Positions 1-58,740 of a stretch of DNA of 58,740 bases are shown piece by piece (positions within the stretch are counted from its first letter, which is position 1; every line of letters starts with the position of its first letter). Source of the stretch: Clostridiales bacterium (GTDB lineage: Bacteria; Bacillota; Clostridia; Lachnospirales; Lachnospiraceae). A model generated the notes under the pieces. That model worked only from the letters and a program-made list of their open reading frames with translations. It made no database searches and was not told where the DNA came from. The stretch covers positions 1 through 58,740 of the forward strand of contig JAJQCD010000031.1 in the NCBI GenBank assembly GCA_021202925.1, written 5' to 3'. Position numbers and translations under genes: made by a program.

Positions 1-2
1 AT

Positions 3-908
3 CCTGTCGGATATGTTGATTATCTGAGGATGTACGGGCTTGATTTTGAAGAATTCCTTTGGGGTATGGGAATTTCGGAAGATATGATAGCGAATCTTTG
101 CCATTACCTTCATTCAAAAACCGTAATACCTGAGGCAATTCATTCCCAGATGATGCATTATTACAGGCAGTACATTGCGACAGGCGGTATGCCGGAAGCA
201 GTACAAAAATATTCAGATACAAAAGATTTCAGGGCGGTTGATCGTGTACAAAGGAGTCTTTTACAGGGATATCAGTATGACATCGCGCATTATGCGACGG
301 CTGAAGAAAAAGTAAAAGCCGAAAAATGTTACCTTTCTCTTCCCAGACAGTTACTGGATAAAGAAAACCATAAATTTCAATATAAAGAAGTCGAGCACGG
401 CGGCAGGGCGCAGAAATATTTTTCGAGTATTGAGTGGTTGCTTCGTGCAGATATCGTACACGTATGCAAGCGGGTGACAGATGTCAGATTCGATCTGGAT
501 GATTATGCAAGGGATGATTTCTTCCGGGCTTATCCAACCGATCTGTCTCTACTGATGGCGATGAAGGATTTTTCGTTAAAACAGTATATTGTAGAAAATA
601 CTCTGGAAGGAAATTCCAAAGGGGGCATATTTGAATGTGCAATCGCAGATGCCCTTTATAAAAAGGGGTATCCATTGTACTTCTATAAGAATGAGACAAC
701 AAAAAAAGAAATCGATGTTATCATCCAAAAAGACGGTAAGGTGCTTCCTATTGAAGTCAAGAGCGGAAATACACGGGCAAATTCACTCAGATCACTGATG
801 AAGAATCATCTGGATATTGATTATGGGTATAAATTTGCAGATGGCAATATCGGTAAGAGCGAAGATCGCATCGTTACGCTGCCTTTGTATATGATTGCAT
901 TTATCTGA
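3..908 (+). CDS. DUF4143 ATP-binding protein, 3' part
   Basis: This is the C-terminal part of an AAA-type ATP-binding protein of the DUF4143 family. The reading frame is open from base 3 and runs in from outside the window. The first codons read PVGYVDYLRMYGLDFEEFL, which matches the family's conserved segment just after the ATPase core, so the N-terminal Walker A and B part lies to the left. The C-terminus carries KKEIDVIIQKDGKVLPIEVKSG, the PD-(D/E)xK-like nuclease fold signature typical of DUF4143. The family is common in anaerobes and has no settled role. A second, more distant member is complete at 35383-36657. The ATG at base 30 is internal and is not the true start. Confidence 0.85.
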   Translation, partial: PVGYVDYLRMYGLDFEEFLWGMGISEDMIANLCHYLHSKTVIPEAIHSQMMHYYRQYIATGGMPEAVQKYSDTKDFRAVDRVQRSLLQGYQYDIAHYATAEEKVKAEKCYLSLPRQLLDKENHKFQYKEVEHGGRAQKYFSSIEWLLRADIVHVCKRVTDVRFDLDDYARDDFFRAYPTDLSLLMAMKDFSLKQYIVENTLEGNSKGGIFECAIADALYKKGYPLYFYKNETTKKEIDVIIQKDGKVLPIEVKSGNTRANSLRSLMKNHLDIDYGYKFADGNIGKSEDRIVTLPLYMIAFI

Positions 909-936
909 CAGAATGAGACGATAATGGAGGAGAACA

Positions 937-1421
937 GATGCGATATCTTTTAGTTGCTCATTGACAGAGAAGTTTATAAAGGGACTTCATCTGATGTTAA
1001 AAAACGGAACCAGCGATTCCGGAAAGGACTGGTTTGCTGTCGGCGATTATAAGAAATTTCCGAATGAGGTTGGCGGGATGGATACTGCGCTTCCGGAAGA
1101 AGTTGCCGGTAAAATGAAAATATTGCTGACAGAGTATAATGTAATGAAGGAAAAAAATTTGAAGATATCCTGGACTTTCATGTAAAGTTTGAGCGGATTC
1201 ATCCGTTCCAGGACGGTAATGGTCACGTGGGTCGATTGATTATGTTTAAGGAATGTCTGAAATACGATATCGTCCCATTTATTATCGATGACAATTTGAA
1301 ATTGTTTTACTATCGAGGATTAAAAGAATGGGACAATGAAAAAGGTTACCTTACGGATACCTGCCTGGCCGCACAGGATAAATATAAAGCGTATCTGGAT
1401 TATTTCAGAATCCGGTATTAG
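937..1421 (+). pseudogene. Fic-family protein remnant, truncated and frameshifted
   Basis: Two frames together encode the C-terminal half of a Fic domain (AMP-transferase type). Frame one (about 937-1185) gives LTEKFIKGLHLMLKNGTSDS, the usual stretch before the Fic core. The other frame (about 1158-1421) gives FERIHPFQDGNGHVGRL, the catalytic HPFxDGNGxxxR loop with its His. The frames meet at an A-rich run near 1150-1157 (seven A). One extra base there would restore a continuous protein. No start codon or N-terminal helices lie upstream, because a stop codon sits at 922-924, so the gene is 5'-truncated as well. It is probably non-functional; a single-base sequencing error would explain the shift but not the missing 5' end. 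Confidence 0.75.
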
Positions 1422-2139
1422 GCAGTATTTGTCTGATTTTTCCGTCTATTGAAATGGTCACAACCTGCCATGGAATAAACCTGCCACTTGCCTGAAGCGC
1501 TTTCTTTGCTGCCATTTCCAGACCGCCGCAGCATGGAACCTCCATACGGACGATCGTGACGCTCTGAATATCGTTATTGCTGATAATATCTGTTAATTTT
1601 TTACTGTAATCAATGCTGTCGAGTTTTGGACACCCGATGAGCGTGACTTTGCCTTTCATAAATTCAGAATGCATATTGGCATAGGCATAAGCTGTACAGT
1701 CAGCAGCGATCAGCAGTTTGGATCCGTTAAAATATGGCGCATTCACAGGAACAAGTTTAATCTGGCACGGCCACTGGCGAAGCTCCGATACAGATGCTCC
1801 GGAATGCGTGTTTTCTGTGTGTGAGCTGCCGGGATTCATTGTATGCATACGACTTCCGGGGCAACCTTCGTGGGAGATTGCCATTCCATTTTCACGGAGT
1901 TTCTTCTGCTTGCTTTCCCAAACGGCTTTTTCGTCATATTCCGGTGCTTCGCGCTCCTCAAAAGTAATGGCTCCTGTAGGACAGGCAGGCAGACAGTCCC
2001 CGAGACCGTCACAATAATTTTCCCGAACCAGCTTTGCCTTGCCATCAACAATGTCAATAGCACCCTCATGGCAGGCAGCAGCGCAGACGCCGCAGCCATT
2101 ACATTTTCCTTCATCAATTTTGATGATTTTTCTGATCAT
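1405..2139 (-). CDS. 4Fe-4S dicluster ferredoxin-like protein
   Basis: This 244-residue cytoplasmic protein begins with two cluster-binding motifs. The first is CNGCGVCAAAC (CxxCxxCxxxC) near residues 13-23, and the second is CDGLGDCLPACP near 43-54. The remaining C-terminal domain contains Cys-rich PCCGG near residue 203. Proteins of this build occur in anaerobes as small electron carriers or redox sensors; the partner is unknown. The ATG lies one base behind the stop of the TIGR04076 gene, with AAAGGAG inside that gene's end, so the two are translationally coupled. The divergent Crp/Fnr regulator at 2507 is a likely controller. The 3' end overlaps the Fic remnant by 17 bp on the opposite strand. 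Confidence 0.8.
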   Translation of the reverse strand: MIRKIIKIDEGKCNGCGVCAAACHEGAIDIVDGKAKLVRENYCDGLGDCLPACPTGAITFEEREAPEYDEKAVWESKQKKLRENGMAISHEGCPGSRMHTMNPGSSHTENTHSGASVSELRQWPCQIKLVPVNAPYFNGSKLLIAADCTAYAYANMHSEFMKGKVTLIGCPKLDSIDYSKKLTDIISNNDIQSVTIVRMEVPCCGGLEMAAKKALQASGRFIPWQVVTISIDGKIRQILPNTGF

Positions 2140-2140
2140 A

Positions 2141-2401
2141 TCAAATGCTCCTTTCGATTCTGAATATATTTATCACATCACAGTCAGGGCAGCAAAACCG
2201 AATTTCTCCGCATTTGGCCTTTGGCGGTTCACCGCCATATCTTAAAATATCAATGTACGGAAATCCTGCATGCAAAGCCATAGGGCACAGAAGCCCTCTT
2301 TCTGTATCATAATCGAAACAATCACCGATTTTATGGCCTCGATGACAATTGCAATCTCCCTTTTTATCTACGAGAGTAATTGTAATTTTTGGTTTTGACA
2401 T
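2141..2401 (-). CDS. TIGR04076 family small Cys-rich protein
   Basis: This is an 86-residue protein with the TIGR04076 pattern. It has an N-terminal beta strand (KITITLVDKKGDC), a central HKIGDCFDY, the LCPMALHAGFPYID segment, and a C-terminal CCPDCDVINIFRIER. The family is frequent in anaerobic Firmicutes and archaea beside redox genes and may bind a metal through its Cys residues; no reaction has been established. It is the first gene of a two-gene unit with the 4Fe-4S protein. Its start faces the Crp/Fnr gene across about 105 bp that hold a promoter and a palindrome. Confidence 0.8.
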   Translation of the reverse strand: MSKPKITITLVDKKGDCNCHRGHKIGDCFDYDTERGLLCPMALHAGFPYIDILRYGGEPPKAKCGEIRFCCPDCDVINIFRIERSI

Positions 2402-2434
2402 AGAAATTACCTCTCTTCAAAATACACTTACTTA

Positions 2435-2463
2435 TTGACTTCATGTTTGTATTATGCCATAAT
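2435..2463 (+). promoter_or_regulatory. Sigma-A promoter of the Crp/Fnr gene
   Basis: TTGACT at 2435-2440 and CATAAT at 2458-2463 are separated by 17 bp and precede the gene at 2507. The predicted start site falls near 2470, just before the palindrome at 2479-2492. Confidence 0.55.
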
Positions 2464-2478
2464 CAAAAAAACAAATCG

Positions 2479-2492
2479 GTTGTAAATACAAC
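2479..2492. promoter_or_regulatory. Palindrome GTTGTAAATACAAC, likely Crp/Fnr operator
   Basis: This is a perfect 14-bp palindrome with GTTGTA and TACAAC arms, 15 bp before the Crp/Fnr start codon and in the divergent region with the TIGR04076/4Fe-4S pair. Crp/Fnr proteins bind such 14-16 bp palindromes. Its position downstream of the predicted start site suggests autorepression. Confidence 0.5.
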
Positions 2493-2506
2493 AGAAAGAA
2501 ACTTTT

Positions 2507-3169
2507 ATGAAAAACTATATTCCGATTTTGAGACACACACAGTTGTTTAATGGTGTGGGTGAAGAGGAAATACAGTCTATGCTCGGTTGCCTGGGAACAA
2601 CCGCAGAAAAGTATAAAAAAGGAGAATATGTATTTCGACAGGGTGAGCTTCTTTCAAATATTGCAATTCTCGTAGAAGGACAGTTGTTTATTCGCCGGGA
2701 TGATTATTGGGGAAACAGCAATATTATCAATTCTATTGAACTGGGGGAAATGTTCGGTGAAGCGTATATTACCCCAAACAGTGGTGTACTCCCCAATAAT
2801 GTGATTGCCGCAAAGGACAGTACCGTGCTTTTTTTTGAAGCGAAGAAGATTATCACAACCTGTCCGTCCGCCTGCCGGTTTCATGCAATGATTGTGCAGA
2901 ATTTAATTTATGCGATTTCCGATAAAAACCGGAAGCTTGTACAAAAGCTTTCCCATATGTCAAACCGGTCCATAAGGGAAAAACTGATATCTTATCTGTC
3001 TGAAGAATCAAATAAACAAAACAGTCCATCCATAGCCATTCCCTTTAACCGGCAGCAGCTTGCGGATTTCCTTTCAGTAGACCGCAGTGCCATGTCAAAT
3101 GAACTTTGTAAAATGCGTGATGATGGATTGATAAAATTTGAGAAGAACCGATTTACATTGCTGATGTAG
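2507..3169 (+). CDS. Crp/Fnr family transcriptional regulator
   Basis: This 220-residue regulator has an N-terminal cyclic-nucleotide-binding-like beta roll (about residues 10-125, with KKGEYVFRQGE and the GEMFGEAY turn). A dimerisation helix follows, then a Crp-type winged helix (about 165-215; NRQQLADFLSVDRSAMSNELCKMRDDGLI). No conserved four-Cys Fe-S cluster pattern is evident, so the signal is not clear from sequence. It is divergent from the TIGR04076/4Fe-4S pair and probably controls it and itself through the palindrome at 2479. The ATG follows an AGAAAGAAAC purine stretch rather than a strong Shine-Dalgarno. Confidence 0.88.
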   Translation: MKNYIPILRHTQLFNGVGEEEIQSMLGCLGTTAEKYKKGEYVFRQGELLSNIAILVEGQLFIRRDDYWGNSNIINSIELGEMFGEAYITPNSGVLPNNVIAAKDSTVLFFEAKKIITTCPSACRFHAMIVQNLIYAISDKNRKLVQKLSHMSNRSIREKLISYLSEESNKQNSPSIAIPFNRQQLADFLSVDRSAMSNELCKMRDDGLIKFEKNRFTLLM

Positions 3170-3191
3170 AAAAGCTGCAGAGGGTACGCAC

Positions 3192-3305
3192 ATGGAACAA
3201 TATATAAGCCTGAATGGGAGAACTGTATTTTACGATGGAATGTACTATGTCGAAATGTTTCGCAATGTTATTTTACAATGTTATCGAAATGTGTCGTATT
3301 GAAAA
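3192..3305 (+). CDS. Possible 37-residue small protein upstream of jetA
   Basis: ATG at 3192 opens a 37-codon frame (MEQYISLNGRTVFYDG at the start, ending RNVSY) after a GAGGG purine stretch. The sequence looks more protein-like than the surrounding intergenic DNA, but I recognise no family. It could be a leader peptide or a remnant, or it could be chance. The direct repeat at 3250-3301 lies inside it and gives the related segments FRNV and YRNV. Confidence 0.25.
3250..3301. repeat. 18-bp imperfect direct repeat before the Wadjet operon
   Basis: TCGAAATGTTTCGCAATG at 3250-3267 recurs at 3284-3301 as TCGAAATGTGTCGTATTG, a 15 of 18 match. The copies start 34 bp apart. The first copy includes the small palindrome CGAAATGTTTCG. 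The position about 110-160 bp before jetA suits an operator. Confidence 0.4.
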
Positions 3306-3410
3306 AGAAATGATATATAGAGACGGAAATGCGAAGTCGCAAAAAGCACCTATAAAGTTAAAAAACAAATGATAGAATTATGATTTTTCAGGAAGGAACG
3401 ACAATGCAAG

Positions 3411-4811
3411 ATGAAAAATTTATTTGATGTAATTCCAAGTGGCTTTTTCAATTATCTTGCGAGCAACAGTAACCATCGAATCTACGCAGATTGTCTGCAG
3501 GTGATCTATGATGAATATGATCGGGAAATTTCCTACAGGATTCCCAGAACCAGAGTACGTGACGCACTGGCAATTTATCTGATGGAAAATCATGTTCAGC
3601 TTGAGGATGACGGTGCTTCTGAAAACAGAAATTATAATGATATGGCAAGCGCTGTGATTCGCAAGTTATCGGATCGTAACGTTGGCTGGCTGGAAGAAGA
3701 AGCGGATGATATGACTTATGAAAAGCATATTGTGATGACAGAACCGGGAATTCGTCTGGCTGAGTTTCTGTCTGAATTGAAAAAGCCGGAAAAAGAGGAG
3801 TTCTCCGGTTATATTTATACAATCTACAACACTCTTCAAAATGAAGAAATGTGGAAAAATGATCCTTATATTAATGTCCTGGTTCAGGTTAACCGGAACG
3901 CAAGAATGCTGTCCAAGGCCTTAAAGAGGTTATCTACGTTCATTCGCAAGATCATTGAGCGTATGGTAAATGAAGGCACCTTTGAAAGCCTGACAGAAAA
4001 CATTATCGAATATTGTGAAGGAAGTTTTATCAAAGAATATACCAGGTTGACGAAGCAGCAGAATATTCATGTATACAGGGGAATCATCCGCAGGCAGCTG
4101 GATCGGCTGCAGTCGGATCCGGAGATCGCAGAACTTCTTGTGATCGGCTGTATGGAAGAAGAAGAAATTTCGGAACAGGAAGCAGAAGAAAGGGTGATGA
4201 TACTGGTTCAGGCCACAAAAAGGTTTCTTACGGATGATTATGACCGGATCATGAAGGACATTAAACACAAGATCAACATTTATCTGCATGTTGCCGTAGG
4301 ACGGATGAGATTTATCTATAATCGGGGAACTGATATACGCGGATCCGTGGAGAATACCATTAAGTATATCATAGAGGAAATGCAGGATATCGGCATGAAA
4401 GAGAATATGCCGGAAGAAATGAACGGATTATTTTTGTTAGACCGAAATGAATTTATTGATAAGGAATCTCTTCGTTACCCCAGAAAGCAGCGGCAGATCA
4501 GAAAAATTACGGTTACAGAGATGGAAGAAATGACGGAAGAGCAGATCGAAGAGGCGAGACAGGCGCAGAAAAAAGAAGCATATAATCCGTATTCCAGGGA
4601 AAAGATGAGAATTTACGTGGAACAGTTGATGGGCGGACGGGAATCCATTGACAGTAAACAGATCCCTCTGGGCAGCAGGAAAGATATACTGGCAGGTCTG
4701 TCCGCGGTTGCGTACAGCGGTGAGAATGGATATGTTGTTGAACCGGCGGAGGGGTATATCGAAACAGAACAGATGATTCTTCATAATTTTACCATCAGAA
4801 AGGAAAACTGA
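3411..4811 (+). CDS. jetA: Wadjet protein JetA (DUF5716 type)
   Basis: This 466-residue protein is the kleisin-like subunit of a Wadjet condensin. It bridges the JetC SMC heads and carries JetB. The N-terminus (LFDVIPSGFFNYLASNSNHRIYADCL) is the conserved opening of DUF5716-type JetA proteins. The body is helical and acidic, with a winged-helix-like region. The order jetA-B-C-D with tight spacing (3 bp to jetB) is diagnostic of the system, which restricts circular plasmid DNA. The Shine-Dalgarno AGGAAGGA at about 3390 lies closer to an out-of-frame ATG at 3404, which opens a seven-codon frame overlapping the jetA start. Translation of jetA may therefore be weak or coupled to it. Confidence 0.9.
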   Translation: MKNLFDVIPSGFFNYLASNSNHRIYADCLQVIYDEYDREISYRIPRTRVRDALAIYLMENHVQLEDDGASENRNYNDMASAVIRKLSDRNVGWLEEEADDMTYEKHIVMTEPGIRLAEFLSELKKPEKEEFSGYIYTIYNTLQNEEMWKNDPYINVLVQVNRNARMLSKALKRLSTFIRKIIERMVNEGTFESLTENIIEYCEGSFIKEYTRLTKQQNIHVYRGIIRRQLDRLQSDPEIAELLVIGCMEEEEISEQEAEERVMILVQATKRFLTDDYDRIMKDIKHKINIYLHVAVGRMRFIYNRGTDIRGSVENTIKYIIEEMQDIGMKENMPEEMNGLFLLDRNEFIDKESLRYPRKQRQIRKITVTEMEEMTEEQIEEARQAQKKEAYNPYSREKMRIYVEQLMGGRESIDSKQIPLGSRKDILAGLSAVAYSGENGYVVEPAEGYIETEQMILHNFTIRKEN

Positions 4812-4814
4812 CAG

Positions 4815-5477
4815 ATGCAGGAATACTGGGAAAGCTATACTTCATCGGAAAAGGAACAGTTTCAGAAAATCTGCAGACGGCTGTTAAAGCAGACCTTTAT
4901 TGTCCGGGACAAAGATGAGGACAATAAGCGGGCATATTTCTTCGTTTCCAAGAGACCGGAGCCATTTTCCCGATACTTCGGATATATCGGGTTTGATGTG
5001 ATACTGGATCGGGATAATGGGGTGATCATGCTGCGCAACTGTGTGGATGTATCTGAAAACGGGAGAATACAGACCAATCATCTGGTCTTAAAGAAAGCGG
5101 AGAGTCTTGTGCTGTGCGCGCTGTGGACATTATATGTCGATCGGATCCGGTCGGGAAGTCTGGCGCGGTCCATAGTCGTATCGGTAGTAGATCTGAAATA
5201 CGAGATGGAAAAATATGGCCTGAAGGAACCGCTTGATAAAACACTGATGTCTCAGATACTGGCACTGTTTGAACGCTTCTGTCTGATTGACGTTCAGGGA
5301 AAGGTGGGAGAACCGGAGTGCCTGATCCGGCTGTATCCTTCTCTTCAGTTTGCACTCGATGGAAATGAATTTACAAAATTTGTGGAAGCGGCCAATCAGA
5401 GAATGAAGGATAAGCAGGGGAAGGAATACGAGGAGGAAGAAGATGAATTGGGAGAAGAAGGCGAGTCAGAAGAATAG
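4815..5477 (+). CDS. jetB: Wadjet protein JetB (DUF4194)
   Basis: This 220-residue DUF4194 protein is the KITE-type winged-helix dimer subunit (MukE-like) of the Wadjet condensin. Visible are the family's RPEPFSRYFGYIGFDVILD and the winged-helix region with LCALWTLYVDR. A very acidic tail follows (about residues 208-220, rich in Glu). It starts 3 bp after jetA and overlaps jetC by 35 bp. JetB binds JetA and helps load the complex on DNA; this is known for the family and not shown here. Confidence 0.9.
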   Translation: MQEYWESYTSSEKEQFQKICRRLLKQTFIVRDKDEDNKRAYFFVSKRPEPFSRYFGYIGFDVILDRDNGVIMLRNCVDVSENGRIQTNHLVLKKAESLVLCALWTLYVDRIRSGSLARSIVVSVVDLKYEMEKYGLKEPLDKTLMSQILALFERFCLIDVQGKVGEPECLIRLYPSLQFALDGNEFTKFVEAANQRMKDKQGKEYEEEEDELGEEGESEE

Positions 5478-8400
5478 AAAGACGGCGACAAAACTGCTGT
5501 TGATTAACTGGTCTCGATTTCAGAATATTACGGTGCGTCTGGAGGGTTCTACTCTGTTTACCGGAGTGAACGGAAGCGGAAAATCCACGATTCTGGATGC
5601 TATGACATATCTTTTGACGGGAAATACCCAGTTTAATAAAGCGGCGAAGGACAGAGACCGGACCGTTGCGGGCTATGTACGCGGGGATACAAAAAGCAAT
5701 GGCGCGGATCGTTATCTGAGGAAAGACGCGATTGTCAGCTATATCGCGATGGAGTTCTGGTCGCCGATCGAGAATATGTATCTGGTGGCTGCCGTAGGCA
5801 TGGAGTCAGCCAACGAATCGGATGTGGTCTCCTCCTGGTTTGTCTGCAGAGATACCTGGATGGAAGAGATTAATTTTTGCAGGACGGAAGAGAAGAAACT
5901 CTACGTAACGCCGCTCCGCCAGCTGGTTGTCAAAGGAAATAAAATCAAATCATCGGATTTTATGGGACGTGACAAGGGCACCGAACAGGTGCTGCGTACG
6001 CTGGGGCTTCGCTGTGATGTGAAAAAATATCGGGCAAAACTGTTAAAAATGATGGCTTTTAACCCGGAAAATAATATCAATCAGTTTATTCAGGAATGCG
6101 TTCTTGAACCTGGAAAGGTAGATTCTCTGAAAGAACTGCGTGAGCAAAAAGAACATTTTGAAAAATTACGGGAGTCGTATCAGGATCTGCAGGCAGGGAA
6201 AGAAAAGTTAGAGGAGATCGAACGAAGAACTCAGGATTATGAAAAGAAGGAGAGAATGCTGGGGATCCGTGAACTGATGCTGTTATACCAGGAGGTTAAG
6301 GGAAAGGAAGAAGAAAAAGAAGAGGAAGAACGAAAACAACAGAACTTAAAGCAGCGTCTGCAGTCACTGGAACAGCAAAAAGAGGATATTAAAGAGCAGT
6401 TAAAGTACGCGATGGAGCGTCTGCAGGCAGCAGAATCAAATGAACTGTTTTCCTCTATGCGGGCGAGTATCCGGACTATGGAAAATCATTTGTCGGAATT
6501 AATGCATCAGATTGAAAAATATGAGGAGGAGACTCTTCGGCTGAAAAAACTGCAGCAGATTCTGACCGGGAAACTGTCGTGGCTGTTGGAGGAGGGGATC
6601 GCAGCGGATGCAGACCGGGTATATTTGAGAAATCTGGCGGAAGCAGGATTCTCTGAAAATAAAAAGAATGCTTTGTTTCAGCAATTGTGTACTTTTGTCA
6701 GCGGAAAAAAGGAATTATTACAGGATGAGAGAGTCCATCTGAAAGATGATGAGAATAAACTGGCAGCGGAGATGGATGCCCTTTCTGAACAGCTGGCAAG
6801 ACTGGAATCCAATCGCCTGATTGAGCCTGGACTGATTACTGAGGCGAAAGCACTGATAGCCAGAGAACTGGAAAAAAGAGGAATCCATACGGAGATCCGG
6901 ACCTTTGCCGAACTGGTACAGGATATCCTCAATGAAGACTGGCGCATGGCAATCGAAACGTTTCTCGGAAATAAACGCCACCATATCATAGTGGAAGGAA
7001 AATACTGTCATCAGGCTCTGGAAATTCTGCATGATAATAAAATTATGACGGCAACGATTGTATTGACGGACAAGCTGCCGGATACCCGGGTTACACCGGG
7101 CAGTGCGGCGGAGCAGCTGGAGATCCCTAATATCTACGGCCGCCGATATGCCAATTATCTGCTGAATGGGATTCATCTCTGCCATGATCTGAGGGAGCTG
7201 CACGATCATCCGAAGGGAGGGATGATGCAGGATGGAACACTGGCAAAGAGCTATGCGGTTTCGCTGATGAATATGAAGGATACCAGAGTATGTCTGGGAT
7301 CAAAAGCAGTTGAACTGCAGAAAAAGGCAGTGCTGCGCAGGCAAAGGGAACTGGATCAATTGCTCCCGGCCATGCGGGAAAAACGTTTCCAGGTTACGGA
7401 AAAGCTAAAGCATATAGAAGAGATTGTCTGGAGGACGGATGCTTATCAGTTTTCCGCGCCTGATCTGCTGGCTGAACGGCTGGATGAGAGACGAAAGACA
7501 GAGCAGGAGATCGAGCGGGTGAAGAGTAATCCGGATTTTACGACAGCACTGGAGGAACAGCAAAGAGCGAAAGCATATCACGATCAGGTGATGAAACGCA
7601 ATGACGTAAATACTGCGGATACAGGCGTATGTCGGGAACAGATTGCAAAAAGTGAAGAACAGCTGAAGCGGCTGGCAGGTGAAATCTATGTCACGCAGCA
7701 GCAGTATGAGAGTGAATGCAGGAAACATCTGGAATGGAAACGTCCGATGCTGGAGGAGTATGAGAAGCTGCGAAAACGCCATGACGGTGCGAGAGTGATC
7801 AAGGATAAGACCGTCATGGACCTGCGCAGCGAGGTAGGAAAAAGCAGACAGGATATGGAGAACGCGCAGCTGGACTATTGTAAAATCACGCAAATTGATC
7901 TCTATCAGCGGGGACCGGCGTATATCCCATTTTACCGGGAACAGTACCGCAATATCGCGAATGTGAAAATCGAGCAGGTGAGAACACAGCTGGATGAACA
8001 GTCAAAGCGGCTGGAAAGCGCATTTATGAATGATTTTGTCGCGGAGATCAATGAAACTGTAACAGAAGCGAAGCTGGAGATCGAGGCGATTAACCGTGAA
8101 CTGAAGCAGATCCCGTTTGGCAATGATACTTATCGATTTGTTATGAAAGAAAAGGCGGATCGAGGTGTGTTTTTCCGGATTTGCCGGCGATTGCAGGATT
8201 ATATGGGTTCACCGGAAGTATATATGAATTCCCTGCGCGACGATGAGGAGATGGAGCATGACATCCAGGAATTTATGAGTGTCATTCTGGAAGAAGAGGA
8301 TGAGACCGAGTATACGGATTATCGGAAATATTTTTCCTATGATATGGAAATTATCAGCAATCAGGGGAAGGCACAGGTGATGGCAGATTTATCAAAAAAG

Positions 8401-8715
8401 CAGGGATCGGCCAGTAATGGAGAAAAGCAGACGCCGTATTTTATTATACTGGCTGCGAGTCTGCTGCAGTATTACCCAAGGCAGAATTGCTGTGCCAGAC
8501 TGGCGTTTATCGATGAAGCGTTTTCAGCTCTGTCAAGGGAACGGATCGAGCAGATGGTGAAATATCTGGAGACAAACGGTTTCCAGGTGATCTATGCGGC
8601 GCCGCCGGAAAAGATCAGCAGTATCGGCCAGTTTATTGATTCTACGGCAAGCCTTGTCATCACCGGACGTTATACCAATATTGTGGAAGGACTGATTAAA
8701 CAGGATGAAATTTAA
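5443..8715 (+). CDS. jetC: Wadjet SMC-like ATPase JetC
   Basis: This 1090-residue MukB/SbcC-like SMC ATPase is the motor of the Wadjet loop-extruding complex. Walker A GVNGSGKS is at residues 41-48. Long charged coiled coils occupy about 210-470 and 640-900, with a hinge-like globular part between them. The ABC signature SNGEKQ is near 991-996, and Walker B LAFIDEAFSAL has Asp1024-Glu1025. The length is normal for JetC and all ATPase motifs are intact, so the enzyme should be active. The start overlaps the 3' end of jetB (AGGAGGAAGAAG precedes the ATG) and the gene overlaps jetD by 11 bp, so all four are translationally coupled. Confidence 0.93.
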   Translation: MNWEKKASQKNRKTATKLLLINWSRFQNITVRLEGSTLFTGVNGSGKSTILDAMTYLLTGNTQFNKAAKDRDRTVAGYVRGDTKSNGADRYLRKDAIVSYIAMEFWSPIENMYLVAAVGMESANESDVVSSWFVCRDTWMEEINFCRTEEKKLYVTPLRQLVVKGNKIKSSDFMGRDKGTEQVLRTLGLRCDVKKYRAKLLKMMAFNPENNINQFIQECVLEPGKVDSLKELREQKEHFEKLRESYQDLQAGKEKLEEIERRTQDYEKKERMLGIRELMLLYQEVKGKEEEKEEEERKQQNLKQRLQSLEQQKEDIKEQLKYAMERLQAAESNELFSSMRASIRTMENHLSELMHQIEKYEEETLRLKKLQQILTGKLSWLLEEGIAADADRVYLRNLAEAGFSENKKNALFQQLCTFVSGKKELLQDERVHLKDDENKLAAEMDALSEQLARLESNRLIEPGLITEAKALIARELEKRGIHTEIRTFAELVQDILNEDWRMAIETFLGNKRHHIIVEGKYCHQALEILHDNKIMTATIVLTDKLPDTRVTPGSAAEQLEIPNIYGRRYANYLLNGIHLCHDLRELHDHPKGGMMQDGTLAKSYAVSLMNMKDTRVCLGSKAVELQKKAVLRRQRELDQLLPAMREKRFQVTEKLKHIEEIVWRTDAYQFSAPDLLAERLDERRKTEQEIERVKSNPDFTTALEEQQRAKAYHDQVMKRNDVNTADTGVCREQIAKSEEQLKRLAGEIYVTQQQYESECRKHLEWKRPMLEEYEKLRKRHDGARVIKDKTVMDLRSEVGKSRQDMENAQLDYCKITQIDLYQRGPAYIPFYREQYRNIANVKIEQVRTQLDEQSKRLESAFMNDFVAEINETVTEAKLEIEAINRELKQIPFGNDTYRFVMKEKADRGVFFRICRRLQDYMGSPEVYMNSLRDDEEMEHDIQEFMSVILEEEDETEYTDYRKYFSYDMEIISNQGKAQVMADLSKKQGSASNGEKQTPYFIILAASLLQYYPRQNCCARLAFIDEAFSALSRERIEQMVKYLETNGFQVIYAAPPEKISSIGQFIDSTASLVITGRYTNIVEGLIKQDEI

Positions 8716-9943
8716 TCCGGATATGACTCAGAGAAAGGTGCTGTCTGAATTATTGGATCGATATGAAAACAGTAAAACGTATAAAAAGGAAAATCGGGTG
8801 CACCAGACCTTTTCGATCCCTCCGGATCGCATTATGCGGGAGTATGATTCGGATTTCACAGATGTGGAAAAGGTGCATTTATTTGAGGCGGAACTGGACG
8901 AGCTGGCGAAGCAACAGTTCATCCGGCTGGAACGGAAAGGAACTGTGATAAAAAGAATCCTGCTGAATCCGGAGTCGACAGGAGCCTGTTATCAGATTCT
9001 GGGAAGAAAGGATAAAAACACCTGGATTCAGGAACAGATTTTGTTTTATGAAAGTTATATGGGGAAATTTCCGGTTCTGACCGGGTTCTGCACGGAGCAG
9101 ATCCGTCTGCTGTCATCGGGACGCAGACCGGAATATGAGCCGGAGGAAGCCAGAGAGCTGCTGTCTTTGTGTTCTTTTATACTGGGAAATCAGCAGGAAC
9201 TTCTGGAAAGAGAACTGTCGATTGTGCGGTTCGGCGACAGCAAATTGTTTGAGAAAAAATTCCGTTCCCGCGTGTGCCGTATATTAGAGAAGTACGGCGA
9301 TTATGAGGAACTTCTGGACGGAGTTGACGATAAGCGGGAAAAAGAACAGGTTCTGCTGGGAGAATATGGGATCAGCAGTAACCCTTCCTATCTGTATATG
9401 AAAGGGGCGGCTACGCTGACTTTTCGCGGCCTGCCGCCGGTGAAGCTATCCTTAAACACACCGGTTGCCTATTCTTCGGAAAGCCTGGAGAGACTGGAGC
9501 GGATTGACATCCATGATTCGCAGGTGATGACGATAGAGAATCTGACCTCTTTTAACCGGATGAAAGAAAAAGACTATTTTTATCTGTTTTTGAGCGGATA
9601 TCACAATACGGCGAAACAGCGCCTGTTAATCCATATCGCGGAGCAGAACCGGGGAATCCGCTGGTTTCACTTCGGAGATTTTGACCCGGATGGGTTTTTG
9701 ATCATAGAGCATTTAAAGAAAAAGACCGGGATTCCTTTTCAGCCGATACACATGAGTCTGGAAGAAATGAGAAAATACCGGAAATACGGGAAACCTATGG
9801 AGGAAAATGACCGGACAAAGGCGGGAACACTGCTGGAAAAGGGAAAGTATCCGGAAGAAATGAGATTTATGCTGGAGGAAAACTGTAAGATCGAACAGGA
9901 AATTGTCAGCTGGACGCTGGAGAGCGAGCGGAAGAAGAAGTGA
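8705..9943 (+). CDS. jetD: Wadjet nuclease JetD (DUF3322/DUF2220, Toprim)
   Basis: This 412-residue protein has an N-terminal DUF3322 arm and a C-terminal DUF2220 Toprim-like catalytic domain, related to the Spo11/topoisomerase VI A fold. The metal-binding motif GDFDPDG is at residues 324-330 (Asp325, Asp327, Asp329). A conserved Glu occurs upstream in MTIENLTSF. JetD cleaves circular DNA once JetABC has extruded it; this is family knowledge. All key residues are present. It is the last jet gene, followed after 13 bp by a tyrosine phosphatase gene, and its start lies inside jetC. Confidence 0.92.
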   Translation: MKFNPDMTQRKVLSELLDRYENSKTYKKENRVHQTFSIPPDRIMREYDSDFTDVEKVHLFEAELDELAKQQFIRLERKGTVIKRILLNPESTGACYQILGRKDKNTWIQEQILFYESYMGKFPVLTGFCTEQIRLLSSGRRPEYEPEEARELLSLCSFILGNQQELLERELSIVRFGDSKLFEKKFRSRVCRILEKYGDYEELLDGVDDKREKEQVLLGEYGISSNPSYLYMKGAATLTFRGLPPVKLSLNTPVAYSSESLERLERIDIHDSQVMTIENLTSFNRMKEKDYFYLFLSGYHNTAKQRLLIHIAEQNRGIRWFHFGDFDPDGFLIIEHLKKKTGIPFQPIHMSLEEMRKYRKYGKPMEENDRTKAGTLLEKGKYPEEMRFMLEENCKIEQEIVSWTLESERKKK

Positions 9944-9956
9944 GGACATATAAAAC

Positions 9957-10421
9957 ATGATAAAAATATTATTTATCTGCCACGGCAATATTTGCCGCAG
10001 CACACTTGCGCAAAGTGTTTTTACTTATATGGTTCATGAACGGGGGTTGTCGGATGTATTTTGCATCGATTCGATGGCCACCAGCACGGAGGAAATCGGC
10101 AATCCGCCGCACAGGGGAACGGTGCGAAAACTGCGGGAGGTTGGAATTCCTCTGGTGCCGCATTGGGCGAAGCAGATCACATGGCGGGACTACGAGAAAG
10201 CGGACTATGTGATCGGCATGGACGAGTGGAATATGAAAAATCTTCGCAGGATGCTTCGGGGCGACCCGGATCACAAGATTTACAAATTTCTGTCTTTTTC
10301 CGGTTCCGGGCGTGATATCGCCGATCCCTGGTATACGGGAGATTTCGACGCAACCTACGAGGACGTGCTGGATGGCTGCAACGGGTTCCTGGATTATCTG
10401 CAGAAGAATGGCATTATCTGA
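9957..10421 (+). CDS. Low-molecular-weight protein tyrosine phosphatase
   Basis: This 154-residue cytoplasmic phosphatase carries the P-loop CHGNICRS with nucleophile Cys8 and Arg14. The general acid is in the DP motif (Asp123-Pro124 in DPWYTGDF). The length is typical. It removes phosphate from protein tyrosine; in Firmicutes such enzymes are usually tied to polysaccharide or stress control. It lies 13 bp after jetD on the same strand and should be co-transcribed with the Wadjet operon. That may be functional or simply read-through. The convergent polysaccharide acetylation genes begin just downstream. Confidence 0.92.
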   Translation: MIKILFICHGNICRSTLAQSVFTYMVHERGLSDVFCIDSMATSTEEIGNPPHRGTVRKLREVGIPLVPHWAKQITWRDYEKADYVIGMDEWNMKNLRRMLRGDPDHKIYKFLSFSGSGRDIADPWYTGDFDATYEDVLDGCNGFLDYLQKNGII

Positions 10422-10452
10422 CCGGGAAAGCAGAAAACGGCAGAAGCGTTGC

Positions 10453-11544
10453 TTATTTGTTGAGCAGTTCCGTCAGATCTCCCGCCATCCGCCCAAGATT
10501 TCGCTCGACAATTTCATAGACAAACACATCTCCGTCAAGGGCTGCAGGATCGACCGTGGCAATTTTTTCCCAGTTGACCAGAGTCATGGCCTGAAAATTC
10601 CGGGAGAGGATCGGCACCATGGCGCTTGCGAAGGAGTCACGAATCATGACGATGGTTCGTGTATCGGGCGCATTGGGGGCGGATGTGCGGATCAGACCCG
10701 TGCCGTTTTCATCGTATTCCAGGGTTTCTGTGTCTACATAAGTCAGGTAATTGTCGATTTGCATGGATGTTTCATCCAGATAAGTCATTGGGGTATGCCC
10801 CAGGTCGCCCAGATCGCCTCGATCTCCGTCTTTTACGGTCAGGGAAAACGAAGGTAGTTCAGCAGCTGTATGGCCGAGTGCTTCCAGAAGGACATGAGTG
10901 CCGATCAGTGCTCCGAGCGCGTTCCAGTGCGTGTCGGTTTTGTAGTAAATAAGAGTCTCCTGACTGGCTTCCTGCAGATCGGGCAGGGGAAAACGGACGC
11001 AGATGTCGGAATGTGTCTGGATATAGTCTACCAGCTGTCTGGCGCGGGAGGTGTCTGACAGTGGGGCGTAGCAGTCCGGCATGTACTGGCTGTAGACGGT
11101 TTCTTTGTTGGGGATAAGCAGAAAGACAAATTCTCTTTCGTCTTTCGCATATCGTTCCCGGAGATCCAGAAGCTGCTCCAGAATGCCATGCAATTCTTCC
11201 TCCGAAAACGGGCAGATCCCGAGCGAATCATAAACCGTTTCGTTGCCTTTGTAAAACAGCCAGTTTTCTTTGCCGACGATGACTTCCGCATGGTCAATGC
11301 TGTGAAAGAGGGAGAAGTTGATGGATGCGTATGCATCCATCCAGGCAGAGCGGAAGGGAGCATGATCGTTGATGAAGCTTTCCACTTCAGAGGGGAAGTC
11401 ATCCATTTTGTCGGGAGACCATTCGGGCCATTCGCTGAGCGCCCGGTTTTCGGTATTGGTGGTATCCTCAAATCCGGCAGCGTGCCAGATGAGGTTTGGC
11501 AGCAGAAGAACAGAAAAAAACAGGATGATCATACACTTTTTCAT
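10453..11544 (-). CDS. DHHW family protein (AlgX/AlgJ-like SGNH-type)
   Basis: This is a 363-residue exported protein with an N-terminal signal anchor (MKKCMIILFFSVLLLPNLIW). The DxHW motif is present in TDTHWNALGALIG, and RDSFASAM near the C-terminus supplies the Ser, which together suggest the Ser-His-Asp set of AlgX/AlgJ-like acetyltransferases. Such proteins act outside the membrane and transfer acetyl groups delivered by an MBOAT partner to surface polysaccharide. The MBOAT gene lies directly upstream on the same strand. The start chosen at 11544 follows AAGGAG with a 5-base gap; a longer frame to 11586 lacks a good ribosome binding site. Confidence 0.85.
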   Translation of the reverse strand: MKKCMIILFFSVLLLPNLIWHAAGFEDTTNTENRALSEWPEWSPDKMDDFPSEVESFINDHAPFRSAWMDAYASINFSLFHSIDHAEVIVGKENWLFYKGNETVYDSLGICPFSEEELHGILEQLLDLRERYAKDEREFVFLLIPNKETVYSQYMPDCYAPLSDTSRARQLVDYIQTHSDICVRFPLPDLQEASQETLIYYKTDTHWNALGALIGTHVLLEALGHTAAELPSFSLTVKDGDRGDLGDLGHTPMTYLDETSMQIDNYLTYVDTETLEYDENGTGLIRTSAPNAPDTRTIVMIRDSFASAMVPILSRNFQAMTLVNWEKIATVDPAALDGDVFVYEIVERNLGRMAGDLTELLNK

Positions 11545-11726
11545 ATAACTCCTTACCGGGGGGCCGGTCGTTTGCCGGCAGCCCATCCTGATGATGCAGG
11601 GTCAAAGACTGCTATGAAAGTCCAAGAATCCAAGCTGTGAGGCGCAGGATGATTGGCAACTTTCATGTATACAACGGCGCTTAGCAAAGTCAAGCCAAAG
11701 GCGCAGACTGAGCTTAGCATAGTTGT

Positions 11727-13140
11727 TTAGAAACGAAAATAAATAAACGGGTTGTAGGTATTGTTTACCAGAAACATGGTGCAAAGCAGCATACAGCCCA
11801 CCATCAGGACGATATCCGGCCAGATGGTATGTGCTTCGTCAAAGAGATGCCTGCGCAGCGGTTTGCACAGAGCCTGTACCGGTCCGCAGAGAAGGACGCC
11901 GACAAGTGCCCAGAAGAGGACTCGCCGGTCCGCAAACATGGGAATGGTGTAGCAGCCCGGGCTCTTTCCGGCCATACCTTTGAGCAGTTTCCGGAGAATC
12001 GAGAGATCCTCGATTCGAAACAGCATCCAGCCGATGATCACGACAAACATGGTGTAGAGATGATTCAGTATTTTCAAACGGTTCCGTTCCAGAATGTTTC
12101 CCAGAAACAGCCGTTCCGCGACCAGAAAGACACCGTAATAGGCACCCCAGAGGATGAAATTGACCCCTGCGCCGTGCCAGAATCCGGTCGCCAGAAAAAC
12201 AAGAAACAGATTGATATAGGTTCTTACCGCACCCTTCCGGTTTCCGCCAAGCGGGATATAGAGATATTCTTTAAACCAGGTGGAAAGGGAGATATGCCAC
12301 CGGCGCCAGAATTCCCGGACGGACGCGGACAGATAGGGATAGTTGAAATTTTCCATAAAATCAAAGCCGAACAGTTTTCCCAGGCCGATCGCCATGTCGG
12401 AGTATCCGGAAAAATCATAATAAATCTGAAGCGTATACAAAAGTGCGGCACACCAGATCAGGCTGCCTGTGGCCATCTCGCGGTTGGCTTCGCTGAATAC
12501 CTGATCCACGACTGCAGCGAAGGTGTTGGCCAGAATAACCTTTTTTGCCAGTCCACAGGAAAAGCGCCGGATTCCATAGGCAATTTTGTCCATGGAGACG
12601 GTTCGCCCGGTCAGTTGACGGTCGATCTCATGGTATTTGACGATCGGTCCTGCGATCAGCTGCGGGAAGAAACTGATATAAAGTGCCAGGGCCAGGGGAT
12701 TTTTCTGTGCCTGCAGATTGCTTCGATACACGTCGATCACATAGGAGAGAGCCTGGAACGTGTAAAAGGAGATGCCAATGGGGAGCGCGATCTCCCTGGC
12801 GGCAAAGACCTCATGCCGGAACAGGTGATTGATGGTTTCAATAAAAAAGGAAGCGTATTTATAGTATCCCAGAATGCCCAGGTTGACTGCGATACAGCAG
12901 ACCATCAGAAGCCTGCGGAGGTTTTGCCTGTCTGTGCGTTCGATCCGGATGCCGAACAGGTAATTGATGGCAATAGAAAGCACCATCAGAATCACATACC
13001 TGGGTTCGCCCCAGGCATAAAAAAAACAGACTGGCTGCCAGGAGCAGAAGGTTCCTTCCGGTCAGTCCGGGGATGCAGAAATAAAGAATGAATACGGCCG
13101 GTAAAAAATACCAGCAGAAGATAAGGGAACTAAACAGCAT
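11727..13140 (-). pseudogene. MBOAT O-acyltransferase (AlgI/DltB-like), frameshifted at a T8 run
   Basis: This is a polytopic membrane O-acyltransferase that would move acetyl groups across the membrane for polysaccharide acetylation together with the adjacent DHHW protein. Typical parts are visible: MLFSSLIFCWYFLPAVFILYF at the start, RRWHISLSTWFKEYLYIPLGG, and the catalytic His in GFWHGAGVNFILWG. The frame breaks near residue 40. Before it the protein reads LLLAASLFF, and after it AWGEPRYVILMVLSIAINYLF in another frame. The join is a run of eight T on the coding strand (A at 13019-13026). Seven T would restore one protein of about 470 residues. It may be a sequencing error, a recent loss, or a phase-variable switch. 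A start at 13140 follows AGGACAGGAAAGCC. Confidence 0.85.
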
Positions 13141-13307
13141 GGCTTTCCTGTCCTTGTCAAATTTTGTCGCTGCAATTGATTCCATTCTAATTTGAGAGAC
13201 TTACTTTGTCAAGCGATACCGGCTTATGCGGCTGACCGCGCGAGGCAGGCCGGTTACCGGTCGTATGGCGGCGGATCGATCGGGAATCGTCTGCTGTGAG
13301 GACAACA

Positions 13308-13369
13308 AATAAGCCAGGAACAGGAAGAACCGGTGATGGATGTACAGTTCTTCTGTTTCCTGGCTTATT
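13308..13369. terminator. Large hairpin, 23-nt arms, terminator-like
   Basis: The arms 13308-13330 and 13347-13369 pair at 20 of 23 positions (outer AATAAGCCAGGAA with TTCCTGGCTTATT, inner GAAGAAC with GTTCTTC). A 3-nt mismatch lies between them and the loop is 16 nt. Read on the minus strand it is followed by TTTGTTGT and precedes the MBOAT gene by 170 bp, like an attenuator. It belongs to a 490-bp gene-free stretch (13141-13631) that otherwise holds the element at 13371 and the repeats at 13472. Confidence 0.55.
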
Positions 13370-13370
13370 A

Positions 13371-13445
13371 GTATATGCGTAAGGCTATCTTCCGGTGTGC
13401 CGAGTGGAAGATGGTTGGGCAATCCGCAGAAGGCCTGTTGCATAC
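13371..13445. other. Structured intergenic element, possibly an RNA leader
   Basis: The outer ends pair (GTATATGC at 13371 with GCATAC at 13440, a 2-nt bulge, then AGGC with GCCT). Inside lies a hairpin ATCTTCC/GGAAGAT (13387-13412) and an unpaired segment GGTTGGGCAATCCGC. It sits directly before the large hairpin when read on the minus strand, an aptamer-then-terminator order. It does not match any riboswitch consensus I can recall. Confidence 0.35.
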
Positions 13446-13471
13446 AGTCAGGTTTACCTTATCATAGAATT

Positions 13472-13514
13472 GTGAATTTCAGGTGAATTGCAGGAGATTT
13501 CCTGTGAATACCAG
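13472..13514 (+). promoter_or_regulatory. Three GTGAATNNCAG boxes, response-regulator binding site
   Basis: GTGAATTTCAG (13472), GTGAATTGCAG (13483) and GTGAATACCAG (13504) are direct repeats spaced 11 and 21 bp, one and two helical turns. OmpR-type regulators bind such tandem repeats. They precede the NEW3-ABC operon, whose last genes encode an OmpR-type regulator and kinase, so autoregulation is likely. AAGGTT also recurs with an 11-bp period nearby at about 13546. Confidence 0.5.
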
Positions 13515-13631
13515 TTTGATTTCACTGAGTTTTCAAATTTATTAAAGGTTGATTCAAGGTTTGCACGTTATGATGACAGAGAAAATGAACATGCCGTAAA
13601 AATATGACAACGGCAAAAGGAGGAGCCTTTT

Positions 13632-14822
13632 ATGATTCTGGTAAAGGAAAAGAGAGGAAGCTGGCGGATGGTGTTCGCATGTTTGCTGGCGGCGTTTCTT
13701 GTGTTAACGGGTTTGCGGACGGTTTATGCAGCGGGTGGGCTGGAACTGGTGACGGCTTATCCGGGAATGTCGGTGAAACCGGGTGATTCCCTGAGTATAT
13801 CCGTCGATCTGGAAAACAGCAGTGGGAGCGCATTGAATGCGGATGTGGAGATTGCTTCGCTTCCGGACGGCTGGGAAGGCTATCTGCAGGGAGGAAGCTA
13901 TCAGGTAAACCGCGTTCATGTCGGGACAGACGGAGCGACGATCACACTGCATGTGACGGTTCCCAAAGAATGCGCGGAAGGAACCTACCAGGCGGTTGTG
14001 AAGGCGACGGCAGACACCGGAGCAGAGAGCACACTTCCGATTTCATTTACAATCAGTGAGGAAAAGGCCGGCGCGGGCAGTTTTACATCCGAATATCCGC
14101 AGCAGGAGGGGGCTTCCGGAACCGATTTCAGCTTCAGCACAACCCTGATCAACAATGGGTTGACGACGAAATCATACAGCCTGTCTTCGAACGCACCGGC
14201 TGGCTGGACACTGACATTTGTCCCCTCCGGCGAGACGACCAAAATTGCCGGAATCGATGTGGAATCCGGGGAGAGTAAGGGAATCACCGTTTCCGTGACG
14301 CCGCCGGAGCAGATCGCGGCAGGCGAGTATGATATTTCCTGCAGCGCGGTGTCCGCGGATGAGACGCTTTCGGTTGATCTGAAGGTTGTGATCACCGGCA
14401 CCTACGGACTGGTTCTGACGACACCGGACGGACGTCTCAGTTTTGACGCACAATCGGGAAAGAGTTCGGATGTCACGCTGAACCTTGAAAATACCGGGAA
14501 TGTGGATCTGGAACAGGTTTCGCTGAATTCTACCGCACCGAGTGGCTGGACGGTGACGTATGAGGGACTGGAGGACAACAGCATCGATTCCATTGCTGCC
14601 GGTACGACAAAGGAAGTGATTGCGCATGTCAAACCGGCGAACGATACGATTACGGGAGATTATGTGACATCGTTTACGGCGCGCACGGATGAGACTTCGT
14701 CCAGCGTGGATTTCCGGGTGTCCGTGAAGACCAGTACGCTGTGGGGAATAGCAGCGGTGGCGATTATTGTGATTGTGATTGGCGGACTGGGATATGTATT
14801 CCGCAAATATGGCCGTCGATGA
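13632..14822 (+). CDS. NEW3 domain-containing membrane-anchored protein
   Basis: This 396-residue exported protein has a signal peptide (about residues 1-35, ending near VYAAGG). Three Ig-like NEW3 repeats follow, each with the pattern of GDSLSISVDLENSSGSALNADV and LPDGWEG / APAGWTLTF / APSGWTVTYEG. A C-terminal transmembrane helix (about 370-390) and basic tail RKYGRR close the protein. NEW3 domains usually bind carbohydrate or act as spacers. It is the first gene of an operon with an ABC ATPase (20 bp), a permease and a two-component system, so it is probably the extracytoplasmic part of that transporter. AAGGAGGAGCC before the ATG sets the start. The substrate is unknown. Confidence 0.85.
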   Translation: MILVKEKRGSWRMVFACLLAAFLVLTGLRTVYAAGGLELVTAYPGMSVKPGDSLSISVDLENSSGSALNADVEIASLPDGWEGYLQGGSYQVNRVHVGTDGATITLHVTVPKECAEGTYQAVVKATADTGAESTLPISFTISEEKAGAGSFTSEYPQQEGASGTDFSFSTTLINNGLTTKSYSLSSNAPAGWTLTFVPSGETTKIAGIDVESGESKGITVSVTPPEQIAAGEYDISCSAVSADETLSVDLKVVITGTYGLVLTTPDGRLSFDAQSGKSSDVTLNLENTGNVDLEQVSLNSTAPSGWTVTYEGLEDNSIDSIAAGTTKEVIAHVKPANDTITGDYVTSFTARTDETSSSVDFRVSVKTSTLWGIAAVAIIVIVIGGLGYVFRKYGRR

Positions 14823-14841
14823 GGATGAGAAAGGATAGCAG

Positions 14842-15900
14842 ATGATGGAGAAGAATCTTGTACCTGCTGCGGAGTCGGAGAACCCCGTCTGCGGGGCGGT
14901 TTTGCAGGAACCGGCCGGAGAGAGAATCCCCCTGATTCGCACGGTCGGACTGACAAAAGAGTACGGGACCAAGCGGGCGGTATCCGATCTGAACCTGGAG
15001 ATTTATTCCGGCGAAATATTTGGCCTGCTGGGGCCGAATGGAGCCGGAAAAACGACGACAACGCTGATGCTTCTCGGCCTGACGGAGCCGAGCGCGGGCG
15101 AAGCGTGGATTGACGGGATAGACTGCACCCGCGATCCGATCCATGTAAAGAAAATCACCGGCTATATGCCGGATAATGTAGGATTCTATGGCGATATGAC
15201 GGGACGGGAAAATCTGCGCTTCACGGGAAGACTGAACGGCCTTCCGGGAGACCTGATTGAAAGACGGTGCGAGGAGCTTTTAGAGCGGGTCGGCATGACA
15301 TACGCGGCGGATCAGAAGACTTCGACGTATTCCCGCGGAATGAGACAGCGGCTTGGCGTAGCGGATGTGCTGATGAAAGACCCGAAGGTGATTATTATGG
15401 ATGAGCCAACGCTGGGGATCGATCCGGAAGGCATGCGGGAGCTGATGCAGCTGATTCAGAACCTGGCAAAGAAAGATGGACGGACGATTCTGATTTCTTC
15501 CCACCAGCTGTATCAGATTCAGCAGATCTGTGACCGGGTTGGTCTTTTTGTGGAGGGAAAGCTGATGGCCTGTGGGCGAATCGATGAGCTGGCGGGACAG
15601 ATGCAGCAGGAGGGATATCAGGTGCTGGAGGTGGCTGGCCTTCCGGATAATGACGGTCTGCGAACCCTGCTGGAACATCTGGGTAACGTCGATGCGGTGG
15701 AGCGGGAAGGAGAGTATTATCTGGTACGGTCCCGCTTTGATCTGCGCCGCGAATTGATGCGCCGGTTCTTAAGCGAGGGATACACGCTCACGCATCTGCG
15801 ACAGCGGGGCAGTGACCTGGATGAGATTTACCGCCGCTATTTTGAGAGAGGAGGGGAAGAAGATGGCACAGACAGCCATAAAGGAATGCGCCGATCCTGA
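14842..15900 (+). CDS. ABC transporter ATP-binding protein
   Basis: This 352-residue ATPase belongs to the ABC-2/CcmA-like exporter class. Walker A GPNGAGKT is at residues 64-71, signature YSRGMRQ at 163-169, and Walker B VIIMDEPT has Asp187-Glu188. A C-terminal extension of about 100 residues is typical for this class. About 30 extra N-terminal residues precede the ABC domain. It energises the permease encoded next, which starts 38 bp inside this gene. With the NEW3 protein it forms an export or envelope-modifying transporter; the cargo cannot be inferred. Confidence 0.92.
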   Translation: MMEKNLVPAAESENPVCGAVLQEPAGERIPLIRTVGLTKEYGTKRAVSDLNLEIYSGEIFGLLGPNGAGKTTTTLMLLGLTEPSAGEAWIDGIDCTRDPIHVKKITGYMPDNVGFYGDMTGRENLRFTGRLNGLPGDLIERRCEELLERVGMTYAADQKTSTYSRGMRQRLGVADVLMKDPKVIIMDEPTLGIDPEGMRELMQLIQNLAKKDGRTILISSHQLYQIQQICDRVGLFVEGKLMACGRIDELAGQMQQEGYQVLEVAGLPDNDGLRTLLEHLGNVDAVEREGEYYLVRSRFDLRRELMRRFLSEGYTLTHLRQRGSDLDEIYRRYFERGGEEDGTDSHKGMRRS

Positions 15901-16852
15901 ACTTGCCGCGCGGGCGAATGGCCTGTGGGCGCTTTATCAGAAGGAAATGGCGGATCATATTCACAGTCGGCGTTTCCTGATTGTGATGGCGCTCATTGCA
16001 TTGACGAGCTGCGCCAGTATTTACGGGGCAACTTCCCAGCTGGCTGACGCGGTCGCCGCTGATTCTGATTTTATCTTTCTGAAGCTGTTTACATTGAGCG
16101 GCAGTTCGATTCCTTCGTTTGCTTCTTTCATTGCTCTTCTGGGTCCATTTGTGGGTTTAAGCCTGGGGTTTGACGCGATCAACAGTGAGCGTTCGGAAGG
16201 AACCCTGAATCGTCTGGTGGCGCAGCCGATCTACCGGGATTCCATAATCAACGGGAAATTTCTGGCCGGGGCAACCATTATTGTCACGATGGTATTTGCT
16301 ATGGGGTGTCTGGTCGGTGCGGTTGGACTGCTGGTAACCGGGATCCTGCCGGACGGGGAGGAGATCGGGCGGCTGTTTGTTTTCCTGGTTTTTACTTCGG
16401 TATACATTTGTTTCTGGCTGGCGCTTTCCATCCTGTTTTCGGTCGTATGCCGGCATTCCGCGACCTCGGCGATGCTGGGGATCGGATGCTGGATTTTCTT
16501 TGCACTGTTTATGTCGATGATCGTGACGATTCTGGTGGGCGTACTGTATCCGGTACAGCAGATGAGTACGATGGGAGATCTGCTGAATTATTATGATCTG
16601 CAGTTGAACCTGAATCGGCTTTCTCCGTATTATCTGTACAGTGAGGCCGTGTCGACGATTATGGATCCGACGGTGCGTTCGACGAATATTATCCTGCCGC
16701 AGCAGCTGTCTGGCGCAGTGAGCGGTTATCTTTCCCTGGGACAGAGCCTGCTTCTGGTCTGGCCTCATATGACGGGGCTTCTGGCGCTGGTGGCGGTTGT
16801 GTTTGCGATTTCCTATATCTGTTTTATGCGCAGCGAAATCCGCAGCCGGTAG
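15863..16852 (+). CDS. ABC-2 type transporter permease
   Basis: This 329-residue membrane protein has six likely transmembrane segments: around FLIVMALIAL, FASFIALLGPFVGLSLGF, ATIIVTMVFAMGCLVGAV, LFVFLVFTSVYICFWLALSI, CWIFFALFMSMIVTILVGVL and MTGLLALVAVVFAISYICF. FDAINSERSEGTLNRL is the coupling-helix motif of ABC-2 permeases that fits into the ATPase. The start at 15863 has GAGAGGAGGGGAAG upstream; an earlier in-frame start at 15812 lies deep in the ATPase gene and is less likely. It pairs with the preceding ATPase. Confidence 0.88.
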   Translation: MAQTAIKECADPELAARANGLWALYQKEMADHIHSRRFLIVMALIALTSCASIYGATSQLADAVAADSDFIFLKLFTLSGSSIPSFASFIALLGPFVGLSLGFDAINSERSEGTLNRLVAQPIYRDSIINGKFLAGATIIVTMVFAMGCLVGAVGLLVTGILPDGEEIGRLFVFLVFTSVYICFWLALSILFSVVCRHSATSAMLGIGCWIFFALFMSMIVTILVGVLYPVQQMSTMGDLLNYYDLQLNLNRLSPYYLYSEAVSTIMDPTVRSTNIILPQQLSGAVSGYLSLGQSLLLVWPHMTGLLALVAVVFAISYICFMRSEIRSR

Positions 16853-16915
16853 AAAAACAATCTTGTTTTTTTGCAGAAAAAGTCGGAAAATGGACGGAAG
16901 GGGAGGAAATCGATC

Positions 16916-17590
16916 ATGCGGATTCTGATTGTGGAGGATAACCGGCGCCTGGCGGAATCGATTCAGGATATATTCAGGCAGAACTGGTATGATTCGGATG
17001 TCTGCGGAGATGGGATCACCGCGGAGACACTGTTGCTGAACGGGAATTATGACGCGGCGATTCTGGATCTGATGCTTCCGGGAAAGGATGGAATTGCGAT
17101 TTTAAGGGATGTGAGGAAGCAGGGCTGTGAGCTTCCGATCGTAATTCTGACAGCGAAAAGCCAGGTCGAGGATCGGGTGCTGGGGTTGAACAGTGGCGCG
17201 GATTATTACCTGACAAAACCGTTTGACAGCGAAGAATTGCTGGCCGTGATGCGGGCGATGATCCGCAGACAGGGAGATTACCAGGCGGAGGAGCTGAGAT
17301 TCGCTGATCTTTCTCTCAATCAGTCGACCTTCTGCTTAAGCGGGCCGGAGAAATCCATCCAGCTTGGCAGAAAGGAATACGACGTCATGCGGATTCTGAT
17401 GACGAACCGGGAGTCCGTGGTCTCCAAGGAAACGATATTGGCCCGTGTATGGGGCAATGACAGCGAAGCGGTGGACAATAATGTGGAAATTTATGTCTCT
17501 TTCCTGCGCAAAAAGATGAAATTTCTGCATGTTCGGGCGTCGATTGTGACGATGCGGAATCTGGGATATAAGCTGACGGCAGGAGAGTGA
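16916..17590 (+). CDS. OmpR-family response regulator
   Basis: This 224-residue regulator has a receiver domain (acidic pair Glu7-Asp8, phospho-acceptor Asp51 in AILDLMLPGKDG, Lys in YYLTKPF) and a winged-helix DNA-binding domain (about 130-224, ending TMRNLGYKL). It belongs with the histidine kinase that follows. The start is placed at ATG 16916 behind GGGGAGGAAATC. Likely targets are the GTGAAT repeats upstream of the NEW3 gene. Confidence 0.93.
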   Translation: MRILIVEDNRRLAESIQDIFRQNWYDSDVCGDGITAETLLLNGNYDAAILDLMLPGKDGIAILRDVRKQGCELPIVILTAKSQVEDRVLGLNSGADYYLTKPFDSEELLAVMRAMIRRQGDYQAEELRFADLSLNQSTFCLSGPEKSIQLGRKEYDVMRILMTNRESVVSKETILARVWGNDSEAVDNNVEIYVSFLRKKMKFLHVRASIVTMRNLGYKLTAGE

Positions 17591-17607
17591 GAGAGGGGGC
17601 GGATTCA

Positions 17608-18858
17608 TTGACGGAACTGAAAAGTCTGCGGATGAAATTTGTACTGTATCATATGCTGACTGTGACAGCAGTGATCGGTCTGGCGGTGACGGTTGGTCTG
17701 ACGGTGCTGCGACAGAATCTTTCGGAGGAGAGCAGCAAGGTGCTGGCGCGGGCAGCGGCCGGGGAGTTTTCCGAACAGATTTTTGATGTGACGCCTTATG
17801 TCCGCATCCCCTATTTTGCCCTGACGGTTGATTCGGGCGGGGAGGTCATTGTCATGGATGGCAGCTACAATTCCTTCCCGGAGGAGAATTTCCTGGAAAC
17901 AGTGGCGCTTCTGGGCGTATCGTCTCTTTCAGAGGAAGGAATTCTGCCGGATTATCATCTCCGGTATCTGCGGCTGTCCACACCGGGCGGGTATGTGCTG
18001 GCCTTCACGGATACATCTTATGAGGATTCGGTATGGGCGAATCTGACCAGAAATCTGTTGCTGATTGGCGCGGCGATGTGGGTCGGCCTTTTTGTCATGT
18101 CCTGGTTTTTTGCCCGCTGGGCAGTGCGCCCGGTGGAGGAATCCATTCAGAAACAGAAACAGTTTGTGGCGGACGCATCCCATGAACTGAAGACCCCGCT
18201 GACAGTCATACATGCAAATGCGGAGCTGATTGCGGGGCAGGCCAGGGGAATTTCCCCGGATATCGATAAGTGGCTGGGCAACCTGGATCAGGAGTGCCGG
18301 GAGATGCGGCATCTGATCGAAGAACTGATTCTTCTGGCGAGAAATGAGCGGATCGGGAGTGCGGTGCACAAGGAGAAACTGGATTTCAGTGAGCTGGTTA
18401 CAGAGTCTGTTCTGGAATTTGAACCGGTATTTTTCCAGAATGGCAGGGAGATTGACTGCGAGATCAGAGAGAATATCGCGGTGCGCGGCGATCGGGAGCA
18501 GCTGCACAGCCTGGTCAAGATTCTGCTCGATAACGCAGTGAAATATTCCGCGCCGGGAAGCCGGACAAAGCTGACGCTGGAAGCCACAGGCCGCAGGCGG
18601 GTGTGCCTTTCCGTGACGACGCCGGGAACGCCGCTCTCCAGGCAGGAGTGTAAGGATGTCTTCCGTCGATTCTACCGCGCGGAGGAGACAAGGCGGACGA
18701 AAGAAGGCTGCGGACTCGGCCTTTCGATTGCAGCCGGGATTGCCCGCAGCCATCACGCCAGGATTGAGGCGGATACCGTGTCCGAACTGGGAAACGAGGC
18801 GAATGTTTTCCAGGTCATTTTCCGTGGAAAGATCAGTGATATTCCTTTGGGAGAATAA
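17608..18858 (+). CDS. Sensor histidine kinase
   Basis: This is a two-transmembrane sensor kinase of about 416 residues. Helices lie at about 12-34 and 150-170 and flank an extracytoplasmic sensor of some 110 residues. The H-box DASHELKTPL has His192, and the N-, G1- (CGLGLSI) and ATP-lid regions are present, although the D/F box is degenerate (SVTTPGTPLS instead of DNGxGI). TTG at 17608 with GAGGGGG upstream is preferred. A GTG at 17587 overlaps the regulator's stop but has its purine stretch too close. It phosphorylates the regulator at 16916. Its last 26 bp overlap the convergent kinase gene. Confidence 0.88.
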   Translation: MTELKSLRMKFVLYHMLTVTAVIGLAVTVGLTVLRQNLSEESSKVLARAAAGEFSEQIFDVTPYVRIPYFALTVDSGGEVIVMDGSYNSFPEENFLETVALLGVSSLSEEGILPDYHLRYLRLSTPGGYVLAFTDTSYEDSVWANLTRNLLLIGAAMWVGLFVMSWFFARWAVRPVEESIQKQKQFVADASHELKTPLTVIHANAELIAGQARGISPDIDKWLGNLDQECREMRHLIEELILLARNERIGSAVHKEKLDFSELVTESVLEFEPVFFQNGREIDCEIRENIAVRGDREQLHSLVKILLDNAVKYSAPGSRTKLTLEATGRRRVCLSVTTPGTPLSRQECKDVFRRFYRAEETRRTKEGCGLGLSIAAGIARSHHARIEADTVSELGNEANVFQVIFRGKISDIPLGE

Positions 18859-19864
18859 CCGTGAAGGAAGACCCCAGATCCGGTTTGCTTTCCACAAAAA
18901 TTTCTCCATTGCAGAGTGTTACAATTTTCTTTACCAGGGCAAGCCCCAGTCCGTTTCCCTGAATATTGCGGCTGCTTTCCGCCTGAAAGAATTTCTCAAA
19001 GATACGGGACTGGACTTCCTCGGTCATACCAATGCCGGTGTCGCGAAATACGATGCGGATATCGTCTTTTCCGTCGATCATCCAGATGGAGATGACGCCT
19101 CCCGGCTGAGTGAATTTGATGGCATTGGACAGAAGATTGACCCAGATCTGGATAATCAAATCTTTATTTCCATAATATGGGGTTTCCGGAAGGATCAGAT
19201 CCATATTCAGGGATCGTGCGCTCCAGAGTGTTTCCATGCTCAGTACGACCTGACGAATCTGTTCATCCAGGGGAAAAAGCTCTTTCTTTGAAACAATTTC
19301 CGCATTTTCCAGTTTGGAAAGCATCAGAATATTTCCGGTCAGAATGGAAAGCTGCCTGCAGCTTTTGGAGATACGTTCTGCATACTGTTTTTGCTCTGCC
19401 GTCAGTGAGGTACAAAGAAGCAGGGAGGCGTATCCGTCCATGGCGGCCAGCGGCGTTTTGAATTCATGGGAAACACTCTGAACGAAGTCAGATTGCAGGA
19501 GTTCGGTGGAATTCAGTTCGGTCACCATTTTGTTGAAGTTGATATTGACATCATGCATCCAGAGACCGGGATTGTCTTCCGGAAGGCGAACGGAAAAATC
19601 GCCGGAGGCAACCTGTTCCATGGATTGGGTGAGAAGACGCAGCGGAGCAAAGAGCTTGCGGGTAACAATAGCTGTCAGGACAATGGCGATCGAAAAAGAG
19701 GACATAATCGTTCCGAACAGCGTCATCCAGGGAATGGGCTGCGTATGCTGAATGATTCCCAGCTGTTCCATGAGATAGACGGCTCCGGCAGATGAGAACA
19801 GCCCGATGTGAAGAGTAACAAACAGGGTAATAATCAGCCAGCCAAACAGCTTAAATACTTTCAT
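18833..19864 (-). CDS. Sensor histidine kinase (second system)
   Basis: This 343-residue kinase has two N-terminal helices (about 9-31 and 48-68) with only a short loop between them, then a HAMP domain (about 70-120). The H-box SVSHEFKTPL has His133, and the ATPase domain contains NLLSNAIKF, FRDTGIGM and GNGLGLALVKKIV. The short sensor loop suggests sensing in or near the membrane, or through partner proteins. It overlaps its regulator gene by 14 bp and so is coupled to it. Confidence 0.9.
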   Translation of the reverse strand: MKVFKLFGWLIITLFVTLHIGLFSSAGAVYLMEQLGIIQHTQPIPWMTLFGTIMSSFSIAIVLTAIVTRKLFAPLRLLTQSMEQVASGDFSVRLPEDNPGLWMHDVNINFNKMVTELNSTELLQSDFVQSVSHEFKTPLAAMDGYASLLLCTSLTAEQKQYAERISKSCRQLSILTGNILMLSKLENAEIVSKKELFPLDEQIRQVVLSMETLWSARSLNMDLILPETPYYGNKDLIIQIWVNLLSNAIKFTQPGGVISIWMIDGKDDIRIVFRDTGIGMTEEVQSRIFEKFFQAESSRNIQGNGLGLALVKKIVTLCNGEIFVESKPDLGSSFTVILPKEYH

Positions 19865-20540
19865 GCTTTTTAATCACCGCCTTATATCCAAGACCACGAA
19901 TGGTCATGATTTCAAAATCAGGGTTGTTCTGAAATTTCCGGCGCAGACGGTTGATGTGGACGTCGATGGTCTGCAGTTCGGAATCGCTGTCCGGCCCCCA
20001 GATTTCATCCATCAGCTGCATGCGGGTAAAGATCTTGTCCGGGTAAGAGAGCAGCTTAAAAAGAAGATAAAATTCCTTTTGCGGCGGAGTCACGGATTCT
20101 CCATTATGGGTAATCGTGAGCGCGTCAGAATCCAGAACGGTTTCGCCGATTTGTATCCGTTTTTGTGAAAGGATATTGGCACGGCGAAGCAGAGCCCGAA
20201 TCCGCAGAAGCAGCTCGTTTAAGTCGATGGGCTTTGTCATATAATCATCGGTTCCGAGTGCAAAGCCCTTACTTTTGGACATAAAATCATCTTTGGCCGT
20301 AATAATCAGAATCGGAATCGTCGGATTCTGCCAGCGGAGCAGGCGCACAAATTCATAGCCGTCCATCTCCGGCATCATGATGTCGGTCAGGATCATGTCA
20401 ATGTGTTCGTTGTCCAGGATATCAAAGGCCTTCTGTCCGTTTGTGGCCTGTGCGACCTCAAATCCTTCCTTTGTTAAAAAGATATTGTAGAGATTCAGCA
20501 GAGATTCGTCGTCCTCGGCAATGAGAATACGGATCTTCAT
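19851..20540 (-). CDS. OmpR-family response regulator (second system)
   Basis: This 229-residue regulator has a receiver with Asp10-Asp11, acceptor Asp53 (MILTDIMMPEMDG) and Lys in DDYMTKPI, followed by a winged helix (EIMTIRGLGYKAV at the end). It is divergent from the RND efflux operon across 242 bp that contain GGTTCAT direct repeats. The pair probably controls that operon. Confidence 0.92.
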   Translation of the reverse strand: MKIRILIAEDDESLLNLYNIFLTKEGFEVAQATNGQKAFDILDNEHIDMILTDIMMPEMDGYEFVRLLRWQNPTIPILIITAKDDFMSKSKGFALGTDDYMTKPIDLNELLLRIRALLRRANILSQKRIQIGETVLDSDALTITHNGESVTPPQKEFYLLFKLLSYPDKIFTRMQLMDEIWGPDSDSELQTIDVHINRLRRKFQNNPDFEIMTIRGLGYKAVIKKHESI

Positions 20541-20663
20541 TTGTCAGTCCTCCTTGTTAAAATTCGTGAATATCAATAGCCCTGAACCTGATTATATTTT
20601 ATCACAATGAATCAGGCATGAACAGAGGCGGCTTTTTTGTGAAAAAAATGTGATTTCATTTCA

Positions 20664-20692
20664 GGTTCATCTTCGATTTAATTATGGTTCAT
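20664..20692. promoter_or_regulatory. GGTTCAT direct repeats, 22-bp period
   Basis: GGTTCAT occurs at 20664-20670 and again at 20686-20692, exactly 22 bp apart (two turns), followed by a further GGTTGGAT. The site lies between the divergent regulator and the efflux operon. The spacing fits an OmpR-type regulator. Confidence 0.4.
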
Positions 20693-20782
20693 GGTTGGAT
20701 GCTAGGATAGGATTCGTAATAAAAGAAACGCATTCAGACAGCGGCGAATGCTGAAAAGAGAAAGAAGCAGGAAGGAGATTTT

Positions 20783-21907
20783 ATGAAAAAGCGAACAATG
20801 ATCCTCTTGGGTGCTATTGTTGTGGTTTTAGGTTTGGCGATTGCGTCACGCCTGTTGAATAACACCCCGTTTGCGGATGCGGTTGCGGATTCAGTTGTGG
20901 AGGTAACCAGGCCGGAGATAAGGGATATCAGTCTGATTACTGGCCTTGTTGGTACAGTGGAACCGGAAGATGTGGTTTATATTTACCCGAAGGTATCCGG
21001 AGAGGTGCGGGAGGTTTATATCAAAGCGGGTGAGGTGGTGCATGAGGGAGACGCCATCTGTGAGGTTGATACCAAACAGGTGGAGAACGCAAAGAACTCA
21101 CTGGATGCGGCGGCGCTTGCTCTCAGCCAGGCTCAGGATGATCTGGCGCGGCAGTCGGTTCTCTATGCGGGCGGCGGGATTTCCGAACAGACCTATAAGC
21201 AGTATCAGGATGCGGTTGCTTCGGCGCAGATTTCATACAATGACGCGAAAGTAAATTATGACAATCAGATTTCCTACAGTCAGTTTGTGGCTCCGATTAC
21301 CGGACTGGTGGAGGTATGCAATATTGAAAAATTTGATCAGGTTACCACAAGTGATCTGCTCTGTGTCATTTCCGGCCAGGGCGCCCGTGTGGTTTCGTTT
21401 TATGTGACGGAGCGTGTAAAAAATCAGCTTCGGGAGGGTGATCTGATCACGGTGGAAAAGGATGGAGAGGATTACGAGGGAACCATTCAGGAAGTCAGCG
21501 TGATGGCGGATACGGATACCGGACTGTTTAAGATTAAGGCCCGCATGGATGAGAGCATGGATGAGTATGTGTTGCCGACCGGCTCGTCGGTGAAGCTGTA
21601 TGTGACGTCTCAGAGCGTCCACAATGTCATGGCGATTCCGGTAGATTCGGTTTACTATGACGGTGGACTTTCTTATGTCTATACCTACGATGCGGATGGC
21701 AGCATCATCCATAAGGTTCAGGTAGAAACCGGACTCTACGATTCGGAGTGGATTGAAATTCAGTCGGGGCTTGACTATGAGGATCAGGTGCTGACAACCT
21801 GGAGTTCAGAGCTTGGCGAAGGAGCCTCTGTCCGTTTGAAGGAGTCTGCTGTGAGCGGGGAGGAAGAGACGGCGTCAGGAAATGAGTCGGCCGGTACGGC
21901 AGAGTAA
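20783..21907 (+). CDS. RND/HlyD-type efflux adaptor subunit
   Basis: This 374-residue membrane-fusion protein has an N-terminal membrane helix (ILLGAIVVVLGLAIASRLL) and a lipoyl-like barrel half (VYIYPKVSGEVREVYIKAGEVVHEGDAICEV). A short alpha hairpin with coiled coil follows (about 95-145), then the returning lipoyl half (YSQFVAPITGLVEV), beta barrel and membrane-proximal domain. It links the inner-membrane pump at 21922 to the TolC-like proteins. It is the first gene of a four-gene operon with AAGGAG before its ATG. Confidence 0.9.
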   Translation: MKKRTMILLGAIVVVLGLAIASRLLNNTPFADAVADSVVEVTRPEIRDISLITGLVGTVEPEDVVYIYPKVSGEVREVYIKAGEVVHEGDAICEVDTKQVENAKNSLDAAALALSQAQDDLARQSVLYAGGGISEQTYKQYQDAVASAQISYNDAKVNYDNQISYSQFVAPITGLVEVCNIEKFDQVTTSDLLCVISGQGARVVSFYVTERVKNQLREGDLITVEKDGEDYEGTIQEVSVMADTDTGLFKIKARMDESMDEYVLPTGSSVKLYVTSQSVHNVMAIPVDSVYYDGGLSYVYTYDADGSIIHKVQVETGLYDSEWIEIQSGLDYEDQVLTTWSSELGEGASVRLKESAVSGEEETASGNESAGTAE

Positions 21908-21921
21908 AGGAGGAATACGCG

Positions 21922-24900
21922 ATGGGAATTACAAAATTTGTTCTCAGACGACCGGTTACAGCGGTTTTAAGTATTCTCTGTCTGATCGTGTTCGGTTTTC
22001 AGTCGATTACGGGCATGTCCATGGAACTGATGCCGGATATGGATATGTCGATGATGATCATTATGACGACCTACGATGGCGCGAGCCCGGAGGATGTCAG
22101 CGAACTGGTCACAAAACCGATTGAGGACGCAGTCAGTACGCTGTCTGGGCTGGATACGATTTCTTCCACCTCAAGCGAAGAATCATCCATGATCATGCTG
22201 GAATATGAGTACGGAACAGATATGGATGAAGCGTATGATGATCTGAAGAAAAAAGTCGATCAGGTGTCGAACATGGAACTGCCGGACGACTGTGATACAC
22301 CGACCATTATTGAGATGAATTCGGATTCCGGATCTGATATGACGCTGGTGATCGATAATGCGTCACAGGACAGTCTGTATAACTATGTGGATAATGATAT
22401 CCTGCCGGAGTTTGAAAAGCTTTCCGACGTCGCGGAGGCAACGATCCGCGGCGGTTCAGAGGAGTATATCCGGGTGGAACTGATCGAGGAAAAAATGGAT
22501 CAGTACGGGGTGACGATGTCATCGATCGCGAGCGATATCGCGGCGGCCGATCTCTCTTATCCGGCCGGAACGACGAAGGTAGGAAGTCAGGAACTGTCGG
22601 TGTCGACCAAAATGAATTATGACACGGAGGAGCTGCTGGCTGAGATTCCGCTTTCCACATCCGGCAGCGGCATCGTTTACCTGGAGGATGTTGCCAATAT
22701 CTACCGTGCCACGGATGAGGCGGACAGTATTGCGCATTACAATGGAGAGGATACCATTTCGATTTCCATATCCAAACAGCAGAGTTCAACCGCGATTTCC
22801 CTGTCAAATCAGGTCAAACAGACGATCAATACCCTGATGCAGGAGGATCCGGATCTGACCATTACCATCATCGATGACAGCGCGGATTCGATTCAGTCGT
22901 CGTTAAAGTCAGTGGCGTTTACGATGATACTGGCAATGGTGATTTCCATGGTGGTGATCTGGCTTTTCTTTGGCGATATCAAGGCGTCTCTGATCGTCGG
23001 CAGTTCGATCCCGGTGTCCATCCTGGCTGCCCTGATCTGTATGGGACTCAGGGGAATGACGATGAACGTCATCACATTGGTCGCGATGACGCTGGGCGTC
23101 GGCATGATGGTGGATAACTCGATCGTTGTGCTGGAAAGCTGTTTCCGTGTGACCGGCAGCCGCAAGGGCGGCGTGATTGAGTATATGAAGGATGCGCTGG
23201 AAGGCACGAATATCGTGGGCGCTTCTGTTATGGCGTCTACGGTGACGACATGCGTGGTGTTCCTGCCTCTGGCGATGCTGACGGGCATGACCGGACAGAT
23301 GCTCGGCCCGCTGGGCTATACGATTGTGTTCTGTATGGTGGCATCTCTGTTATCGGCTGTTGCGGTCGTTCCGCTTTGCTACATGTTGTACCGTCCGAAG
23401 GAAAAGGAACAGGCGCCGTTGTCCGGCCCGATCGTGGATCTGCAAAATGCTTATCGAAAAATCATGAGGGTAGTTCTTCCGAAGCGGAAGCTGGTGATTC
23501 TGATCTCTGTTCTGCTTTTGTTTGCTTCGTTTGGGCTGGCCACACAGCTGGATACGGAACTGATGGCGTCGGATGATACCGGCGAGGTTTCCATCAGCAT
23601 CGAGACACGGCCAGGTCTGGAAACAGAAAAAGTAGATGAGATTGCAAAGCAGGTAGAAGACATTATTACACAGCATGAGGATCTGGACAGCTATATGACT
23701 TCCGGAGGCGGCGGGGGAGTTATGGGCGGCGACGATGTGTCGATTACCGCTTATCTGAAGGATGACCGGAAGATGGAGACGACGGAGGTGGCGACACAGT
23801 GGAAATCGGAACTGCAGGATATCGTAGACTGCAATATTACGGTTGACGTCAGTGGTTCCATGAGCGGAATGTCGTCCTTTGGCGAAAGTTTTGAGACCAT
23901 CCTGATGGGCGCGGACTATGACGAAGTCAAAGAGGTTACGGATAAGATTGTTGAGGAATTGAAAACCCGTCCGGAAGTGGCCAAGGTTCATTCGGACGCG
24001 GAAAATTCGAGTCCGGTGATCGAGATTACGGTCGATGCAGTGAAAGCGAAAGCCTATGGGCTGACGGCCTCGGAGATCGGCAGCTATATGAGCGGAATTG
24101 TAGATGGGACTGAGGCGACGGAACTGGACATCGATGGCGACAGCGTGACGGTAAATGTGGAATATCCGGAGGGAAGCTATGATACGCTGGATCAGATCAC
24201 AGGCGTGACGATCCCGACCTCCAGCGGAAGCTCGGTGCTTCTGACGGATGTCGCAACGGTGGAGTTCGTGGACAGTCCGGCATCCATTACCAGAGAGGAT
24301 AAGCAGTACAAGATTACGATTTCCGCGGACTTTACGGATGTGGCAGATGAACAGACGCAGATGCTGCTCAATCAGGAGGTCGTGACGCCCAACCTGACGG
24401 CTACGGTCAGCACCGGAATCAATTCCATGGATCAGTCCATGAATGAAGAATTTCAGGCATTGGGAGGTGCAATCGCACTGGCGGTTTTCCTGGTATTTGT
24501 TGTGATGGCGATGCAGTTTGAATCGCCGAAATTCTCCCTGATGGTGATGGTAACGATTCCGTTCTCTCTGATCGGTGCGTTTGGTATGCTGTGGCTGGCG
24601 GACAGCGCGATCAGTATGATTTCTCTGGTTGGTTTTCTGATGCTGATCGGTACGGTTGTGAACTCCGGTATTCTCTATGTGGATACGGTAAACCAGTACC
24701 GGGCGGATATGGATCGGGATACGGCGCTGATTGAAGCAGGAGCGACCCGTATGCGTCCGATCCTGATGACAACGATGACAACGGTATTTTCGATGATTCC
24801 GACCGCGATCGGTCTGGGAAGCTCCGGTAGTACGACGAGGGGCGTGGCACTCGTGAACATCGGCGGTCTGACTGCGTCAACGATCTTAAGCCTGCTGCTT

Positions 24901-25065
24901 TTGCCGTCGTTCTACAGCCTGCTGAGCAGAAACCTCGATGATGAGAGAAAGGCGGAAGAAAAGAAGCTGAAGAAGATGCAGGAACAGTCCAGACGGAACG
25001 AGGAACGGAGAGCGAAGCGGGAAGAACGCAGAGCAAAACGAGAGAGTCGGAAGAAGGGGGAGTGA
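21922..25065 (+). CDS. RND efflux pump (AcrB/MMPL-HAE type)
   Basis: This 1047-residue pump has the RND layout of twelve helices: TM1 near residues 10-30, a large porter loop, TM2-6 about 330-500, a second loop, and TM8-12 about 850-1015. The N-terminus RRPVTAVLSILCLIVFG is typical of AcrB-like permeases. TM4 carries GVGMMVDNSIVVLE, the proton-relay Asp region. It would export hydrophobic or amphipathic compounds using the proton gradient. The Lys/Arg-rich tail (about 1020-1047) is highly charged. It is flanked by its adaptor and two TolC-like genes. Confidence 0.93.
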   Translation: MGITKFVLRRPVTAVLSILCLIVFGFQSITGMSMELMPDMDMSMMIIMTTYDGASPEDVSELVTKPIEDAVSTLSGLDTISSTSSEESSMIMLEYEYGTDMDEAYDDLKKKVDQVSNMELPDDCDTPTIIEMNSDSGSDMTLVIDNASQDSLYNYVDNDILPEFEKLSDVAEATIRGGSEEYIRVELIEEKMDQYGVTMSSIASDIAAADLSYPAGTTKVGSQELSVSTKMNYDTEELLAEIPLSTSGSGIVYLEDVANIYRATDEADSIAHYNGEDTISISISKQQSSTAISLSNQVKQTINTLMQEDPDLTITIIDDSADSIQSSLKSVAFTMILAMVISMVVIWLFFGDIKASLIVGSSIPVSILAALICMGLRGMTMNVITLVAMTLGVGMMVDNSIVVLESCFRVTGSRKGGVIEYMKDALEGTNIVGASVMASTVTTCVVFLPLAMLTGMTGQMLGPLGYTIVFCMVASLLSAVAVVPLCYMLYRPKEKEQAPLSGPIVDLQNAYRKIMRVVLPKRKLVILISVLLLFASFGLATQLDTELMASDDTGEVSISIETRPGLETEKVDEIAKQVEDIITQHEDLDSYMTSGGGGGVMGGDDVSITAYLKDDRKMETTEVATQWKSELQDIVDCNITVDVSGSMSGMSSFGESFETILMGADYDEVKEVTDKIVEELKTRPEVAKVHSDAENSSPVIEITVDAVKAKAYGLTASEIGSYMSGIVDGTEATELDIDGDSVTVNVEYPEGSYDTLDQITGVTIPTSSGSSVLLTDVATVEFVDSPASITREDKQYKITISADFTDVADEQTQMLLNQEVVTPNLTATVSTGINSMDQSMNEEFQALGGAIALAVFLVFVVMAMQFESPKFSLMVMVTIPFSLIGAFGMLWLADSAISMISLVGFLMLIGTVVNSGILYVDTVNQYRADMDRDTALIEAGATRMRPILMTTMTTVFSMIPTAIGLGSSGSTTRGVALVNIGGLTASTILSLLLLPSFYSLLSRNLDDERKAEEKKLKKMQEQSRRNEERRAKREERRAKRESRKKGE

Positions 25066-25070
25066 GATGT

Positions 25071-26222
25071 ATGAAACGGAAGGTTTGCATGTGTGGTATT
25101 CTGGCATGTGTCATGGGGATTTCGGTCCCCATGGCCGCCCTGGCCTCCAGTCCGGAGTTTTCCCGGACCCAGGAGGAGTGGGAGCGCCTTCAGGATAATA
25201 TCCTGGAATATGAAGAAATCGCAGATCTGATTCATGAGTACAATGTAACGGTCCAGAATAATCAGTACGAGTATCAGCAGTTTCTCAACGATTATGGTAC
25301 GACGAGAACGGATGTCTCGAATGAATATCTGAAGCTGGCGAGTGATCTGGAATCGAGCAAGAGCGGAGGCGATACTGCGTCGGAGAAGGTCAGCGACCTG
25401 CAGCTGGAGTTGCAGGCGAAGAGTCTGAGGGAACAGGCGGATGATAACATTGAGGACAGCCATACTTATTACCTGACCTACGAACAGGCAGAGGATAATC
25501 TGGCCATGTCGGCACAGTCGAAATTCATTGCATACTATGACTATCAGCTGCAGCTGGACGAGGCGGAGGCGACGCAGCAGACGCTGGAGGATGCTTACAA
25601 CCTGATGGTTTTAAAACAGCAGGCCGGCACGGCGACGCAGGCGGAGGTTCTCACTGCACTGGAAGCGGTGCAAACGCAGGATAATACAGAAGAAACCTTA
25701 AGACAGCAGATCGAGAGTACACGTCAGTCTCTGATTGTGATGCTCGGCTGGAATGGAAGCGATGAACCGGAGATCCGGGATCTTCCGGCAGTGGACTTGA
25801 GTGCGATGGAGACGATTGATCTGGAGGCAGATCAGGAGAGCGCGGTAGAAAATAATTATACCCTGCAGATCAATCAGCGTAAATATGAAAATGCAGCGAC
25901 AGATGCCAGACGGGATGACCTGGCAAAGACGATTGAGTCCAATCGCAAAAATATCCGCGTGTCTGTTGCCAGCGCATACCAGTCTTTGCAGACATCCAGA
26001 CTGTCTTATGAGCAGGCAGTATCGGACCAGATCGCCGCATCGAGGGATCTGGAACTGGCGCAGCAGAAGTGGAATGCCGGTATGATCACGCAGTATGAGT
26101 GGAATGAGTACAGCGTGACAGCAGAGACGAAGGAACTGGCCGTGCGCCGGGCGGAGATTGATCTGCTGCAGGCGTATGAAACCTATCAGTGGTATGTGAA
26201 TGGGTTGGCGTCTGCGGAATAG
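25071..26222 (+). CDS. TolC-like protein 1, helical, barrel-less
   Basis: This 383-residue exported protein has a signal peptide (MKRKVCMCGILACVMGISVP, cleavage near ALASS). It is almost entirely long heptad-rich helices, with two internally similar halves as in TolC-family proteins (SLRQQIESTRQSLIVMLGW-type segments; YETYQWYVNG at the end). The beta-hairpin segments that form the outer-membrane barrel in E. coli TolC are not evident: the helices are joined by short Gly/Ser-rich links such as SSKSGGDTASEK. It is also about 100 residues shorter. It probably acts with the RND pump in the cell wall rather than in an outer membrane. ATG 25071 is preferred over a GTG at 25062. Confidence 0.8.
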   Translation: MKRKVCMCGILACVMGISVPMAALASSPEFSRTQEEWERLQDNILEYEEIADLIHEYNVTVQNNQYEYQQFLNDYGTTRTDVSNEYLKLASDLESSKSGGDTASEKVSDLQLELQAKSLREQADDNIEDSHTYYLTYEQAEDNLAMSAQSKFIAYYDYQLQLDEAEATQQTLEDAYNLMVLKQQAGTATQAEVLTALEAVQTQDNTEETLRQQIESTRQSLIVMLGWNGSDEPEIRDLPAVDLSAMETIDLEADQESAVENNYTLQINQRKYENAATDARRDDLAKTIESNRKNIRVSVASAYQSLQTSRLSYEQAVSDQIAASRDLELAQQKWNAGMITQYEWNEYSVTAETKELAVRRAEIDLLQAYETYQWYVNGLASAE

Positions 26223-26235
26223 GAGTGGTGATCGA

Positions 26236-27462
26236 ATGAAAATCCCTCACGGATATGGAATTTTTCAAAGAAAGGGAAGGAACAATATGGCCAGACGGGT
26301 GCTGATGGCGGCTCTGTCTCTTTGTTTGATATGTGTGGGTCTGCCATGTGTGCCGGGATGGGCGGCAACAGGAGACACAGTTTCTGACTATTATGACGCG
26401 GTGGATGGAAATCAGATATCGGAAGAACGGCTGAATGATTCGGTGATCGATTATGATGAACTGGGCAGTCTGATCCATCTTTACAACGCAGACGTGCAGG
26501 AACTGACGGACAGTACGGAGCGGACACGTGCTGATTATGTGCAGATTCGCGATACGCTGGAGGCGGAGGGAGAGAGTGCGCAGAGAAAAAAGCAGGCGGC
26601 GAAGGATGACGGGGAGACGGAGGATTATGCGGAGTATTCCGGTTATCAGTCTGTGTACCAGTCCGCAGTGAAAAGCTACAACGATATGATCGGGAGGCTG
26701 GACAGCTATTACAGCAATAAATCAAGACTGTCCCTGGAAAGGCAGCTGACCCAGAGCGCGCAGAACCTGATGATTTCTTACTGGTCTGCGTCTTTGCAGG
26801 CGGATTACGCAGATAAGACCGAAGAATTGTACCAGAGTCTTTATGAAGATACCGTCACGAAACGGAGCGCTGGTCTGGCGACGGAACAGGACGTCCTGAC
26901 GGCATATAACAGTCAGCTTTCCATGAGTGCGTCGTCGGAAACCGCGTCGGAGAACGCAAAAGAGGTTTATCAGAACCTTTGTCTGCTTCTTGGAGTGGAT
27001 GCGGAGGGAAGTATGACAATCGGCGAAATTCCGGCTGTTGAGGAGGATTTCTTAAGTGCACGGGATCTGGAAGCAGATATCAGTAAGGCAATTGATAACA
27101 ACGCGGATTTAATCAGCAAGAGAGCGACAGATTCCGGAGACACCTCTTCAACGAACAGGAAAAACCGCACCATTGCGGAATATGAGAATAAAATCCGCCT
27201 GAAGATGAACGATCTGTATGAGAGCATTCAGAGCGCACAGACCGCTTACACAGCGGCCGGAACCGGTTATTCGAGTGCGCAGATTACATGGAATAACGCC
27301 CAAAGCAAATACAATCTGGGGATGTTGTCCCGGTCAGAATATCTTGAGGAGGAAATGAATTACCTGCAGAAGGAGGCGAATGTTCAATCGGCGAAATTGA
27401 GCCTGCTGCAGGCTATCGAAACCTATCAGTGGGCGGTTCAGGGGATTGTGACGCTTGACTGA
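26236..27462 (+). CDS. TolC-like protein 2
   Basis: This is a paralogue of the preceding gene, about 408 residues from ATG 26236 (AGGAG upstream) or 391 from ATG 26287 (AAGGA upstream), which would give a cleaner signal peptide MARRVLMAALSLCLICVGLP. The mature part is helical with the same ending (IETYQWAVQGI) and the same MLSRSEYLEEE-type helix before it. Again no barrel strands are recognisable. Two different subunits suggest a hetero-oligomeric tunnel. It is the last gene of the efflux operon. Confidence 0.78.
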   Translation: MKIPHGYGIFQRKGRNNMARRVLMAALSLCLICVGLPCVPGWAATGDTVSDYYDAVDGNQISEERLNDSVIDYDELGSLIHLYNADVQELTDSTERTRADYVQIRDTLEAEGESAQRKKQAAKDDGETEDYAEYSGYQSVYQSAVKSYNDMIGRLDSYYSNKSRLSLERQLTQSAQNLMISYWSASLQADYADKTEELYQSLYEDTVTKRSAGLATEQDVLTAYNSQLSMSASSETASENAKEVYQNLCLLLGVDAEGSMTIGEIPAVEEDFLSARDLEADISKAIDNNADLISKRATDSGDTSSTNRKNRTIAEYENKIRLKMNDLYESIQSAQTAYTAAGTGYSSAQITWNNAQSKYNLGMLSRSEYLEEEMNYLQKEANVQSAKLSLLQAIETYQWAVQGIVTLD

Positions 27463-27531
27463 CTGTTTGCCGGTTATCCTTATGTGACGTGTCTGAAGTG
27501 ACAGGAATTTAACCTGGATTTCACAATTCCT

Positions 27532-27560
27532 TTGCATTTTGCCTTTCTGTGTGTTATGCT
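27532..27560 (+). promoter_or_regulatory. Sigma-A promoter of the Na/Pi cotransporter gene
   Basis: TTGCAT at 27532-27537 and TATGCT at 27555-27560 have a 17-bp spacer. Transcription would start near 27567, ten bases before a strong hairpin. Confidence 0.55.
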
Positions 27561-27576
27561 TTATGAAAAGCGCGTT

Positions 27577-27607
27577 CGAATCGGGCCGTGATTTGCGGCC
27601 CGATTCG
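27577..27607 (+). promoter_or_regulatory. 12-bp perfect hairpin in the leader
   Basis: CGAATCGGGCCG pairs perfectly with CGGCCCGATTCG around a 7-nt loop (TGATTTG). It lies right after the predicted start site and about 90 bp before the start codon. It lacks a full T tract (TTCGTTCG follows), so it may be a terminator of the upstream efflux operon, an attenuator, or a 5'-stabilising stem. Confidence 0.5.
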
Positions 27608-27695
27608 TTCGTCAAAGGATACGGAGAAAGTGGCAGGTTCTGTCGTTTGCCATGGAAAATGGTGGGAACGAAGGGGTTCCGGAGGGAAAATACAG

Positions 27696-29504
27696 ATGGG
27701 CATAGGCAGTATGGTATCATTACTGGGAGGTCTCGGCCTCTTTCTGTTCGGTATGGATTACATGGGAGATGGTCTGGAACTGGCGGCCGGCCCGAAGATG
27801 AAGGATCTGTTAGAGAAGCTGACGCGCAACCGGTTCGTGGGGTTTCTGCTGGGAGCGCTGGTGACGGTTGTGATTCAGTCTTCGTCGGCGACGACCGTCA
27901 TGGTCATGGGCTTTATCAATGCGGGGATTATGGATCTGGTTCAGGCAACCGGCGTCATTTTTGGCGCGAACATCGGTACGACCATCACCAGCATTCTGAT
28001 CGCGCTGGATGTGTCCGGCATTGCTCCGGTGTGTATTTGTCTCGGAGCGGTGATGATTCTCTATGCGAAGCGCAAGCAGACGAAGCATATCGGACAGGTC
28101 ATCCTCGGTTTCGGCATCCTCTTTCTGGGGCTGCATACCATGAGCGAGGCGATGTCGCCGTTAAAGGATTCGCAGGAATTTCAGGCATTTATTCTCCATG
28201 CGTCGAATCCGGCACTCGGATTTGTGGTTGGTGTGATCCTCTGTGCGGTGATTCAGAGCTCTTCGGCTGCGGTCGGTGTGCTGCAGGCGCTGGCGATGCA
28301 GGGGCTGATGCCGCTTCATTTTGCTTCGTTTATCATCTGTGGCATCAATGTCGGCTCTTCGACGCCGCCGCTTCTGTCTGCACTGAACGCGAAAAACAAC
28401 GCGAAACGGGCGGCCTGTATTTATCTGATCTTTAATCTGGTGGGCGCGGTTCTGTTTATTCCGGTGACGATGATTTTTCCGGTTACGGAGCTGATTAGTC
28501 GTTTTGTACCGGATGGGGCGTTTCAGATTTCAGCGTATCACATTATTTTTAAGGTAGTAACCGGCCTGGTTCTGTTGCCATTTGTCAATCTTGTGGTAAA
28601 ATGTACCTATCGGATTATTCCGAAGCAGGCGCATGAGAGTATGTTCCGCTTTGAATTCATTGATCCGGATATGGCTGGTTCCCCGGCGGTGATTTCCCTT
28701 CAGATTCAGAAGGAAGTGGAGCGTATGGCTGCCCTGGTGCGGGGCAATCTGACGGATGCGATGGATGCGCTGCTGGATCACACGGATGAGAAAGCCAATC
28801 AGATCCGGGAGATTGAGCAGGTGGTGGATTACCTGGCGTCTGAAATTACCGGTTATGTGACGAAGGTGAGTACGCAGGAGATTCCGGCGACCGTATCCCA
28901 GTATATGGGCTGTGCCTTTCATGTGATCAATGATCTGGAGCAGATCGGGGATCATGCGGTGAAACTGCTGGAGCAGGCAGAAAAGTGCGTGGACGGAAAG
29001 ATGGATTATTCCGATACGGCGAAAGAGGAACTGCGGGAGATCGCGCAGATGGATCTGCGGCTGTTGGATTCAGCGATGGCGCTGTTTTCCAGGCGGAATA
29101 TGACGCCGCAGGACTGGCTGTCCATCCGGAAACGGGAGCGGAAGATCATCAAGAAATCATCCGCTTCGCAGATGAACCACATGAAGCGCCTGCAGGCGAA
29201 TGAATGTTCCTTTGAACTGGGGCTTACGTTTGTAGAGGCGCTGAACAGTCTGCTGCGTATTGTGAATCATTCGATCAACATTGCGGACGCGAGCGGAAGC
29301 GACAGCATGACACAGTTCATTCGTAACGCGCAGGGGGAGGCTTCGCCGGCGTCGAAGATTAACATTACCGTAGAGAGAAAGGCCGTAGAGACCGGGACGG
29401 ACAGAAGCGGGCGACCGGAGGTGACACTGACGGTGAAGAATTCCGGTGCGGAGCCAGGAACCCATGCGGTATTGCCGGAACCGGCAGCCGGACACCAGGA
29501 CTGA
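27696..29504 (+). CDS. Na/Pi cotransporter family protein with PhoU-like tail
   Basis: This 602-residue membrane protein has two Na_Pi_cotrans repeats, each with the hallmark QSSSAT-type motif (VVIQSSSATTVMVMG and AVIQSSSAAVGVL), giving about eight to nine helices in residues 5-310. A cytoplasmic PhoU-like helical domain follows (about 335-550). The protein imports phosphate with sodium, or serves as a phosphate exporter in some bacteria. The start at ATG 27696 follows CGGAGGG. The preceding hairpin and promoter make it a separate unit from the efflux operon. Confidence 0.88.
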   Translation: MGIGSMVSLLGGLGLFLFGMDYMGDGLELAAGPKMKDLLEKLTRNRFVGFLLGALVTVVIQSSSATTVMVMGFINAGIMDLVQATGVIFGANIGTTITSILIALDVSGIAPVCICLGAVMILYAKRKQTKHIGQVILGFGILFLGLHTMSEAMSPLKDSQEFQAFILHASNPALGFVVGVILCAVIQSSSAAVGVLQALAMQGLMPLHFASFIICGINVGSSTPPLLSALNAKNNAKRAACIYLIFNLVGAVLFIPVTMIFPVTELISRFVPDGAFQISAYHIIFKVVTGLVLLPFVNLVVKCTYRIIPKQAHESMFRFEFIDPDMAGSPAVISLQIQKEVERMAALVRGNLTDAMDALLDHTDEKANQIREIEQVVDYLASEITGYVTKVSTQEIPATVSQYMGCAFHVINDLEQIGDHAVKLLEQAEKCVDGKMDYSDTAKEELREIAQMDLRLLDSAMALFSRRNMTPQDWLSIRKRERKIIKKSSASQMNHMKRLQANECSFELGLTFVEALNSLLRIVNHSINIADASGSDSMTQFIRNAQGEASPASKINITVERKAVETGTDRSGRPEVTLTVKNSGAEPGTHAVLPEPAAGHQD

Positions 29505-29528
29505 TTGATAAAAGGGAGAGAACAGAGA

Positions 29529-29999
29529 ATGGTAATTAAGCGAGCGACAAAGATACATATGGAAGGCATTGACAATCTGCTGAGCCAGGTGCTGATGGTG
29601 CATCTCAATGGCAGGCCGGATCTGTTCCGGGCGAATGCCAGGAAATATACGGATCCGGAGCTGGAAAAGATTCTGGCAGATCCGAAGCGACCGATTTTTG
29701 TGGCGGTTGACGAGCAGGAGCATGTGATGGGATACGCCTTCTGCGTTTATCAGCAGCATGTGGATGACAACATCCTCACCGATATCCGTACGCTTTACAT
29801 TGATGATATTTGTGTGGATGAAAACTGCAGGAAATCGCATGTGGGAAGTCGGCTTTACGAGTATGTCGTTGCTTTTGCGCGCGCGGAGGGCTTCTATAAT
29901 GTTACGCTGAATGTATGGAGCTGCAATCCGACGGCGATGAAATTTTATGAGGCATGCGGACTTGTGCCTTATAAAGTGGGAATGGAAAAGATTCTATAG
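29529..29999 (+). CDS. GNAT family N-acetyltransferase
   Basis: This 156-residue acetyltransferase has an acetyl-CoA binding stretch (DDICVDENCRKSHVGSRLYEYVVAFAR) with the usual V-x-x-x-x-R-x-x-x-x-G-x-x-L pattern partly conserved. The downstream LNVWSCNPTAMKFYEACGLVPYKVGMEK is typical of RimI-like members. The acceptor is unknown. It starts 24 bp after the cotransporter and is probably co-transcribed with it. Confidence 0.85.
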   Translation: MVIKRATKIHMEGIDNLLSQVLMVHLNGRPDLFRANARKYTDPELEKILADPKRPIFVAVDEQEHVMGYAFCVYQQHVDDNILTDIRTLYIDDICVDENCRKSHVGSRLYEYVVAFARAEGFYNVTLNVWSCNPTAMKFYEACGLVPYKVGMEKIL

Positions 30000-30039
30000 G
30001 TATAACAAAATCCTATGGTTGATATCACGACTATAGTAT

Positions 30040-30068
30040 TTGATTTATAATATGAAATCATGTATAGT
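30040..30068 (+). promoter_or_regulatory. Sigma-A promoter of hydratase 1
   Basis: TTGATT (30040-30045) and TATAGT (30063-30068) have a 17-bp spacer. CCTATGG at 30012 and CTATAG at 30031 lie just upstream and resemble elements at the citD promoter. Confidence 0.5.
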
Positions 30069-30105
30069 AGAACCATCAAAAATACTTTCATAGGAGGAAA
30101 GCACA

Positions 30106-32382
30106 ATGATCAAACTGTATGAGGGCGGCGCTTATCTGGTGAACGGAACAGAGCTTGTGCCGGAGAGCGAAGCAGCCAAAGTGACAGCGTTGACGGGCAG
30201 AGATGTGGAGAAGGAAGATGCGAAGAAGGGCACGATGGCGTATTCCATCATCAAAGCGCACAACACAGTGGATGATATGGATAACCTGCGTCTGAAGTAT
30301 GACTCCATGACCAGCCATGATATTACTTACGTTGGCATTATCCAGACGGCCAGAGCATCAGGGATGACGCAGTTCCCGCTTCCTTATGTGCTGACGAACT
30401 GCCACAATTCGCTCTGCGCGGTGGGCGGTACGATCAATGAGGATGACCACAAGTTCGCGCTGTCTGCGGCGAAGAAGTATGGCGGCATCTATGTACCGAC
30501 CAATATGGCAAATATTCACAGCTATAACCGTGAGATGATGGCCGGATGCGGAAAGATGATCCTGGGTTCTGATTCTCATACCCGTTATGGTGCGCTGGGC
30601 TGCATGGCAGTCGGCGAGGGCGGCGGCGAGCTTGCGAAGCAGCTGCTGGGACGTACCTATGATTTCGCGAGACCGAACGTGATTGCGATTTACCTGACCG
30701 GGGCGCCGAAGCCTGGTGTGGGACCGCACGACATTGCCCTTTCCATCTGTGGTGCGGTCTATAAGAACGGTTATGTGAAGAATAAGGTAATGGAGTTCGT
30801 CGGCCCCGGCATTGCGGGTCTGCCGATTGAATATCGGAACGCGATTGATGTTATGACGACCGAGACAACCTGCTGGTCCTCCATCTGGGTGACCGATGAA
30901 GAGACGCAGAGCTATTACATTAAGCACGGCCGTCCGGATGATTATAAGAAGATCGAACCGGCGGATGTGGCATATTATGACGGTGTGGTTTATATCGATC
31001 TTTCAACGGTGGAGTGCACAATTGCAATGCCGATGCATCCATCCAACACTTATACGATCCATGAGCTGCAGGAGAACGCGGCGGATATTCTCCATGAGGT
31101 AGAGGAAGCGGCAAATAAGCAGATCACCGGAGCACGCATGGATCTCGTGAGCAAGCTCCATGATGACGGCTGCATCTGGGTGGATCAGGGTGAGCTGGCC
31201 GGATGTTCCGGCGGTACCTATGACAACATCTGCGCGGCAGCAGATATCCTGCGCGGCAAGAGCTGCGGCAACGGTACCTTCACACTGAGCATTTACCCGG
31301 GCTCCATGCCGGCTTATGCGCAGCTGCTGAAGAATGGATGTATGTCCGATCTGGTTGACGCCGGCGCGATTATCCGCGAGTGCTTCTGCGGCCCATGCTT
31401 TGGCGCGGGCGACTGCCCGGCGAACGGCGAATTCTCGATTCGTCATACGACGAGGAACTTCCCGAACCGCGAAGGCTCCAAGCCGGGCGAGGGTCAGATG
31501 AGTGCGGTGGCGCTGATGGATGCACGTTCGATTGCGGCGACGGCGGCCAATGGTGGTAAGCTGACGGCGGCAAGCGATCTGGATGTGACCTACACGAATC
31601 CGGAGTATGAGTTCAACGCCGGTATCTATGAGAAGAGAGTCTACAATGGCTGGGGCAATGCGCAGCCGGAGACGGAACTGAAATTTGGTCCGAATATCAA
31701 GGACTGGCCCGAGATGCCGTCTCTGACCGACGACCTGCTGGTGAAGGTCTGCTCCTACATCACAGACCCGGTGACGACGACGGATGAACTGATTCCGTCC
31801 GGTGAGACGTCCAGCTACCGTTCGAATCCGGAGCGTCTGTCCGAGTTCGCTCTGAGCAGAAGAGATCCGGGCTATGTGGGCCGCAGCAAAGTCATGCGCC
31901 AGATCGAGAGAGACCGTGAGGCGGGCAAGGGACTTCCGGAAGAGATTAAAGCAGTCTATGCGGCACTGACGAAGGCCGGTATCGCGAATGATCCGGAGGG
32001 CACTGACATTGGTTCCACGATCTTTGCGAATATGCCGGGCGACGGCTCCGCGCGTGAGCAGGCCGCTTCCTGCCAGAGAGTCATGGGCGCCAGCGCGAAT
32101 TTCGCGAAGCAGTACGCCACCAAGCGCTATCGTTCCAACTGCATCAACTGGGGCATGACGCCGTTCCTGGTTGAGAATCCGGAGATTTTCGAGCTGGGCG
32201 ATTACATTTTCGTACCGGGTGTGCGCCAGGCAGTCCTGGAGAATAAGCCGTCCTTCCCGGCTTATGTCGTCAAGGCGGATGGCACGGTGACGCAGTTTAT
32301 GGTATCGACCGGCGAACTGACGGAGCCGGAGCGCCAGATCATCGCTGATGGATGCCTGATCAACTTCTATCGGAATCATTGA
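30106..32382 (+). CDS. Aconitase-family hydratase 1 (YbhJ-like)
   Basis: This 758-residue aconitase-superfamily hydratase resembles E. coli YbhJ in length. [4Fe-4S] ligands are visible as Cys in [12 protein letters not shown] and as CGPC in [12 protein letters not shown]. Active-site segments include [44 protein letters not shown] and the swivel-domain [13 protein letters not shown]. It would interconvert a hydroxy-carboxylate and an unsaturated carboxylate. It is related to the hydratases at 42544 and 49402 but stands alone, about 10 kb from the island and with its own promoter. A strong hairpin follows it. The substrate is not predictable. Confidence 0.88.
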
Positions 32383-32454
32383 GCATCTGGTTTGTTGCAG
32401 CATATAAATAAAAGAAAGCTGTCGGTGACAGGTTCTGCAGAATGAAAGCAGGGA

Positions 32455-32499
32455 GCCGCCGTTCCAGGGGTGAGAATTTCTCACCTTTGGAGCGGCGGC
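32455..32499 (+). terminator. 21-bp hairpin terminator after hydratase 1
   Basis: The arm 32455-32475 pairs with 32479-32499 over 21 positions with a few G-T pairs and a 3-nt loop. It lies about 70 bp after the hydratase 1 stop. The T tract is weak (GCTTGTTTGTC). A smaller imperfect stem (ACAGGTTGG/CCGACCTGT, about 32540-32575) follows before the AEC gene. Confidence 0.65.
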
Positions 32500-32659
32500 G
32501 CTTGTTTGTCTGGCGAAAGATGTGTTACAATAAGCGGGGACAGGTTGGGTGTGGGCAAAGAATCCGACCTGTTTACGTACAGATCAGGGAAAAAGCAGTT
32601 TTGCTTTGCGCTGGTATAGTTGAAAAACTGTAACAGACAGTTTGGCGGGAGGACATGAA

Positions 32660-33631
32660 ATGGACATTACAAATTTGCTGACGCTGCAGTGTACCATGTT
32701 TTTGCTGGCAGGAATCGGTGTGGTTCTCAAACGAACCGGGGTACTGCCCGACAGCGCAAAAGGAATTCTGACCGATTTCGTTCTGTATTTTATCTTACCC
32801 TGCAATATCATCAATTCCTTTCGGGTGGAATTTGACAGAAGCATCCTGGGAAAATTTGCGGTGGTGCTTGGCGTGTCCGTGCTGGTACAGGCGCTCAGCT
32901 ATACGCTGAGTAAGCTTCTTTACAACCACAAACCGGCTGAGGTGAAACGCGTCATGCAATATTGTACCATTGTTTCCAATTCGGGCTTTCTCGGCCTTCC
33001 GATCGCAGAGAGTATCTATGGGGCGGAGGGCATGATGTATGCGTCAGTCTTTATCATCCCGATGCGTATTATGATGTGGTCTGCGGGTATCTCCTGTTTC
33101 ACAGAAAGCCCGGATCTGAAATCCGTAGTAAAAAAACTGGTTGTTCATCCATGTATTGTTGCCGTCTATATCGGACTTGGCCTGATGATCTTCCAGAATC
33201 CGTTAAATCAGTTCCTGACTGCTATTCCGGAGGGAACGGTCGTGGGTATGGCCGTGACGGTCGTGACAGGCACGTTAAGCAAGGTGGTTCGCTCGGCGGG
33301 AAACTGCACGACGACCCTGACCATGATCCTGATCGGTATGATGCTGGCAGAGGTTCACCCGCGAGAGATGCTGAATACAGACGCATGGATGATGACGGGG
33401 ATTCGCCTGCTTCTGATTCCCGGTGTTGTATTTCTGTTTTGCAGGGCAGTTGGGCTTCCTCACCTTCTGGGGTCAATCTGCGTCCTGATGACTGCGATGC
33501 CTGCCGGCAGCACATCCGCGATTCTGGCGGCAAAATACGGCTGCGATTATACATTTGCAAGCAAATGCATTGTCATATCGACGCTCCTTTCTCTGCTCTC
33601 GACCCCGGTGTGGGTCATGATTCTGGGGTAG
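32660..33631 (+). CDS. AEC family transporter
   Basis: This 323-residue membrane protein of the auxin efflux carrier family (PF03547) has about ten hydrophobic helices in two halves. Conserved segments are FVLYFILPCNIINSF in the first half and CVLMTAMPAGSTSAILAAKYG in the second. Bacterial members move malate, malonate or other organic acids. Its place after hydratase 1 fits carboxylate transport. GGGAGGACATGAA precedes the chosen ATG. Confidence 0.87.
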   Translation: MDITNLLTLQCTMFLLAGIGVVLKRTGVLPDSAKGILTDFVLYFILPCNIINSFRVEFDRSILGKFAVVLGVSVLVQALSYTLSKLLYNHKPAEVKRVMQYCTIVSNSGFLGLPIAESIYGAEGMMYASVFIIPMRIMMWSAGISCFTESPDLKSVVKKLVVHPCIVAVYIGLGLMIFQNPLNQFLTAIPEGTVVGMAVTVVTGTLSKVVRSAGNCTTTLTMILIGMMLAEVHPREMLNTDAWMMTGIRLLLIPGVVFLFCRAVGLPHLLGSICVLMTAMPAGSTSAILAAKYGCDYTFASKCIVISTLLSLLSTPVWVMILG

Positions 33632-33799
33632 ACAGTTGCACTGCCTGTATTTCCGATGAAAAAGAGACCGGAGAAAAGGGAGCACTGCGGAGAAAGCCGA
33701 TAAAAACGAATTTAGAGAATCGGTGATAATATCACAGAAGTCACCTGGAAATACTGATAGAATACAGCTATAGACAAATACAGAACAGGAGGAAAAACC

Positions 33800-34105
33800 A
33801 TGAGCGTTATCAATATCAATCAAAATAATTTCCGCGCAGAAGTTCTGAATTCTGACAAGCCTGTGCTTTTAGATTTTTGGGCAAGCTGGTGCGGCCCCTG
33901 CCGGATGGTCAGTCCGATTGTAGATGAAATCGCCGCTGAACGTCCAGACATCAAAGTGGGAAAGGTCAATGTGGACGAGCAGTCGGAACTGGCAGCCCAG
34001 TTCCGTGTTATGAGTATTCCCACGTTAGTGGTTATGAAGGATGGAAAAGTCGTCAACCAGGCCGTTGGCGCACGACCCAAAAATCAGATTCTTGATTTGC
34101 TGTGA
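33800..34105 (+). CDS. trxA: Thioredoxin
   Basis: This 101-residue thioredoxin has the active site WCGPC (Cys31 and Cys34) and the cis-Pro segment SIPTLVVMKDG. It reduces protein disulfides in the cytoplasm. The C-terminus (RPKNQILDLL) is a little short but complete. The next gene in line is only a fused remnant, so an original redox operon has been cut short here. Confidence 0.92.
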   Translation: MSVININQNNFRAEVLNSDKPVLLDFWASWCGPCRMVSPIVDEIAAERPDIKVGKVNVDEQSELAAQFRVMSIPTLVVMKDGKVVNQAVGARPKNQILDLL

Positions 34106-34112
34106 GGTGAAG

Positions 34113-34268
34113 ACATGGGATTTTTTGATTTGTTCCGCATCCCGGATTCTCGCTGGAAACGGATATGACTGCTATAACTTTGCCGGAGGCTATCGCTTTT
34201 ATGATGCCGTCATAAATGACTGCTGTCTGATTGACCGCGCCAGCGATTGCGGCATGAATCAGTATTGA
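34113..34268 (+). pseudogene. Fused remnant: rhodanese-type start joined to CoA-disulfide-reductase-like tail
   Basis: ATG 34113 opens MGFFDLFRIPD, the usual start of the small rhodanese protein that follows thioredoxin in related genomes. After about 11 codons the sequence switches, in another frame, to SRILAGNGYDCYNFAGGYRFYDA and ends DCGMNQY, which resembles the C-terminal rhodanese part of a CoA-disulfide reductase. The joint is near 34140-34145. A deletion has removed the middle and fused two genes. No functional product is expected. Confidence 0.6.
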
Positions 34269-34313
34269 GAAAAGCACCCGCTGGGTTCCGAAAAGGTGCC
34301 TCAGCGGGTGTTA

Positions 34314-34973
34314 TTATTTGTTACTCAATTTTTCCAGCTTGTCCATGTCTGTCAGTTCTACTGTCCCACGTGAGAGCTTTACCATCCCCTCGCTCTGAAA
34401 ATACCGAAGCATCCTGGTCACGACCTCACGGGCAGTCCCCAAATGGTTTCCGATAATCTCATGTGTGATTTTTAATGTTGATGTATTCTCAAGGGAAGAC
34501 TCCTCAAGAAGAAACGCAGCCAGTCGGCGGTCAAAGCTCTTCCACATAATCTGATCCATCAGCCACATGACATCCGAAAATCGGCTGGCCATGATCTCAT
34601 TCGTATAATTAGCCAGAGGCGCAGATTCTTCCATCACCTTTTTGTAGGCTTCTGCCTGTATCAGCCAGACCTTCGTATCCTTTTCTGCTTCGATCACAAT
34701 GTCAAACTGGATACTCCGCATAATGCATGAGGCGGAAAACAGACAAATGTCCCGTTCAAACAGGCGGTACATGGTGATTTCCCGTCCTTCATCTGAAATG
34801 GTATAGGCCCTTAACTGGCCGGACTGTATCAGGAACAGACCCGTGCAGTCGGTCAGGCCGTTGTGGACGATCTGCCCTTTTTTATAGCTCCGCTGATCCG
34901 AGGCAGATAAAAGCCTGGACTGCTGCGCAGTGGTCAATTTTTCCCACATAGGGAAGTATTCTTTTAACTCCAT
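34314..34973 (-). CDS. Crp/Fnr family transcriptional regulator (second)
   Basis: This 219-residue regulator has a cNMP-like sensor roll (SYKKGQIVHNGLTDCTGLFLIQSGQLRAY), dimer helix and Crp-type winged helix (about 165-215; THEIIGNHLGTAREVVTRMLRYFQSEGMV). Cys residues occur in the sensor domain (DCTG, DICLFSASCIM), so redox sensing is possible. It faces the NifX-like fragment across a perfect inverted repeat that overlaps both predicted -35 boxes. That predicts autoregulation and control of the neighbouring sulfur/redox genes. Confidence 0.88.
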   Translation of the reverse strand: MELKEYFPMWEKLTTAQQSRLLSASDQRSYKKGQIVHNGLTDCTGLFLIQSGQLRAYTISDEGREITMYRLFERDICLFSASCIMRSIQFDIVIEAEKDTKVWLIQAEAYKKVMEESAPLANYTNEIMASRFSDVMWLMDQIMWKSFDRRLAAFLLEESSLENTSTLKITHEIIGNHLGTAREVVTRMLRYFQSEGMVKLSRGTVELTDMDKLEKLSNK

Positions 34974-35010
34974 GGTATTTCATCTCCTGTTCGGAAGTAT
35001 CGTATCATAT

Positions 35011-35053
35011 TTTATGGCATATGTCAATAATAATTCTTGACATATGCCATAAA
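35011..35053. promoter_or_regulatory. Perfect 17-bp inverted repeat operator with divergent -35 boxes
   Basis: TTTATGGCATATGTCAA (35011-35027) and its exact complement TTGACATATGCCATAAA (35037-35053) flank a 9-bp spacer. Each arm contains the quasi-palindrome TGRCATATGYCA, and TTGACA in each arm can serve as a -35 box pointing outward. This is a double operator for divergent promoters, most likely bound by the adjacent Crp/Fnr regulator. Confidence 0.7.
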
Positions 35054-35098
35054 CAAGGGCATCATAAGGACAGATTCAAACCAAAGGAGGAATCACAA

Positions 35099-35260
35099 GT
35101 GAGGATCGCAATTCCGCTGGATGAAAATAAACAGGATGTTTGCGTGGTTCTGGCACGAACGCCGTATTTCCTGTTCCATGTGGATTCCTTTGGGAGTGAT
35201 CATATTGAAGGACAATCCGGATTTGTAATCTCGATCATCGATAGAATCGAATTTGGTTGA
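35099..35260 (+). pseudogene. Truncated NifX/FeMo-cofactor-binding-like protein
   Basis: AAAGGAGG precedes GTG 35099, which opens MRIAIPLDENKQDVCVVLAR followed by TPYFLFHVDS. This is the N-terminal strand-loop of small NifX/NifB-type dinitrogenase cofactor-binding proteins (usually 110-120 residues). After about 40 residues the similarity ends and the frame stops at 53 residues (SIIDRIEFG). The C-terminal half is missing. It would have been controlled by the inverted-repeat operator upstream. Confidence 0.55.
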
Positions 35261-35312
35261 TTGAAAAGATGAAATATAACTGAATGAAAATGCTAAAAAT
35301 ATATGAATGAAA

Positions 35313-35341
35313 TTGACAAATCCCTCTGCTTTGGATAAAAT
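35313..35341 (+). promoter_or_regulatory. Near-consensus sigma-A promoter of the DUF4143 gene
   Basis: TTGACA (35313-35318) and TAAAAT (35336-35341) have a 17-bp spacer. The ATG at 35383 follows with AGGAGG. Confidence 0.65.
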
Positions 35342-35382
35342 ATACGCATCCGGAAAAGATATTTTAAGCAGGAGGGTGCGCT

Positions 35383-36657
35383 ATGAAAAATGAGGCATAC
35401 AAGCATAGAGTAATTGACGAAACTGTTACACGTTATCTGACTGCATTTGGAGCGGTATGTATAGAGGGACCAAAATGGTGCGGAAAAACATGGACTTCCC
35501 GTTATCATTGCAACAGCGAGTATCTGGTGGGAAATCCGGATAATAACTTTCAGAGCAGACGACTGGCAGAAATGTCCCCCTCGTTGATTTTGCCGGGTGA
35601 TGCGCCTCGTATGATTGATGAATGGCAGGAAGTTCCTCCTATTTGGGATGCAATTCGTTATGAAGTTGATAAGAGAGGAACGAAGGGACAATTCATATTG
35701 ACAGGTTCTTCTACACCGAAAATAAAGGGAATCCTGCATAGTGGCGCAGGACGGATCGGCAGACTTCGTATGCACACAATGTCATTATATGAAACGGGCT
35801 ATTCTTCCGGGCAGGTGCCATTGAAAGATCTTTGCGCTGGAAATTTAACCCCTGCCCTTACCGGGGAAGTGGATCTGAATATTCTGATCGACAGCATGAT
35901 CCGCGGTGGCTGGCCTGGCAATCAGGATTTACCGCTGAAAGATGCCGCCTTGTTGCCAATAGAATATGTTAACGCTGTGGTAGAGGATGAAGTACATCGT
36001 ATTGATGGGATACAGCGAGATAAGCACAAAATAATGCTCTTGCTTCGTTCGCTTGCGAGAAACGAAACCACGACGGTCTCCAATCGGTTACTGAAGAATG
36101 ATGTAAAGGGAGTCGATGACGAGGATATAGACATCAATACGATTACTACGTACTTGGATATTTTTAAGCGGCTTTTCCTGACAGAAAATCAGGAACCTTT
36201 TTCTTCCAACATTCGTTCCTCTGTACGGGTTAAACAGGCAGAAAAACGGCATTTTACAGATCCGTCTCTCGCCTGTGCGTTGCTCAGGGCAACCCCTGAA
36301 AAACTGATTGGCGATCTGAATACGCTGGGATTTCTTTTTGAAGCCTTATGTGAACGCGACTTACGAATTTACGCAGAATCCTTTGGCGCAAAGCTATACC
36401 ACTATCAGGATTATGCTAATCGAGAGATTGATGCGGTCATTGAGCTTGAAAATGGGGACTGGTGCGCTTTTGAGATTAAACTTGGGGCAAATAAGATTGA
36501 CGAGGGCGCTGAGAACCTGAAAAAAATTCAGGCAAAGATCACGGCGGATGGTGGTAAGCCGCCGAAGATCTGCTGTGTTATTTGCGGGTTATCCAATGCG
36601 GCCTATCAAAGAGAGGATGGTGTGTATGTTGTTCCATTGACGGCATTGAAAAACTGA
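35383..36657 (+). CDS. DUF4143 AAA ATP-binding protein
   Basis: This complete 424-residue protein has an N-terminal AAA_14 ATPase (Walker A GPKWCGKT near residues 29-36; Walker B region ILPGDAPRMIDEWQE; sensor ILTGSS). It ends in a C-terminal DUF4143 domain carrying a PD-(D/E)xK-like site, REIDAVIELENGDWCAFEIK. The role of the family is unsettled; some members behave as accessory or defence-related genes. It has its own strong promoter and is followed by a dispersed hairpin. Confidence 0.88.
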   Translation: MKNEAYKHRVIDETVTRYLTAFGAVCIEGPKWCGKTWTSRYHCNSEYLVGNPDNNFQSRRLAEMSPSLILPGDAPRMIDEWQEVPPIWDAIRYEVDKRGTKGQFILTGSSTPKIKGILHSGAGRIGRLRMHTMSLYETGYSSGQVPLKDLCAGNLTPALTGEVDLNILIDSMIRGGWPGNQDLPLKDAALLPIEYVNAVVEDEVHRIDGIQRDKHKIMLLLRSLARNETTTVSNRLLKNDVKGVDDEDIDINTITTYLDIFKRLFLTENQEPFSSNIRSSVRVKQAEKRHFTDPSLACALLRATPEKLIGDLNTLGFLFEALCERDLRIYAESFGAKLYHYQDYANREIDAVIELENGDWCAFEIKLGANKIDEGAENLKKIQAKITADGGKPPKICCVICGLSNAAYQREDGVYVVPLTALKN

Positions 36658-36729
36658 AGGATATTTTATCGAAATTCTTTTGTATAGACGGCTGAGTCAA
36701 GAAAAACTCTTGCCGTGCAGGAATGAAAT

Positions 36730-36757
36730 GAGGAAGCTGCTTTGTGGCGGCTTCCTC
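36730..36757. repeat. Dispersed hairpin repeat, copy A
   Basis: GAGGAAGC (36730-36737) pairs with GCTTCCTC (36750-36757) around TGCTTTGTGGCG. The same 28-bp sequence occurs at 47406-47433. It lies between the DUF4143 gene and the convergent ACT gene, a terminator-like position, but there is no T tract. Confidence 0.7.
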
Positions 36758-36784
36758 TTGAAAATATCCGTAGTACAAAGAGGA

Positions 36785-37150
36785 TTAAACGACAGAATAG
36801 CCTGCTTCTGTGAGAAAATGCAATGCTTTTTCAAAATTTTCTTTTTTAATCAGAACATAATCTGTATGAAATGTCGATATTGCAAAAATACTGATTTGGT
36901 GAGATGCAAGTATGCCGGAAATGTCTGATAAAATGCCTGTTAACGAAAAATCCAACTTTCCCTCTACCCGAAAGGCATTCCACCCATCGTCTCGTTCTGT
37001 TGTATTTACAGGAGTATCTGTTGCGATACACACCAAAGATATTTCATCATCGGTTTTTCCGATGAAGTAGAAATCGTTGTTTAAATTCAGTTCCTTTGCA
37101 GAAGGAACCTTGCATATCGTAAATTCATGGGCAAGTCTTTTCAGTTTCAT
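36785..37150 (-). CDS. ACT domain-containing protein
   Basis: This 121-residue protein has an N-terminal ACT-like half and a C-terminal ACT domain (VEGKLDFSLTGILSDISGILASHQISIFAISTFHTDYVLI). It resembles CASTOR/ACT_7-type proteins that bind amino acids or related small ligands. The ligand is unknown. It lies 45 bp downstream of the LysR gene and is probably the last gene of the PrpD1-LysR-ACT unit. Confidence 0.82.
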   Translation of the reverse strand: MKLKRLAHEFTICKVPSAKELNLNNDFYFIGKTDDEISLVCIATDTPVNTTERDDGWNAFRVEGKLDFSLTGILSDISGILASHQISIFAISTFHTDYVLIKKENFEKALHFLTEAGYSVV

Positions 37151-37195
37151 GGAACAACCTCCGTTTATCCAAAAAACAGTTATTTTGAGCCTGGA

Positions 37196-38134
37196 TCAAC
37201 ACAGATAGTCAGGGAAAGAAAATCCTTCTTCGCATAAAATGTGAAACAGTTCCCTGGAAGGCCGCGTGAGCGTATCAATATTTTCATCATAAATAACAGC
37301 CCATTGCCAGAATGGATTGTATCGTTGCTCTATCTGATAGTAATTGACAGCCCCGCCGGTCAGATATGTTTTTGAGAAACTGTCGGGAATCAGGGAAATC
37401 CCCATCCCGTTTGCCACCAGCCGGATCACGGTTTCGATATTGTGAAACTCCAGTTTGATGTTGTAAGTGCTTTCCGTCTGTTTTAGAATACGGTCGGCGG
37501 CAAGCCGGGTTTTCTTGGAATGATCGGTCAGGATGATGTCCTGACCGTTTAATGCTTCAAGAGAGAGGAAAGGAATGTCGGCTCCGTCTTTCTTATAAGC
37601 CAGTTGATTAACGGGATGATCTTTGGGAACGGCAAAATAAACTGGTTCCTCGTAGAAAACCTGATAACGTATATTGAGATTTTTCAGGGGGAGGCAGAGG
37701 ATGGCGATATCCAATACTCCCGACATAACTTTTTCCTCCAGAAGAAAACTGCTTTCCTCCAGAATATCAATCTGGATATTCGGGTAACGCCGGTTAAAAC
37801 GGCAGAGGAGATCCGGAAGAACCAGGGCACCCAGACGTTCGGCAATTCCAAGCTTTAACACGCCTTTGCGCATATGATTCAATTCACAGAATTCAATTTC
37901 CACATCGTTATACAGCTTAAGAATCTGTTGTGCTTTACTGATAAAGCACTGACCTGCGTGGGTGAGAAGAAGGCCGGAAGGACGGCGGATGAACAACGGT
38001 TCTCCAAGCTCTTCTTCCACACGCGTCAGACATTTGCTCAGTGCCGGTTGCGTCAGAAACAGTTTCTGTGACGCTTTTGCCATGCTTCCGGTTTCGGCAA
38101 TGGCCAGTATTCGTTCAATATCATTTCGGTTCAT
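37196..38134 (-). CDS. LysR family regulator 1
   Basis: This 312-residue LysR regulator has an N-terminal winged helix (MNRNDIERILAIAETGSMAKASQKLFLTQPALSKCL) and a periplasmic-binding-like effector domain (about 90-300). The start at 38134 follows AAAAGGAGCCGCC; an extension to 38191 has no site. It is downstream of the MmgE/PrpD gene in the same direction. A likely target is the divergent region at 39607-39849 that serves PrpD1 and the SLC13 permease, where three AACTTTTTG-type sites occur. Confidence 0.9.
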   Translation of the reverse strand: MNRNDIERILAIAETGSMAKASQKLFLTQPALSKCLTRVEEELGEPLFIRRPSGLLLTHAGQCFISKAQQILKLYNDVEIEFCELNHMRKGVLKLGIAERLGALVLPDLLCRFNRRYPNIQIDILEESSFLLEEKVMSGVLDIAILCLPLKNLNIRYQVFYEEPVYFAVPKDHPVNQLAYKKDGADIPFLSLEALNGQDIILTDHSKKTRLAADRILKQTESTYNIKLEFHNIETVIRLVANGMGISLIPDSFSKTYLTGGAVNYYQIEQRYNPFWQWAVIYDENIDTLTRPSRELFHILCEEGFSFPDYLC

Positions 38135-38217
38135 GGCGGCTCCTTTTATTTGAATAAAAAATTTCTGTAGGCTATAGCATGATTGTATCACAAAATACTG
38201 GCTGTCGGAAATAAATT

Positions 38218-39606
38218 TTAAAAGGCCAGAGACGGAAGGCTGTTCCTGTGATCCAGATCGGTGATAGAACTGAATATCTCAGAGGTCAGATCGGAGTCAA
38301 GCTCTGTGCAGCAGGAGTTTGCTTTGCGCAGAAGCTGCTCCCTGGTTAGCGGGGAGGAGACACTTCCGGATGCGTCAGCAATTTCCTGTTGAAAGGTTTG
38401 GCCGTTTGCTAAAGTGACTGTCATGTTGCAGCCCCAGTGAGAGGGATATCTGGCGGTGAAGGATTCCATGGGTTCTACGGTAACTTTTTTTGTTAATTCC
38501 TGTCGTTGTTCTGTATTGATCCGGGAAATTTCAAAGTCACTCAATCCGACGCTGCCGTTGAGAAAGGCACAGGCAGTTGTATAAGGGGTAGAAAATTTTG
38601 CCTCTGTAGGAATCTGCGGATGTCTGCTTCCATCTGAAAGAGCGCACTGTTTCCAGCCGACCAGGTAGGTATCAATGTGGACGTTTTCAATTTGTTCCGG
38701 ATCAATATGATATTGTTCCCTCAGTGTCAAAGCAGCGTCGATAGCGCAATGAGTGCTCCGACAGCAGGGATATGGCTTTTTATCTACATTCAGGATTTCC
38801 CAGGTCTTGCCGAGATCCCGGTCAACCTGGGAATAATCGAAATGATCGGACATCATGGGAAAGATCCCGCCGTCTTCCGCATCCAGAATATACCGTGTCC
38901 CTTTCATCCCTCCCTGAACGAGCAGGCATGCATCCAGCCCGTTGGCGGCTGCCCGCCCGGGATGAAGGATTTTGTTGGTAGCCCCGTCGGTTAAAAATGC
39001 CCAGGTGGAGCAGGACTGGGTTCCTGCCAGGCCAAAGGCTGATGTCATCTGTTCCGCAGAGAAATGTAAGAGTTTTCCGCAGGCGGCAGCGGCTCCGAAC
39101 GTGCCGGCAGTACCGGTCACATGCCAGCCTTTATTACGATGCGCAGAGACGCCTAGCCCCATGCCGATTCGAGACATGGTTTCATACCCACAGACAACAG
39201 CTTCCAGAAAATCCTGGCCGGATTTACCGAGAAACTGGCAGAGAGACCATGCGGCGGGAATGACGACAGTTCCGATATGGGTCTTGGAGCCAGTATGGAC
39301 ATCATCCAGTTCCATACTGTGAGACAGCATGCCATTGAGCAATACGGCAGTCCTCAGCGGTGCCTGTTTTGCGGTTCCCCATACAGGAATACCGGCTCTT
39401 ACCGGAGAAGAAGTCGTTGCGTCTGTGATTCCTTCGTATGTAAGAAGCGTATCCATGATATTTGTGAAGAATGGATTGTTAGCTGCGCCCAAAGCCTGAG
39501 ATATGGTATCGAGCGTACAGGACCTGGCAGCTTCTTTTACTTCCTGAGGGAAATCTTCCCACCGTGCATCAGCGATAAATGTTGACAGATTTTCTAACTG
39601 ATTCAT
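38218..39606 (-). CDS. MmgE/PrpD family protein 1
   Basis: This 462-residue MmgE/PrpD member is all-helical with a small lid domain. Family segments are LLNGMLSHSMELDDVHTGSKTHIGTVVIPAAWS, SAHRNKGWHVTGTAGTFGA, KPYPCCRSTHCAIDAAL and RYPSHWGCNMTV. The family includes 2-methylcitrate dehydratase PrpD, cis-aconitate decarboxylase and iminodisuccinate epimerase, so the reaction could be dehydration, decarboxylation or epimerisation of a tri- or dicarboxylate. A paralogue is at 55656. It is divergent from the SLC13 permease, which probably supplies its substrate. Confidence 0.9.
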   Translation of the reverse strand: MNQLENLSTFIADARWEDFPQEVKEAARSCTLDTISQALGAANNPFFTNIMDTLLTYEGITDATTSSPVRAGIPVWGTAKQAPLRTAVLLNGMLSHSMELDDVHTGSKTHIGTVVIPAAWSLCQFLGKSGQDFLEAVVCGYETMSRIGMGLGVSAHRNKGWHVTGTAGTFGAAAACGKLLHFSAEQMTSAFGLAGTQSCSTWAFLTDGATNKILHPGRAAANGLDACLLVQGGMKGTRYILDAEDGGIFPMMSDHFDYSQVDRDLGKTWEILNVDKKPYPCCRSTHCAIDAALTLREQYHIDPEQIENVHIDTYLVGWKQCALSDGSRHPQIPTEAKFSTPYTTACAFLNGSVGLSDFEISRINTEQRQELTKKVTVEPMESFTARYPSHWGCNMTVTLANGQTFQQEIADASGSVSSPLTREQLLRKANSCCTELDSDLTSEIFSSITDLDHRNSLPSLAF

Positions 39607-39671
39607 AGTATTATACCTCCGATTTCATTTTTCTTGTGCCTTAATTATATGGGCAAAAATTCGGCTTGCAT

Positions 39672-39747
39672 AATTGCAAAAAGTTGGAAGACATCTAACT
39701 TTTTGTTAATTATGAATGGTTATAACCGTATTAACTTTTTGCAAATT
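39672..39747. promoter_or_regulatory. Three copies of an AACTTTTTGCAAATT-type operator
   Basis: Site A (39672-39685, AATTGCAAAAAGTT, inverted), site B (39697-39711, AACTTTTTGTTAATT) and site C (39733-39747, AACTTTTTGCAAATT) share one half-site. A and B form an inverted repeat around 11 bp; B and C are direct, 36 bp apart. The palindrome GGTTATAACC (39718-39727) sits between B and C. The site is central in the 243-bp region between PrpD1 and the SLC13 gene. Confidence 0.6.
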
Positions 39748-39849
39748 GTGTAAAGTAACGAGATACGATATACTGGAGGTATCAAAACTGTACAGGACAT
39801 TGATTGAGACAAAACGAAATATCAAAAATACGGGTAGGAGGAATTTGAA

Positions 39850-41130
39850 GTGGAACAGATGGCTGTATTGGTAATTCTGGTGATTCTGGCTGCGATAGTG
39901 TTGTTTGTTACGGAGTGGCTCCCATTACCGGTGACTGCGATGGGCGTTGCGGTGTGTTTTTATCTGATTGGAGCGATTGATGCATCGACTGCGCTGAAAT
40001 CATTTTCCAGTTCGACGACGATGATCATTGCAGCGATGGCGATTATCGGCGAGGCAGTGTTTCGAACAGGAGGAGCGGATAAAATCGGTCATCTCCTGAC
40101 AAAGGTATCAAAAGGCGAGAGACAGTTGATGTTTGCGATTGTAATGTTTTCCGGAATTATGTCCGGGTTCCTGTCCAATACAGGTGCGGCGGCACTTCTG
40201 ATTGCGCTGATCCTTGGCATGTGTGCTTCTACAGGAATGAAGCGTTCAAAACTGATGTATCCGGTTATTGTGGGGTGCTGCTTTGGCGGCGGCATTACTA
40301 TAGTAGGAACAACTTCGGGTCCCTTTCTTAGGGAAACGCTGGAGAACCTTGGTATCGGCGAGACCATGAGCTTTTTTGAATTTGCTCCGTTGTCGTTGCT
40401 GCTTCTGCTTGTCTCAGCATTATATATGGCGACGATCGGTTATAAGCTCCTTCCGGATCAGCCGGCAAATGAGAGCAGTTATCACGACAGTACGGGTGGA
40501 GAGAAGGATTTTTCTGACATTCCGAAATGGAAGACTACGCTGAGCCTGTGCCTGATGGTAGGAACCTTTCTGGGGATGATTTTTGAGGATCAGATCGGGA
40601 TTCCGTTGCATTTTATTGCGATCATCGGTGCGATGATTGCGGTAGGTGCCCGTTGTATTACCGTGAAGGAAGCTTCTCATGCGATTCCGGTCAGTGGTAT
40701 TATCATTTATGCAGCAATGGTTCCGGTGGCGGAAGCCATGACGAATTCCGGCGCGGCGGATTTGATTGCGGATGGAGCTTTAAAGGTTTTGGGAAACGTG
40801 GGGAGTCCGGTGCTGATTTTGTGTCTGATATTCCTGATTATCACACCGCTTACCAATTTCATGTCCAATGCAGCGACGATTATCCTGTTTACGCCAATTG
40901 CTTTGATTGTGGCGGAGACGCTTGGGATAGGACCGAAAGCGATTTTAATTGCGGTACGTTTCGCGGCTTCCATAGCAGTGGCAACTCCGGTGGCGATGCC
41001 GGCAAATTCCATGGCGGTGGAACCGGGCGGTTACCGGTTTATTGACTATCTGAAGCCGGGACTTCCGTTGACTTTAATTTGTGTAGTAGTTTCGATTGTG
41101 TATATTGCGGTTGCTTATCCGTTGAGTTGA
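39850..41130 (+). CDS. SLC13/DASS-type anion permease
   Basis: This 426-residue membrane protein of the ion-transporter superfamily (SLC13/ArsB-like) has about eleven helices. Marker segments are FSSSTTMIIAAMAIIGEA, SGFLSNTGAAALLIAL and, in the second half, FMSNAATIILFTPIALIVAE, equivalent to the SNT and SNAT substrate and sodium motifs. The family takes up di- and tricarboxylates or sulfate with sodium. The start is GTG 39850, 8 bp behind AGGAGG; ATG 39859 is too far away. It is divergent from MmgE/PrpD 1. Confidence 0.85.
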   Translation: MEQMAVLVILVILAAIVLFVTEWLPLPVTAMGVAVCFYLIGAIDASTALKSFSSSTTMIIAAMAIIGEAVFRTGGADKIGHLLTKVSKGERQLMFAIVMFSGIMSGFLSNTGAAALLIALILGMCASTGMKRSKLMYPVIVGCCFGGGITIVGTTSGPFLRETLENLGIGETMSFFEFAPLSLLLLLVSALYMATIGYKLLPDQPANESSYHDSTGGEKDFSDIPKWKTTLSLCLMVGTFLGMIFEDQIGIPLHFIAIIGAMIAVGARCITVKEASHAIPVSGIIIYAAMVPVAEAMTNSGAADLIADGALKVLGNVGSPVLILCLIFLIITPLTNFMSNAATIILFTPIALIVAETLGIGPKAILIAVRFAASIAVATPVAMPANSMAVEPGGYRFIDYLKPGLPLTLICVVVSIVYIAVAYPLS

Positions 41131-41144
41131 TTGTAATTAAGAAC

Positions 41145-41214
41145 TTTGTTTTGCATTGTGTTATCTTTTGCATCGCAAAGAAGTGGCTAATATATTGTTT
41201 TGTGCTTCCTGTTA
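41145..41214 (+). pseudogene. Fragment of a DUF1847 gene 5' end
   Basis: About 70 bp resemble the leader and first codons of the intact DUF1847 gene at 47579. The shared stretch includes ATCGCAAAG, the Shine-Dalgarno region and an identical TTGTTTTGTGCTTCCTGT (41197-41214 and 47582-47599). The start codon is altered (ATA for ATG) and the similarity ends at a terminator hairpin. It is a scar left by recombination between duplicated blocks. Confidence 0.6.
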
Positions 41215-41216
41215 GG

Positions 41217-41257
41217 AAAACGCGGGCAATCTGTCAGAGATACCTGCGTTTTCTTTT
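41217..41257. terminator. Terminator repeat, copy 1
   Basis: AAAACGCGGG pairs with CCTGCGTTTT around GCAATCTGTCAGAGATA-type sequence, followed by TTCTTTTT. Nearly the same element, including the whole loop, is at 46148-46190. It separates the SLC13 gene from the convergent LysR gene. Confidence 0.75.
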
Positions 41258-41288
41258 TATGAGAACATCTTTTTTTATATATGAAATG

Positions 41289-42158
41289 TTATTTTTGCAT
41301 TTTCCCTGCGTATTCAAGTGCGTAACTGATGAAATTTTCTGCTTCCGGAGAAGAACCGGAGGCGGGGCAGAAAATCCAGGTGTTGCGGGTCAGCGGCGTC
41401 TGGTCCTTATGGTAGAGTGGATAGACATACTCCGGATAATTTTTCATATAGTCCCGCACAAAAAAGAAGCTGTAGCCGAGTCCTTTTAAAACCATCTCTC
41501 GGCAGATATCTGCGTGCTTGACGGTGAGACCGCTGGGGAAGGGGGTGACATAGTGTTCAAACCACCAGTTTTCAAGGATCTGGCGGCCATATTTGTCGAG
41601 TGGATAGGTGATATAGGGATAGGAAGAGAGCCGTGACATATCCAGCGGGGTGGTGCTGGCAAGGTAGACCTGCTGGCTTTCAAAGTGGAGCCGGCGGCCG
41701 TTAAAGGGAATATCGCCGAAAGCGATCGCGAAGTCGAGTTCTCCTCGTTCCACCTGTCGGCACAACGGGCTGCTTAAGCTGGTTGTAATATCAAAATGGA
41801 TGCCCGGATGTAACTGTTGGTAATACAGCAGGAGATCAGGGAGAACAAAGCGAGTGAAGGAGTTCGAGGCGCCGATATGCAGGGTGGTAACCGGTGTGTG
41901 CTTGGATTCACTCAGATGCTGATGGATCTCGTCCATGACGGTGAGGATCTGGCCTGCTTTGATGGCAAGATAATCGCCCTCCGGTGTGAAGTCGACGCCG
42001 TGTTTGCCGCGGATGGCTATGGTAACGCCAAATTCTTCCTCAATGAGCTTCAGCCGTTTGGTCAGAGTTGGCTGGGTAATATAGAGCTGTTCTGCGGTGC
42101 GCGTGATATTCCGGCATTGATAAAGGGTCTGCAAGATGATCCAGTCGCTGGTTTTCAT
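41289..42158 (-). CDS. LysR family regulator 2
   Basis: This 289-residue LysR regulator has a winged helix (MKTSDWIILQTLYQCRNITRTAEQLYITQPTLTKRLKLIEE) and an effector domain. The ATG at 42158 follows CAGGAGAAAACGCC. It is divergent from the hydratase 2-PrpF1 unit across a region with a T-N11-A box (ATTC-N7-GAAT), so it probably activates that unit in response to its substrate. Confidence 0.9.
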   Translation of the reverse strand: MKTSDWIILQTLYQCRNITRTAEQLYITQPTLTKRLKLIEEEFGVTIAIRGKHGVDFTPEGDYLAIKAGQILTVMDEIHQHLSESKHTPVTTLHIGASNSFTRFVLPDLLLYYQQLHPGIHFDITTSLSSPLCRQVERGELDFAIAFGDIPFNGRRLHFESQQVYLASTTPLDMSRLSSYPYITYPLDKYGRQILENWWFEHYVTPFPSGLTVKHADICREMVLKGLGYSFFFVRDYMKNYPEYVYPLYHKDQTPLTRNTWIFCPASGSSPEAENFISYALEYAGKMQK

Positions 42159-42181
42159 GGCGTTTTCTCCTGTGATTAAAA

Positions 42182-42198
42182 CATTCAATTTTGGAATG
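42182..42198. promoter_or_regulatory. LysR-type box CATTC-N7-GAATG
   Basis: CATTCAATTTTGGAATG is an interrupted palindrome with the T-N11-A pattern of LysR binding sites. It starts 24 bp upstream of the LysR 2 start codon in the divergent region. Confidence 0.5.
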
Positions 42199-42331
42199 GT
42201 TAAGGATAATATAATTCGATTTTACAATGATGTCAATGAGAAATATAATCAGATAAAGGGAAACAGAACTTGTATGGAGACAGTTTTCAAAGCCGTTCAA
42301 GATGTGTGTTACGGCAGAAGGAGGAAAAGAC

Positions 42332-42556
42332 ATGAACGAAATTATGGCGGCACAGGAGAAATTCGCGGAACTGATCCGGTCTGAGTATGAGCGGATTGAG
42401 CGAATGAAAGCAGATCAGGAAGTCAAGGCCTTCTCGAAGCTGGACAAGATTGTGGTGGGAATCCTGCCGGGGGATGGCATCGGGCCGATTATTATGAAGC
42501 AGCGGAGACAGGATCTGAGCGGAGATCAAAGGAGAAAGACGGAATGGTTACATTAA
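42332..42556 (+). pseudogene. N-terminal stump of an isocitrate/isopropylmalate-type dehydrogenase
   Basis: AAGGAGG precedes ATG 42332. The first 55 residues match the N-terminus of the complete enzyme at 57099: AAQEKFAELIRSEYERI against NAQKKFGALIRSEEARI, then KLDKIVVGILPGDGIGPIIM against KLDSIIVGIMPGDGIGPILM. At about 42497 the similarity stops and unrelated codons lead to a stop inside the hydratase 2 start. A deletion of roughly 1 kb has removed the catalytic body. It suggests that a dehydrogenase-hydratase-PrpF order once existed here. Confidence 0.8.
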
Positions 42557-44817
42557 CAGATCATGGGATGATCCTTTGTGAGGACAGTACATTCAGCCGA
42601 TGGGAAAATGAGGAGCAGGCAAACCGGGGAAAGAGCCGAACGATGGCATACCGGATCCTGCAGGCGCATAATCAGAGCGGCGATATGCGGCAGTTGAAGC
42701 TTAAGTTTGACGCTCTGGTGTCTCCGGATAATAACTACGTTAATATCCTGCAGACGGCCCGTGCGAGCGGGATTCGGAAATTTCCGGTTCCTTATGTGCT
42801 TTCTAACTGCCATCATACGCTGTGCGCGGTGGGAGGCACGATCAATGAGGACGACCATGTCTTTGGCCTGGGAAACGCGAAAAAGTATGGAGGGATCTTT
42901 GTACCGCCCTATCGGGCCGTGCTTCATCAGTATATGCGGGAGATGATGGCCGGTTGCGGAAAGATGATCCTGGGTTCGGACAGTCACACCCGATATGGCG
43001 CGGTGGGGACCCTGGGGGTCGGTGAGGGAGGCGGAGAGGTCGCGAAACAGCTGCTGGGACGAACCTATGACCTGGCATACCCGCCCGTCATTGCCGTGCG
43101 GCTGACCGGGAGCCCCCGTCCCGGCGTCGGTCCGCAGGATGTGGCGCTGGCACTGGTCGGAGCGACTTTTCAGAATAATTTTAATAAAAATAAGATCCTG
43201 GAGTTTGTCGGTTCGGGGATTGCGAACCTGAGTATGGAATACCGTATGGGTATCGATGTGATGACTACGGAGAGCGCCGTGCTTTCCAGCATCTGGTGTA
43301 CGGACGAGAAGACAGAGGAGTATCTGGCGGAACATGGCAGAGCAGAGGATTATCAGAGACTGATGCCGGAGACAGGGGCGTATTATGACGGCCTGATTGA
43401 GATCGACCTGTCGAAAGTGGAGTGTATGATCGCGCTCCCGTTTCATCCGAGCAACGCCATGCCGATCCGTGAGTTTAAAGAACGGCTGCCGGAGATTGTG
43501 GCGCAGATCGAGGAAGTGGGACAGAAGATCAAGGGAGAGAAAGGGGAAGCCTTTTCGATCATGTCCCATATCAGGGGCGGAGAGTTTTACGCAGATCAGG
43601 CGCTGGTAAGCGGCTGCAGCGGCGGAATGTTTGAAAATATCGTCGCGATGGCGGATATCCTGAAAGGATACGGGATACCGGGGAATGCTTTAAATCTTGG
43701 CGTCAATCCGGCCAGTCTGCCGGTCATGGCAGATCTGATGAAGCAGGGGATCGCCGGGGAGCTGGCGGTATGCGGAGTGACGCTGCGTCCGGCGATCTGC
43801 GGACCATGTTTTGGTGTGACAGATGTGCCGGCGAATAATCAGATCAGTATTCGCCATATGACCCGGAATTATCCGAATCGTGAGGGTTCCAAACCAGGCC
43901 AGGGACAGATGGCGGCCGCATGCCTGATGGACGCGCGCTCCATCGCGGCGACCGTGCGAAACGGCGGACGACTGACCGCGGCGACGGAACTGGACGTCGA
44001 GTACCGTGAGCTTCGCCATCATTTCGATCCTGCCATTTACCAGAATCAGGTGTATGATAATTTTGGCCGGGGAGATGAAAATGAGAGTCCGGTAATGGGA
44101 CCCAACATTGCCGACTGGCCAGAGATGGCGCCGCTGAAAAAACATTTGCTGTTAAAGGTGACCGGTTCCTATCACGGATCGGTAACGACAGATGAGCTGA
44201 TCCCGTCGGGAGAGGCGTCGTCCTTCCGCTCCAACCCTGAGAAAATTTCAGAGTATACGATGATCAGCCGCGATCCGGAGTATGTGGGACGCGCGAAGGT
44301 GGTGCGCAGTCTGGAGCGGCAGAGATGCGCGGGAGACAGAAGGACAGATGATGCGCTGCTGAACCGTATGCTGGACGCGCTGGCTCAGAGAACGGGCTGC
44401 GGCGCGGATGAGATTACATTGGGAAGTGTGATGGTCAGCGATCAGATCGGGGACGGTTCCTCGAGAGAACAGGCCGCAAGCTGCCAGAAAGTGCTGGGAG
44501 GATTCGCGAATCTCGCAAATGAATACGCGACAAAACGTTACCGTTCGAATCTGATTAACTGGGGGATCCTGCCGCTTCGCACGACAGAAAAACTGGATCT
44601 GCCAAATGGAACCTGGCTTTTTGTGGAAAATATTGCCGGTCAGGTCAGAGACGGAGTGCAGGAGATGGAAGTGGAGATATTGGCAGGGGAGACTGCCAAT
44701 GTGATTCAGACGATTCCCTGTACATTGGATCAACTAACGGAGGAAGAGAGGAATATCCTGATGTCAGGATGTCTGATTAATTATTATCGGGGACAGAGGA
44801 AAACGAAACCGGAATGA
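42544..44817 (+). CDS. Aconitase-family hydratase 2
   Basis: This 757-residue hydratase has the same domain order as hydratase 1. The Fe-S ligands are Cys in LVSGCSGGMFEN and CGPC in AICGPCFGVTD. Also conserved are [62 protein letters not shown] and [13 protein letters not shown]. It presumably hydrates or dehydrates a tricarboxylate such as an aconitate. The start at 42544 follows AAAGGAGAAAGACGGA, at the scar of the truncated dehydrogenase. PrpF1 follows after 80 bp. Confidence 0.9.
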   Translation: MVTLTDHGMILCEDSTFSRWENEEQANRGKSRTMAYRILQAHNQSGDMRQLKLKFDALVSPDNNYVNILQTARASGIRKFPVPYVLSNCHHTLCAVGGTINEDDHVFGLGNAKKYGGIFVPPYRAVLHQYMREMMAGCGKMILGSDSHTRYGAVGTLGVGEGGGEVAKQLLGRTYDLAYPPVIAVRLTGSPRPGVGPQDVALALVGATFQNNFNKNKILEFVGSGIANLSMEYRMGIDVMTTESAVLSSIWCTDEKTEEYLAEHGRAEDYQRLMPETGAYYDGLIEIDLSKVECMIALPFHPSNAMPIREFKERLPEIVAQIEEVGQKIKGEKGEAFSIMSHIRGGEFYADQALVSGCSGGMFENIVAMADILKGYGIPGNALNLGVNPASLPVMADLMKQGIAGELAVCGVTLRPAICGPCFGVTDVPANNQISIRHMTRNYPNREGSKPGQGQMAAACLMDARSIAATVRNGGRLTAATELDVEYRELRHHFDPAIYQNQVYDNFGRGDENESPVMGPNIADWPEMAPLKKHLLLKVTGSYHGSVTTDELIPSGEASSFRSNPEKISEYTMISRDPEYVGRAKVVRSLERQRCAGDRRTDDALLNRMLDALAQRTGCGADEITLGSVMVSDQIGDGSSREQAASCQKVLGGFANLANEYATKRYRSNLINWGILPLRTTEKLDLPNGTWLFVENIAGQVRDGVQEMEVEILAGETANVIQTIPCTLDQLTEEERNILMSGCLINYYRGQRKTKPE

Positions 44818-44897
44818 GTGTCGGAAGACAGGCTGAATGAATGTGGCCAAAAATTAACCTCAAAAATGGAAAAATTTAATTCAGTAAAGGAGAGAGC

Positions 44898-46040
44898 ATG
44901 AGAAAATTCAGGACAGTATATATGCGCGGCGGTACAAGCAAGGGCTGCATGTTTTTAAAAGAAGACCTGCCGTCTGACCAAAGTGAGTGGGACAGCATTC
45001 TGCTGCAGTCGATGGGAAGTCCGGATCCGAAGCAGATCGACGGGCTTGGCGGAACAGTTTCTTCCAATAATAAAACCGTGATTGTATGGAAGAGCGATAT
45101 GCCGGGCGTGGATGTGGAATACCTGGTAGGGCAGGTAATCGTGGGAAAGGAACAGGTTGATTTCAAGTCAAACTGCGGAAATATGACTGCCGCAGTCGGT
45201 CCCTTTGCGGTAGAAGAAGGGCTGGTAGACATCGTGCAACCGATTACGACGGTACATCTTTTCAATCGCAACACGAATAAATACATCGACGTTACCGTGC
45301 CGATTGATCCGGATACAGGTACCTTTGCTCAGGACGGAGACTGCGCGATTGCCGGTGTAGACGGAACGGCAGCGGAGCTGAAGGTGAATTTTTTAAATCC
45401 GGCCGGGGCAAAGACAGGAAAATTACTGCCGACGGGGAATGTGAAGGATATTCTGGATATCCCGGGGTTCGGCAAGATCGAGGCGACGATTCTGGACGTC
45501 TCTAATCCGATGGTACTGGTGCGCGCGGAGGATATCGGCATGAAGGGAACCGAACTCCCGGAAGAGATCAATGGAAATGCGTCCGCCTGTGAGATTCTGG
45601 AGAAGATCCGAGGTACGGCGGCCTGCATAATGGGTTTCGCGAAGGATCTGGAAGATGCGACCAGTAATTCTCCCGCGGTGCCGAAGGTCGGCTTCTTTAC
45701 AAAGCCGATGAGCTTTACCGATATTTCCGGAGCGGAAGTGGAGGCAGGGAGTATGGACATATGCGCGCGCGTGATTTCGGTATTTAAATGTCATAAGGCG
45801 TATCCGCTGACGTCGGCGAGCGCGATTTCGGTTGCCTGCTTCCTGGAGGGAAGTCTGTTGTATGAGGAACTTGGCAGTCCGGAAGAGGGAAGAGAAACCG
45901 TGCGAATTGGTCATCCGAGCGGCGTGATGACAATGGTGCCGGACATCGAGAAAAAGGATGGAGAGATTACGCTGCCAGGCGTGGCGGTCCAGAGAACGGC
46001 ACGGCGGATCATGGAAGGAACCCTGTATATCAGAAAGTGA
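44898..46040 (+). CDS. PrpF-family isomerase 1
   Basis: This 380-residue PrpF-family protein has a diaminopimelate-epimerase-like two-lobed fold. Conserved segments are VYMRGGTSKGCMF at the start, PKQIDGLGGTVSS, and the catalytic Cys93 in KSNCGNMTAAVGPFAVEEG. The C-terminus LPGVAVQRTARRIMEGTLYI is typical. Known members shift a double bond or isomerise cis/trans unsaturated acids: 2-methylaconitate, aconitate, 3-methylitaconate and 4-oxalomesaconate. Adjacency to hydratase 2 mirrors the AcnD-PrpF pair of the methylcitrate pathway. AAAGGAGAGAGC precedes the ATG. Confidence 0.9.
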   Translation: MRKFRTVYMRGGTSKGCMFLKEDLPSDQSEWDSILLQSMGSPDPKQIDGLGGTVSSNNKTVIVWKSDMPGVDVEYLVGQVIVGKEQVDFKSNCGNMTAAVGPFAVEEGLVDIVQPITTVHLFNRNTNKYIDVTVPIDPDTGTFAQDGDCAIAGVDGTAAELKVNFLNPAGAKTGKLLPTGNVKDILDIPGFGKIEATILDVSNPMVLVRAEDIGMKGTELPEEINGNASACEILEKIRGTAACIMGFAKDLEDATSNSPAVPKVGFFTKPMSFTDISGAEVEAGSMDICARVISVFKCHKAYPLTSASAISVACFLEGSLLYEELGSPEEGRETVRIGHPSGVMTMVPDIEKKDGEITLPGVAVQRTARRIMEGTLYIRK

Positions 46041-46076
46041 TGACGGCGATGTACGAAAAAGTGAAGAACAGGAGGA

Positions 46077-46142
46077 ATGAAGAGCAAGATTTCCCGGACA
46101 GGAGCCTGGGCGGTTTTGCTGCAGATAATCAAGCAGAGATAA
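46077..46142 (+). pseudogene. Possible truncated 21-residue membrane-protein start
   Basis: CAGGAGG lies directly before ATG 46077, which opens MKSKISRTGAWAVLLQIIKQ and then stops just before the terminator repeat. It reads like the first residues of a membrane protein cut off by a rearrangement. It is very short and the spacing to the ribosome site is tight, so this is tentative. Confidence 0.25.
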
Positions 46143-46147
46143 ACCAG

Positions 46148-46190
46148 GGAAAAGCAGGCAATCTGTCAGAGATGCCTGCGTTTTCTTTTC
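46148..46190. terminator. Terminator repeat, copy 2
   Basis: GCAGGCA pairs with TGCCTGC around ATCTGTCAGAGA, extended by AAAA and TTTT, then TTCTTTT. The loop is identical to that of copy 1 (41217-41257). It ends the hydratase 2-PrpF1 unit. Confidence 0.75.
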
Positions 46191-46234
46191 ACGAGAAAGT
46201 CATTTTTATCTATTGTTATATCCACGAAAAACAC

Positions 46235-46263
46235 TTGCCTGTATGTCGTATTTGGGTTATGAT
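46235..46263 (+). promoter_or_regulatory. Sigma-A promoter of the Rpn gene
   Basis: TTGCCT (46235-46240) and TATGAT (46258-46263) have a 17-bp spacer, just after the terminator repeat. The Rpn gene thus has its own promoter. Confidence 0.55.
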
Positions 46264-46307
46264 GAAAATGGTAATTCTAAAACCACACAGAGGAGGACTA
46301 ATTGTTG

Positions 46308-47360
46308 ATGGGACAGAAAGACCCTTCAACAAAAGATGAACTTCTGAGTAGTACGCCTTATGATGACGTACACCGCACGATGGAGAACGACTGCAGGAAG
46401 TGGTTGATCCCGCTCGTGAGTGAGATCTTTCAGGAGAATCTGGACGAATACAATGACGTCGTATTCACAAAGGAGACTCATTTCATGAATCATGAGGGCG
46501 GCGGAGAGGAGAAGCGAATTACGGATGGATCGTTTCGACTGGTTGTCCAGGACGAAAATACAAAAGAGAAAATTTCAGACAAAGAGAAGAAATATCTGTG
46601 TGAATGTCAGACAAATGCGGACAGCAGCATCCTGATCCGGATGTTTGAGTATGCGACGCAGACGGCGCTGGATGAAGGCGTTCTTGCAGGTCACGTTCTG
46701 AAAGTGACAATCCCTCATTGTGCAGTGATTTTTCTGAGACCGCCGGGGACGGATCTGGATTCGATGACGATGCGGATCGAAGCGCCGAGAGGGACGCTTG
46801 ATATTGACGTCCGGGTGATGCGGGTCAACGATTACTCTTTGGATGAAATCTTCGATAAGAAGCTGTATATTTTATTGCCGTTTTATCTTTTTCGGTATGA
46901 GAGACAGTTTCCGGAATACAATACGAATGATAAGATGTTGGAGTCATTGAAGGCAGAATATGTAACAATCGGGCAGCGCCTGGACGAGCTGGTGCAGCAG
47001 GGTGTGATCGAGGAATATTCGAAAAAAGTCACGCAGGAGATGTCCGTAAAGGTGCTGGTGAATCTTGCGGTGAAGTACGACCGCCTAAAGGAAGAGGTGA
47101 GAGATGTTATGGGTGGAAAGGTAATCATGACAGAGGCAACCCGGATCTTAAATCAGGGAAGGGCAGAAGGCAGAGCCGAGGGAAAAGCAGAAGGAAAAGC
47201 AGAAGGAAAAGCAGAAGGCATAGTCGAGGGAAAAGCGGAGACGCTGTTTGAAAATATGCAGGCGCTGATGGAGACGATGAAGTTATCTGCGGAGCAGGCG
47301 TTGGCGGCGTTGAAGGTGCCGGAGGATCAGTATCCGAAATATCTGTCGATGTTGAAGTGA
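46308..47360 (+). CDS. Rpn family recombination-promoting nuclease/putative transposase
   Basis: This 350-residue protein of the Rpn/PDDEXK_2 family has the nuclease core with TDGSFRLVVQDE and KKYLCECQTNADSSILIRMFEYATQTA (Asp and Glu-x-Gln active-site pattern). Its C-terminus has the family's low-complexity EGRAEGKAEGKAEG repeats and ends VPEDQYPKYLSML. Rpn enzymes cut DNA and promote RecA-independent recombination. It splits the island between PrpF1 and PrpF2 and is bracketed by a terminator repeat and a dispersed hairpin. ATG 46308 is preferred; two in-frame TTG codons lie nearer to AGGAGG. Confidence 0.85.
   Translation: MGQKDPSTKDELLSSTPYDDVHRTMENDCRKWLIPLVSEIFQENLDEYNDVVFTKETHFMNHEGGGEEKRITDGSFRLVVQDENTKEKISDKEKKYLCECQTNADSSILIRMFEYATQTALDEGVLAGHVLKVTIPHCAVIFLRPPGTDLDSMTMRIEAPRGTLDIDVRVMRVNDYSLDEIFDKKLYILLPFYLFRYERQFPEYNTNDKMLESLKAEYVTIGQRLDELVQQGVIEEYSKKVTQEMSVKVLVNLAVKYDRLKEEVRDVMGGKVIMTEATRILNQGRAEGRAEGKAEGKAEGKAEGIVEGKAETLFENMQALMETMKLSAEQALAALKVPEDQYPKYLSMLK
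47181..47216 (+). repeat. Three tandem 12-bp repeats in the Rpn gene
   Basis: GGAAAAGCAGAA is repeated three times without change (47181, 47193, 47205) and encodes the GKAE units of the Rpn C-terminus. Copy number can change without shifting the frame. Confidence 0.85.
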
Positions 47361-47404
47361 ATTTTTTGGACAATTTGAAATAGCGAAATAGTGTGTGAAT
47401 GACA

Positions 47405-47434
47405 GGAGGAAGCTGCTTTGTGGCGGCTTCCTCC
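47405..47434. repeat. Dispersed hairpin repeat, copy B
   Basis: The same 28-bp hairpin as at 36730 (identical arms and loop) is extended here by one G-C pair. It lies about 45 bp after the Rpn stop. The rest of the 47361-47578 gap shows nothing else apart from the DUF1847 leader. Confidence 0.7.
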
Positions 47435-47578
47435 CTCATTTGCCGGATAGAGTTCGGATGTGCTGTCTGCGAGTTCGATGCCAATGCAGGGGGATCCGGG
47501 ATGCACAGGGAGCAGATTGATGGCATGAAATTTGCTTTTCATTCTGATATCTTTAAATATCGCAAAGGAGTGGTGAAC

Positions 47579-48172
47579 ATGTTGTTTTGTGCTTCCTGTG
47601 GAGTAAAGAACTGCGCCAAACGTCTGGGAGAAGAAGAGTCTTTCCCGCAGTTCTGCCCGTCGAGACGGGAGGAGATTCAGGAGTTTCTTGCATGTTATCA
47701 GGATCCGGAGACGAAGCGCCTTGCGCAGGCGTCTGCGGTCTCAAGTATGGATAATCGGGAAAGCCGGATGGAACAGACGGTGAATTTCGCGAGGAATGCC
47801 GGATTTCATAAGATTGGAATCGCGTTTTGCATCAGCCTGGCTGATTACGGAAAGAGTGCGGCGGCTTACCTGAAGCGGGAAGGCTTTGAAGTGGAGAGCA
47901 TCCTGTGTAAGGTGGGACATCATGACAGGGAATGCATCGGAATCATTGATGAGAGAAAGAAACCCATGTGTAATCCGGTGGCTCAGGCCGAGTATCTGAA
48001 CCGATCCGGAACAGAACTGAATATCATCATTGGCCTGTGCGTGGGACATGATTCGCTGTTTATGAAATATTCCCATGCCCCGGTAACGGTATTGATTGCC
48101 AAGGATCATCGCTACCACAATGCACCTGCCGCATTTTTTGACGAGGGAATGAAGAAGGCCGGGGAAATCTGA
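47579..48172 (+). CDS. DUF1847 domain-containing metal-binding protein
   Basis: This 197-residue DUF1847 protein begins with a Cys cluster (MLFCASCGVKNC) likely to bind a metal or Fe-S centre, with more Cys in FCPSR and downstream. The core contains GIAFCISLADYGKSAAAYL, CKVGHHDRECIG and the conserved IIGLCVGHDSLF. The function is unknown; it is common in anaerobes. The start at 47579 has AAAGGAGTGGTGAAC upstream. A duplicated fragment of its 5' end lies at 41145. The sigma-54 promoter of the next unit begins two bases after its stop. Confidence 0.85.
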   Translation: MLFCASCGVKNCAKRLGEEESFPQFCPSRREEIQEFLACYQDPETKRLAQASAVSSMDNRESRMEQTVNFARNAGFHKIGIAFCISLADYGKSAAAYLKREGFEVESILCKVGHHDRECIGIIDERKKPMCNPVAQAEYLNRSGTELNIIIGLCVGHDSLFMKYSHAPVTVLIAKDHRYHNAPAAFFDEGMKKAGEI

Positions 48173-48173
48173 A

Positions 48174-48189
48174 TTGGCATGTGATTTGC
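48174..48189 (+). promoter_or_regulatory. Sigma-54 promoter of PrpF2-hydratase 3
   Basis: TTGGCATGTGATTTGC matches the -24/-12 consensus (TTGGCACG-N4-TTGC) at 15 of 16 positions counting N, with exact GG-to-GC spacing and a T-rich start. It is 58 bp before the PrpF2 start codon and should be driven by the PrpR-type activator at 51606-53633. Confidence 0.75.
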
Positions 48190-48247
48190 TTTATTCTGAA
48201 ATAACGGAATGTTTGAACCGATTATAACGAAAAAGGAGAAAGAAATC

Positions 48248-49384
48248 ATGTCGGAGAGCAGGCAGGAGCAGCGAAAAATCCCATGTGTGTATATGAGAGG
48301 GGGTACTTCAAAGGCAGTAGTATTTCATGAAGAAGACCTCCCGGAAAACCGGAATGAGTGGGATGAGATCTTTCTGAAGGTAATGGGTACGCCAGATGCC
48401 AAGCAGATTGACGGGATGGGCGGCACGGTATCTTCCACATCTAAAATTGCGGTAATTAAGAGGTCGGAACGGCCAGGAGCAGATGTGGATTACACCTTCT
48501 GTCAGGTAAATATCGCGATACCGGTTGCGGATTTTAAGGCGAATTGTGGAAACATTTCATCGACGGTGGGACCGTTTGCGATTGATGAGGGACTGGTGAA
48601 GGCAGTAGAACCAGTGACAGAAGTACGTGTTTACAATACGAACACCAATAAGATGATTATTGAACGTGTCCGTGTAAAAAATGGACACGCATGTATGTAT
48701 GGGGATGAAAGGATTCAGGGAGTGCCCGGAACCGGTTCGAGAATTGATGAATATTTTATGGATCCGGCAGGTGCGGTAACCGGCAAACTGTTCCCGACGG
48801 GGAAAAAGGAAGAGGTCATTGATGTTCCTGATTACGGGAAAACCAGGGTAACTGTGATTGACAGTGGCAATGTGGTTGTGTTCATTCCGGCTGTGGAGCT
48901 GGGACTGCAGGGCACGGAATTACAGGAATTGAATCAGCAGAAGGATGTCCTGGAACGGATCGAGCGAATCCGCGGGATGGTGGCACAGAAACTCGGTTTT
49001 GTGGAGCGTTGGGAGGACGCAAGAGTACAGTCCTCGACTGTGCCGGAGGTGTCGATTGTGAGCGAACCGCAGGATTATGTGAATCTGGATGGGAATCAGG
49101 TAAAGGCAGAGGAGATGGATCTGTGTGTTCGTTCAATCTCCGTGGGGCAGGTTCACCGGGCGTATCCGATTACGGGAGCGACAGGGACCGGTTCGGCGGC
49201 AAAGATTCCGGGAACGGTGGTGGCTGAGGCACTGCGTCCGGGATGCGGGAAGGTTGTCCGGCTGGGGCATTCGTCCGGGATATTGTCCGTGGAAGTTGAC
49301 ACCAACAAAGACCGTATTGTCAGTGTTGGCGTGAGCAGAACCGCGAGGCGAATCATGGATGGAAATGTGTATATTCGGGATTGA
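48248..49384 (+). CDS. PrpF-family isomerase 2
   Basis: This 378-residue PrpF-family protein is a paralogue of the one at 44898. Shared segments are PCVYMRGGTSKAVVF, AKQIDGMGGTVSSTSK, catalytic Cys100 in FKANCGNISSTVGPFAIDEG and VGVSRTARRIMDGNVYI. It is likely to isomerise the double bond of an unsaturated di- or tricarboxylate. It is expressed from the sigma-54 promoter together with hydratase 3, which starts 17 bp after its stop. ATG 48248 follows AAAAAGGAGAAAG. Confidence 0.9.
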   Translation: MSESRQEQRKIPCVYMRGGTSKAVVFHEEDLPENRNEWDEIFLKVMGTPDAKQIDGMGGTVSSTSKIAVIKRSERPGADVDYTFCQVNIAIPVADFKANCGNISSTVGPFAIDEGLVKAVEPVTEVRVYNTNTNKMIIERVRVKNGHACMYGDERIQGVPGTGSRIDEYFMDPAGAVTGKLFPTGKKEEVIDVPDYGKTRVTVIDSGNVVVFIPAVELGLQGTELQELNQQKDVLERIERIRGMVAQKLGFVERWEDARVQSSTVPEVSIVSEPQDYVNLDGNQVKAEEMDLCVRSISVGQVHRAYPITGATGTGSAAKIPGTVVAEALRPGCGKVVRLGHSSGILSVEVDTNKDRIVSVGVSRTARRIMDGNVYIRD

Positions 49385-49401
49385 CAGAAAGAGGGGAGCT
49401 T

Positions 49402-51624
49402 ATGATTCGACTGACAAAGGAACCGGTCGTCCGTCTGGCGGACGGAAGTTTTGTGAAGGCGGTGTCTTACGGCGGGAGCTGGCAGGGTGCGCGGAACCAC
49501 ACGATGGCGTGGCAGATTTTGCGGGGACATCGAACATCAGAAGACGAAAAAAACCTGACACTGAAATTTGACTGCCTGGTGAGTCCGGATGACAATTCAG
49601 TGAGTACGCTTCAGGAAGCGCGTGCCATGCATTGCAGCGAATTTTTGCTTCCCTGGATTTTTACCAATGGGCACAATCCGCTGGCCTGTTCCGGCGGCAC
49701 GATCAACAACGATGATCATGTGTTTGGGTATGATTGTGTTCGAAAGTATGGCGGGATCTATGTGCCGCCGTATACCGCGATTATTCATCAGTATATGCGG
49801 GAGGCCGTGGCAGCAGGTGGCCAGCTGATTCTGGCTGGGGACAGCCATACCCGTTACGGGTGTCTGGGGGCCATGGGAATCGGCGAGGGCGGAATTGAAC
49901 TGGCAAAACAGGCAATCGGAGGCAGTTATTCGGTTCATCGTCCGCAGGTACTTGCGGTTCTGCTGACGGGAAGTCTGCGTCCCGGGGTTGGAGCTATGGA
50001 TGTGGCGCTTGACCTGATCCGGGAAACATTCGCAACCGGGTGGAATAAGAATAAAATACTGGAATTTGTGGGCCCGGGGATTCACAATCTGAGCATGGAC
50101 GCCAGGTTCGGTCTGGATGCCATGACAACGGAGTCAGCCTGCTATTCAACGATCTGGGAAACGGATGAGAAGGTGAAAGAATGGTTCCGGGTGCATCAGA
50201 GGCCACAGGATTATCGCCACCTTGTGCCAGAGGGGGATGCAGGATATGATGGCCTGATTGAGATTGATCTCAGTAAGATTGAACCGATGATTGCGCTGCC
50301 GTTTCATCCAAGCAATGTGTTTTCTGTTCGCAGCCTGACAGAGAATCAGACATTTCTGGAGGATGCGCTCCGGGAGGTGGAGGAAAATGCAGAGAAACTA
50401 AGCGGGGGTCTGCACTATACGCTGCGGGATAAGGTGCGGGACGGACGTCTGACGGTTCAGTACGCGACGATCGGCGGCTGTGTCGGTGGAATGTTTGAGA
50501 ACCTGTATCGTGCAGCGGAGATTCTTGGAGATTATGTCATTCCGCATGATGGCGTGCCACTGGGAATTTATCCGGCGAGTCAGCCGACGCTTGCGGAGGC
50601 AATGAAGCAGGGAGTAATCGGGCGTCTGATTCAGGCTGGAGCGACGCTTCATCCGTGTATGTGCGGCCCGTGTTTTGGCTCAACGGACGTTCCGGCGAAC
50701 AATTCTCTTTCCATCCGTCATGTGGCAAGAAATTATTACAGCAGAGAGGGGTCCCGGCCAGACCAGGGACAGCTTTCGGCTTCAGCGATCATGGACGCCA
50801 GAAGCATCGCGGCGACGGTCAGAAATGGGGGGCGTCTGACTTCAGCTCTGGAGTGGGAACCGGTAGAAGAACCGGTTTCTTATGGCTATGACGCTTCTTA
50901 TTATGAAAAGGCGGTTTATCAGGGCTATGGAAAGCCGCAGCCGGATGTCCGGCTGCGATTGGGGCCGAATATTGCGGACTGGCCGGAAATGCCAGAGATG
51001 AAAGAACATATGCTGCTGAAGGTGACCGGAAGCTATGCCGGCAGTATTACGACAGATGAACTTTGCCCGAGCGGAGAAGCATCTTCTCTGCGCAGCAATC
51101 CGGATAAGATTGCGGAATTCACATTGCGCAGCCGCGACCGGGGATATGTTGAACGGACAAAGGCATTTCGGGATCAGCGGGAGACAGATCCCGAATTCCG
51201 GCAGATAAGGAAGGAATTTGCAGAGCGATATGGCATCCGGGAGGAGGAGATCGGATGCGGGGCCGTGCTTGTGTCTGAAGCGGTCGGTGACGGGAGCAGT
51301 CGCGAGCAGGCAGCCAGCAACCAGAAAACGCTTGGAGGCTGGGCAAACCTCGCCAGGGAATACAGCACCAAGCGGTATCGATCCAATTGTATTGGGTGGG
51401 GGCTGATTCCTCTGCAGACCGAAGATCGGGTTCTGCCGGAGGAAGGAACGTATTTATTCCTGCCGGGTGTAAGGAAGGCAATTCTGACCGGAGCCAGGGA
51501 ACTGCCGGCCTGTCTTCCGACTGTGAACCGGCAGCTTACCTTACAAATTGGAGAAATGACGCAGGAGGAGCGGGAGATCCTGGTTTCCGGCGGGATGATC
51601 AATTATTATCGTGCCGGATGCTGA
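49402..51624 (+). CDS. Aconitase-family hydratase 3
   Basis: This 740-residue hydratase is the most divergent of the three. The Fe-S ligands are kept (Cys in IGGCVGGMFEN; CGPC in CMCGPCFGSTD). Differences include AGDSHTRYG where the others have [22 protein letters not shown] where they have [14 protein letters not shown], and TTDELCPSGEASS where they have [10 protein letters not shown], suggesting a different substrate. GDGSSREQAASNQK is conserved. GGGGAG precedes ATG 49402. The 3' end overlaps the convergent activator gene by 19 bp. Confidence 0.9.
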   Translation: MIRLTKEPVVRLADGSFVKAVSYGGSWQGARNHTMAWQILRGHRTSEDEKNLTLKFDCLVSPDDNSVSTLQEARAMHCSEFLLPWIFTNGHNPLACSGGTINNDDHVFGYDCVRKYGGIYVPPYTAIIHQYMREAVAAGGQLILAGDSHTRYGCLGAMGIGEGGIELAKQAIGGSYSVHRPQVLAVLLTGSLRPGVGAMDVALDLIRETFATGWNKNKILEFVGPGIHNLSMDARFGLDAMTTESACYSTIWETDEKVKEWFRVHQRPQDYRHLVPEGDAGYDGLIEIDLSKIEPMIALPFHPSNVFSVRSLTENQTFLEDALREVEENAEKLSGGLHYTLRDKVRDGRLTVQYATIGGCVGGMFENLYRAAEILGDYVIPHDGVPLGIYPASQPTLAEAMKQGVIGRLIQAGATLHPCMCGPCFGSTDVPANNSLSIRHVARNYYSREGSRPDQGQLSASAIMDARSIAATVRNGGRLTSALEWEPVEEPVSYGYDASYYEKAVYQGYGKPQPDVRLRLGPNIADWPEMPEMKEHMLLKVTGSYAGSITTDELCPSGEASSLRSNPDKIAEFTLRSRDRGYVERTKAFRDQRETDPEFRQIRKEFAERYGIREEEIGCGAVLVSEAVGDGSSREQAASNQKTLGGWANLAREYSTKRYRSNCIGWGLIPLQTEDRVLPEEGTYLFLPGVRKAILTGARELPACLPTVNRQLTLQIGEMTQEEREILVSGGMINYYRAGC

Positions 51625-53633
51625 TACTCCTCCAGCTTTTTCCAGAGCGTGGAACGGGCAATACCCAGGTCTTCGGCGGTCTTTTTCCGGTTCCCGTTGT
51701 TGCGTTCCAGACGGGATAAAATGACGCTGCGCTCGATTTCCTCCAGAGTTCGGTCGTCTGTTTTGTCGCATTCTGCGCAAGGAGCTGCCGGTGACAAATC
51801 CTGCGGTCTGCTATCGCATGCTGCAGAGGTTTCTGTGCGAAAATCGGACACAGCGGATTCCAGGCTGGATGCAGGCGGCTCGCAGGGGAGAGGTGTGACT
51901 GCGGTGATGGAATCGAAACATTCCGTGAGCGGAGTCGCCTGCCCCATGTTCAGGATGACATAGCGGTGTATGACATTGCTCAGCTCGCGGACATTTCCCG
52001 GCCAGGAACGGTTCTCCAGAAGAAGATATTCCGGATCGGAGAGCGTCGGAGTGTCCGCGCGATACTGGTCGCTGTAGTAACGGAGGTAATGGAGTGTAAG
52101 TGCACGGATATCGTCCTGTCTTTCATTCAGAGAGGGAACCGACAGACGCAGCGTATTCAGGCGGTAGTACAGATCCGTGCGAAATTTCTCTTCTGCGATC
52201 AGCTCCGTCAGATTGCGGTTACTTGCCGCGATGACCCGGACATCGACATAGATGTTTCTTTGCGAACCCAGCCGTCGGATTTCTTTTTCCTGCAGAACAC
52301 GCAGAAAGGCGCTTTGCAATTCGATGGGCATGGAATTGATTTCGTCCAGAAATATCGTACCCTTGTGGGCCAGTTCAAAGAGTCCGCGTTTCCCGCCTTT
52401 TCTGGCGCCGGAGAAAGCGCCTTCTTCATAACCGAACAGCTCACTTTCCAGCAGAGTAGCCGGAATGGCGGCGCAGTTTACGGCGACAAACGGTTCATTC
52501 TTTCGTGAACTGGCGTTGTGAATGCTTTGCACCAGAAGCTCTTTGCCGGTTCCGCTTTCTCCGGTGATCAGAATATTGGCATCTGTCATGGCGTAAAACT
52601 GCGCTTTGTCGAGAAGCTGCTGCATGACGCTGCTTTCGGCGATGATATCAGGAAAGTGATATTTGGCAAGGAAACCATCGCTTCGCAGTTCAGTCCGGAC
52701 TCGTTTCTCCTGATCCTGAATGTCCTTTACGCTGCGCAGGACAAGAATCATCCGGCGCATGGTTTCCGTGTTAAGATAGGTCTTTCTGACATAATAATTT
52801 CGATTCTGAATCTTCAGTACCTCATCGTTGCTGTTTTCATCGGTAAGAAACCGACGGATGTTTTCGGACAGTTTGACAATCGACAAATCCAGGATACGTT
52901 TTCCGATCATGTTTGATTCTGCGACACGAAAGACATCGCAGGCAACTTTGTTTGCCATGATGACGATGCCATTTTCAACGGTCAGGACGCCCTCCTGAAT
53001 CGAGGCGACCGCCTCGTTAAAGGAACGGAGCTGTATTTTTTCCATCTGCCTGGCCTGGATGATGGAAACAGCCTGGCGAAGCGCTTTATGCAGGGCCATA
53101 CTGCCGGAATCGAGCGCAATGACAGGGAGGCCGATTTGTTTGCCGGTACGCCAGGCCATTCGCGTACCGACCATTGCGTCCAGCCCGTCGTCCAGCCCCT
53201 GTCGCACCTGACGCCGGATGTCCTCACCGGATCGAAATGGATAGAGCTTCAGTTCCGGGAGCCTGAGCAGCTTTTTGGCCATGGTCAGGTTGAAACTGAC
53301 AGCAAATTCTTCGAACATCAGAATGCCGATGCGGGAACCGTAGCGAGACGCCTCCTGGATGCAGGCGAGGAGCGACAGTTCTTCCGCTTCGGCCCGGACC
53401 GAAGCCACTTCCGGGAAATACTGCTCCATCATGTTTGCAATGGCGCCACGGCTGATGATGACGTCGGGGCGTCCATTATCGGAAAAATGAGTTCGGAGAT
53501 GTTCAATCAGAGCAAATTCTGCGACGTCCCACTCGATGATGGTCGGATTGATCTGCATGTAATTGCAGATATCCCGGACCTCTTCTTTCATGCCCGGATA
53601 GAGCGCGATTACAATCAGTTCTTTTTCGTACAT
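51606..53633 (-). CDS. PrpR-type sigma-54-dependent activator
   Basis: This 675-residue enhancer-binding protein has a PrpR_N ligand domain (about 1-195), a PAS-like domain (about 203-305), and an AAA+ domain with Walker A GESGTGKE (358-365), sigma-54 contact loop GAFSGA (405-410) and Walker B FLDE (428-431). It ends in a Fis-type helix-turn-helix (about 630-675, NNGNRKKTAEDLGIARSTLW). E. coli PrpR binds 2-methylcitrate through the same N-domain, so a tricarboxylate ligand is plausible here. The Thr of GAFTGA is replaced by Ser, an accepted variant. It lies between the two sigma-54 promoters it probably serves. The start at 53633 follows AAGGTGGTG. Confidence 0.92.
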   Translation of the reverse strand: MYEKELIVIALYPGMKEEVRDICNYMQINPTIIEWDVAEFALIEHLRTHFSDNGRPDVIISRGAIANMMEQYFPEVASVRAEAEELSLLACIQEASRYGSRIGILMFEEFAVSFNLTMAKKLLRLPELKLYPFRSGEDIRRQVRQGLDDGLDAMVGTRMAWRTGKQIGLPVIALDSGSMALHKALRQAVSIIQARQMEKIQLRSFNEAVASIQEGVLTVENGIVIMANKVACDVFRVAESNMIGKRILDLSIVKLSENIRRFLTDENSNDEVLKIQNRNYYVRKTYLNTETMRRMILVLRSVKDIQDQEKRVRTELRSDGFLAKYHFPDIIAESSVMQQLLDKAQFYAMTDANILITGESGTGKELLVQSIHNASSRKNEPFVAVNCAAIPATLLESELFGYEEGAFSGARKGGKRGLFELAHKGTIFLDEINSMPIELQSAFLRVLQEKEIRRLGSQRNIYVDVRVIAASNRNLTELIAEEKFRTDLYYRLNTLRLSVPSLNERQDDIRALTLHYLRYYSDQYRADTPTLSDPEYLLLENRSWPGNVRELSNVIHRYVILNMGQATPLTECFDSITAVTPLPCEPPASSLESAVSDFRTETSAACDSRPQDLSPAAPCAECDKTDDRTLEEIERSVILSRLERNNGNRKKTAEDLGIARSTLWKKLEEYQHPAR

Positions 53634-53657
53634 TGTGGCACCACCTTTTTTGAAAAG

Positions 53658-53674
53658 TGTTTGAAATGGAAACA
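53658..53674. promoter_or_regulatory. Palindrome TGTTTGAAATGGAAACA, candidate activator site
   Basis: TGTTT and AAACA arms flank a 7-bp centre. The site lies 25 bp before the activator start codon and about 125 bp upstream of the sigma-54 promoter at 53796. It is well placed for both autoregulation and enhancer function. Confidence 0.45.
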
Positions 53675-53795
53675 TTCACTTCTGTTCATTATAGGATAAA
53701 TCCGGTTCCTGTGCAAGAAAAAATATCAGACAGGGGAAACCGTGGAGCCCTGGAAAATATATAAATAATGGTTGTCCGGGATTGAAGCAGAAAAA

Positions 53796-53811
53796 TTGGC
53801 ACGATAATTGC
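53796..53811 (+). promoter_or_regulatory. Sigma-54 promoter of the DAACS-RidA-PrpD-dehydrogenase operon
   Basis: TTGGCACGATAATTGC fits the -24/-12 consensus perfectly and is followed by TTTT. The start codon of the transporter is 51 bp further on. Confidence 0.88.
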
Positions 53812-53862
53812 TTTTAAACTGGTTATCAAGAAAAACCATAACGGATAAAAGGAGAGAAGCAA

Positions 53863-55101
53863 ATGAAAAAGAAGAAAATGAGTGATGTTACCAAGATATT
53901 GATTGCGATGGTAGCAGGATCGGCGGTCGGCCTGATTGTTGGCGAACCGGCTTCGGCGATTGGGTTCATCGGTGATATCTGGCTGAATATCATGAAGATG
54001 TTTCTGGTCTGCATCGTGGTCTGCATGCTGGTCAAGGGTATCAGCAGTATGGACAGCCCGGAAGCATTGGGACGGATTGGAGTCAAGTTTATTCTGTTTT
54101 ATGTGTTCACAACGTTGTGCGCGAGTGCAATTGGCGTTGGAATGACGTTGCTGTTAAAGCCTGGCGTTGGATTTACATACGAAGCGGCGGATGTGTCAAA
54201 TGTGACAATCAACGAGATGCCAAGTATTGCGCAATTTTTCAAGAGCATGTTTTCCACTAATATCTGGAAGACATTCGCGGATGCAGATATGATGCAGGTC
54301 GTTATTCTTTCCTGCTTTATCGGTGTGGCGATCGTTCTGCTCCCGCCGGAGAAGAGAGAGCCGGTTCGCAACTGGTTCTGGTCCATGACCGACCTGATCA
54401 CTTCCCTGATCAGCATTGCCCTGAAACTGGCTCCGATCGGTGTTTTCTGCCTGATGGCTTCTTCGCTCGGACAGTATGGCGTGGGCCTGCTGGTAACGAT
54501 TGCCAAAATTCTCGGTGTCTTCTATCTTTGTTGCATCCTGCATCTGGTTGTTATTTACTGCATGCTTTTATGGGGCTTCACGGGGATTAATCCGGCTGCT
54601 TTCCTGAAGAAGGCGTTTCCGACGTTCGCGACGGCGGTCAGCACCTGCAGCAGTGGTGCGGTTATCCCGGTCAGCATGGATGTGACGACGAAAAATTTTG
54701 AGTGCGACGATGCGGTGGCGGGTCTTGGTATTCCGCTTGGCGGAACGATTAACAAGGATGGTGTGGCGATTCTGTGCGGCGTGGTTCTTCTGTTCAGCGG
54801 ACAGGCCATGGGTATTCCGCTGGGACCGCAGCAGATCATCAATCTGTTATTTGTGACGATCATGGTGACAAGCGCCGGTTCCGGTGTGCCGGGCGGCGGC
54901 CTGATGAATCTGATGATCGTTGCGACGGCGATTGGAATGCCATTGGATATCATTATGATGGTTGGCGGATTTTACCGGCTGTTTGACATGGGAACCACAT
55001 CCATGAACTGCCTGGGCGATGTGTCTGCGACGATAATCATCGACCGGCTCGAAAAGCGGCGCGCGGCAAAGCTGGAAAAGAAGGGACGTGCGGCAGCATA
55101 G
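53863..55101 (+). CDS. DAACS-family dicarboxylate/amino acid:cation symporter
   Basis: This 412-residue glutamate-transporter-homologue has eight helices and two re-entrant hairpins. The first hairpin carries TAVSTCSSGAVIPVSM. TM7 carries GGTINKDGVAIL where the canonical form is NMDG, and the second hairpin carries TSAGSGVPGGGLMNL. The Met-to-Lys change in the NMDG sodium motif (NKDG) is notable and may alter ion coupling or fit a more acidic substrate. It is the first gene of the sigma-54 operon, so it probably imports the substrate of that pathway. AAAGGAGAGAAGCA precedes the ATG. Confidence 0.88.
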   Translation: MKKKKMSDVTKILIAMVAGSAVGLIVGEPASAIGFIGDIWLNIMKMFLVCIVVCMLVKGISSMDSPEALGRIGVKFILFYVFTTLCASAIGVGMTLLLKPGVGFTYEAADVSNVTINEMPSIAQFFKSMFSTNIWKTFADADMMQVVILSCFIGVAIVLLPPEKREPVRNWFWSMTDLITSLISIALKLAPIGVFCLMASSLGQYGVGLLVTIAKILGVFYLCCILHLVVIYCMLLWGFTGINPAAFLKKAFPTFATAVSTCSSGAVIPVSMDVTTKNFECDDAVAGLGIPLGGTINKDGVAILCGVVLLFSGQAMGIPLGPQQIINLLFVTIMVTSAGSGVPGGGLMNLMIVATAIGMPLDIIMMVGGFYRLFDMGTTSMNCLGDVSATIIIDRLEKRRAAKLEKKGRAAA

Positions 55102-55201
55102 GACAGACCGGTGTGTGCCGACCGGAATGAAAGAATGAGACCGTCAGGTTCGACCTGATGCGATAAAAAATGATTATATGAAAAATTGGAGGAAAAATAA
55201 A

Positions 55202-55570
55202 ATGGAGATTATCAAAGCACCCCATCCGGCCAGCGGCCATTATTCAGCGGGAATCATCAGCAACGGTATGGTTTATCTGTCCGGGCAGAGTTCGGTTGAC
55301 CCGTTTACCCATCAGGTACCGGAAGGTGGTATGGCGGCGGAGATGACCATGTCCCTGACCCGCATTGAAAATATCCTGAAAAACGCGGGAATCGACCGGA
55401 CACATATTATCATGTGCCGCGTCTATATAACAGATATGGCGAAGTGGGATGAGGCAAATGCCGCTTATGCAGAATTCTTTGGCGACCACAAGCCGGCCCG
55501 TGCCATTTATGAGGTCAGGAGAACCCATCACATGGCGCAGATTGAGATTGAAGCAGTTGCGGAGCTGTAA
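55202..55570 (+). CDS. RidA family protein
   Basis: This 122-residue RidA/YjgF protein has the signature Arg100 in KPARAIYEV and Glu118 in AQIEIEAVA, the deaminase/imine-hydrolase pocket. The GMVYLSGQSSVDP segment is typical. RidA hydrolyses reactive enamines/imines or otherwise handles unstable keto/enamine intermediates. Its place between a carboxylate transporter and MmgE/PrpD suggests it processes a pathway intermediate; an imino-carboxylate is possible. The start at 55202 follows TTGGAGGAAAAATAAA. Confidence 0.88.
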   Translation: MEIIKAPHPASGHYSAGIISNGMVYLSGQSSVDPFTHQVPEGGMAAEMTMSLTRIENILKNAGIDRTHIIMCRVYITDMAKWDEANAAYAEFFGDHKPARAIYEVRRTHHMAQIEIEAVAEL

Positions 55571-55655
55571 GGAAGATTTCAGACAGCTGCACAGCAGGCA
55601 GGTATGAAAATTCCGGCAAACGGCCGGAACGTAATTGTGGAAAGGGACTGGAAAA

Positions 55656-57017
55656 ATGGAAGAGAAGAAAAGCGAACTTCGGAAACTGGCGGAATTTGTG
55701 CACGGACTGGAGTGGGAACAGATCCCGGAGGAAGTTCGCCAGGCTGTCGTCGATCGGGTGCTGGATTTGGTGAGCGTGGCGGCGGGAGCATCGGACGACC
55801 CGATGATCCGCCGGATCGCGGATACGTTTGAGCAGTTCGGCGGGACAGGAAAGGTTCACGTCTGGGGCTGTGAGAAAACCTGGCCTTTGCCGGTTGCCGC
55901 ATTTCTGGACGAAATGCTGGCACATACGCTGGAGCTGGACGACGTCCATTCCGGGTCAAAAACGCATGGCAGCGCCAGTCTGATCCCGGCGGCATGGACC
56001 TGCGCGGAGTATCTGGGAAAAACCGGGAAAGAATTTCTGACTGCGGTTGTGGCCGGATATGAGACGGTTGCCAGAATCGGAATGGCGCTTGGCGTTTCGG
56101 CGCACCGGAACCGCGGCTGGCATGCCACCTCGACCTGTGGTGTGTTTGGCTGTGCAGCAGCCTGTGCGAAGCTGTTGGAACTGGATACGGAGGGCATTCT
56201 TTCCTCGCTGGGAATGGCCGGGACGCAGAGCAGTGGTGTGTGGGCATTCCTGGGGGATGGGAGCAACTGCAAAGTGCTGCACACGGGCAGAGCGGCGTCA
56301 AATGGGCTGGAAGCGGTGTTCCTGGCTGCGAGCGGGATGACCGGACCGGAACATATTATGGAAGGGCAGGATGGCGGACTTTTGTATGCGATGTCGGACG
56401 GAGGCGATGCTTCCCGGATTTCCGCAGGGCTTGGCACGGAATGGGAAATCCTGAAGATGGACATGAAGCCGTACCCGTGTTGCCGCAGCACCCATTGTGC
56501 GGTCGACTGCGCACTGGCGTTGCGTGAACGGATTGATCCGGAACAGATCCGTGAGATTGACATCAGCACATATCTGGTTGGATATAAACAATGCGCTGTG
56601 AGTGAGGGCTGCCTGCATCCGAAGCAGCCGATGGATGCAAAATTTTCTACCAGGTACTGTGTGGCTGCGGCATTGCTGTATGGCAGGGTATCGATGAAGG
56701 AATTTGAGCCGCAGGTGGTGATGGATGCGAAGGTTCAGACGCTTCTGGAAAAAGTGAAGGTACGGGAGGATGAACGGTTTACTTCGCAGTATCCGAGCCA
56801 TTGGGGGTGCGAGATGGAAATCGTGATGAAGAATGGTGCTGTGTTCCGCTATGAGGTGAGCGATCCGTCCGGCAGTGTTGTGCGCCCATTGACAAGAAAA
56901 CAGGCGATGGAGAAAGCGGAAAATTTTCTTCAGACAGCATATCCGGAGCGGGAAAAAGTCGTTATCGGGCAGATTCTGAACCTGGAATCTGCCGTCCGGA
57001 TGCCGGTACTCGGTTGA
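55656..57017 (+). CDS. MmgE/PrpD family protein 2
   Basis: This 453-residue paralogue of the protein at 38218 has the same marker segments: LDEMLAHTLELDDVHSGSKTHGSASLIPAAWT, SAHRNRGWHATSTCGVFGCAAA, KPYPCCRSTHCAVDCAL and YPSHWGCEMEI. The reaction is one of dehydration, decarboxylation or epimerisation in this family. It is third in the sigma-54 operon, followed by the dehydrogenase after about 80 bp. ATG 55656 is chosen because the homologue begins at the same place; an in-frame GTG at 55635 is possible. Confidence 0.9.
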   Translation: MEEKKSELRKLAEFVHGLEWEQIPEEVRQAVVDRVLDLVSVAAGASDDPMIRRIADTFEQFGGTGKVHVWGCEKTWPLPVAAFLDEMLAHTLELDDVHSGSKTHGSASLIPAAWTCAEYLGKTGKEFLTAVVAGYETVARIGMALGVSAHRNRGWHATSTCGVFGCAAACAKLLELDTEGILSSLGMAGTQSSGVWAFLGDGSNCKVLHTGRAASNGLEAVFLAASGMTGPEHIMEGQDGGLLYAMSDGGDASRISAGLGTEWEILKMDMKPYPCCRSTHCAVDCALALRERIDPEQIREIDISTYLVGYKQCAVSEGCLHPKQPMDAKFSTRYCVAAALLYGRVSMKEFEPQVVMDAKVQTLLEKVKVREDERFTSQYPSHWGCEMEIVMKNGAVFRYEVSDPSGSVVRPLTRKQAMEKAENFLQTAYPEREKVVIGQILNLESAVRMPVLG

Positions 57018-57098
57018 CCGGGGTCAATTCCGGTGCAGATGGAAACAGAAATCCGGAAACGAAATAGTGATAGAGTGATAGAAGGGAGACGGAATATT

Positions 57099-58277
57099 GT
57101 GAAACAGTTTTTGGAGCAGGATATCGAGAACGCACAGAAGAAGTTTGGCGCGTTGATCCGGAGCGAAGAAGCGCGGATCAGCCGAATGGAAGAGAGTGGA
57201 GAACCGCTTGATTTTACAAAACTGGATTCGATTATTGTGGGCATTATGCCAGGCGACGGGATCGGCCCGATTTTAATGCCGCTGGCTTTGCAGACGATGA
57301 AGGAGCTGGTCGGAGAAGAGATCACGTCGGGGAAGATTGTTCTGAAAAACATTGAAGGAATGACCATTGAGAACCGGGTGGTAAAGCTGAACAGCCTGCC
57401 TGAAGAATGCCTGGAAGAAATCAAAACGTGTCATGTGTTGTTAAAGGGGCCGATGATGACACCCAGGGCAGGCGACGGCCTGCCGAATCTGGTATCCGCG
57501 AATTCGATGTTACGGCGCAGCCTGGATCTGTACGCGGCGGTTCGGCCGATCGATATCAAAGAAAAGAATATTCACTGGACATTCTTCCGTGAAAATATTG
57601 AAGGAGAATATATCTGGGGGAACAAGGGAATACAGGTGGATGAGGATCTGGCTGTCGATTTTAAGGTGCAGACAAAGCGCGGTACGGAACGGCTTGCCCG
57701 CGCGGCGTTTGAACACGCCAGAAAGAACGGAAAAAAGAATGTGACGATCGTCACAAAGGCGAATATTGTCAAGCTGGTGGACGGCAATTTCATTGAAGCG
57801 GTGCGCCGGGTCGGTAAGGAATATCCGGATATCGAGATCCAGGAACGCCTGGTCGATGCGATGTGTGCGAAGATGCTGGATCCGGACTTTAATAAGGGGA
57901 TTGAGGTTGTTGTCCTGCCGAATCTTTACGGAGATATTGTAACGGATGTCGCAGCAGAGCATCAGGGTGGTCTGGGAACCGCATCCTCTTCCAATATTGG
58001 TGACCGGTACGCGCTTTTTGAGGCGATTCACGGAACCGGCCCGTATCTGATTGGGATCGGGAAAGGACACTGCGCGAATCCCTGCAGTCTGATTCGTGCC
58101 ATGGGGCAGATGCTGGTGCACATGGGCTATGCGGATCGCAATGCGTTGCTTGAACAGGCGCTGGATCTCTGTACGACCGGCGAGGGTGCGATGGAGGTCG
58201 GATTCCAGGAAGGGCAGCATACTGCGGCTGAGTTCACAGAGTATCTGATTGATACGATCCGGAAAATCAGAAAATAA
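57099..58277 (+). CDS. Isocitrate/isopropylmalate-type dehydrogenase
   Basis: This is a 392-residue beta-decarboxylating dehydrogenase. It contains GIMPGDGIGP, substrate-binding WTFFRENIEGEYIWG with the active-site Tyr, catalytic Lys in VTKANIVKLVDG, and the family signature NLYGDIVTDVAAEHQGGLG. It oxidises a 2-hydroxy-acid with a 3-carboxyl group (isocitrate, isopropylmalate, tartrate-like) to a 2-oxoacid plus CO2. An N-terminal extension of about 45 residues, shared with the stump at 42332, is unusual for isocitrate dehydrogenase. GTG 57099 behind GGGAG aligns with the stump's start; an earlier ATG at 57039 has no good site. Confidence 0.88.
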   Translation: MKQFLEQDIENAQKKFGALIRSEEARISRMEESGEPLDFTKLDSIIVGIMPGDGIGPILMPLALQTMKELVGEEITSGKIVLKNIEGMTIENRVVKLNSLPEECLEEIKTCHVLLKGPMMTPRAGDGLPNLVSANSMLRRSLDLYAAVRPIDIKEKNIHWTFFRENIEGEYIWGNKGIQVDEDLAVDFKVQTKRGTERLARAAFEHARKNGKKNVTIVTKANIVKLVDGNFIEAVRRVGKEYPDIEIQERLVDAMCAKMLDPDFNKGIEVVVLPNLYGDIVTDVAAEHQGGLGTASSSNIGDRYALFEAIHGTGPYLIGIGKGHCANPCSLIRAMGQMLVHMGYADRNALLEQALDLCTTGEGAMEVGFQEGQHTAAEFTEYLIDTIRKIRK

Positions 58278-58335
58278 CAAATGCTTTGATTGAACCATAG
58301 CAAAAAGAATATACCTGTCATAAGAAACCTTGTAT

Positions 58336-58364
58336 TTGACCTATGGCTCCTCGGATAGTATAGT
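58336..58364 (+). promoter_or_regulatory. Sigma-A promoter of the citrate lyase operon
   Basis: TTGACC (58336-58341) and TATAGT (58359-58364) have a 17-bp spacer. The spacer holds CTATGGCTCCTCGGATAG, an interrupted CTAT/ATAG palindrome that may bind a LysR-type regulator. Confidence 0.55.
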
Positions 58365-58409
58365 TAAATCATCAGAAAAGCTGAAATACTCACAGGAGGA
58401 GGCAAAGCA

Positions 58410-58715
58410 GTGGAAATCAAAAAATATGGAACAGCCGGAACGCTGGAATCCAGTGATGCGATGGTGACCGTGGAGCCGGTAGAAAAAGGAAGCGGAATCG
58501 ACTTCGAACTGGAGAGCGCCGTGATCCATCAGTACGGAAACAGCATTCGCAAGACCGTGCTCACGACGCTGGAGAATCTGGGCGTGGAGGATGTACGGAT
58601 CCGCGTTGTGGACAAGGGGGCGCTGGACTGCACGCTGAAAGCGCGTGTAGAGGCCGCTGTCTATCGCTCGTTGAATCAGATTGACCATATTCCGTGGGGA
58701 GGTGCCGTGCGATGA
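58410..58715 (+). CDS. citD: Citrate lyase acyl carrier protein (gamma subunit)
   Basis: This 101-residue CitD has its start MEIKKYGTAGTLESSDAMV, whose Ser is the attachment site for the phosphoribosyl-dephospho-CoA prosthetic group. It ends with EAAVYRSLNQIDHIPWG. It carries the acetyl group in the lyase complex that splits citrate, or a related citramalate-type acid, to acetate and an oxoacid. AGGAGGAGGCAAAGCA-type spacing precedes GTG 58410. Its stop overlaps the citE start (ATGA), so the genes are coupled. Confidence 0.93.
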   Translation: MEIKKYGTAGTLESSDAMVTVEPVEKGSGIDFELESAVIHQYGNSIRKTVLTTLENLGVEDVRIRVVDKGALDCTLKARVEAAVYRSLNQIDHIPWGGAVR

Positions 58716-58740
58716 GACCGGATAAGAATCGCCTGAGAAG
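58712..58740 (+). CDS. citE: Citrate lyase beta subunit start (partial)
   Basis: ATG at 58712 overlaps the citD stop and opens MRPDKNRLR before the window ends. The order citD-citE and the Lys/Arg-rich opening before the expected FVPGNNP segment support CitE; only about nine residues can be seen. Confidence 0.7.

Follow-up and report, generated by a model that had tools for sequence, protein, structure and literature searches.

The window, which is the whole stretch of 58,740 nucleotides that was analysed, is an entire contig of a Lachnospiraceae genome, and the contig end at 58740 cuts its last gene. It contains a carboxylate island at its right-hand end and one related hydratase gene further upstream. 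The gene families, the gene order and the promoter-like sites were read directly from the sequence, as follows.

30106..32382, + strand: YbhJ1, PRK11413-family hydratase (NF008503, 1250 bits; cut-off 641)
36785..37150, − strand: ACT-domain protein (PF13840, 72.5 bits)
37196..38191, − strand: LysR1 regulator (PF03466/PF00126); a 58% relative adjoins PrpD1 and DASS relatives in locus L090
38218..39606, − strand: PrpD1, MmgE/PrpD family (PF03972, 220 bits; 48% to PrpD2)
39850..41130, + strand: DASS/CitMHS (SLC13-type) carboxylate transporter (PF03600, 223 bits)
41289..42188, − strand: LysR2 regulator (profile match), divergent from YbhJ2
42544..44817, + strand: YbhJ2 hydratase, of a separate clade (NF008503, 1033 bits)
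44898..46040, + strand: PrpF1, PrpF-family isomerase (PF04303, 406 bits; Lys73 and Cys107 equivalents kept)
46302..47360, + strand: gene between the PrpF genes, presumably resembling Rpn-type nucleases (no Pfam family)
47521..47536, + strand: sigma-54 −24/−12-like site TGGCATGAAATTTGCT; likely DUF1847 start 42 nt downstream
47579..48172, + strand: DUF1847 protein (PF08901, 166 bits)
48175..48190, + strand: sigma-54-like site TGGCATGTGATTTGCT, before PrpF2–YbhJ3
48209..49384, + strand: PrpF2 (start may be 48248; PF04303, 438 bits; 44% to PrpF1)
49381..51624, + strand: YbhJ3, strongly diverged hydratase overlapping the PrpF2 end (NF008503, 867 bits)
51606..53675, − strand: PrpR-type sigma-54 activator (PF06506 and PF00158)
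53797..53812, + strand: sigma-54 site TGGCACGATAATTGCT, zero mismatches to TGGCACN5TTGCW; SDF gene 50 nt downstream
53863..55101, + strand: SDF (DAACS) Na+/carboxylate symporter (PF00375, 334 bits)
55178..55570, + strand: RidA-family protein (PF01042, 99.5 bits)
55635..57017, + strand: PrpD2, MmgE/PrpD family (PF03972, 230 bits)
57033..58277, + strand: isocitrate-dehydrogenase-family protein (IDH; isocitrate signature, Tyr-Leu at the cofactor positions)
58410..58715, + strand: citD, citrate lyase acyl carrier protein (gene order as in locus L022)
58712..58740, + strand: citE, first nine codons, cut by the contig end

A preliminary description had listed two PrpF and two MmgE/PrpD proteins, three aconitase-family hydratases, an isocitrate/isopropylmalate-type dehydrogenase, SLC13-type and DAACS transporters, RidA, LysR regulators, a PrpR-type activator and citD, and all of these were confirmed at the places given above. 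Its citE was overstated: citD is complete, and citE amounts to nine codons, since the contig, all of which is in the window, stops at that point. The ACT-domain protein, DUF1847, the gene between the PrpF genes and the sigma-54-like sites go beyond that list. The region had also been treated as a single set. Instead, it comprises two parallel paralogous sets with different regulators, each containing one PrpD, one PrpF, one YbhJ-type hydratase and one carboxylate transporter. Set 1 (DASS, PrpD1, YbhJ2 and PrpF1) comes with LysR regulators, and relatives of its genes occur together in L090 (PrpD1 62%, DASS 82%, LysR1 58%). Set 2 (DUF1847, PrpF2, YbhJ3, SDF, RidA, PrpD2, IDH and citDE) would be under the PrpR-type activator and sigma-54. 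The Rpn-like gene is perhaps an insertion separating the two sets.

The DUF1847 start was moved from 47399 to 47579 on the basis of the domain position and a ribosome-binding site. The three sigma-54-like sites lie 42–57 nt before ATGs, two of these start codons having been picked after the first scan. The pattern TGGCAYN5TTGCW gave three sites in the window versus 0.12 expected, and none of 100 shuffles reached three, with the Y at position 6 picked post hoc from the matches of the first scan. With a strict C at position 6 and one mismatch, the window scan gave three sites versus 2.04 expected, which was not significant. TGGCACGATAATTGCT precedes the operon transporter–RidA–PrpD2–IDH–citDE. 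Because the three sites precede the transcription units of set 2 around the PrpR-type activator gene, set 2 may form a single sigma-54 regulon under this activator.

All three hydratases exceeded the curated PRK11413/YbhJ cut-off. Of 299 genomes of the window's family, 276 had a YbhJ match above cut-off, and YbhJ was far commoner there than the other aconitase type tested. Citrate synthase was adjacent in 4 of 16 neighbourhoods, and some YbhJ genes adjoined citrate lyase. YbhJ1, of this near-universal type, is probably a housekeeping aconitase. YbhJ2 belongs to a clade marked by Pro72 and Ser643 in pig aconitase numbering (12 members, support 99/95), and nine of the 12 members are PrpF-linked. 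YbhJ3 has a long branch of 2.8 and altered positions 100, 359, 446 and 571.

We compared the hydratases with pig aconitase at 20 positions that we take to be its active-site set. Cys358, Cys421, Cys424 and 11 further positions (14/20) were identical in all 35 YbhJ rows, and positions 72, 100, 170, 258, 446 and 643 departed in some or all rows, with uncertain alignment at 99–101. As a control, 14 ordinary bacterial aconitases differed at four of the 20 positions and kept 16, including 258, 446 and 643, versus six differing positions in YbhJ. E. coli YbhJ has been described in print as a catalytically inactive aconitase paralogue. The retained Fe–S cysteines and most of the active-site positions suggest that this status may need to be questioned.

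Both PrpF proteins matched the superfamily profile over their full length with the catalytic residues, and every one of the 37 aligned rows, two of them E. coli YbhH, retained the Lys73 and Cys107 equivalents. PrpF1 fell in its own clade of 15. In a tree with Mii, PrpF and YbhH as references, the window PrpF clade was separate from all three. PrpF occurred in only 11 of the 299 family genomes, and it is doubled in this genome, both times paired with YbhJ. The sole same-genus genome in the samples lacked a PrpF match, and its matches to the YbhJ model were all weak (best E 5.7e-25). S. oneidensis PrpF is reported to interconvert cis- and trans-aconitate (PMC5690661), and the Bacillus aconitate isomerases TarA and TbrA are described as PrpF-superfamily proteins (PMC11495376).

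The preliminary description had proposed comparing neighbourhoods across genomes. Within 6 kb in 19 PrpF-bearing stretches from the genome samples, an aconitase-superfamily hydratase was found in 12 and a scored carboxylate transporter in nine. PrpF stood with hydratases, citrate lyase or IDH in several loci. L071, from another family of the class, reads citD-citE-citF-citX-aconitase-PrpF-exchanger-PEPCK in one direction; L046, a locus found via PrpF and not via IDH, reads YbhJ2-PrpF1-IDH-aconitase; and plasmid pILYOP01 of Ilyobacter polytropus carries PrpF-IDH-YbhJ beside an aconitase and a 2HCT transporter. However, scored partners were absent from two stretches (L074 and L075), and seven PrpF loci carried two-subunit LeuCD-type hydratases (L044, L045, L047, L049, L068, L069 and L072).

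The LeuCD-type loci may belong to C6-dicarboxylate pathways, and one PrpF from other loci is almost identical to 3-methylitaconate isomerase. PrpF alone thus does not fix the substrate, because several PrpF loci point to such pathways. A serious rival, though an unlikely one, is a C5/C6 branched dicarboxylate route in the window itself, in which PrpF would be a delta-isomerase of the 3-methylitaconate type, with the aconitase-family protein hydrating dimethylmaleate, mesaconate or a similar acid. The best solved relative of PrpF1 is 3-methylitaconate isomerase (3g7k, 282 bits versus 267 for PrpF). L068 holds PrpR, a sigma-54 site, a MatC transporter, a LeuCD-type hydratase, a PrpB-type lyase, DUF1847, PrpF and PrpD, and its PrpF groups with Mii. 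In L068, as in L044, DUF1847 is no more than 6 kb from PrpF; in L045 the distance is about 8 kb. However, PrpF1 and PrpF2 fell outside the Mii group, the window hydratases are of the single-chain aconitase type, the genome has no PrpB-family lyase above cut-off, and the operon continues into an isocitrate-type IDH and citDE.

The nearest solved relative of PrpD2 is iminodisuccinate (IDS) epimerase 2hp0 (6.9e-44), and bacterial cis-aconitate decarboxylase 7bra also matched (3e-35). PrpD1 and PrpD2 keep the His/His/Lys/His/Tyr positions of 7bra, which would suit two decarboxylases making or cycling itaconate. This role is very unlikely: PrpD2 is closer overall to the epimerase, PrpD relatives in L067 and L070 adjoin YbhJ, PrpF or citrate lyase, and itaconyl-CoA genes were absent from the window genes scanned. 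The epimerase likeness, together with RidA and the SDF amino-acid-type carrier in one operon, could point to an aminopolycarboxylate pathway for iminodisuccinate or EDDS-like compounds. We consider this highly improbable, since the decarboxylase Tyr present in both PrpD proteins is Ala in IDS epimerase, no C–N lyase occurred among the window genes scanned, and the operon runs on into IDH and citD.

The 50% relatives of PrpD2 sit with YbhJ and PrpF or with YbhJ and citDEF. L067 carries PrpD-PrpF-PrpF-YbhJ with a permease and citC, and L070 carries PrpD-YbhJ-citDEF. PrpD2 relatives occurred in 3 of 22 genomes carrying the IDH module. PrpD is most likely an Fe–S-independent dehydratase passing an unsaturated acid to the PrpF and YbhJ steps.

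The window IDH keeps the isocitrate-type motif Ser-x-Asn-x-x-x-Arg. S(A/V)NSxLR and RENIEGEY, which we take as IDH markers for isocitrate binding, were present in it and in 21 of 22 called relatives, the exception being a 203-aa fragment. The cofactor positions, where Asp presumably marks NAD and Lys-Tyr NADP, are Tyr-Leu in the window IDH and, in all 22 called relatives, either Tyr-Leu or Phe-Leu, so neither canonical motif was found. Around 25 IDH relatives of at least 65% identity, in loci picked by IDH, we found a 2HCT transporter in 15, aconitase in 14, YbhJ in 13, PrpF in nine and CitF in eight, and no PrpD2, RidA or SDF.

Plain citrate/isocitrate fermentation, with PrpF and PrpD as side activities or leftovers, is fairly improbable. 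IDH-aconitase-2HCT loci without PrpF do occur, including the host's second locus (L066), and citD directly follows IDH in the window. On the other side, the rare PrpF is doubled, twice paired with YbhJ, and has kept its catalytic residues. CitF had no match in the assembled genome. An assembly gap is the likely cause, because the close relative L022 (IDH 91% identical) continues IDH-citD-citE-citF.

The 2-methylcitrate cycle was ruled out, because the assembled genome has no PrpB-type lyase (PEP_mutase family) above cut-off, its sole match scoring 20.2 bits, and no second citrate synthase (PrpC). Its single citrate synthase adjoins an IDH with Asp-Ile at the cofactor positions (NAD-type). The earlier statements that PrpB is missing and that this is not the ordinary propionate pathway therefore hold. 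AcnD was likewise rejected as an identity for the YbhJ-type hydratases (AcnD model 74 bits, cut-off 1420).

An aconitate-level fermentation ending in citrate lyase, IDH or both had been proposed, and comparable loci (L071, L046, L067 and L070) fit it, as do the missing PrpB and second citrate synthase; we infer its substrate and direction of flux, and likewise the PrpD role. We give about an even chance to the island being a double gene set for anaerobic use of plant-type tricarboxylic acids, trans-aconitate or related, with cis-aconitate, citrate and isocitrate as intermediates. The PrpF isomerase would convert the acid taken up, which is most likely trans-aconitate or a mixture with isocitrate isomers, to cis-aconitate. 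The YbhJ-type [4Fe-4S] aconitase would hydrate this to citrate or isocitrate. Citrate lyase would cleave citrate to acetate and oxaloacetate, or the adjacent IDH would oxidise isocitrate to 2-oxoglutarate.

A doubtful extension is that PrpD, PrpF and YbhJ form a relay for 'wrong' isocitrate isomers. PrpD would dehydrate alloisocitrate by anti-elimination to trans-aconitate, PrpF would give cis-aconitate, and YbhJ would then supply citrate lyase or IDH with citrate or D-isocitrate. A LarA-type 2-hydroxyacid racemase lies beside PrpD in L070 and perhaps in L076 (a 3.6-kb contig); no PrpF was seen in the L070 stretch, and perhaps likewise in L076. There, LarA-type C2 epimerisation could take the place of PrpF. 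On this reading the island would serve for stereochemical clean-up of tricarboxylates from plants and fungi, and E. coli ybhHIJ would be a remnant of such a system.

Returning to the trans-aconitate reading, the route predicted here matches that of Acidaminococcus fermentans, in which trans-aconitate is reported to be fermented by way of citrate, oxaloacetate and pyruvate (Haertel and Buckel 1996, as cited in PMC3035267). Its reported genes include aconitate hydratases, an isocitrate/isopropylmalate dehydrogenase, MatC carriers and citrate lyase, and the genome paper (PMC3035267) nowhere uses the word 'isomerase' in its main text. The window adds PrpF, PrpD and the PrpR/sigma-54 layer. PrpF1 and PrpF2 are candidate aconitate isomerases, and the island may supply genes for the isomerase step of this physiologically known fermentation, with a bearing on plant-acid use by anaerobes.

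The Bacillus tarRAB and tbrAB genes share a PrpF-superfamily aconitate isomerase and a transporter, plus a regulator for tar; the tar operon is described as isomerase and transporter only (PMC11495376), whereas the island also carries genes for aconitase-type hydratases, IDH, PrpD and citrate lyase. In the 2-methylcitric acid cycle, the AcnD/PrpF branch also pairs an aconitase-family dehydratase with PrpF (PMC5690661), but it differs from the window in hydratase type, PrpB and second citrate synthase. E. coli ybhD-ybhHIJ comprises a LysR regulator, PrpF-family YbhH, the anion permease YbhI and the hydratase YbhJ, and has been tied, tentatively only, to L-malate use (PMC9068703). Unlike in the window, PrpD, IDH and citrate lyase are not adjacent to it. 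These orphan E. coli genes become testable with one substrate panel.

The genes listed in the preliminary description were confirmed by family searches of the window, citE apart, whose start is present merely nine codons ahead of the contig end. The features used below are as follows.

30106-32382, YbhJ1, PRK11413-type aconitase-family hydratase
38218-39606, PrpD1, MmgE/PrpD protein
42544-44817, YbhJ2, PRK11413-type hydratase
44898-46040, PrpF1, PrpF isomerase
47521, plus strand, sigma-54-like site
47579-48172, DUF1847 gene
48175, plus strand, sigma-54-like site
48209-49384, PrpF2, PrpF isomerase
49381-51624, YbhJ3, PRK11413-type hydratase
51606-53675, PrpR-type sigma-54 activator
53797, plus strand, sigma-54-like site
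55635-57017, PrpD2, MmgE/PrpD protein
57033-58277, IDH, isocitrate-dehydrogenase-family protein

The window is one complete contig (G000:C33) of 58,740 bases within a 3.17-Mb genome of completeness 100, and a genome search gave no CitF match anywhere in the assembly. The IDH of comparison locus L022 shares 91% identity with the window's, and there the order IDH-citD-citE-citF carries on past the point at which the window breaks off. Three paralogous pairs were found in the island, namely PrpF1/PrpF2 (44% identical), PrpD1/PrpD2 (48%), and YbhJ2/YbhJ3 (51%); YbhJ1, farther upstream, shares 46-52% identity with YbhJ2 and YbhJ3. The first set comprises LysR1-PrpD1 beside DASS, and LysR2 beside YbhJ2-PrpF1, with regulators of LysR type, and its PrpD1-DASS-LysR1 portion is retained in L090 (62, 82, and 58% identity, respectively). 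The second set comprises PrpF2-YbhJ3, PrpR, SDF-RidA-PrpD2-IDH-citDE, and the DUF1847 gene, which has its own sigma-54-like site and recurs in the PrpF-bearing stretches L044, L045, and L068.

In the proposed route, a tricarboxylate would be imported, PrpF would turn trans-aconitate into cis-aconitate, and YbhJ would hydrate this to citrate or isocitrate. CitDEF would then split citrate into acetate and oxaloacetate or, alternatively, IDH would take isocitrate to 2-oxoglutarate. The island had been read beforehand as a single set for such a fermentation; the aconitate-level route is partly supported, the loci L071, L046, L067, and L070 fitting it, but the single set is not, since the paralogous pairs form two sets. 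The overall trans-aconitate route is known physiologically from Acidaminococcus fermentans (PMC3035267), and aconitate isomerisation by PrpF was already known (PMC5690661, PMC11495376). Among titles and abstract openings of the open PMC literature, no recognised description of the gene combination with sigma-54 control was found, which is weak evidence of absence.

PrpF was rare: matches came from 11 genomes in the family sample of 299, ten of them over the cut-off, and from 7 of 391 genomes of the class sample, the window's own counted in each; the sole same-genus genome in the samples (G172) had no PrpF. Because maps based on open reading frames overlooked genes (PrpF and YbhJ2 in L048, PrpD in L089), partners in the 19 PrpF stretches were counted by tblastn. 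Within 6 kb of PrpF, an aconitase-superfamily hydratase was present in 12/19 stretches, a scored transporter in 9/19, citrate lyase genes in 3/19, PrpD in 3/19, and an IDH-family gene in 3/19, two of the last being merely 28-29% identical; two stretches held no scored partner. The clearest locus, L071, has the order citD-citE-citF-citX-aconitase-PrpF-exchanger-PEPCK and is predicted to encode the full route from trans-aconitate to PEP. The orders elsewhere were YbhJ2-PrpF1-IDH-aconitase (L046), PrpD-PrpF-PrpF-YbhJ accompanied by citC and a permease gene in divergent orientation (L067, another family), and PrpD-YbhJ-citDEF-LarA-TctC (L070, with PrpF genes elsewhere in the same genome at L068 and L069). 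On plasmid pILYOP01 of Ilyobacter polytropus, PrpF-IDH-YbhJ adjoins an aconitase and a 2HCT-family transporter. Chance grouping of the island genes was rejected, because the partners recur in other families.

The methylcitrate cycle was set aside; the genome has one citrate synthase, and a PrpB-type lyase was matched only below the cut-off. A pathway of the 3-methylitaconate isomerase type for PrpF1 and PrpF2 was set aside on the PrpF tree, yet it is kept as a rival. The PrpF of L072 is nearly identical to 3-methylitaconate isomerase, and further PrpF genes neighbour two-subunit LeuCD-type hydratases.

The closest solved relative of PrpD2 was iminodisuccinate (IDS) epimerase, followed by bacterial cis-aconitate decarboxylase, with methylcitrate dehydratase far behind. 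Both PrpD1 and PrpD2 retain five active-site residues of the decarboxylase (His, His, Lys, His, and Tyr). IDS epimerase has Ala in place of the Tyr, and four of 12 relatives, including those of L067 and L070, have Phe. For PrpD, a dehydratase-like role is the one that we infer and favour. Relatives of PrpD2 were rare (2/299 family and 7/391 class genomes, the window's own counted in each). Anywhere in the 12 PrpD-bearing stretches, a scored transporter was found in nine and an aconitase-superfamily hydratase in six; L078, L079, and L089 had neither. LarA-type racemase genes adjoin PrpD and tricarboxylate-transporter genes in L070 (2603-3892) and L076 (439-1743).

The pattern TGGCAY-N5-TTGCW, a form of the sigma-54 consensus whose Y at position 6 was admitted only once the first hits were known, matched the window three times against 0.12 expected, and 0 of 100 shuffles reached three. 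With C at position 6 and one mismatch, the count in the window was ordinary (3 vs 2.04 expected); two mismatches (18 hits vs 28 expected) and an alternative pattern were uninformative. All three are plus-strand sites and precede the ATGs of DUF1847, PrpF2, and SDF by 42, 57, and 50 nt, respectively, each ATG having a ribosome-binding site; the start codons of DUF1847 (47579) and PrpF2 (48248) were revised within this analysis. The sites flank the PrpR-type gene on both sides, and the interval from PrpR to SDF showed no inverted repeat. The pattern was also run on 25 of the fetched loci and matched only in L010 and L068, both with a PrpR-type gene, and not in L069 (PrpR-type, 29-32%) or L055 (21% relative). 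The L010 site coincides with the beginning of a CoA-transferase gene rather than of a PrpF gene.

YbhJ was over the cut-off in 276/299 family genomes, and a PRK07229-type aconitase occurred in 6 of 120, three of which (G000, G033, G114) also had PrpF. The window's genome holds three YbhJ, one PRK07229-type, and two LeuC-sized genes. YbhJ/PRK11413 may be the main aconitase of the family, as compared family-wide with the PRK07229 type only. Among 16 neighbourhoods (L050-L065), taken as best-scoring matches and not at random, citrate synthase adjoined YbhJ in four, two of these also with NAD-type IDH; citrate lyase genes adjoined YbhJ in L005, L043, L050, and L070. Of 20 positions in the pig aconitase active site, 14 were identical in 35/35 YbhJ rows, including three Fe-S cysteines; the rows were not all identical at 72, 100, 170, 258, 446, and 643, the alignment being uncertain at 99-101. 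Since 14 ordinary bacterial aconitases retain 16/20, including 258, 446, and 643, YbhJ may differ from them in specificity.

In the YbhJ tree, YbhJ2 fell within a clade of 12 (support 99/95), nine of them PrpF-linked and ten drawn from IDH-selected loci. All have Pro72/Ser643, the Ilyobacter row being incomplete at 72, versus His72/Ala643 in the housekeeping clade, to which E. coli YbhJ belongs. Four PrpF-linked YbhJ (L016, L073, E. coli, Ilyobacter) fall outside the YbhJ2 clade. YbhJ3 was a long-branch orphan with additional changed positions, and its substrate may therefore be another one. E. coli YbhJ has been termed catalytically inactive (PMC4054840); judged from these sequences, inactivity of the whole family appears doubtful, though not disproved. 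An aconitase orthology group was reported in 62/62 butyrivibrio genomes, with no YbhJ-type gene named (PMC4478896).

Relatives of the IDH were collected at 32 loci, and neighbours were counted in the 25 with at least 65% identity, omitting L028-L034 (27-34%). By clustering, these held a 2HCT transporter in 15, aconitase in 14, YbhJ in 13, CitF in 8, and an RraA-like gene in 8; PrpF, counted separately, was present in 9. The host's second IDH locus (L066, C12) reads aconitase-2HCT-hydrolase-IDH. The window IDH carries the motifs S(A/V)NSxLR and RENIEGEY, as do 21 of the 22 relatives that were called; the remaining one is a fragment. NAD-type IDHs carry Asp at the cofactor position and NADP-type Lys-Tyr; the window IDH has Tyr-Leu and all 22 called relatives have either Tyr-Leu or Phe-Leu, this group also showing an insertion of three residues, and IDHs adjoining citrate synthase have Asp-Ile. 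The PrpD2/RidA/SDF order next to IDH was not seen in the other IDH-relative loci; the search for PrpD2 relatives covered 23 of the 25 loci in 22 genomes and gave such relatives in 3 of these 22. In a plasmid DNA search with IDH, Ilyobacter was the only match. The YbhJ homologue of pILYOP01 (L037, 22135 region; record 154146-156291) is unannotated in the record and was matched as two tblastn pieces.

Elsewhere in the window, an SbcC/RAD50-like ATPase is followed by a protein with a JetD C-terminal domain (5443-9943), which suggests a Wadjet-type defence locus, and an AcrB-family RND transporter lies at 21922-25065 (PF00873, 651 bits).
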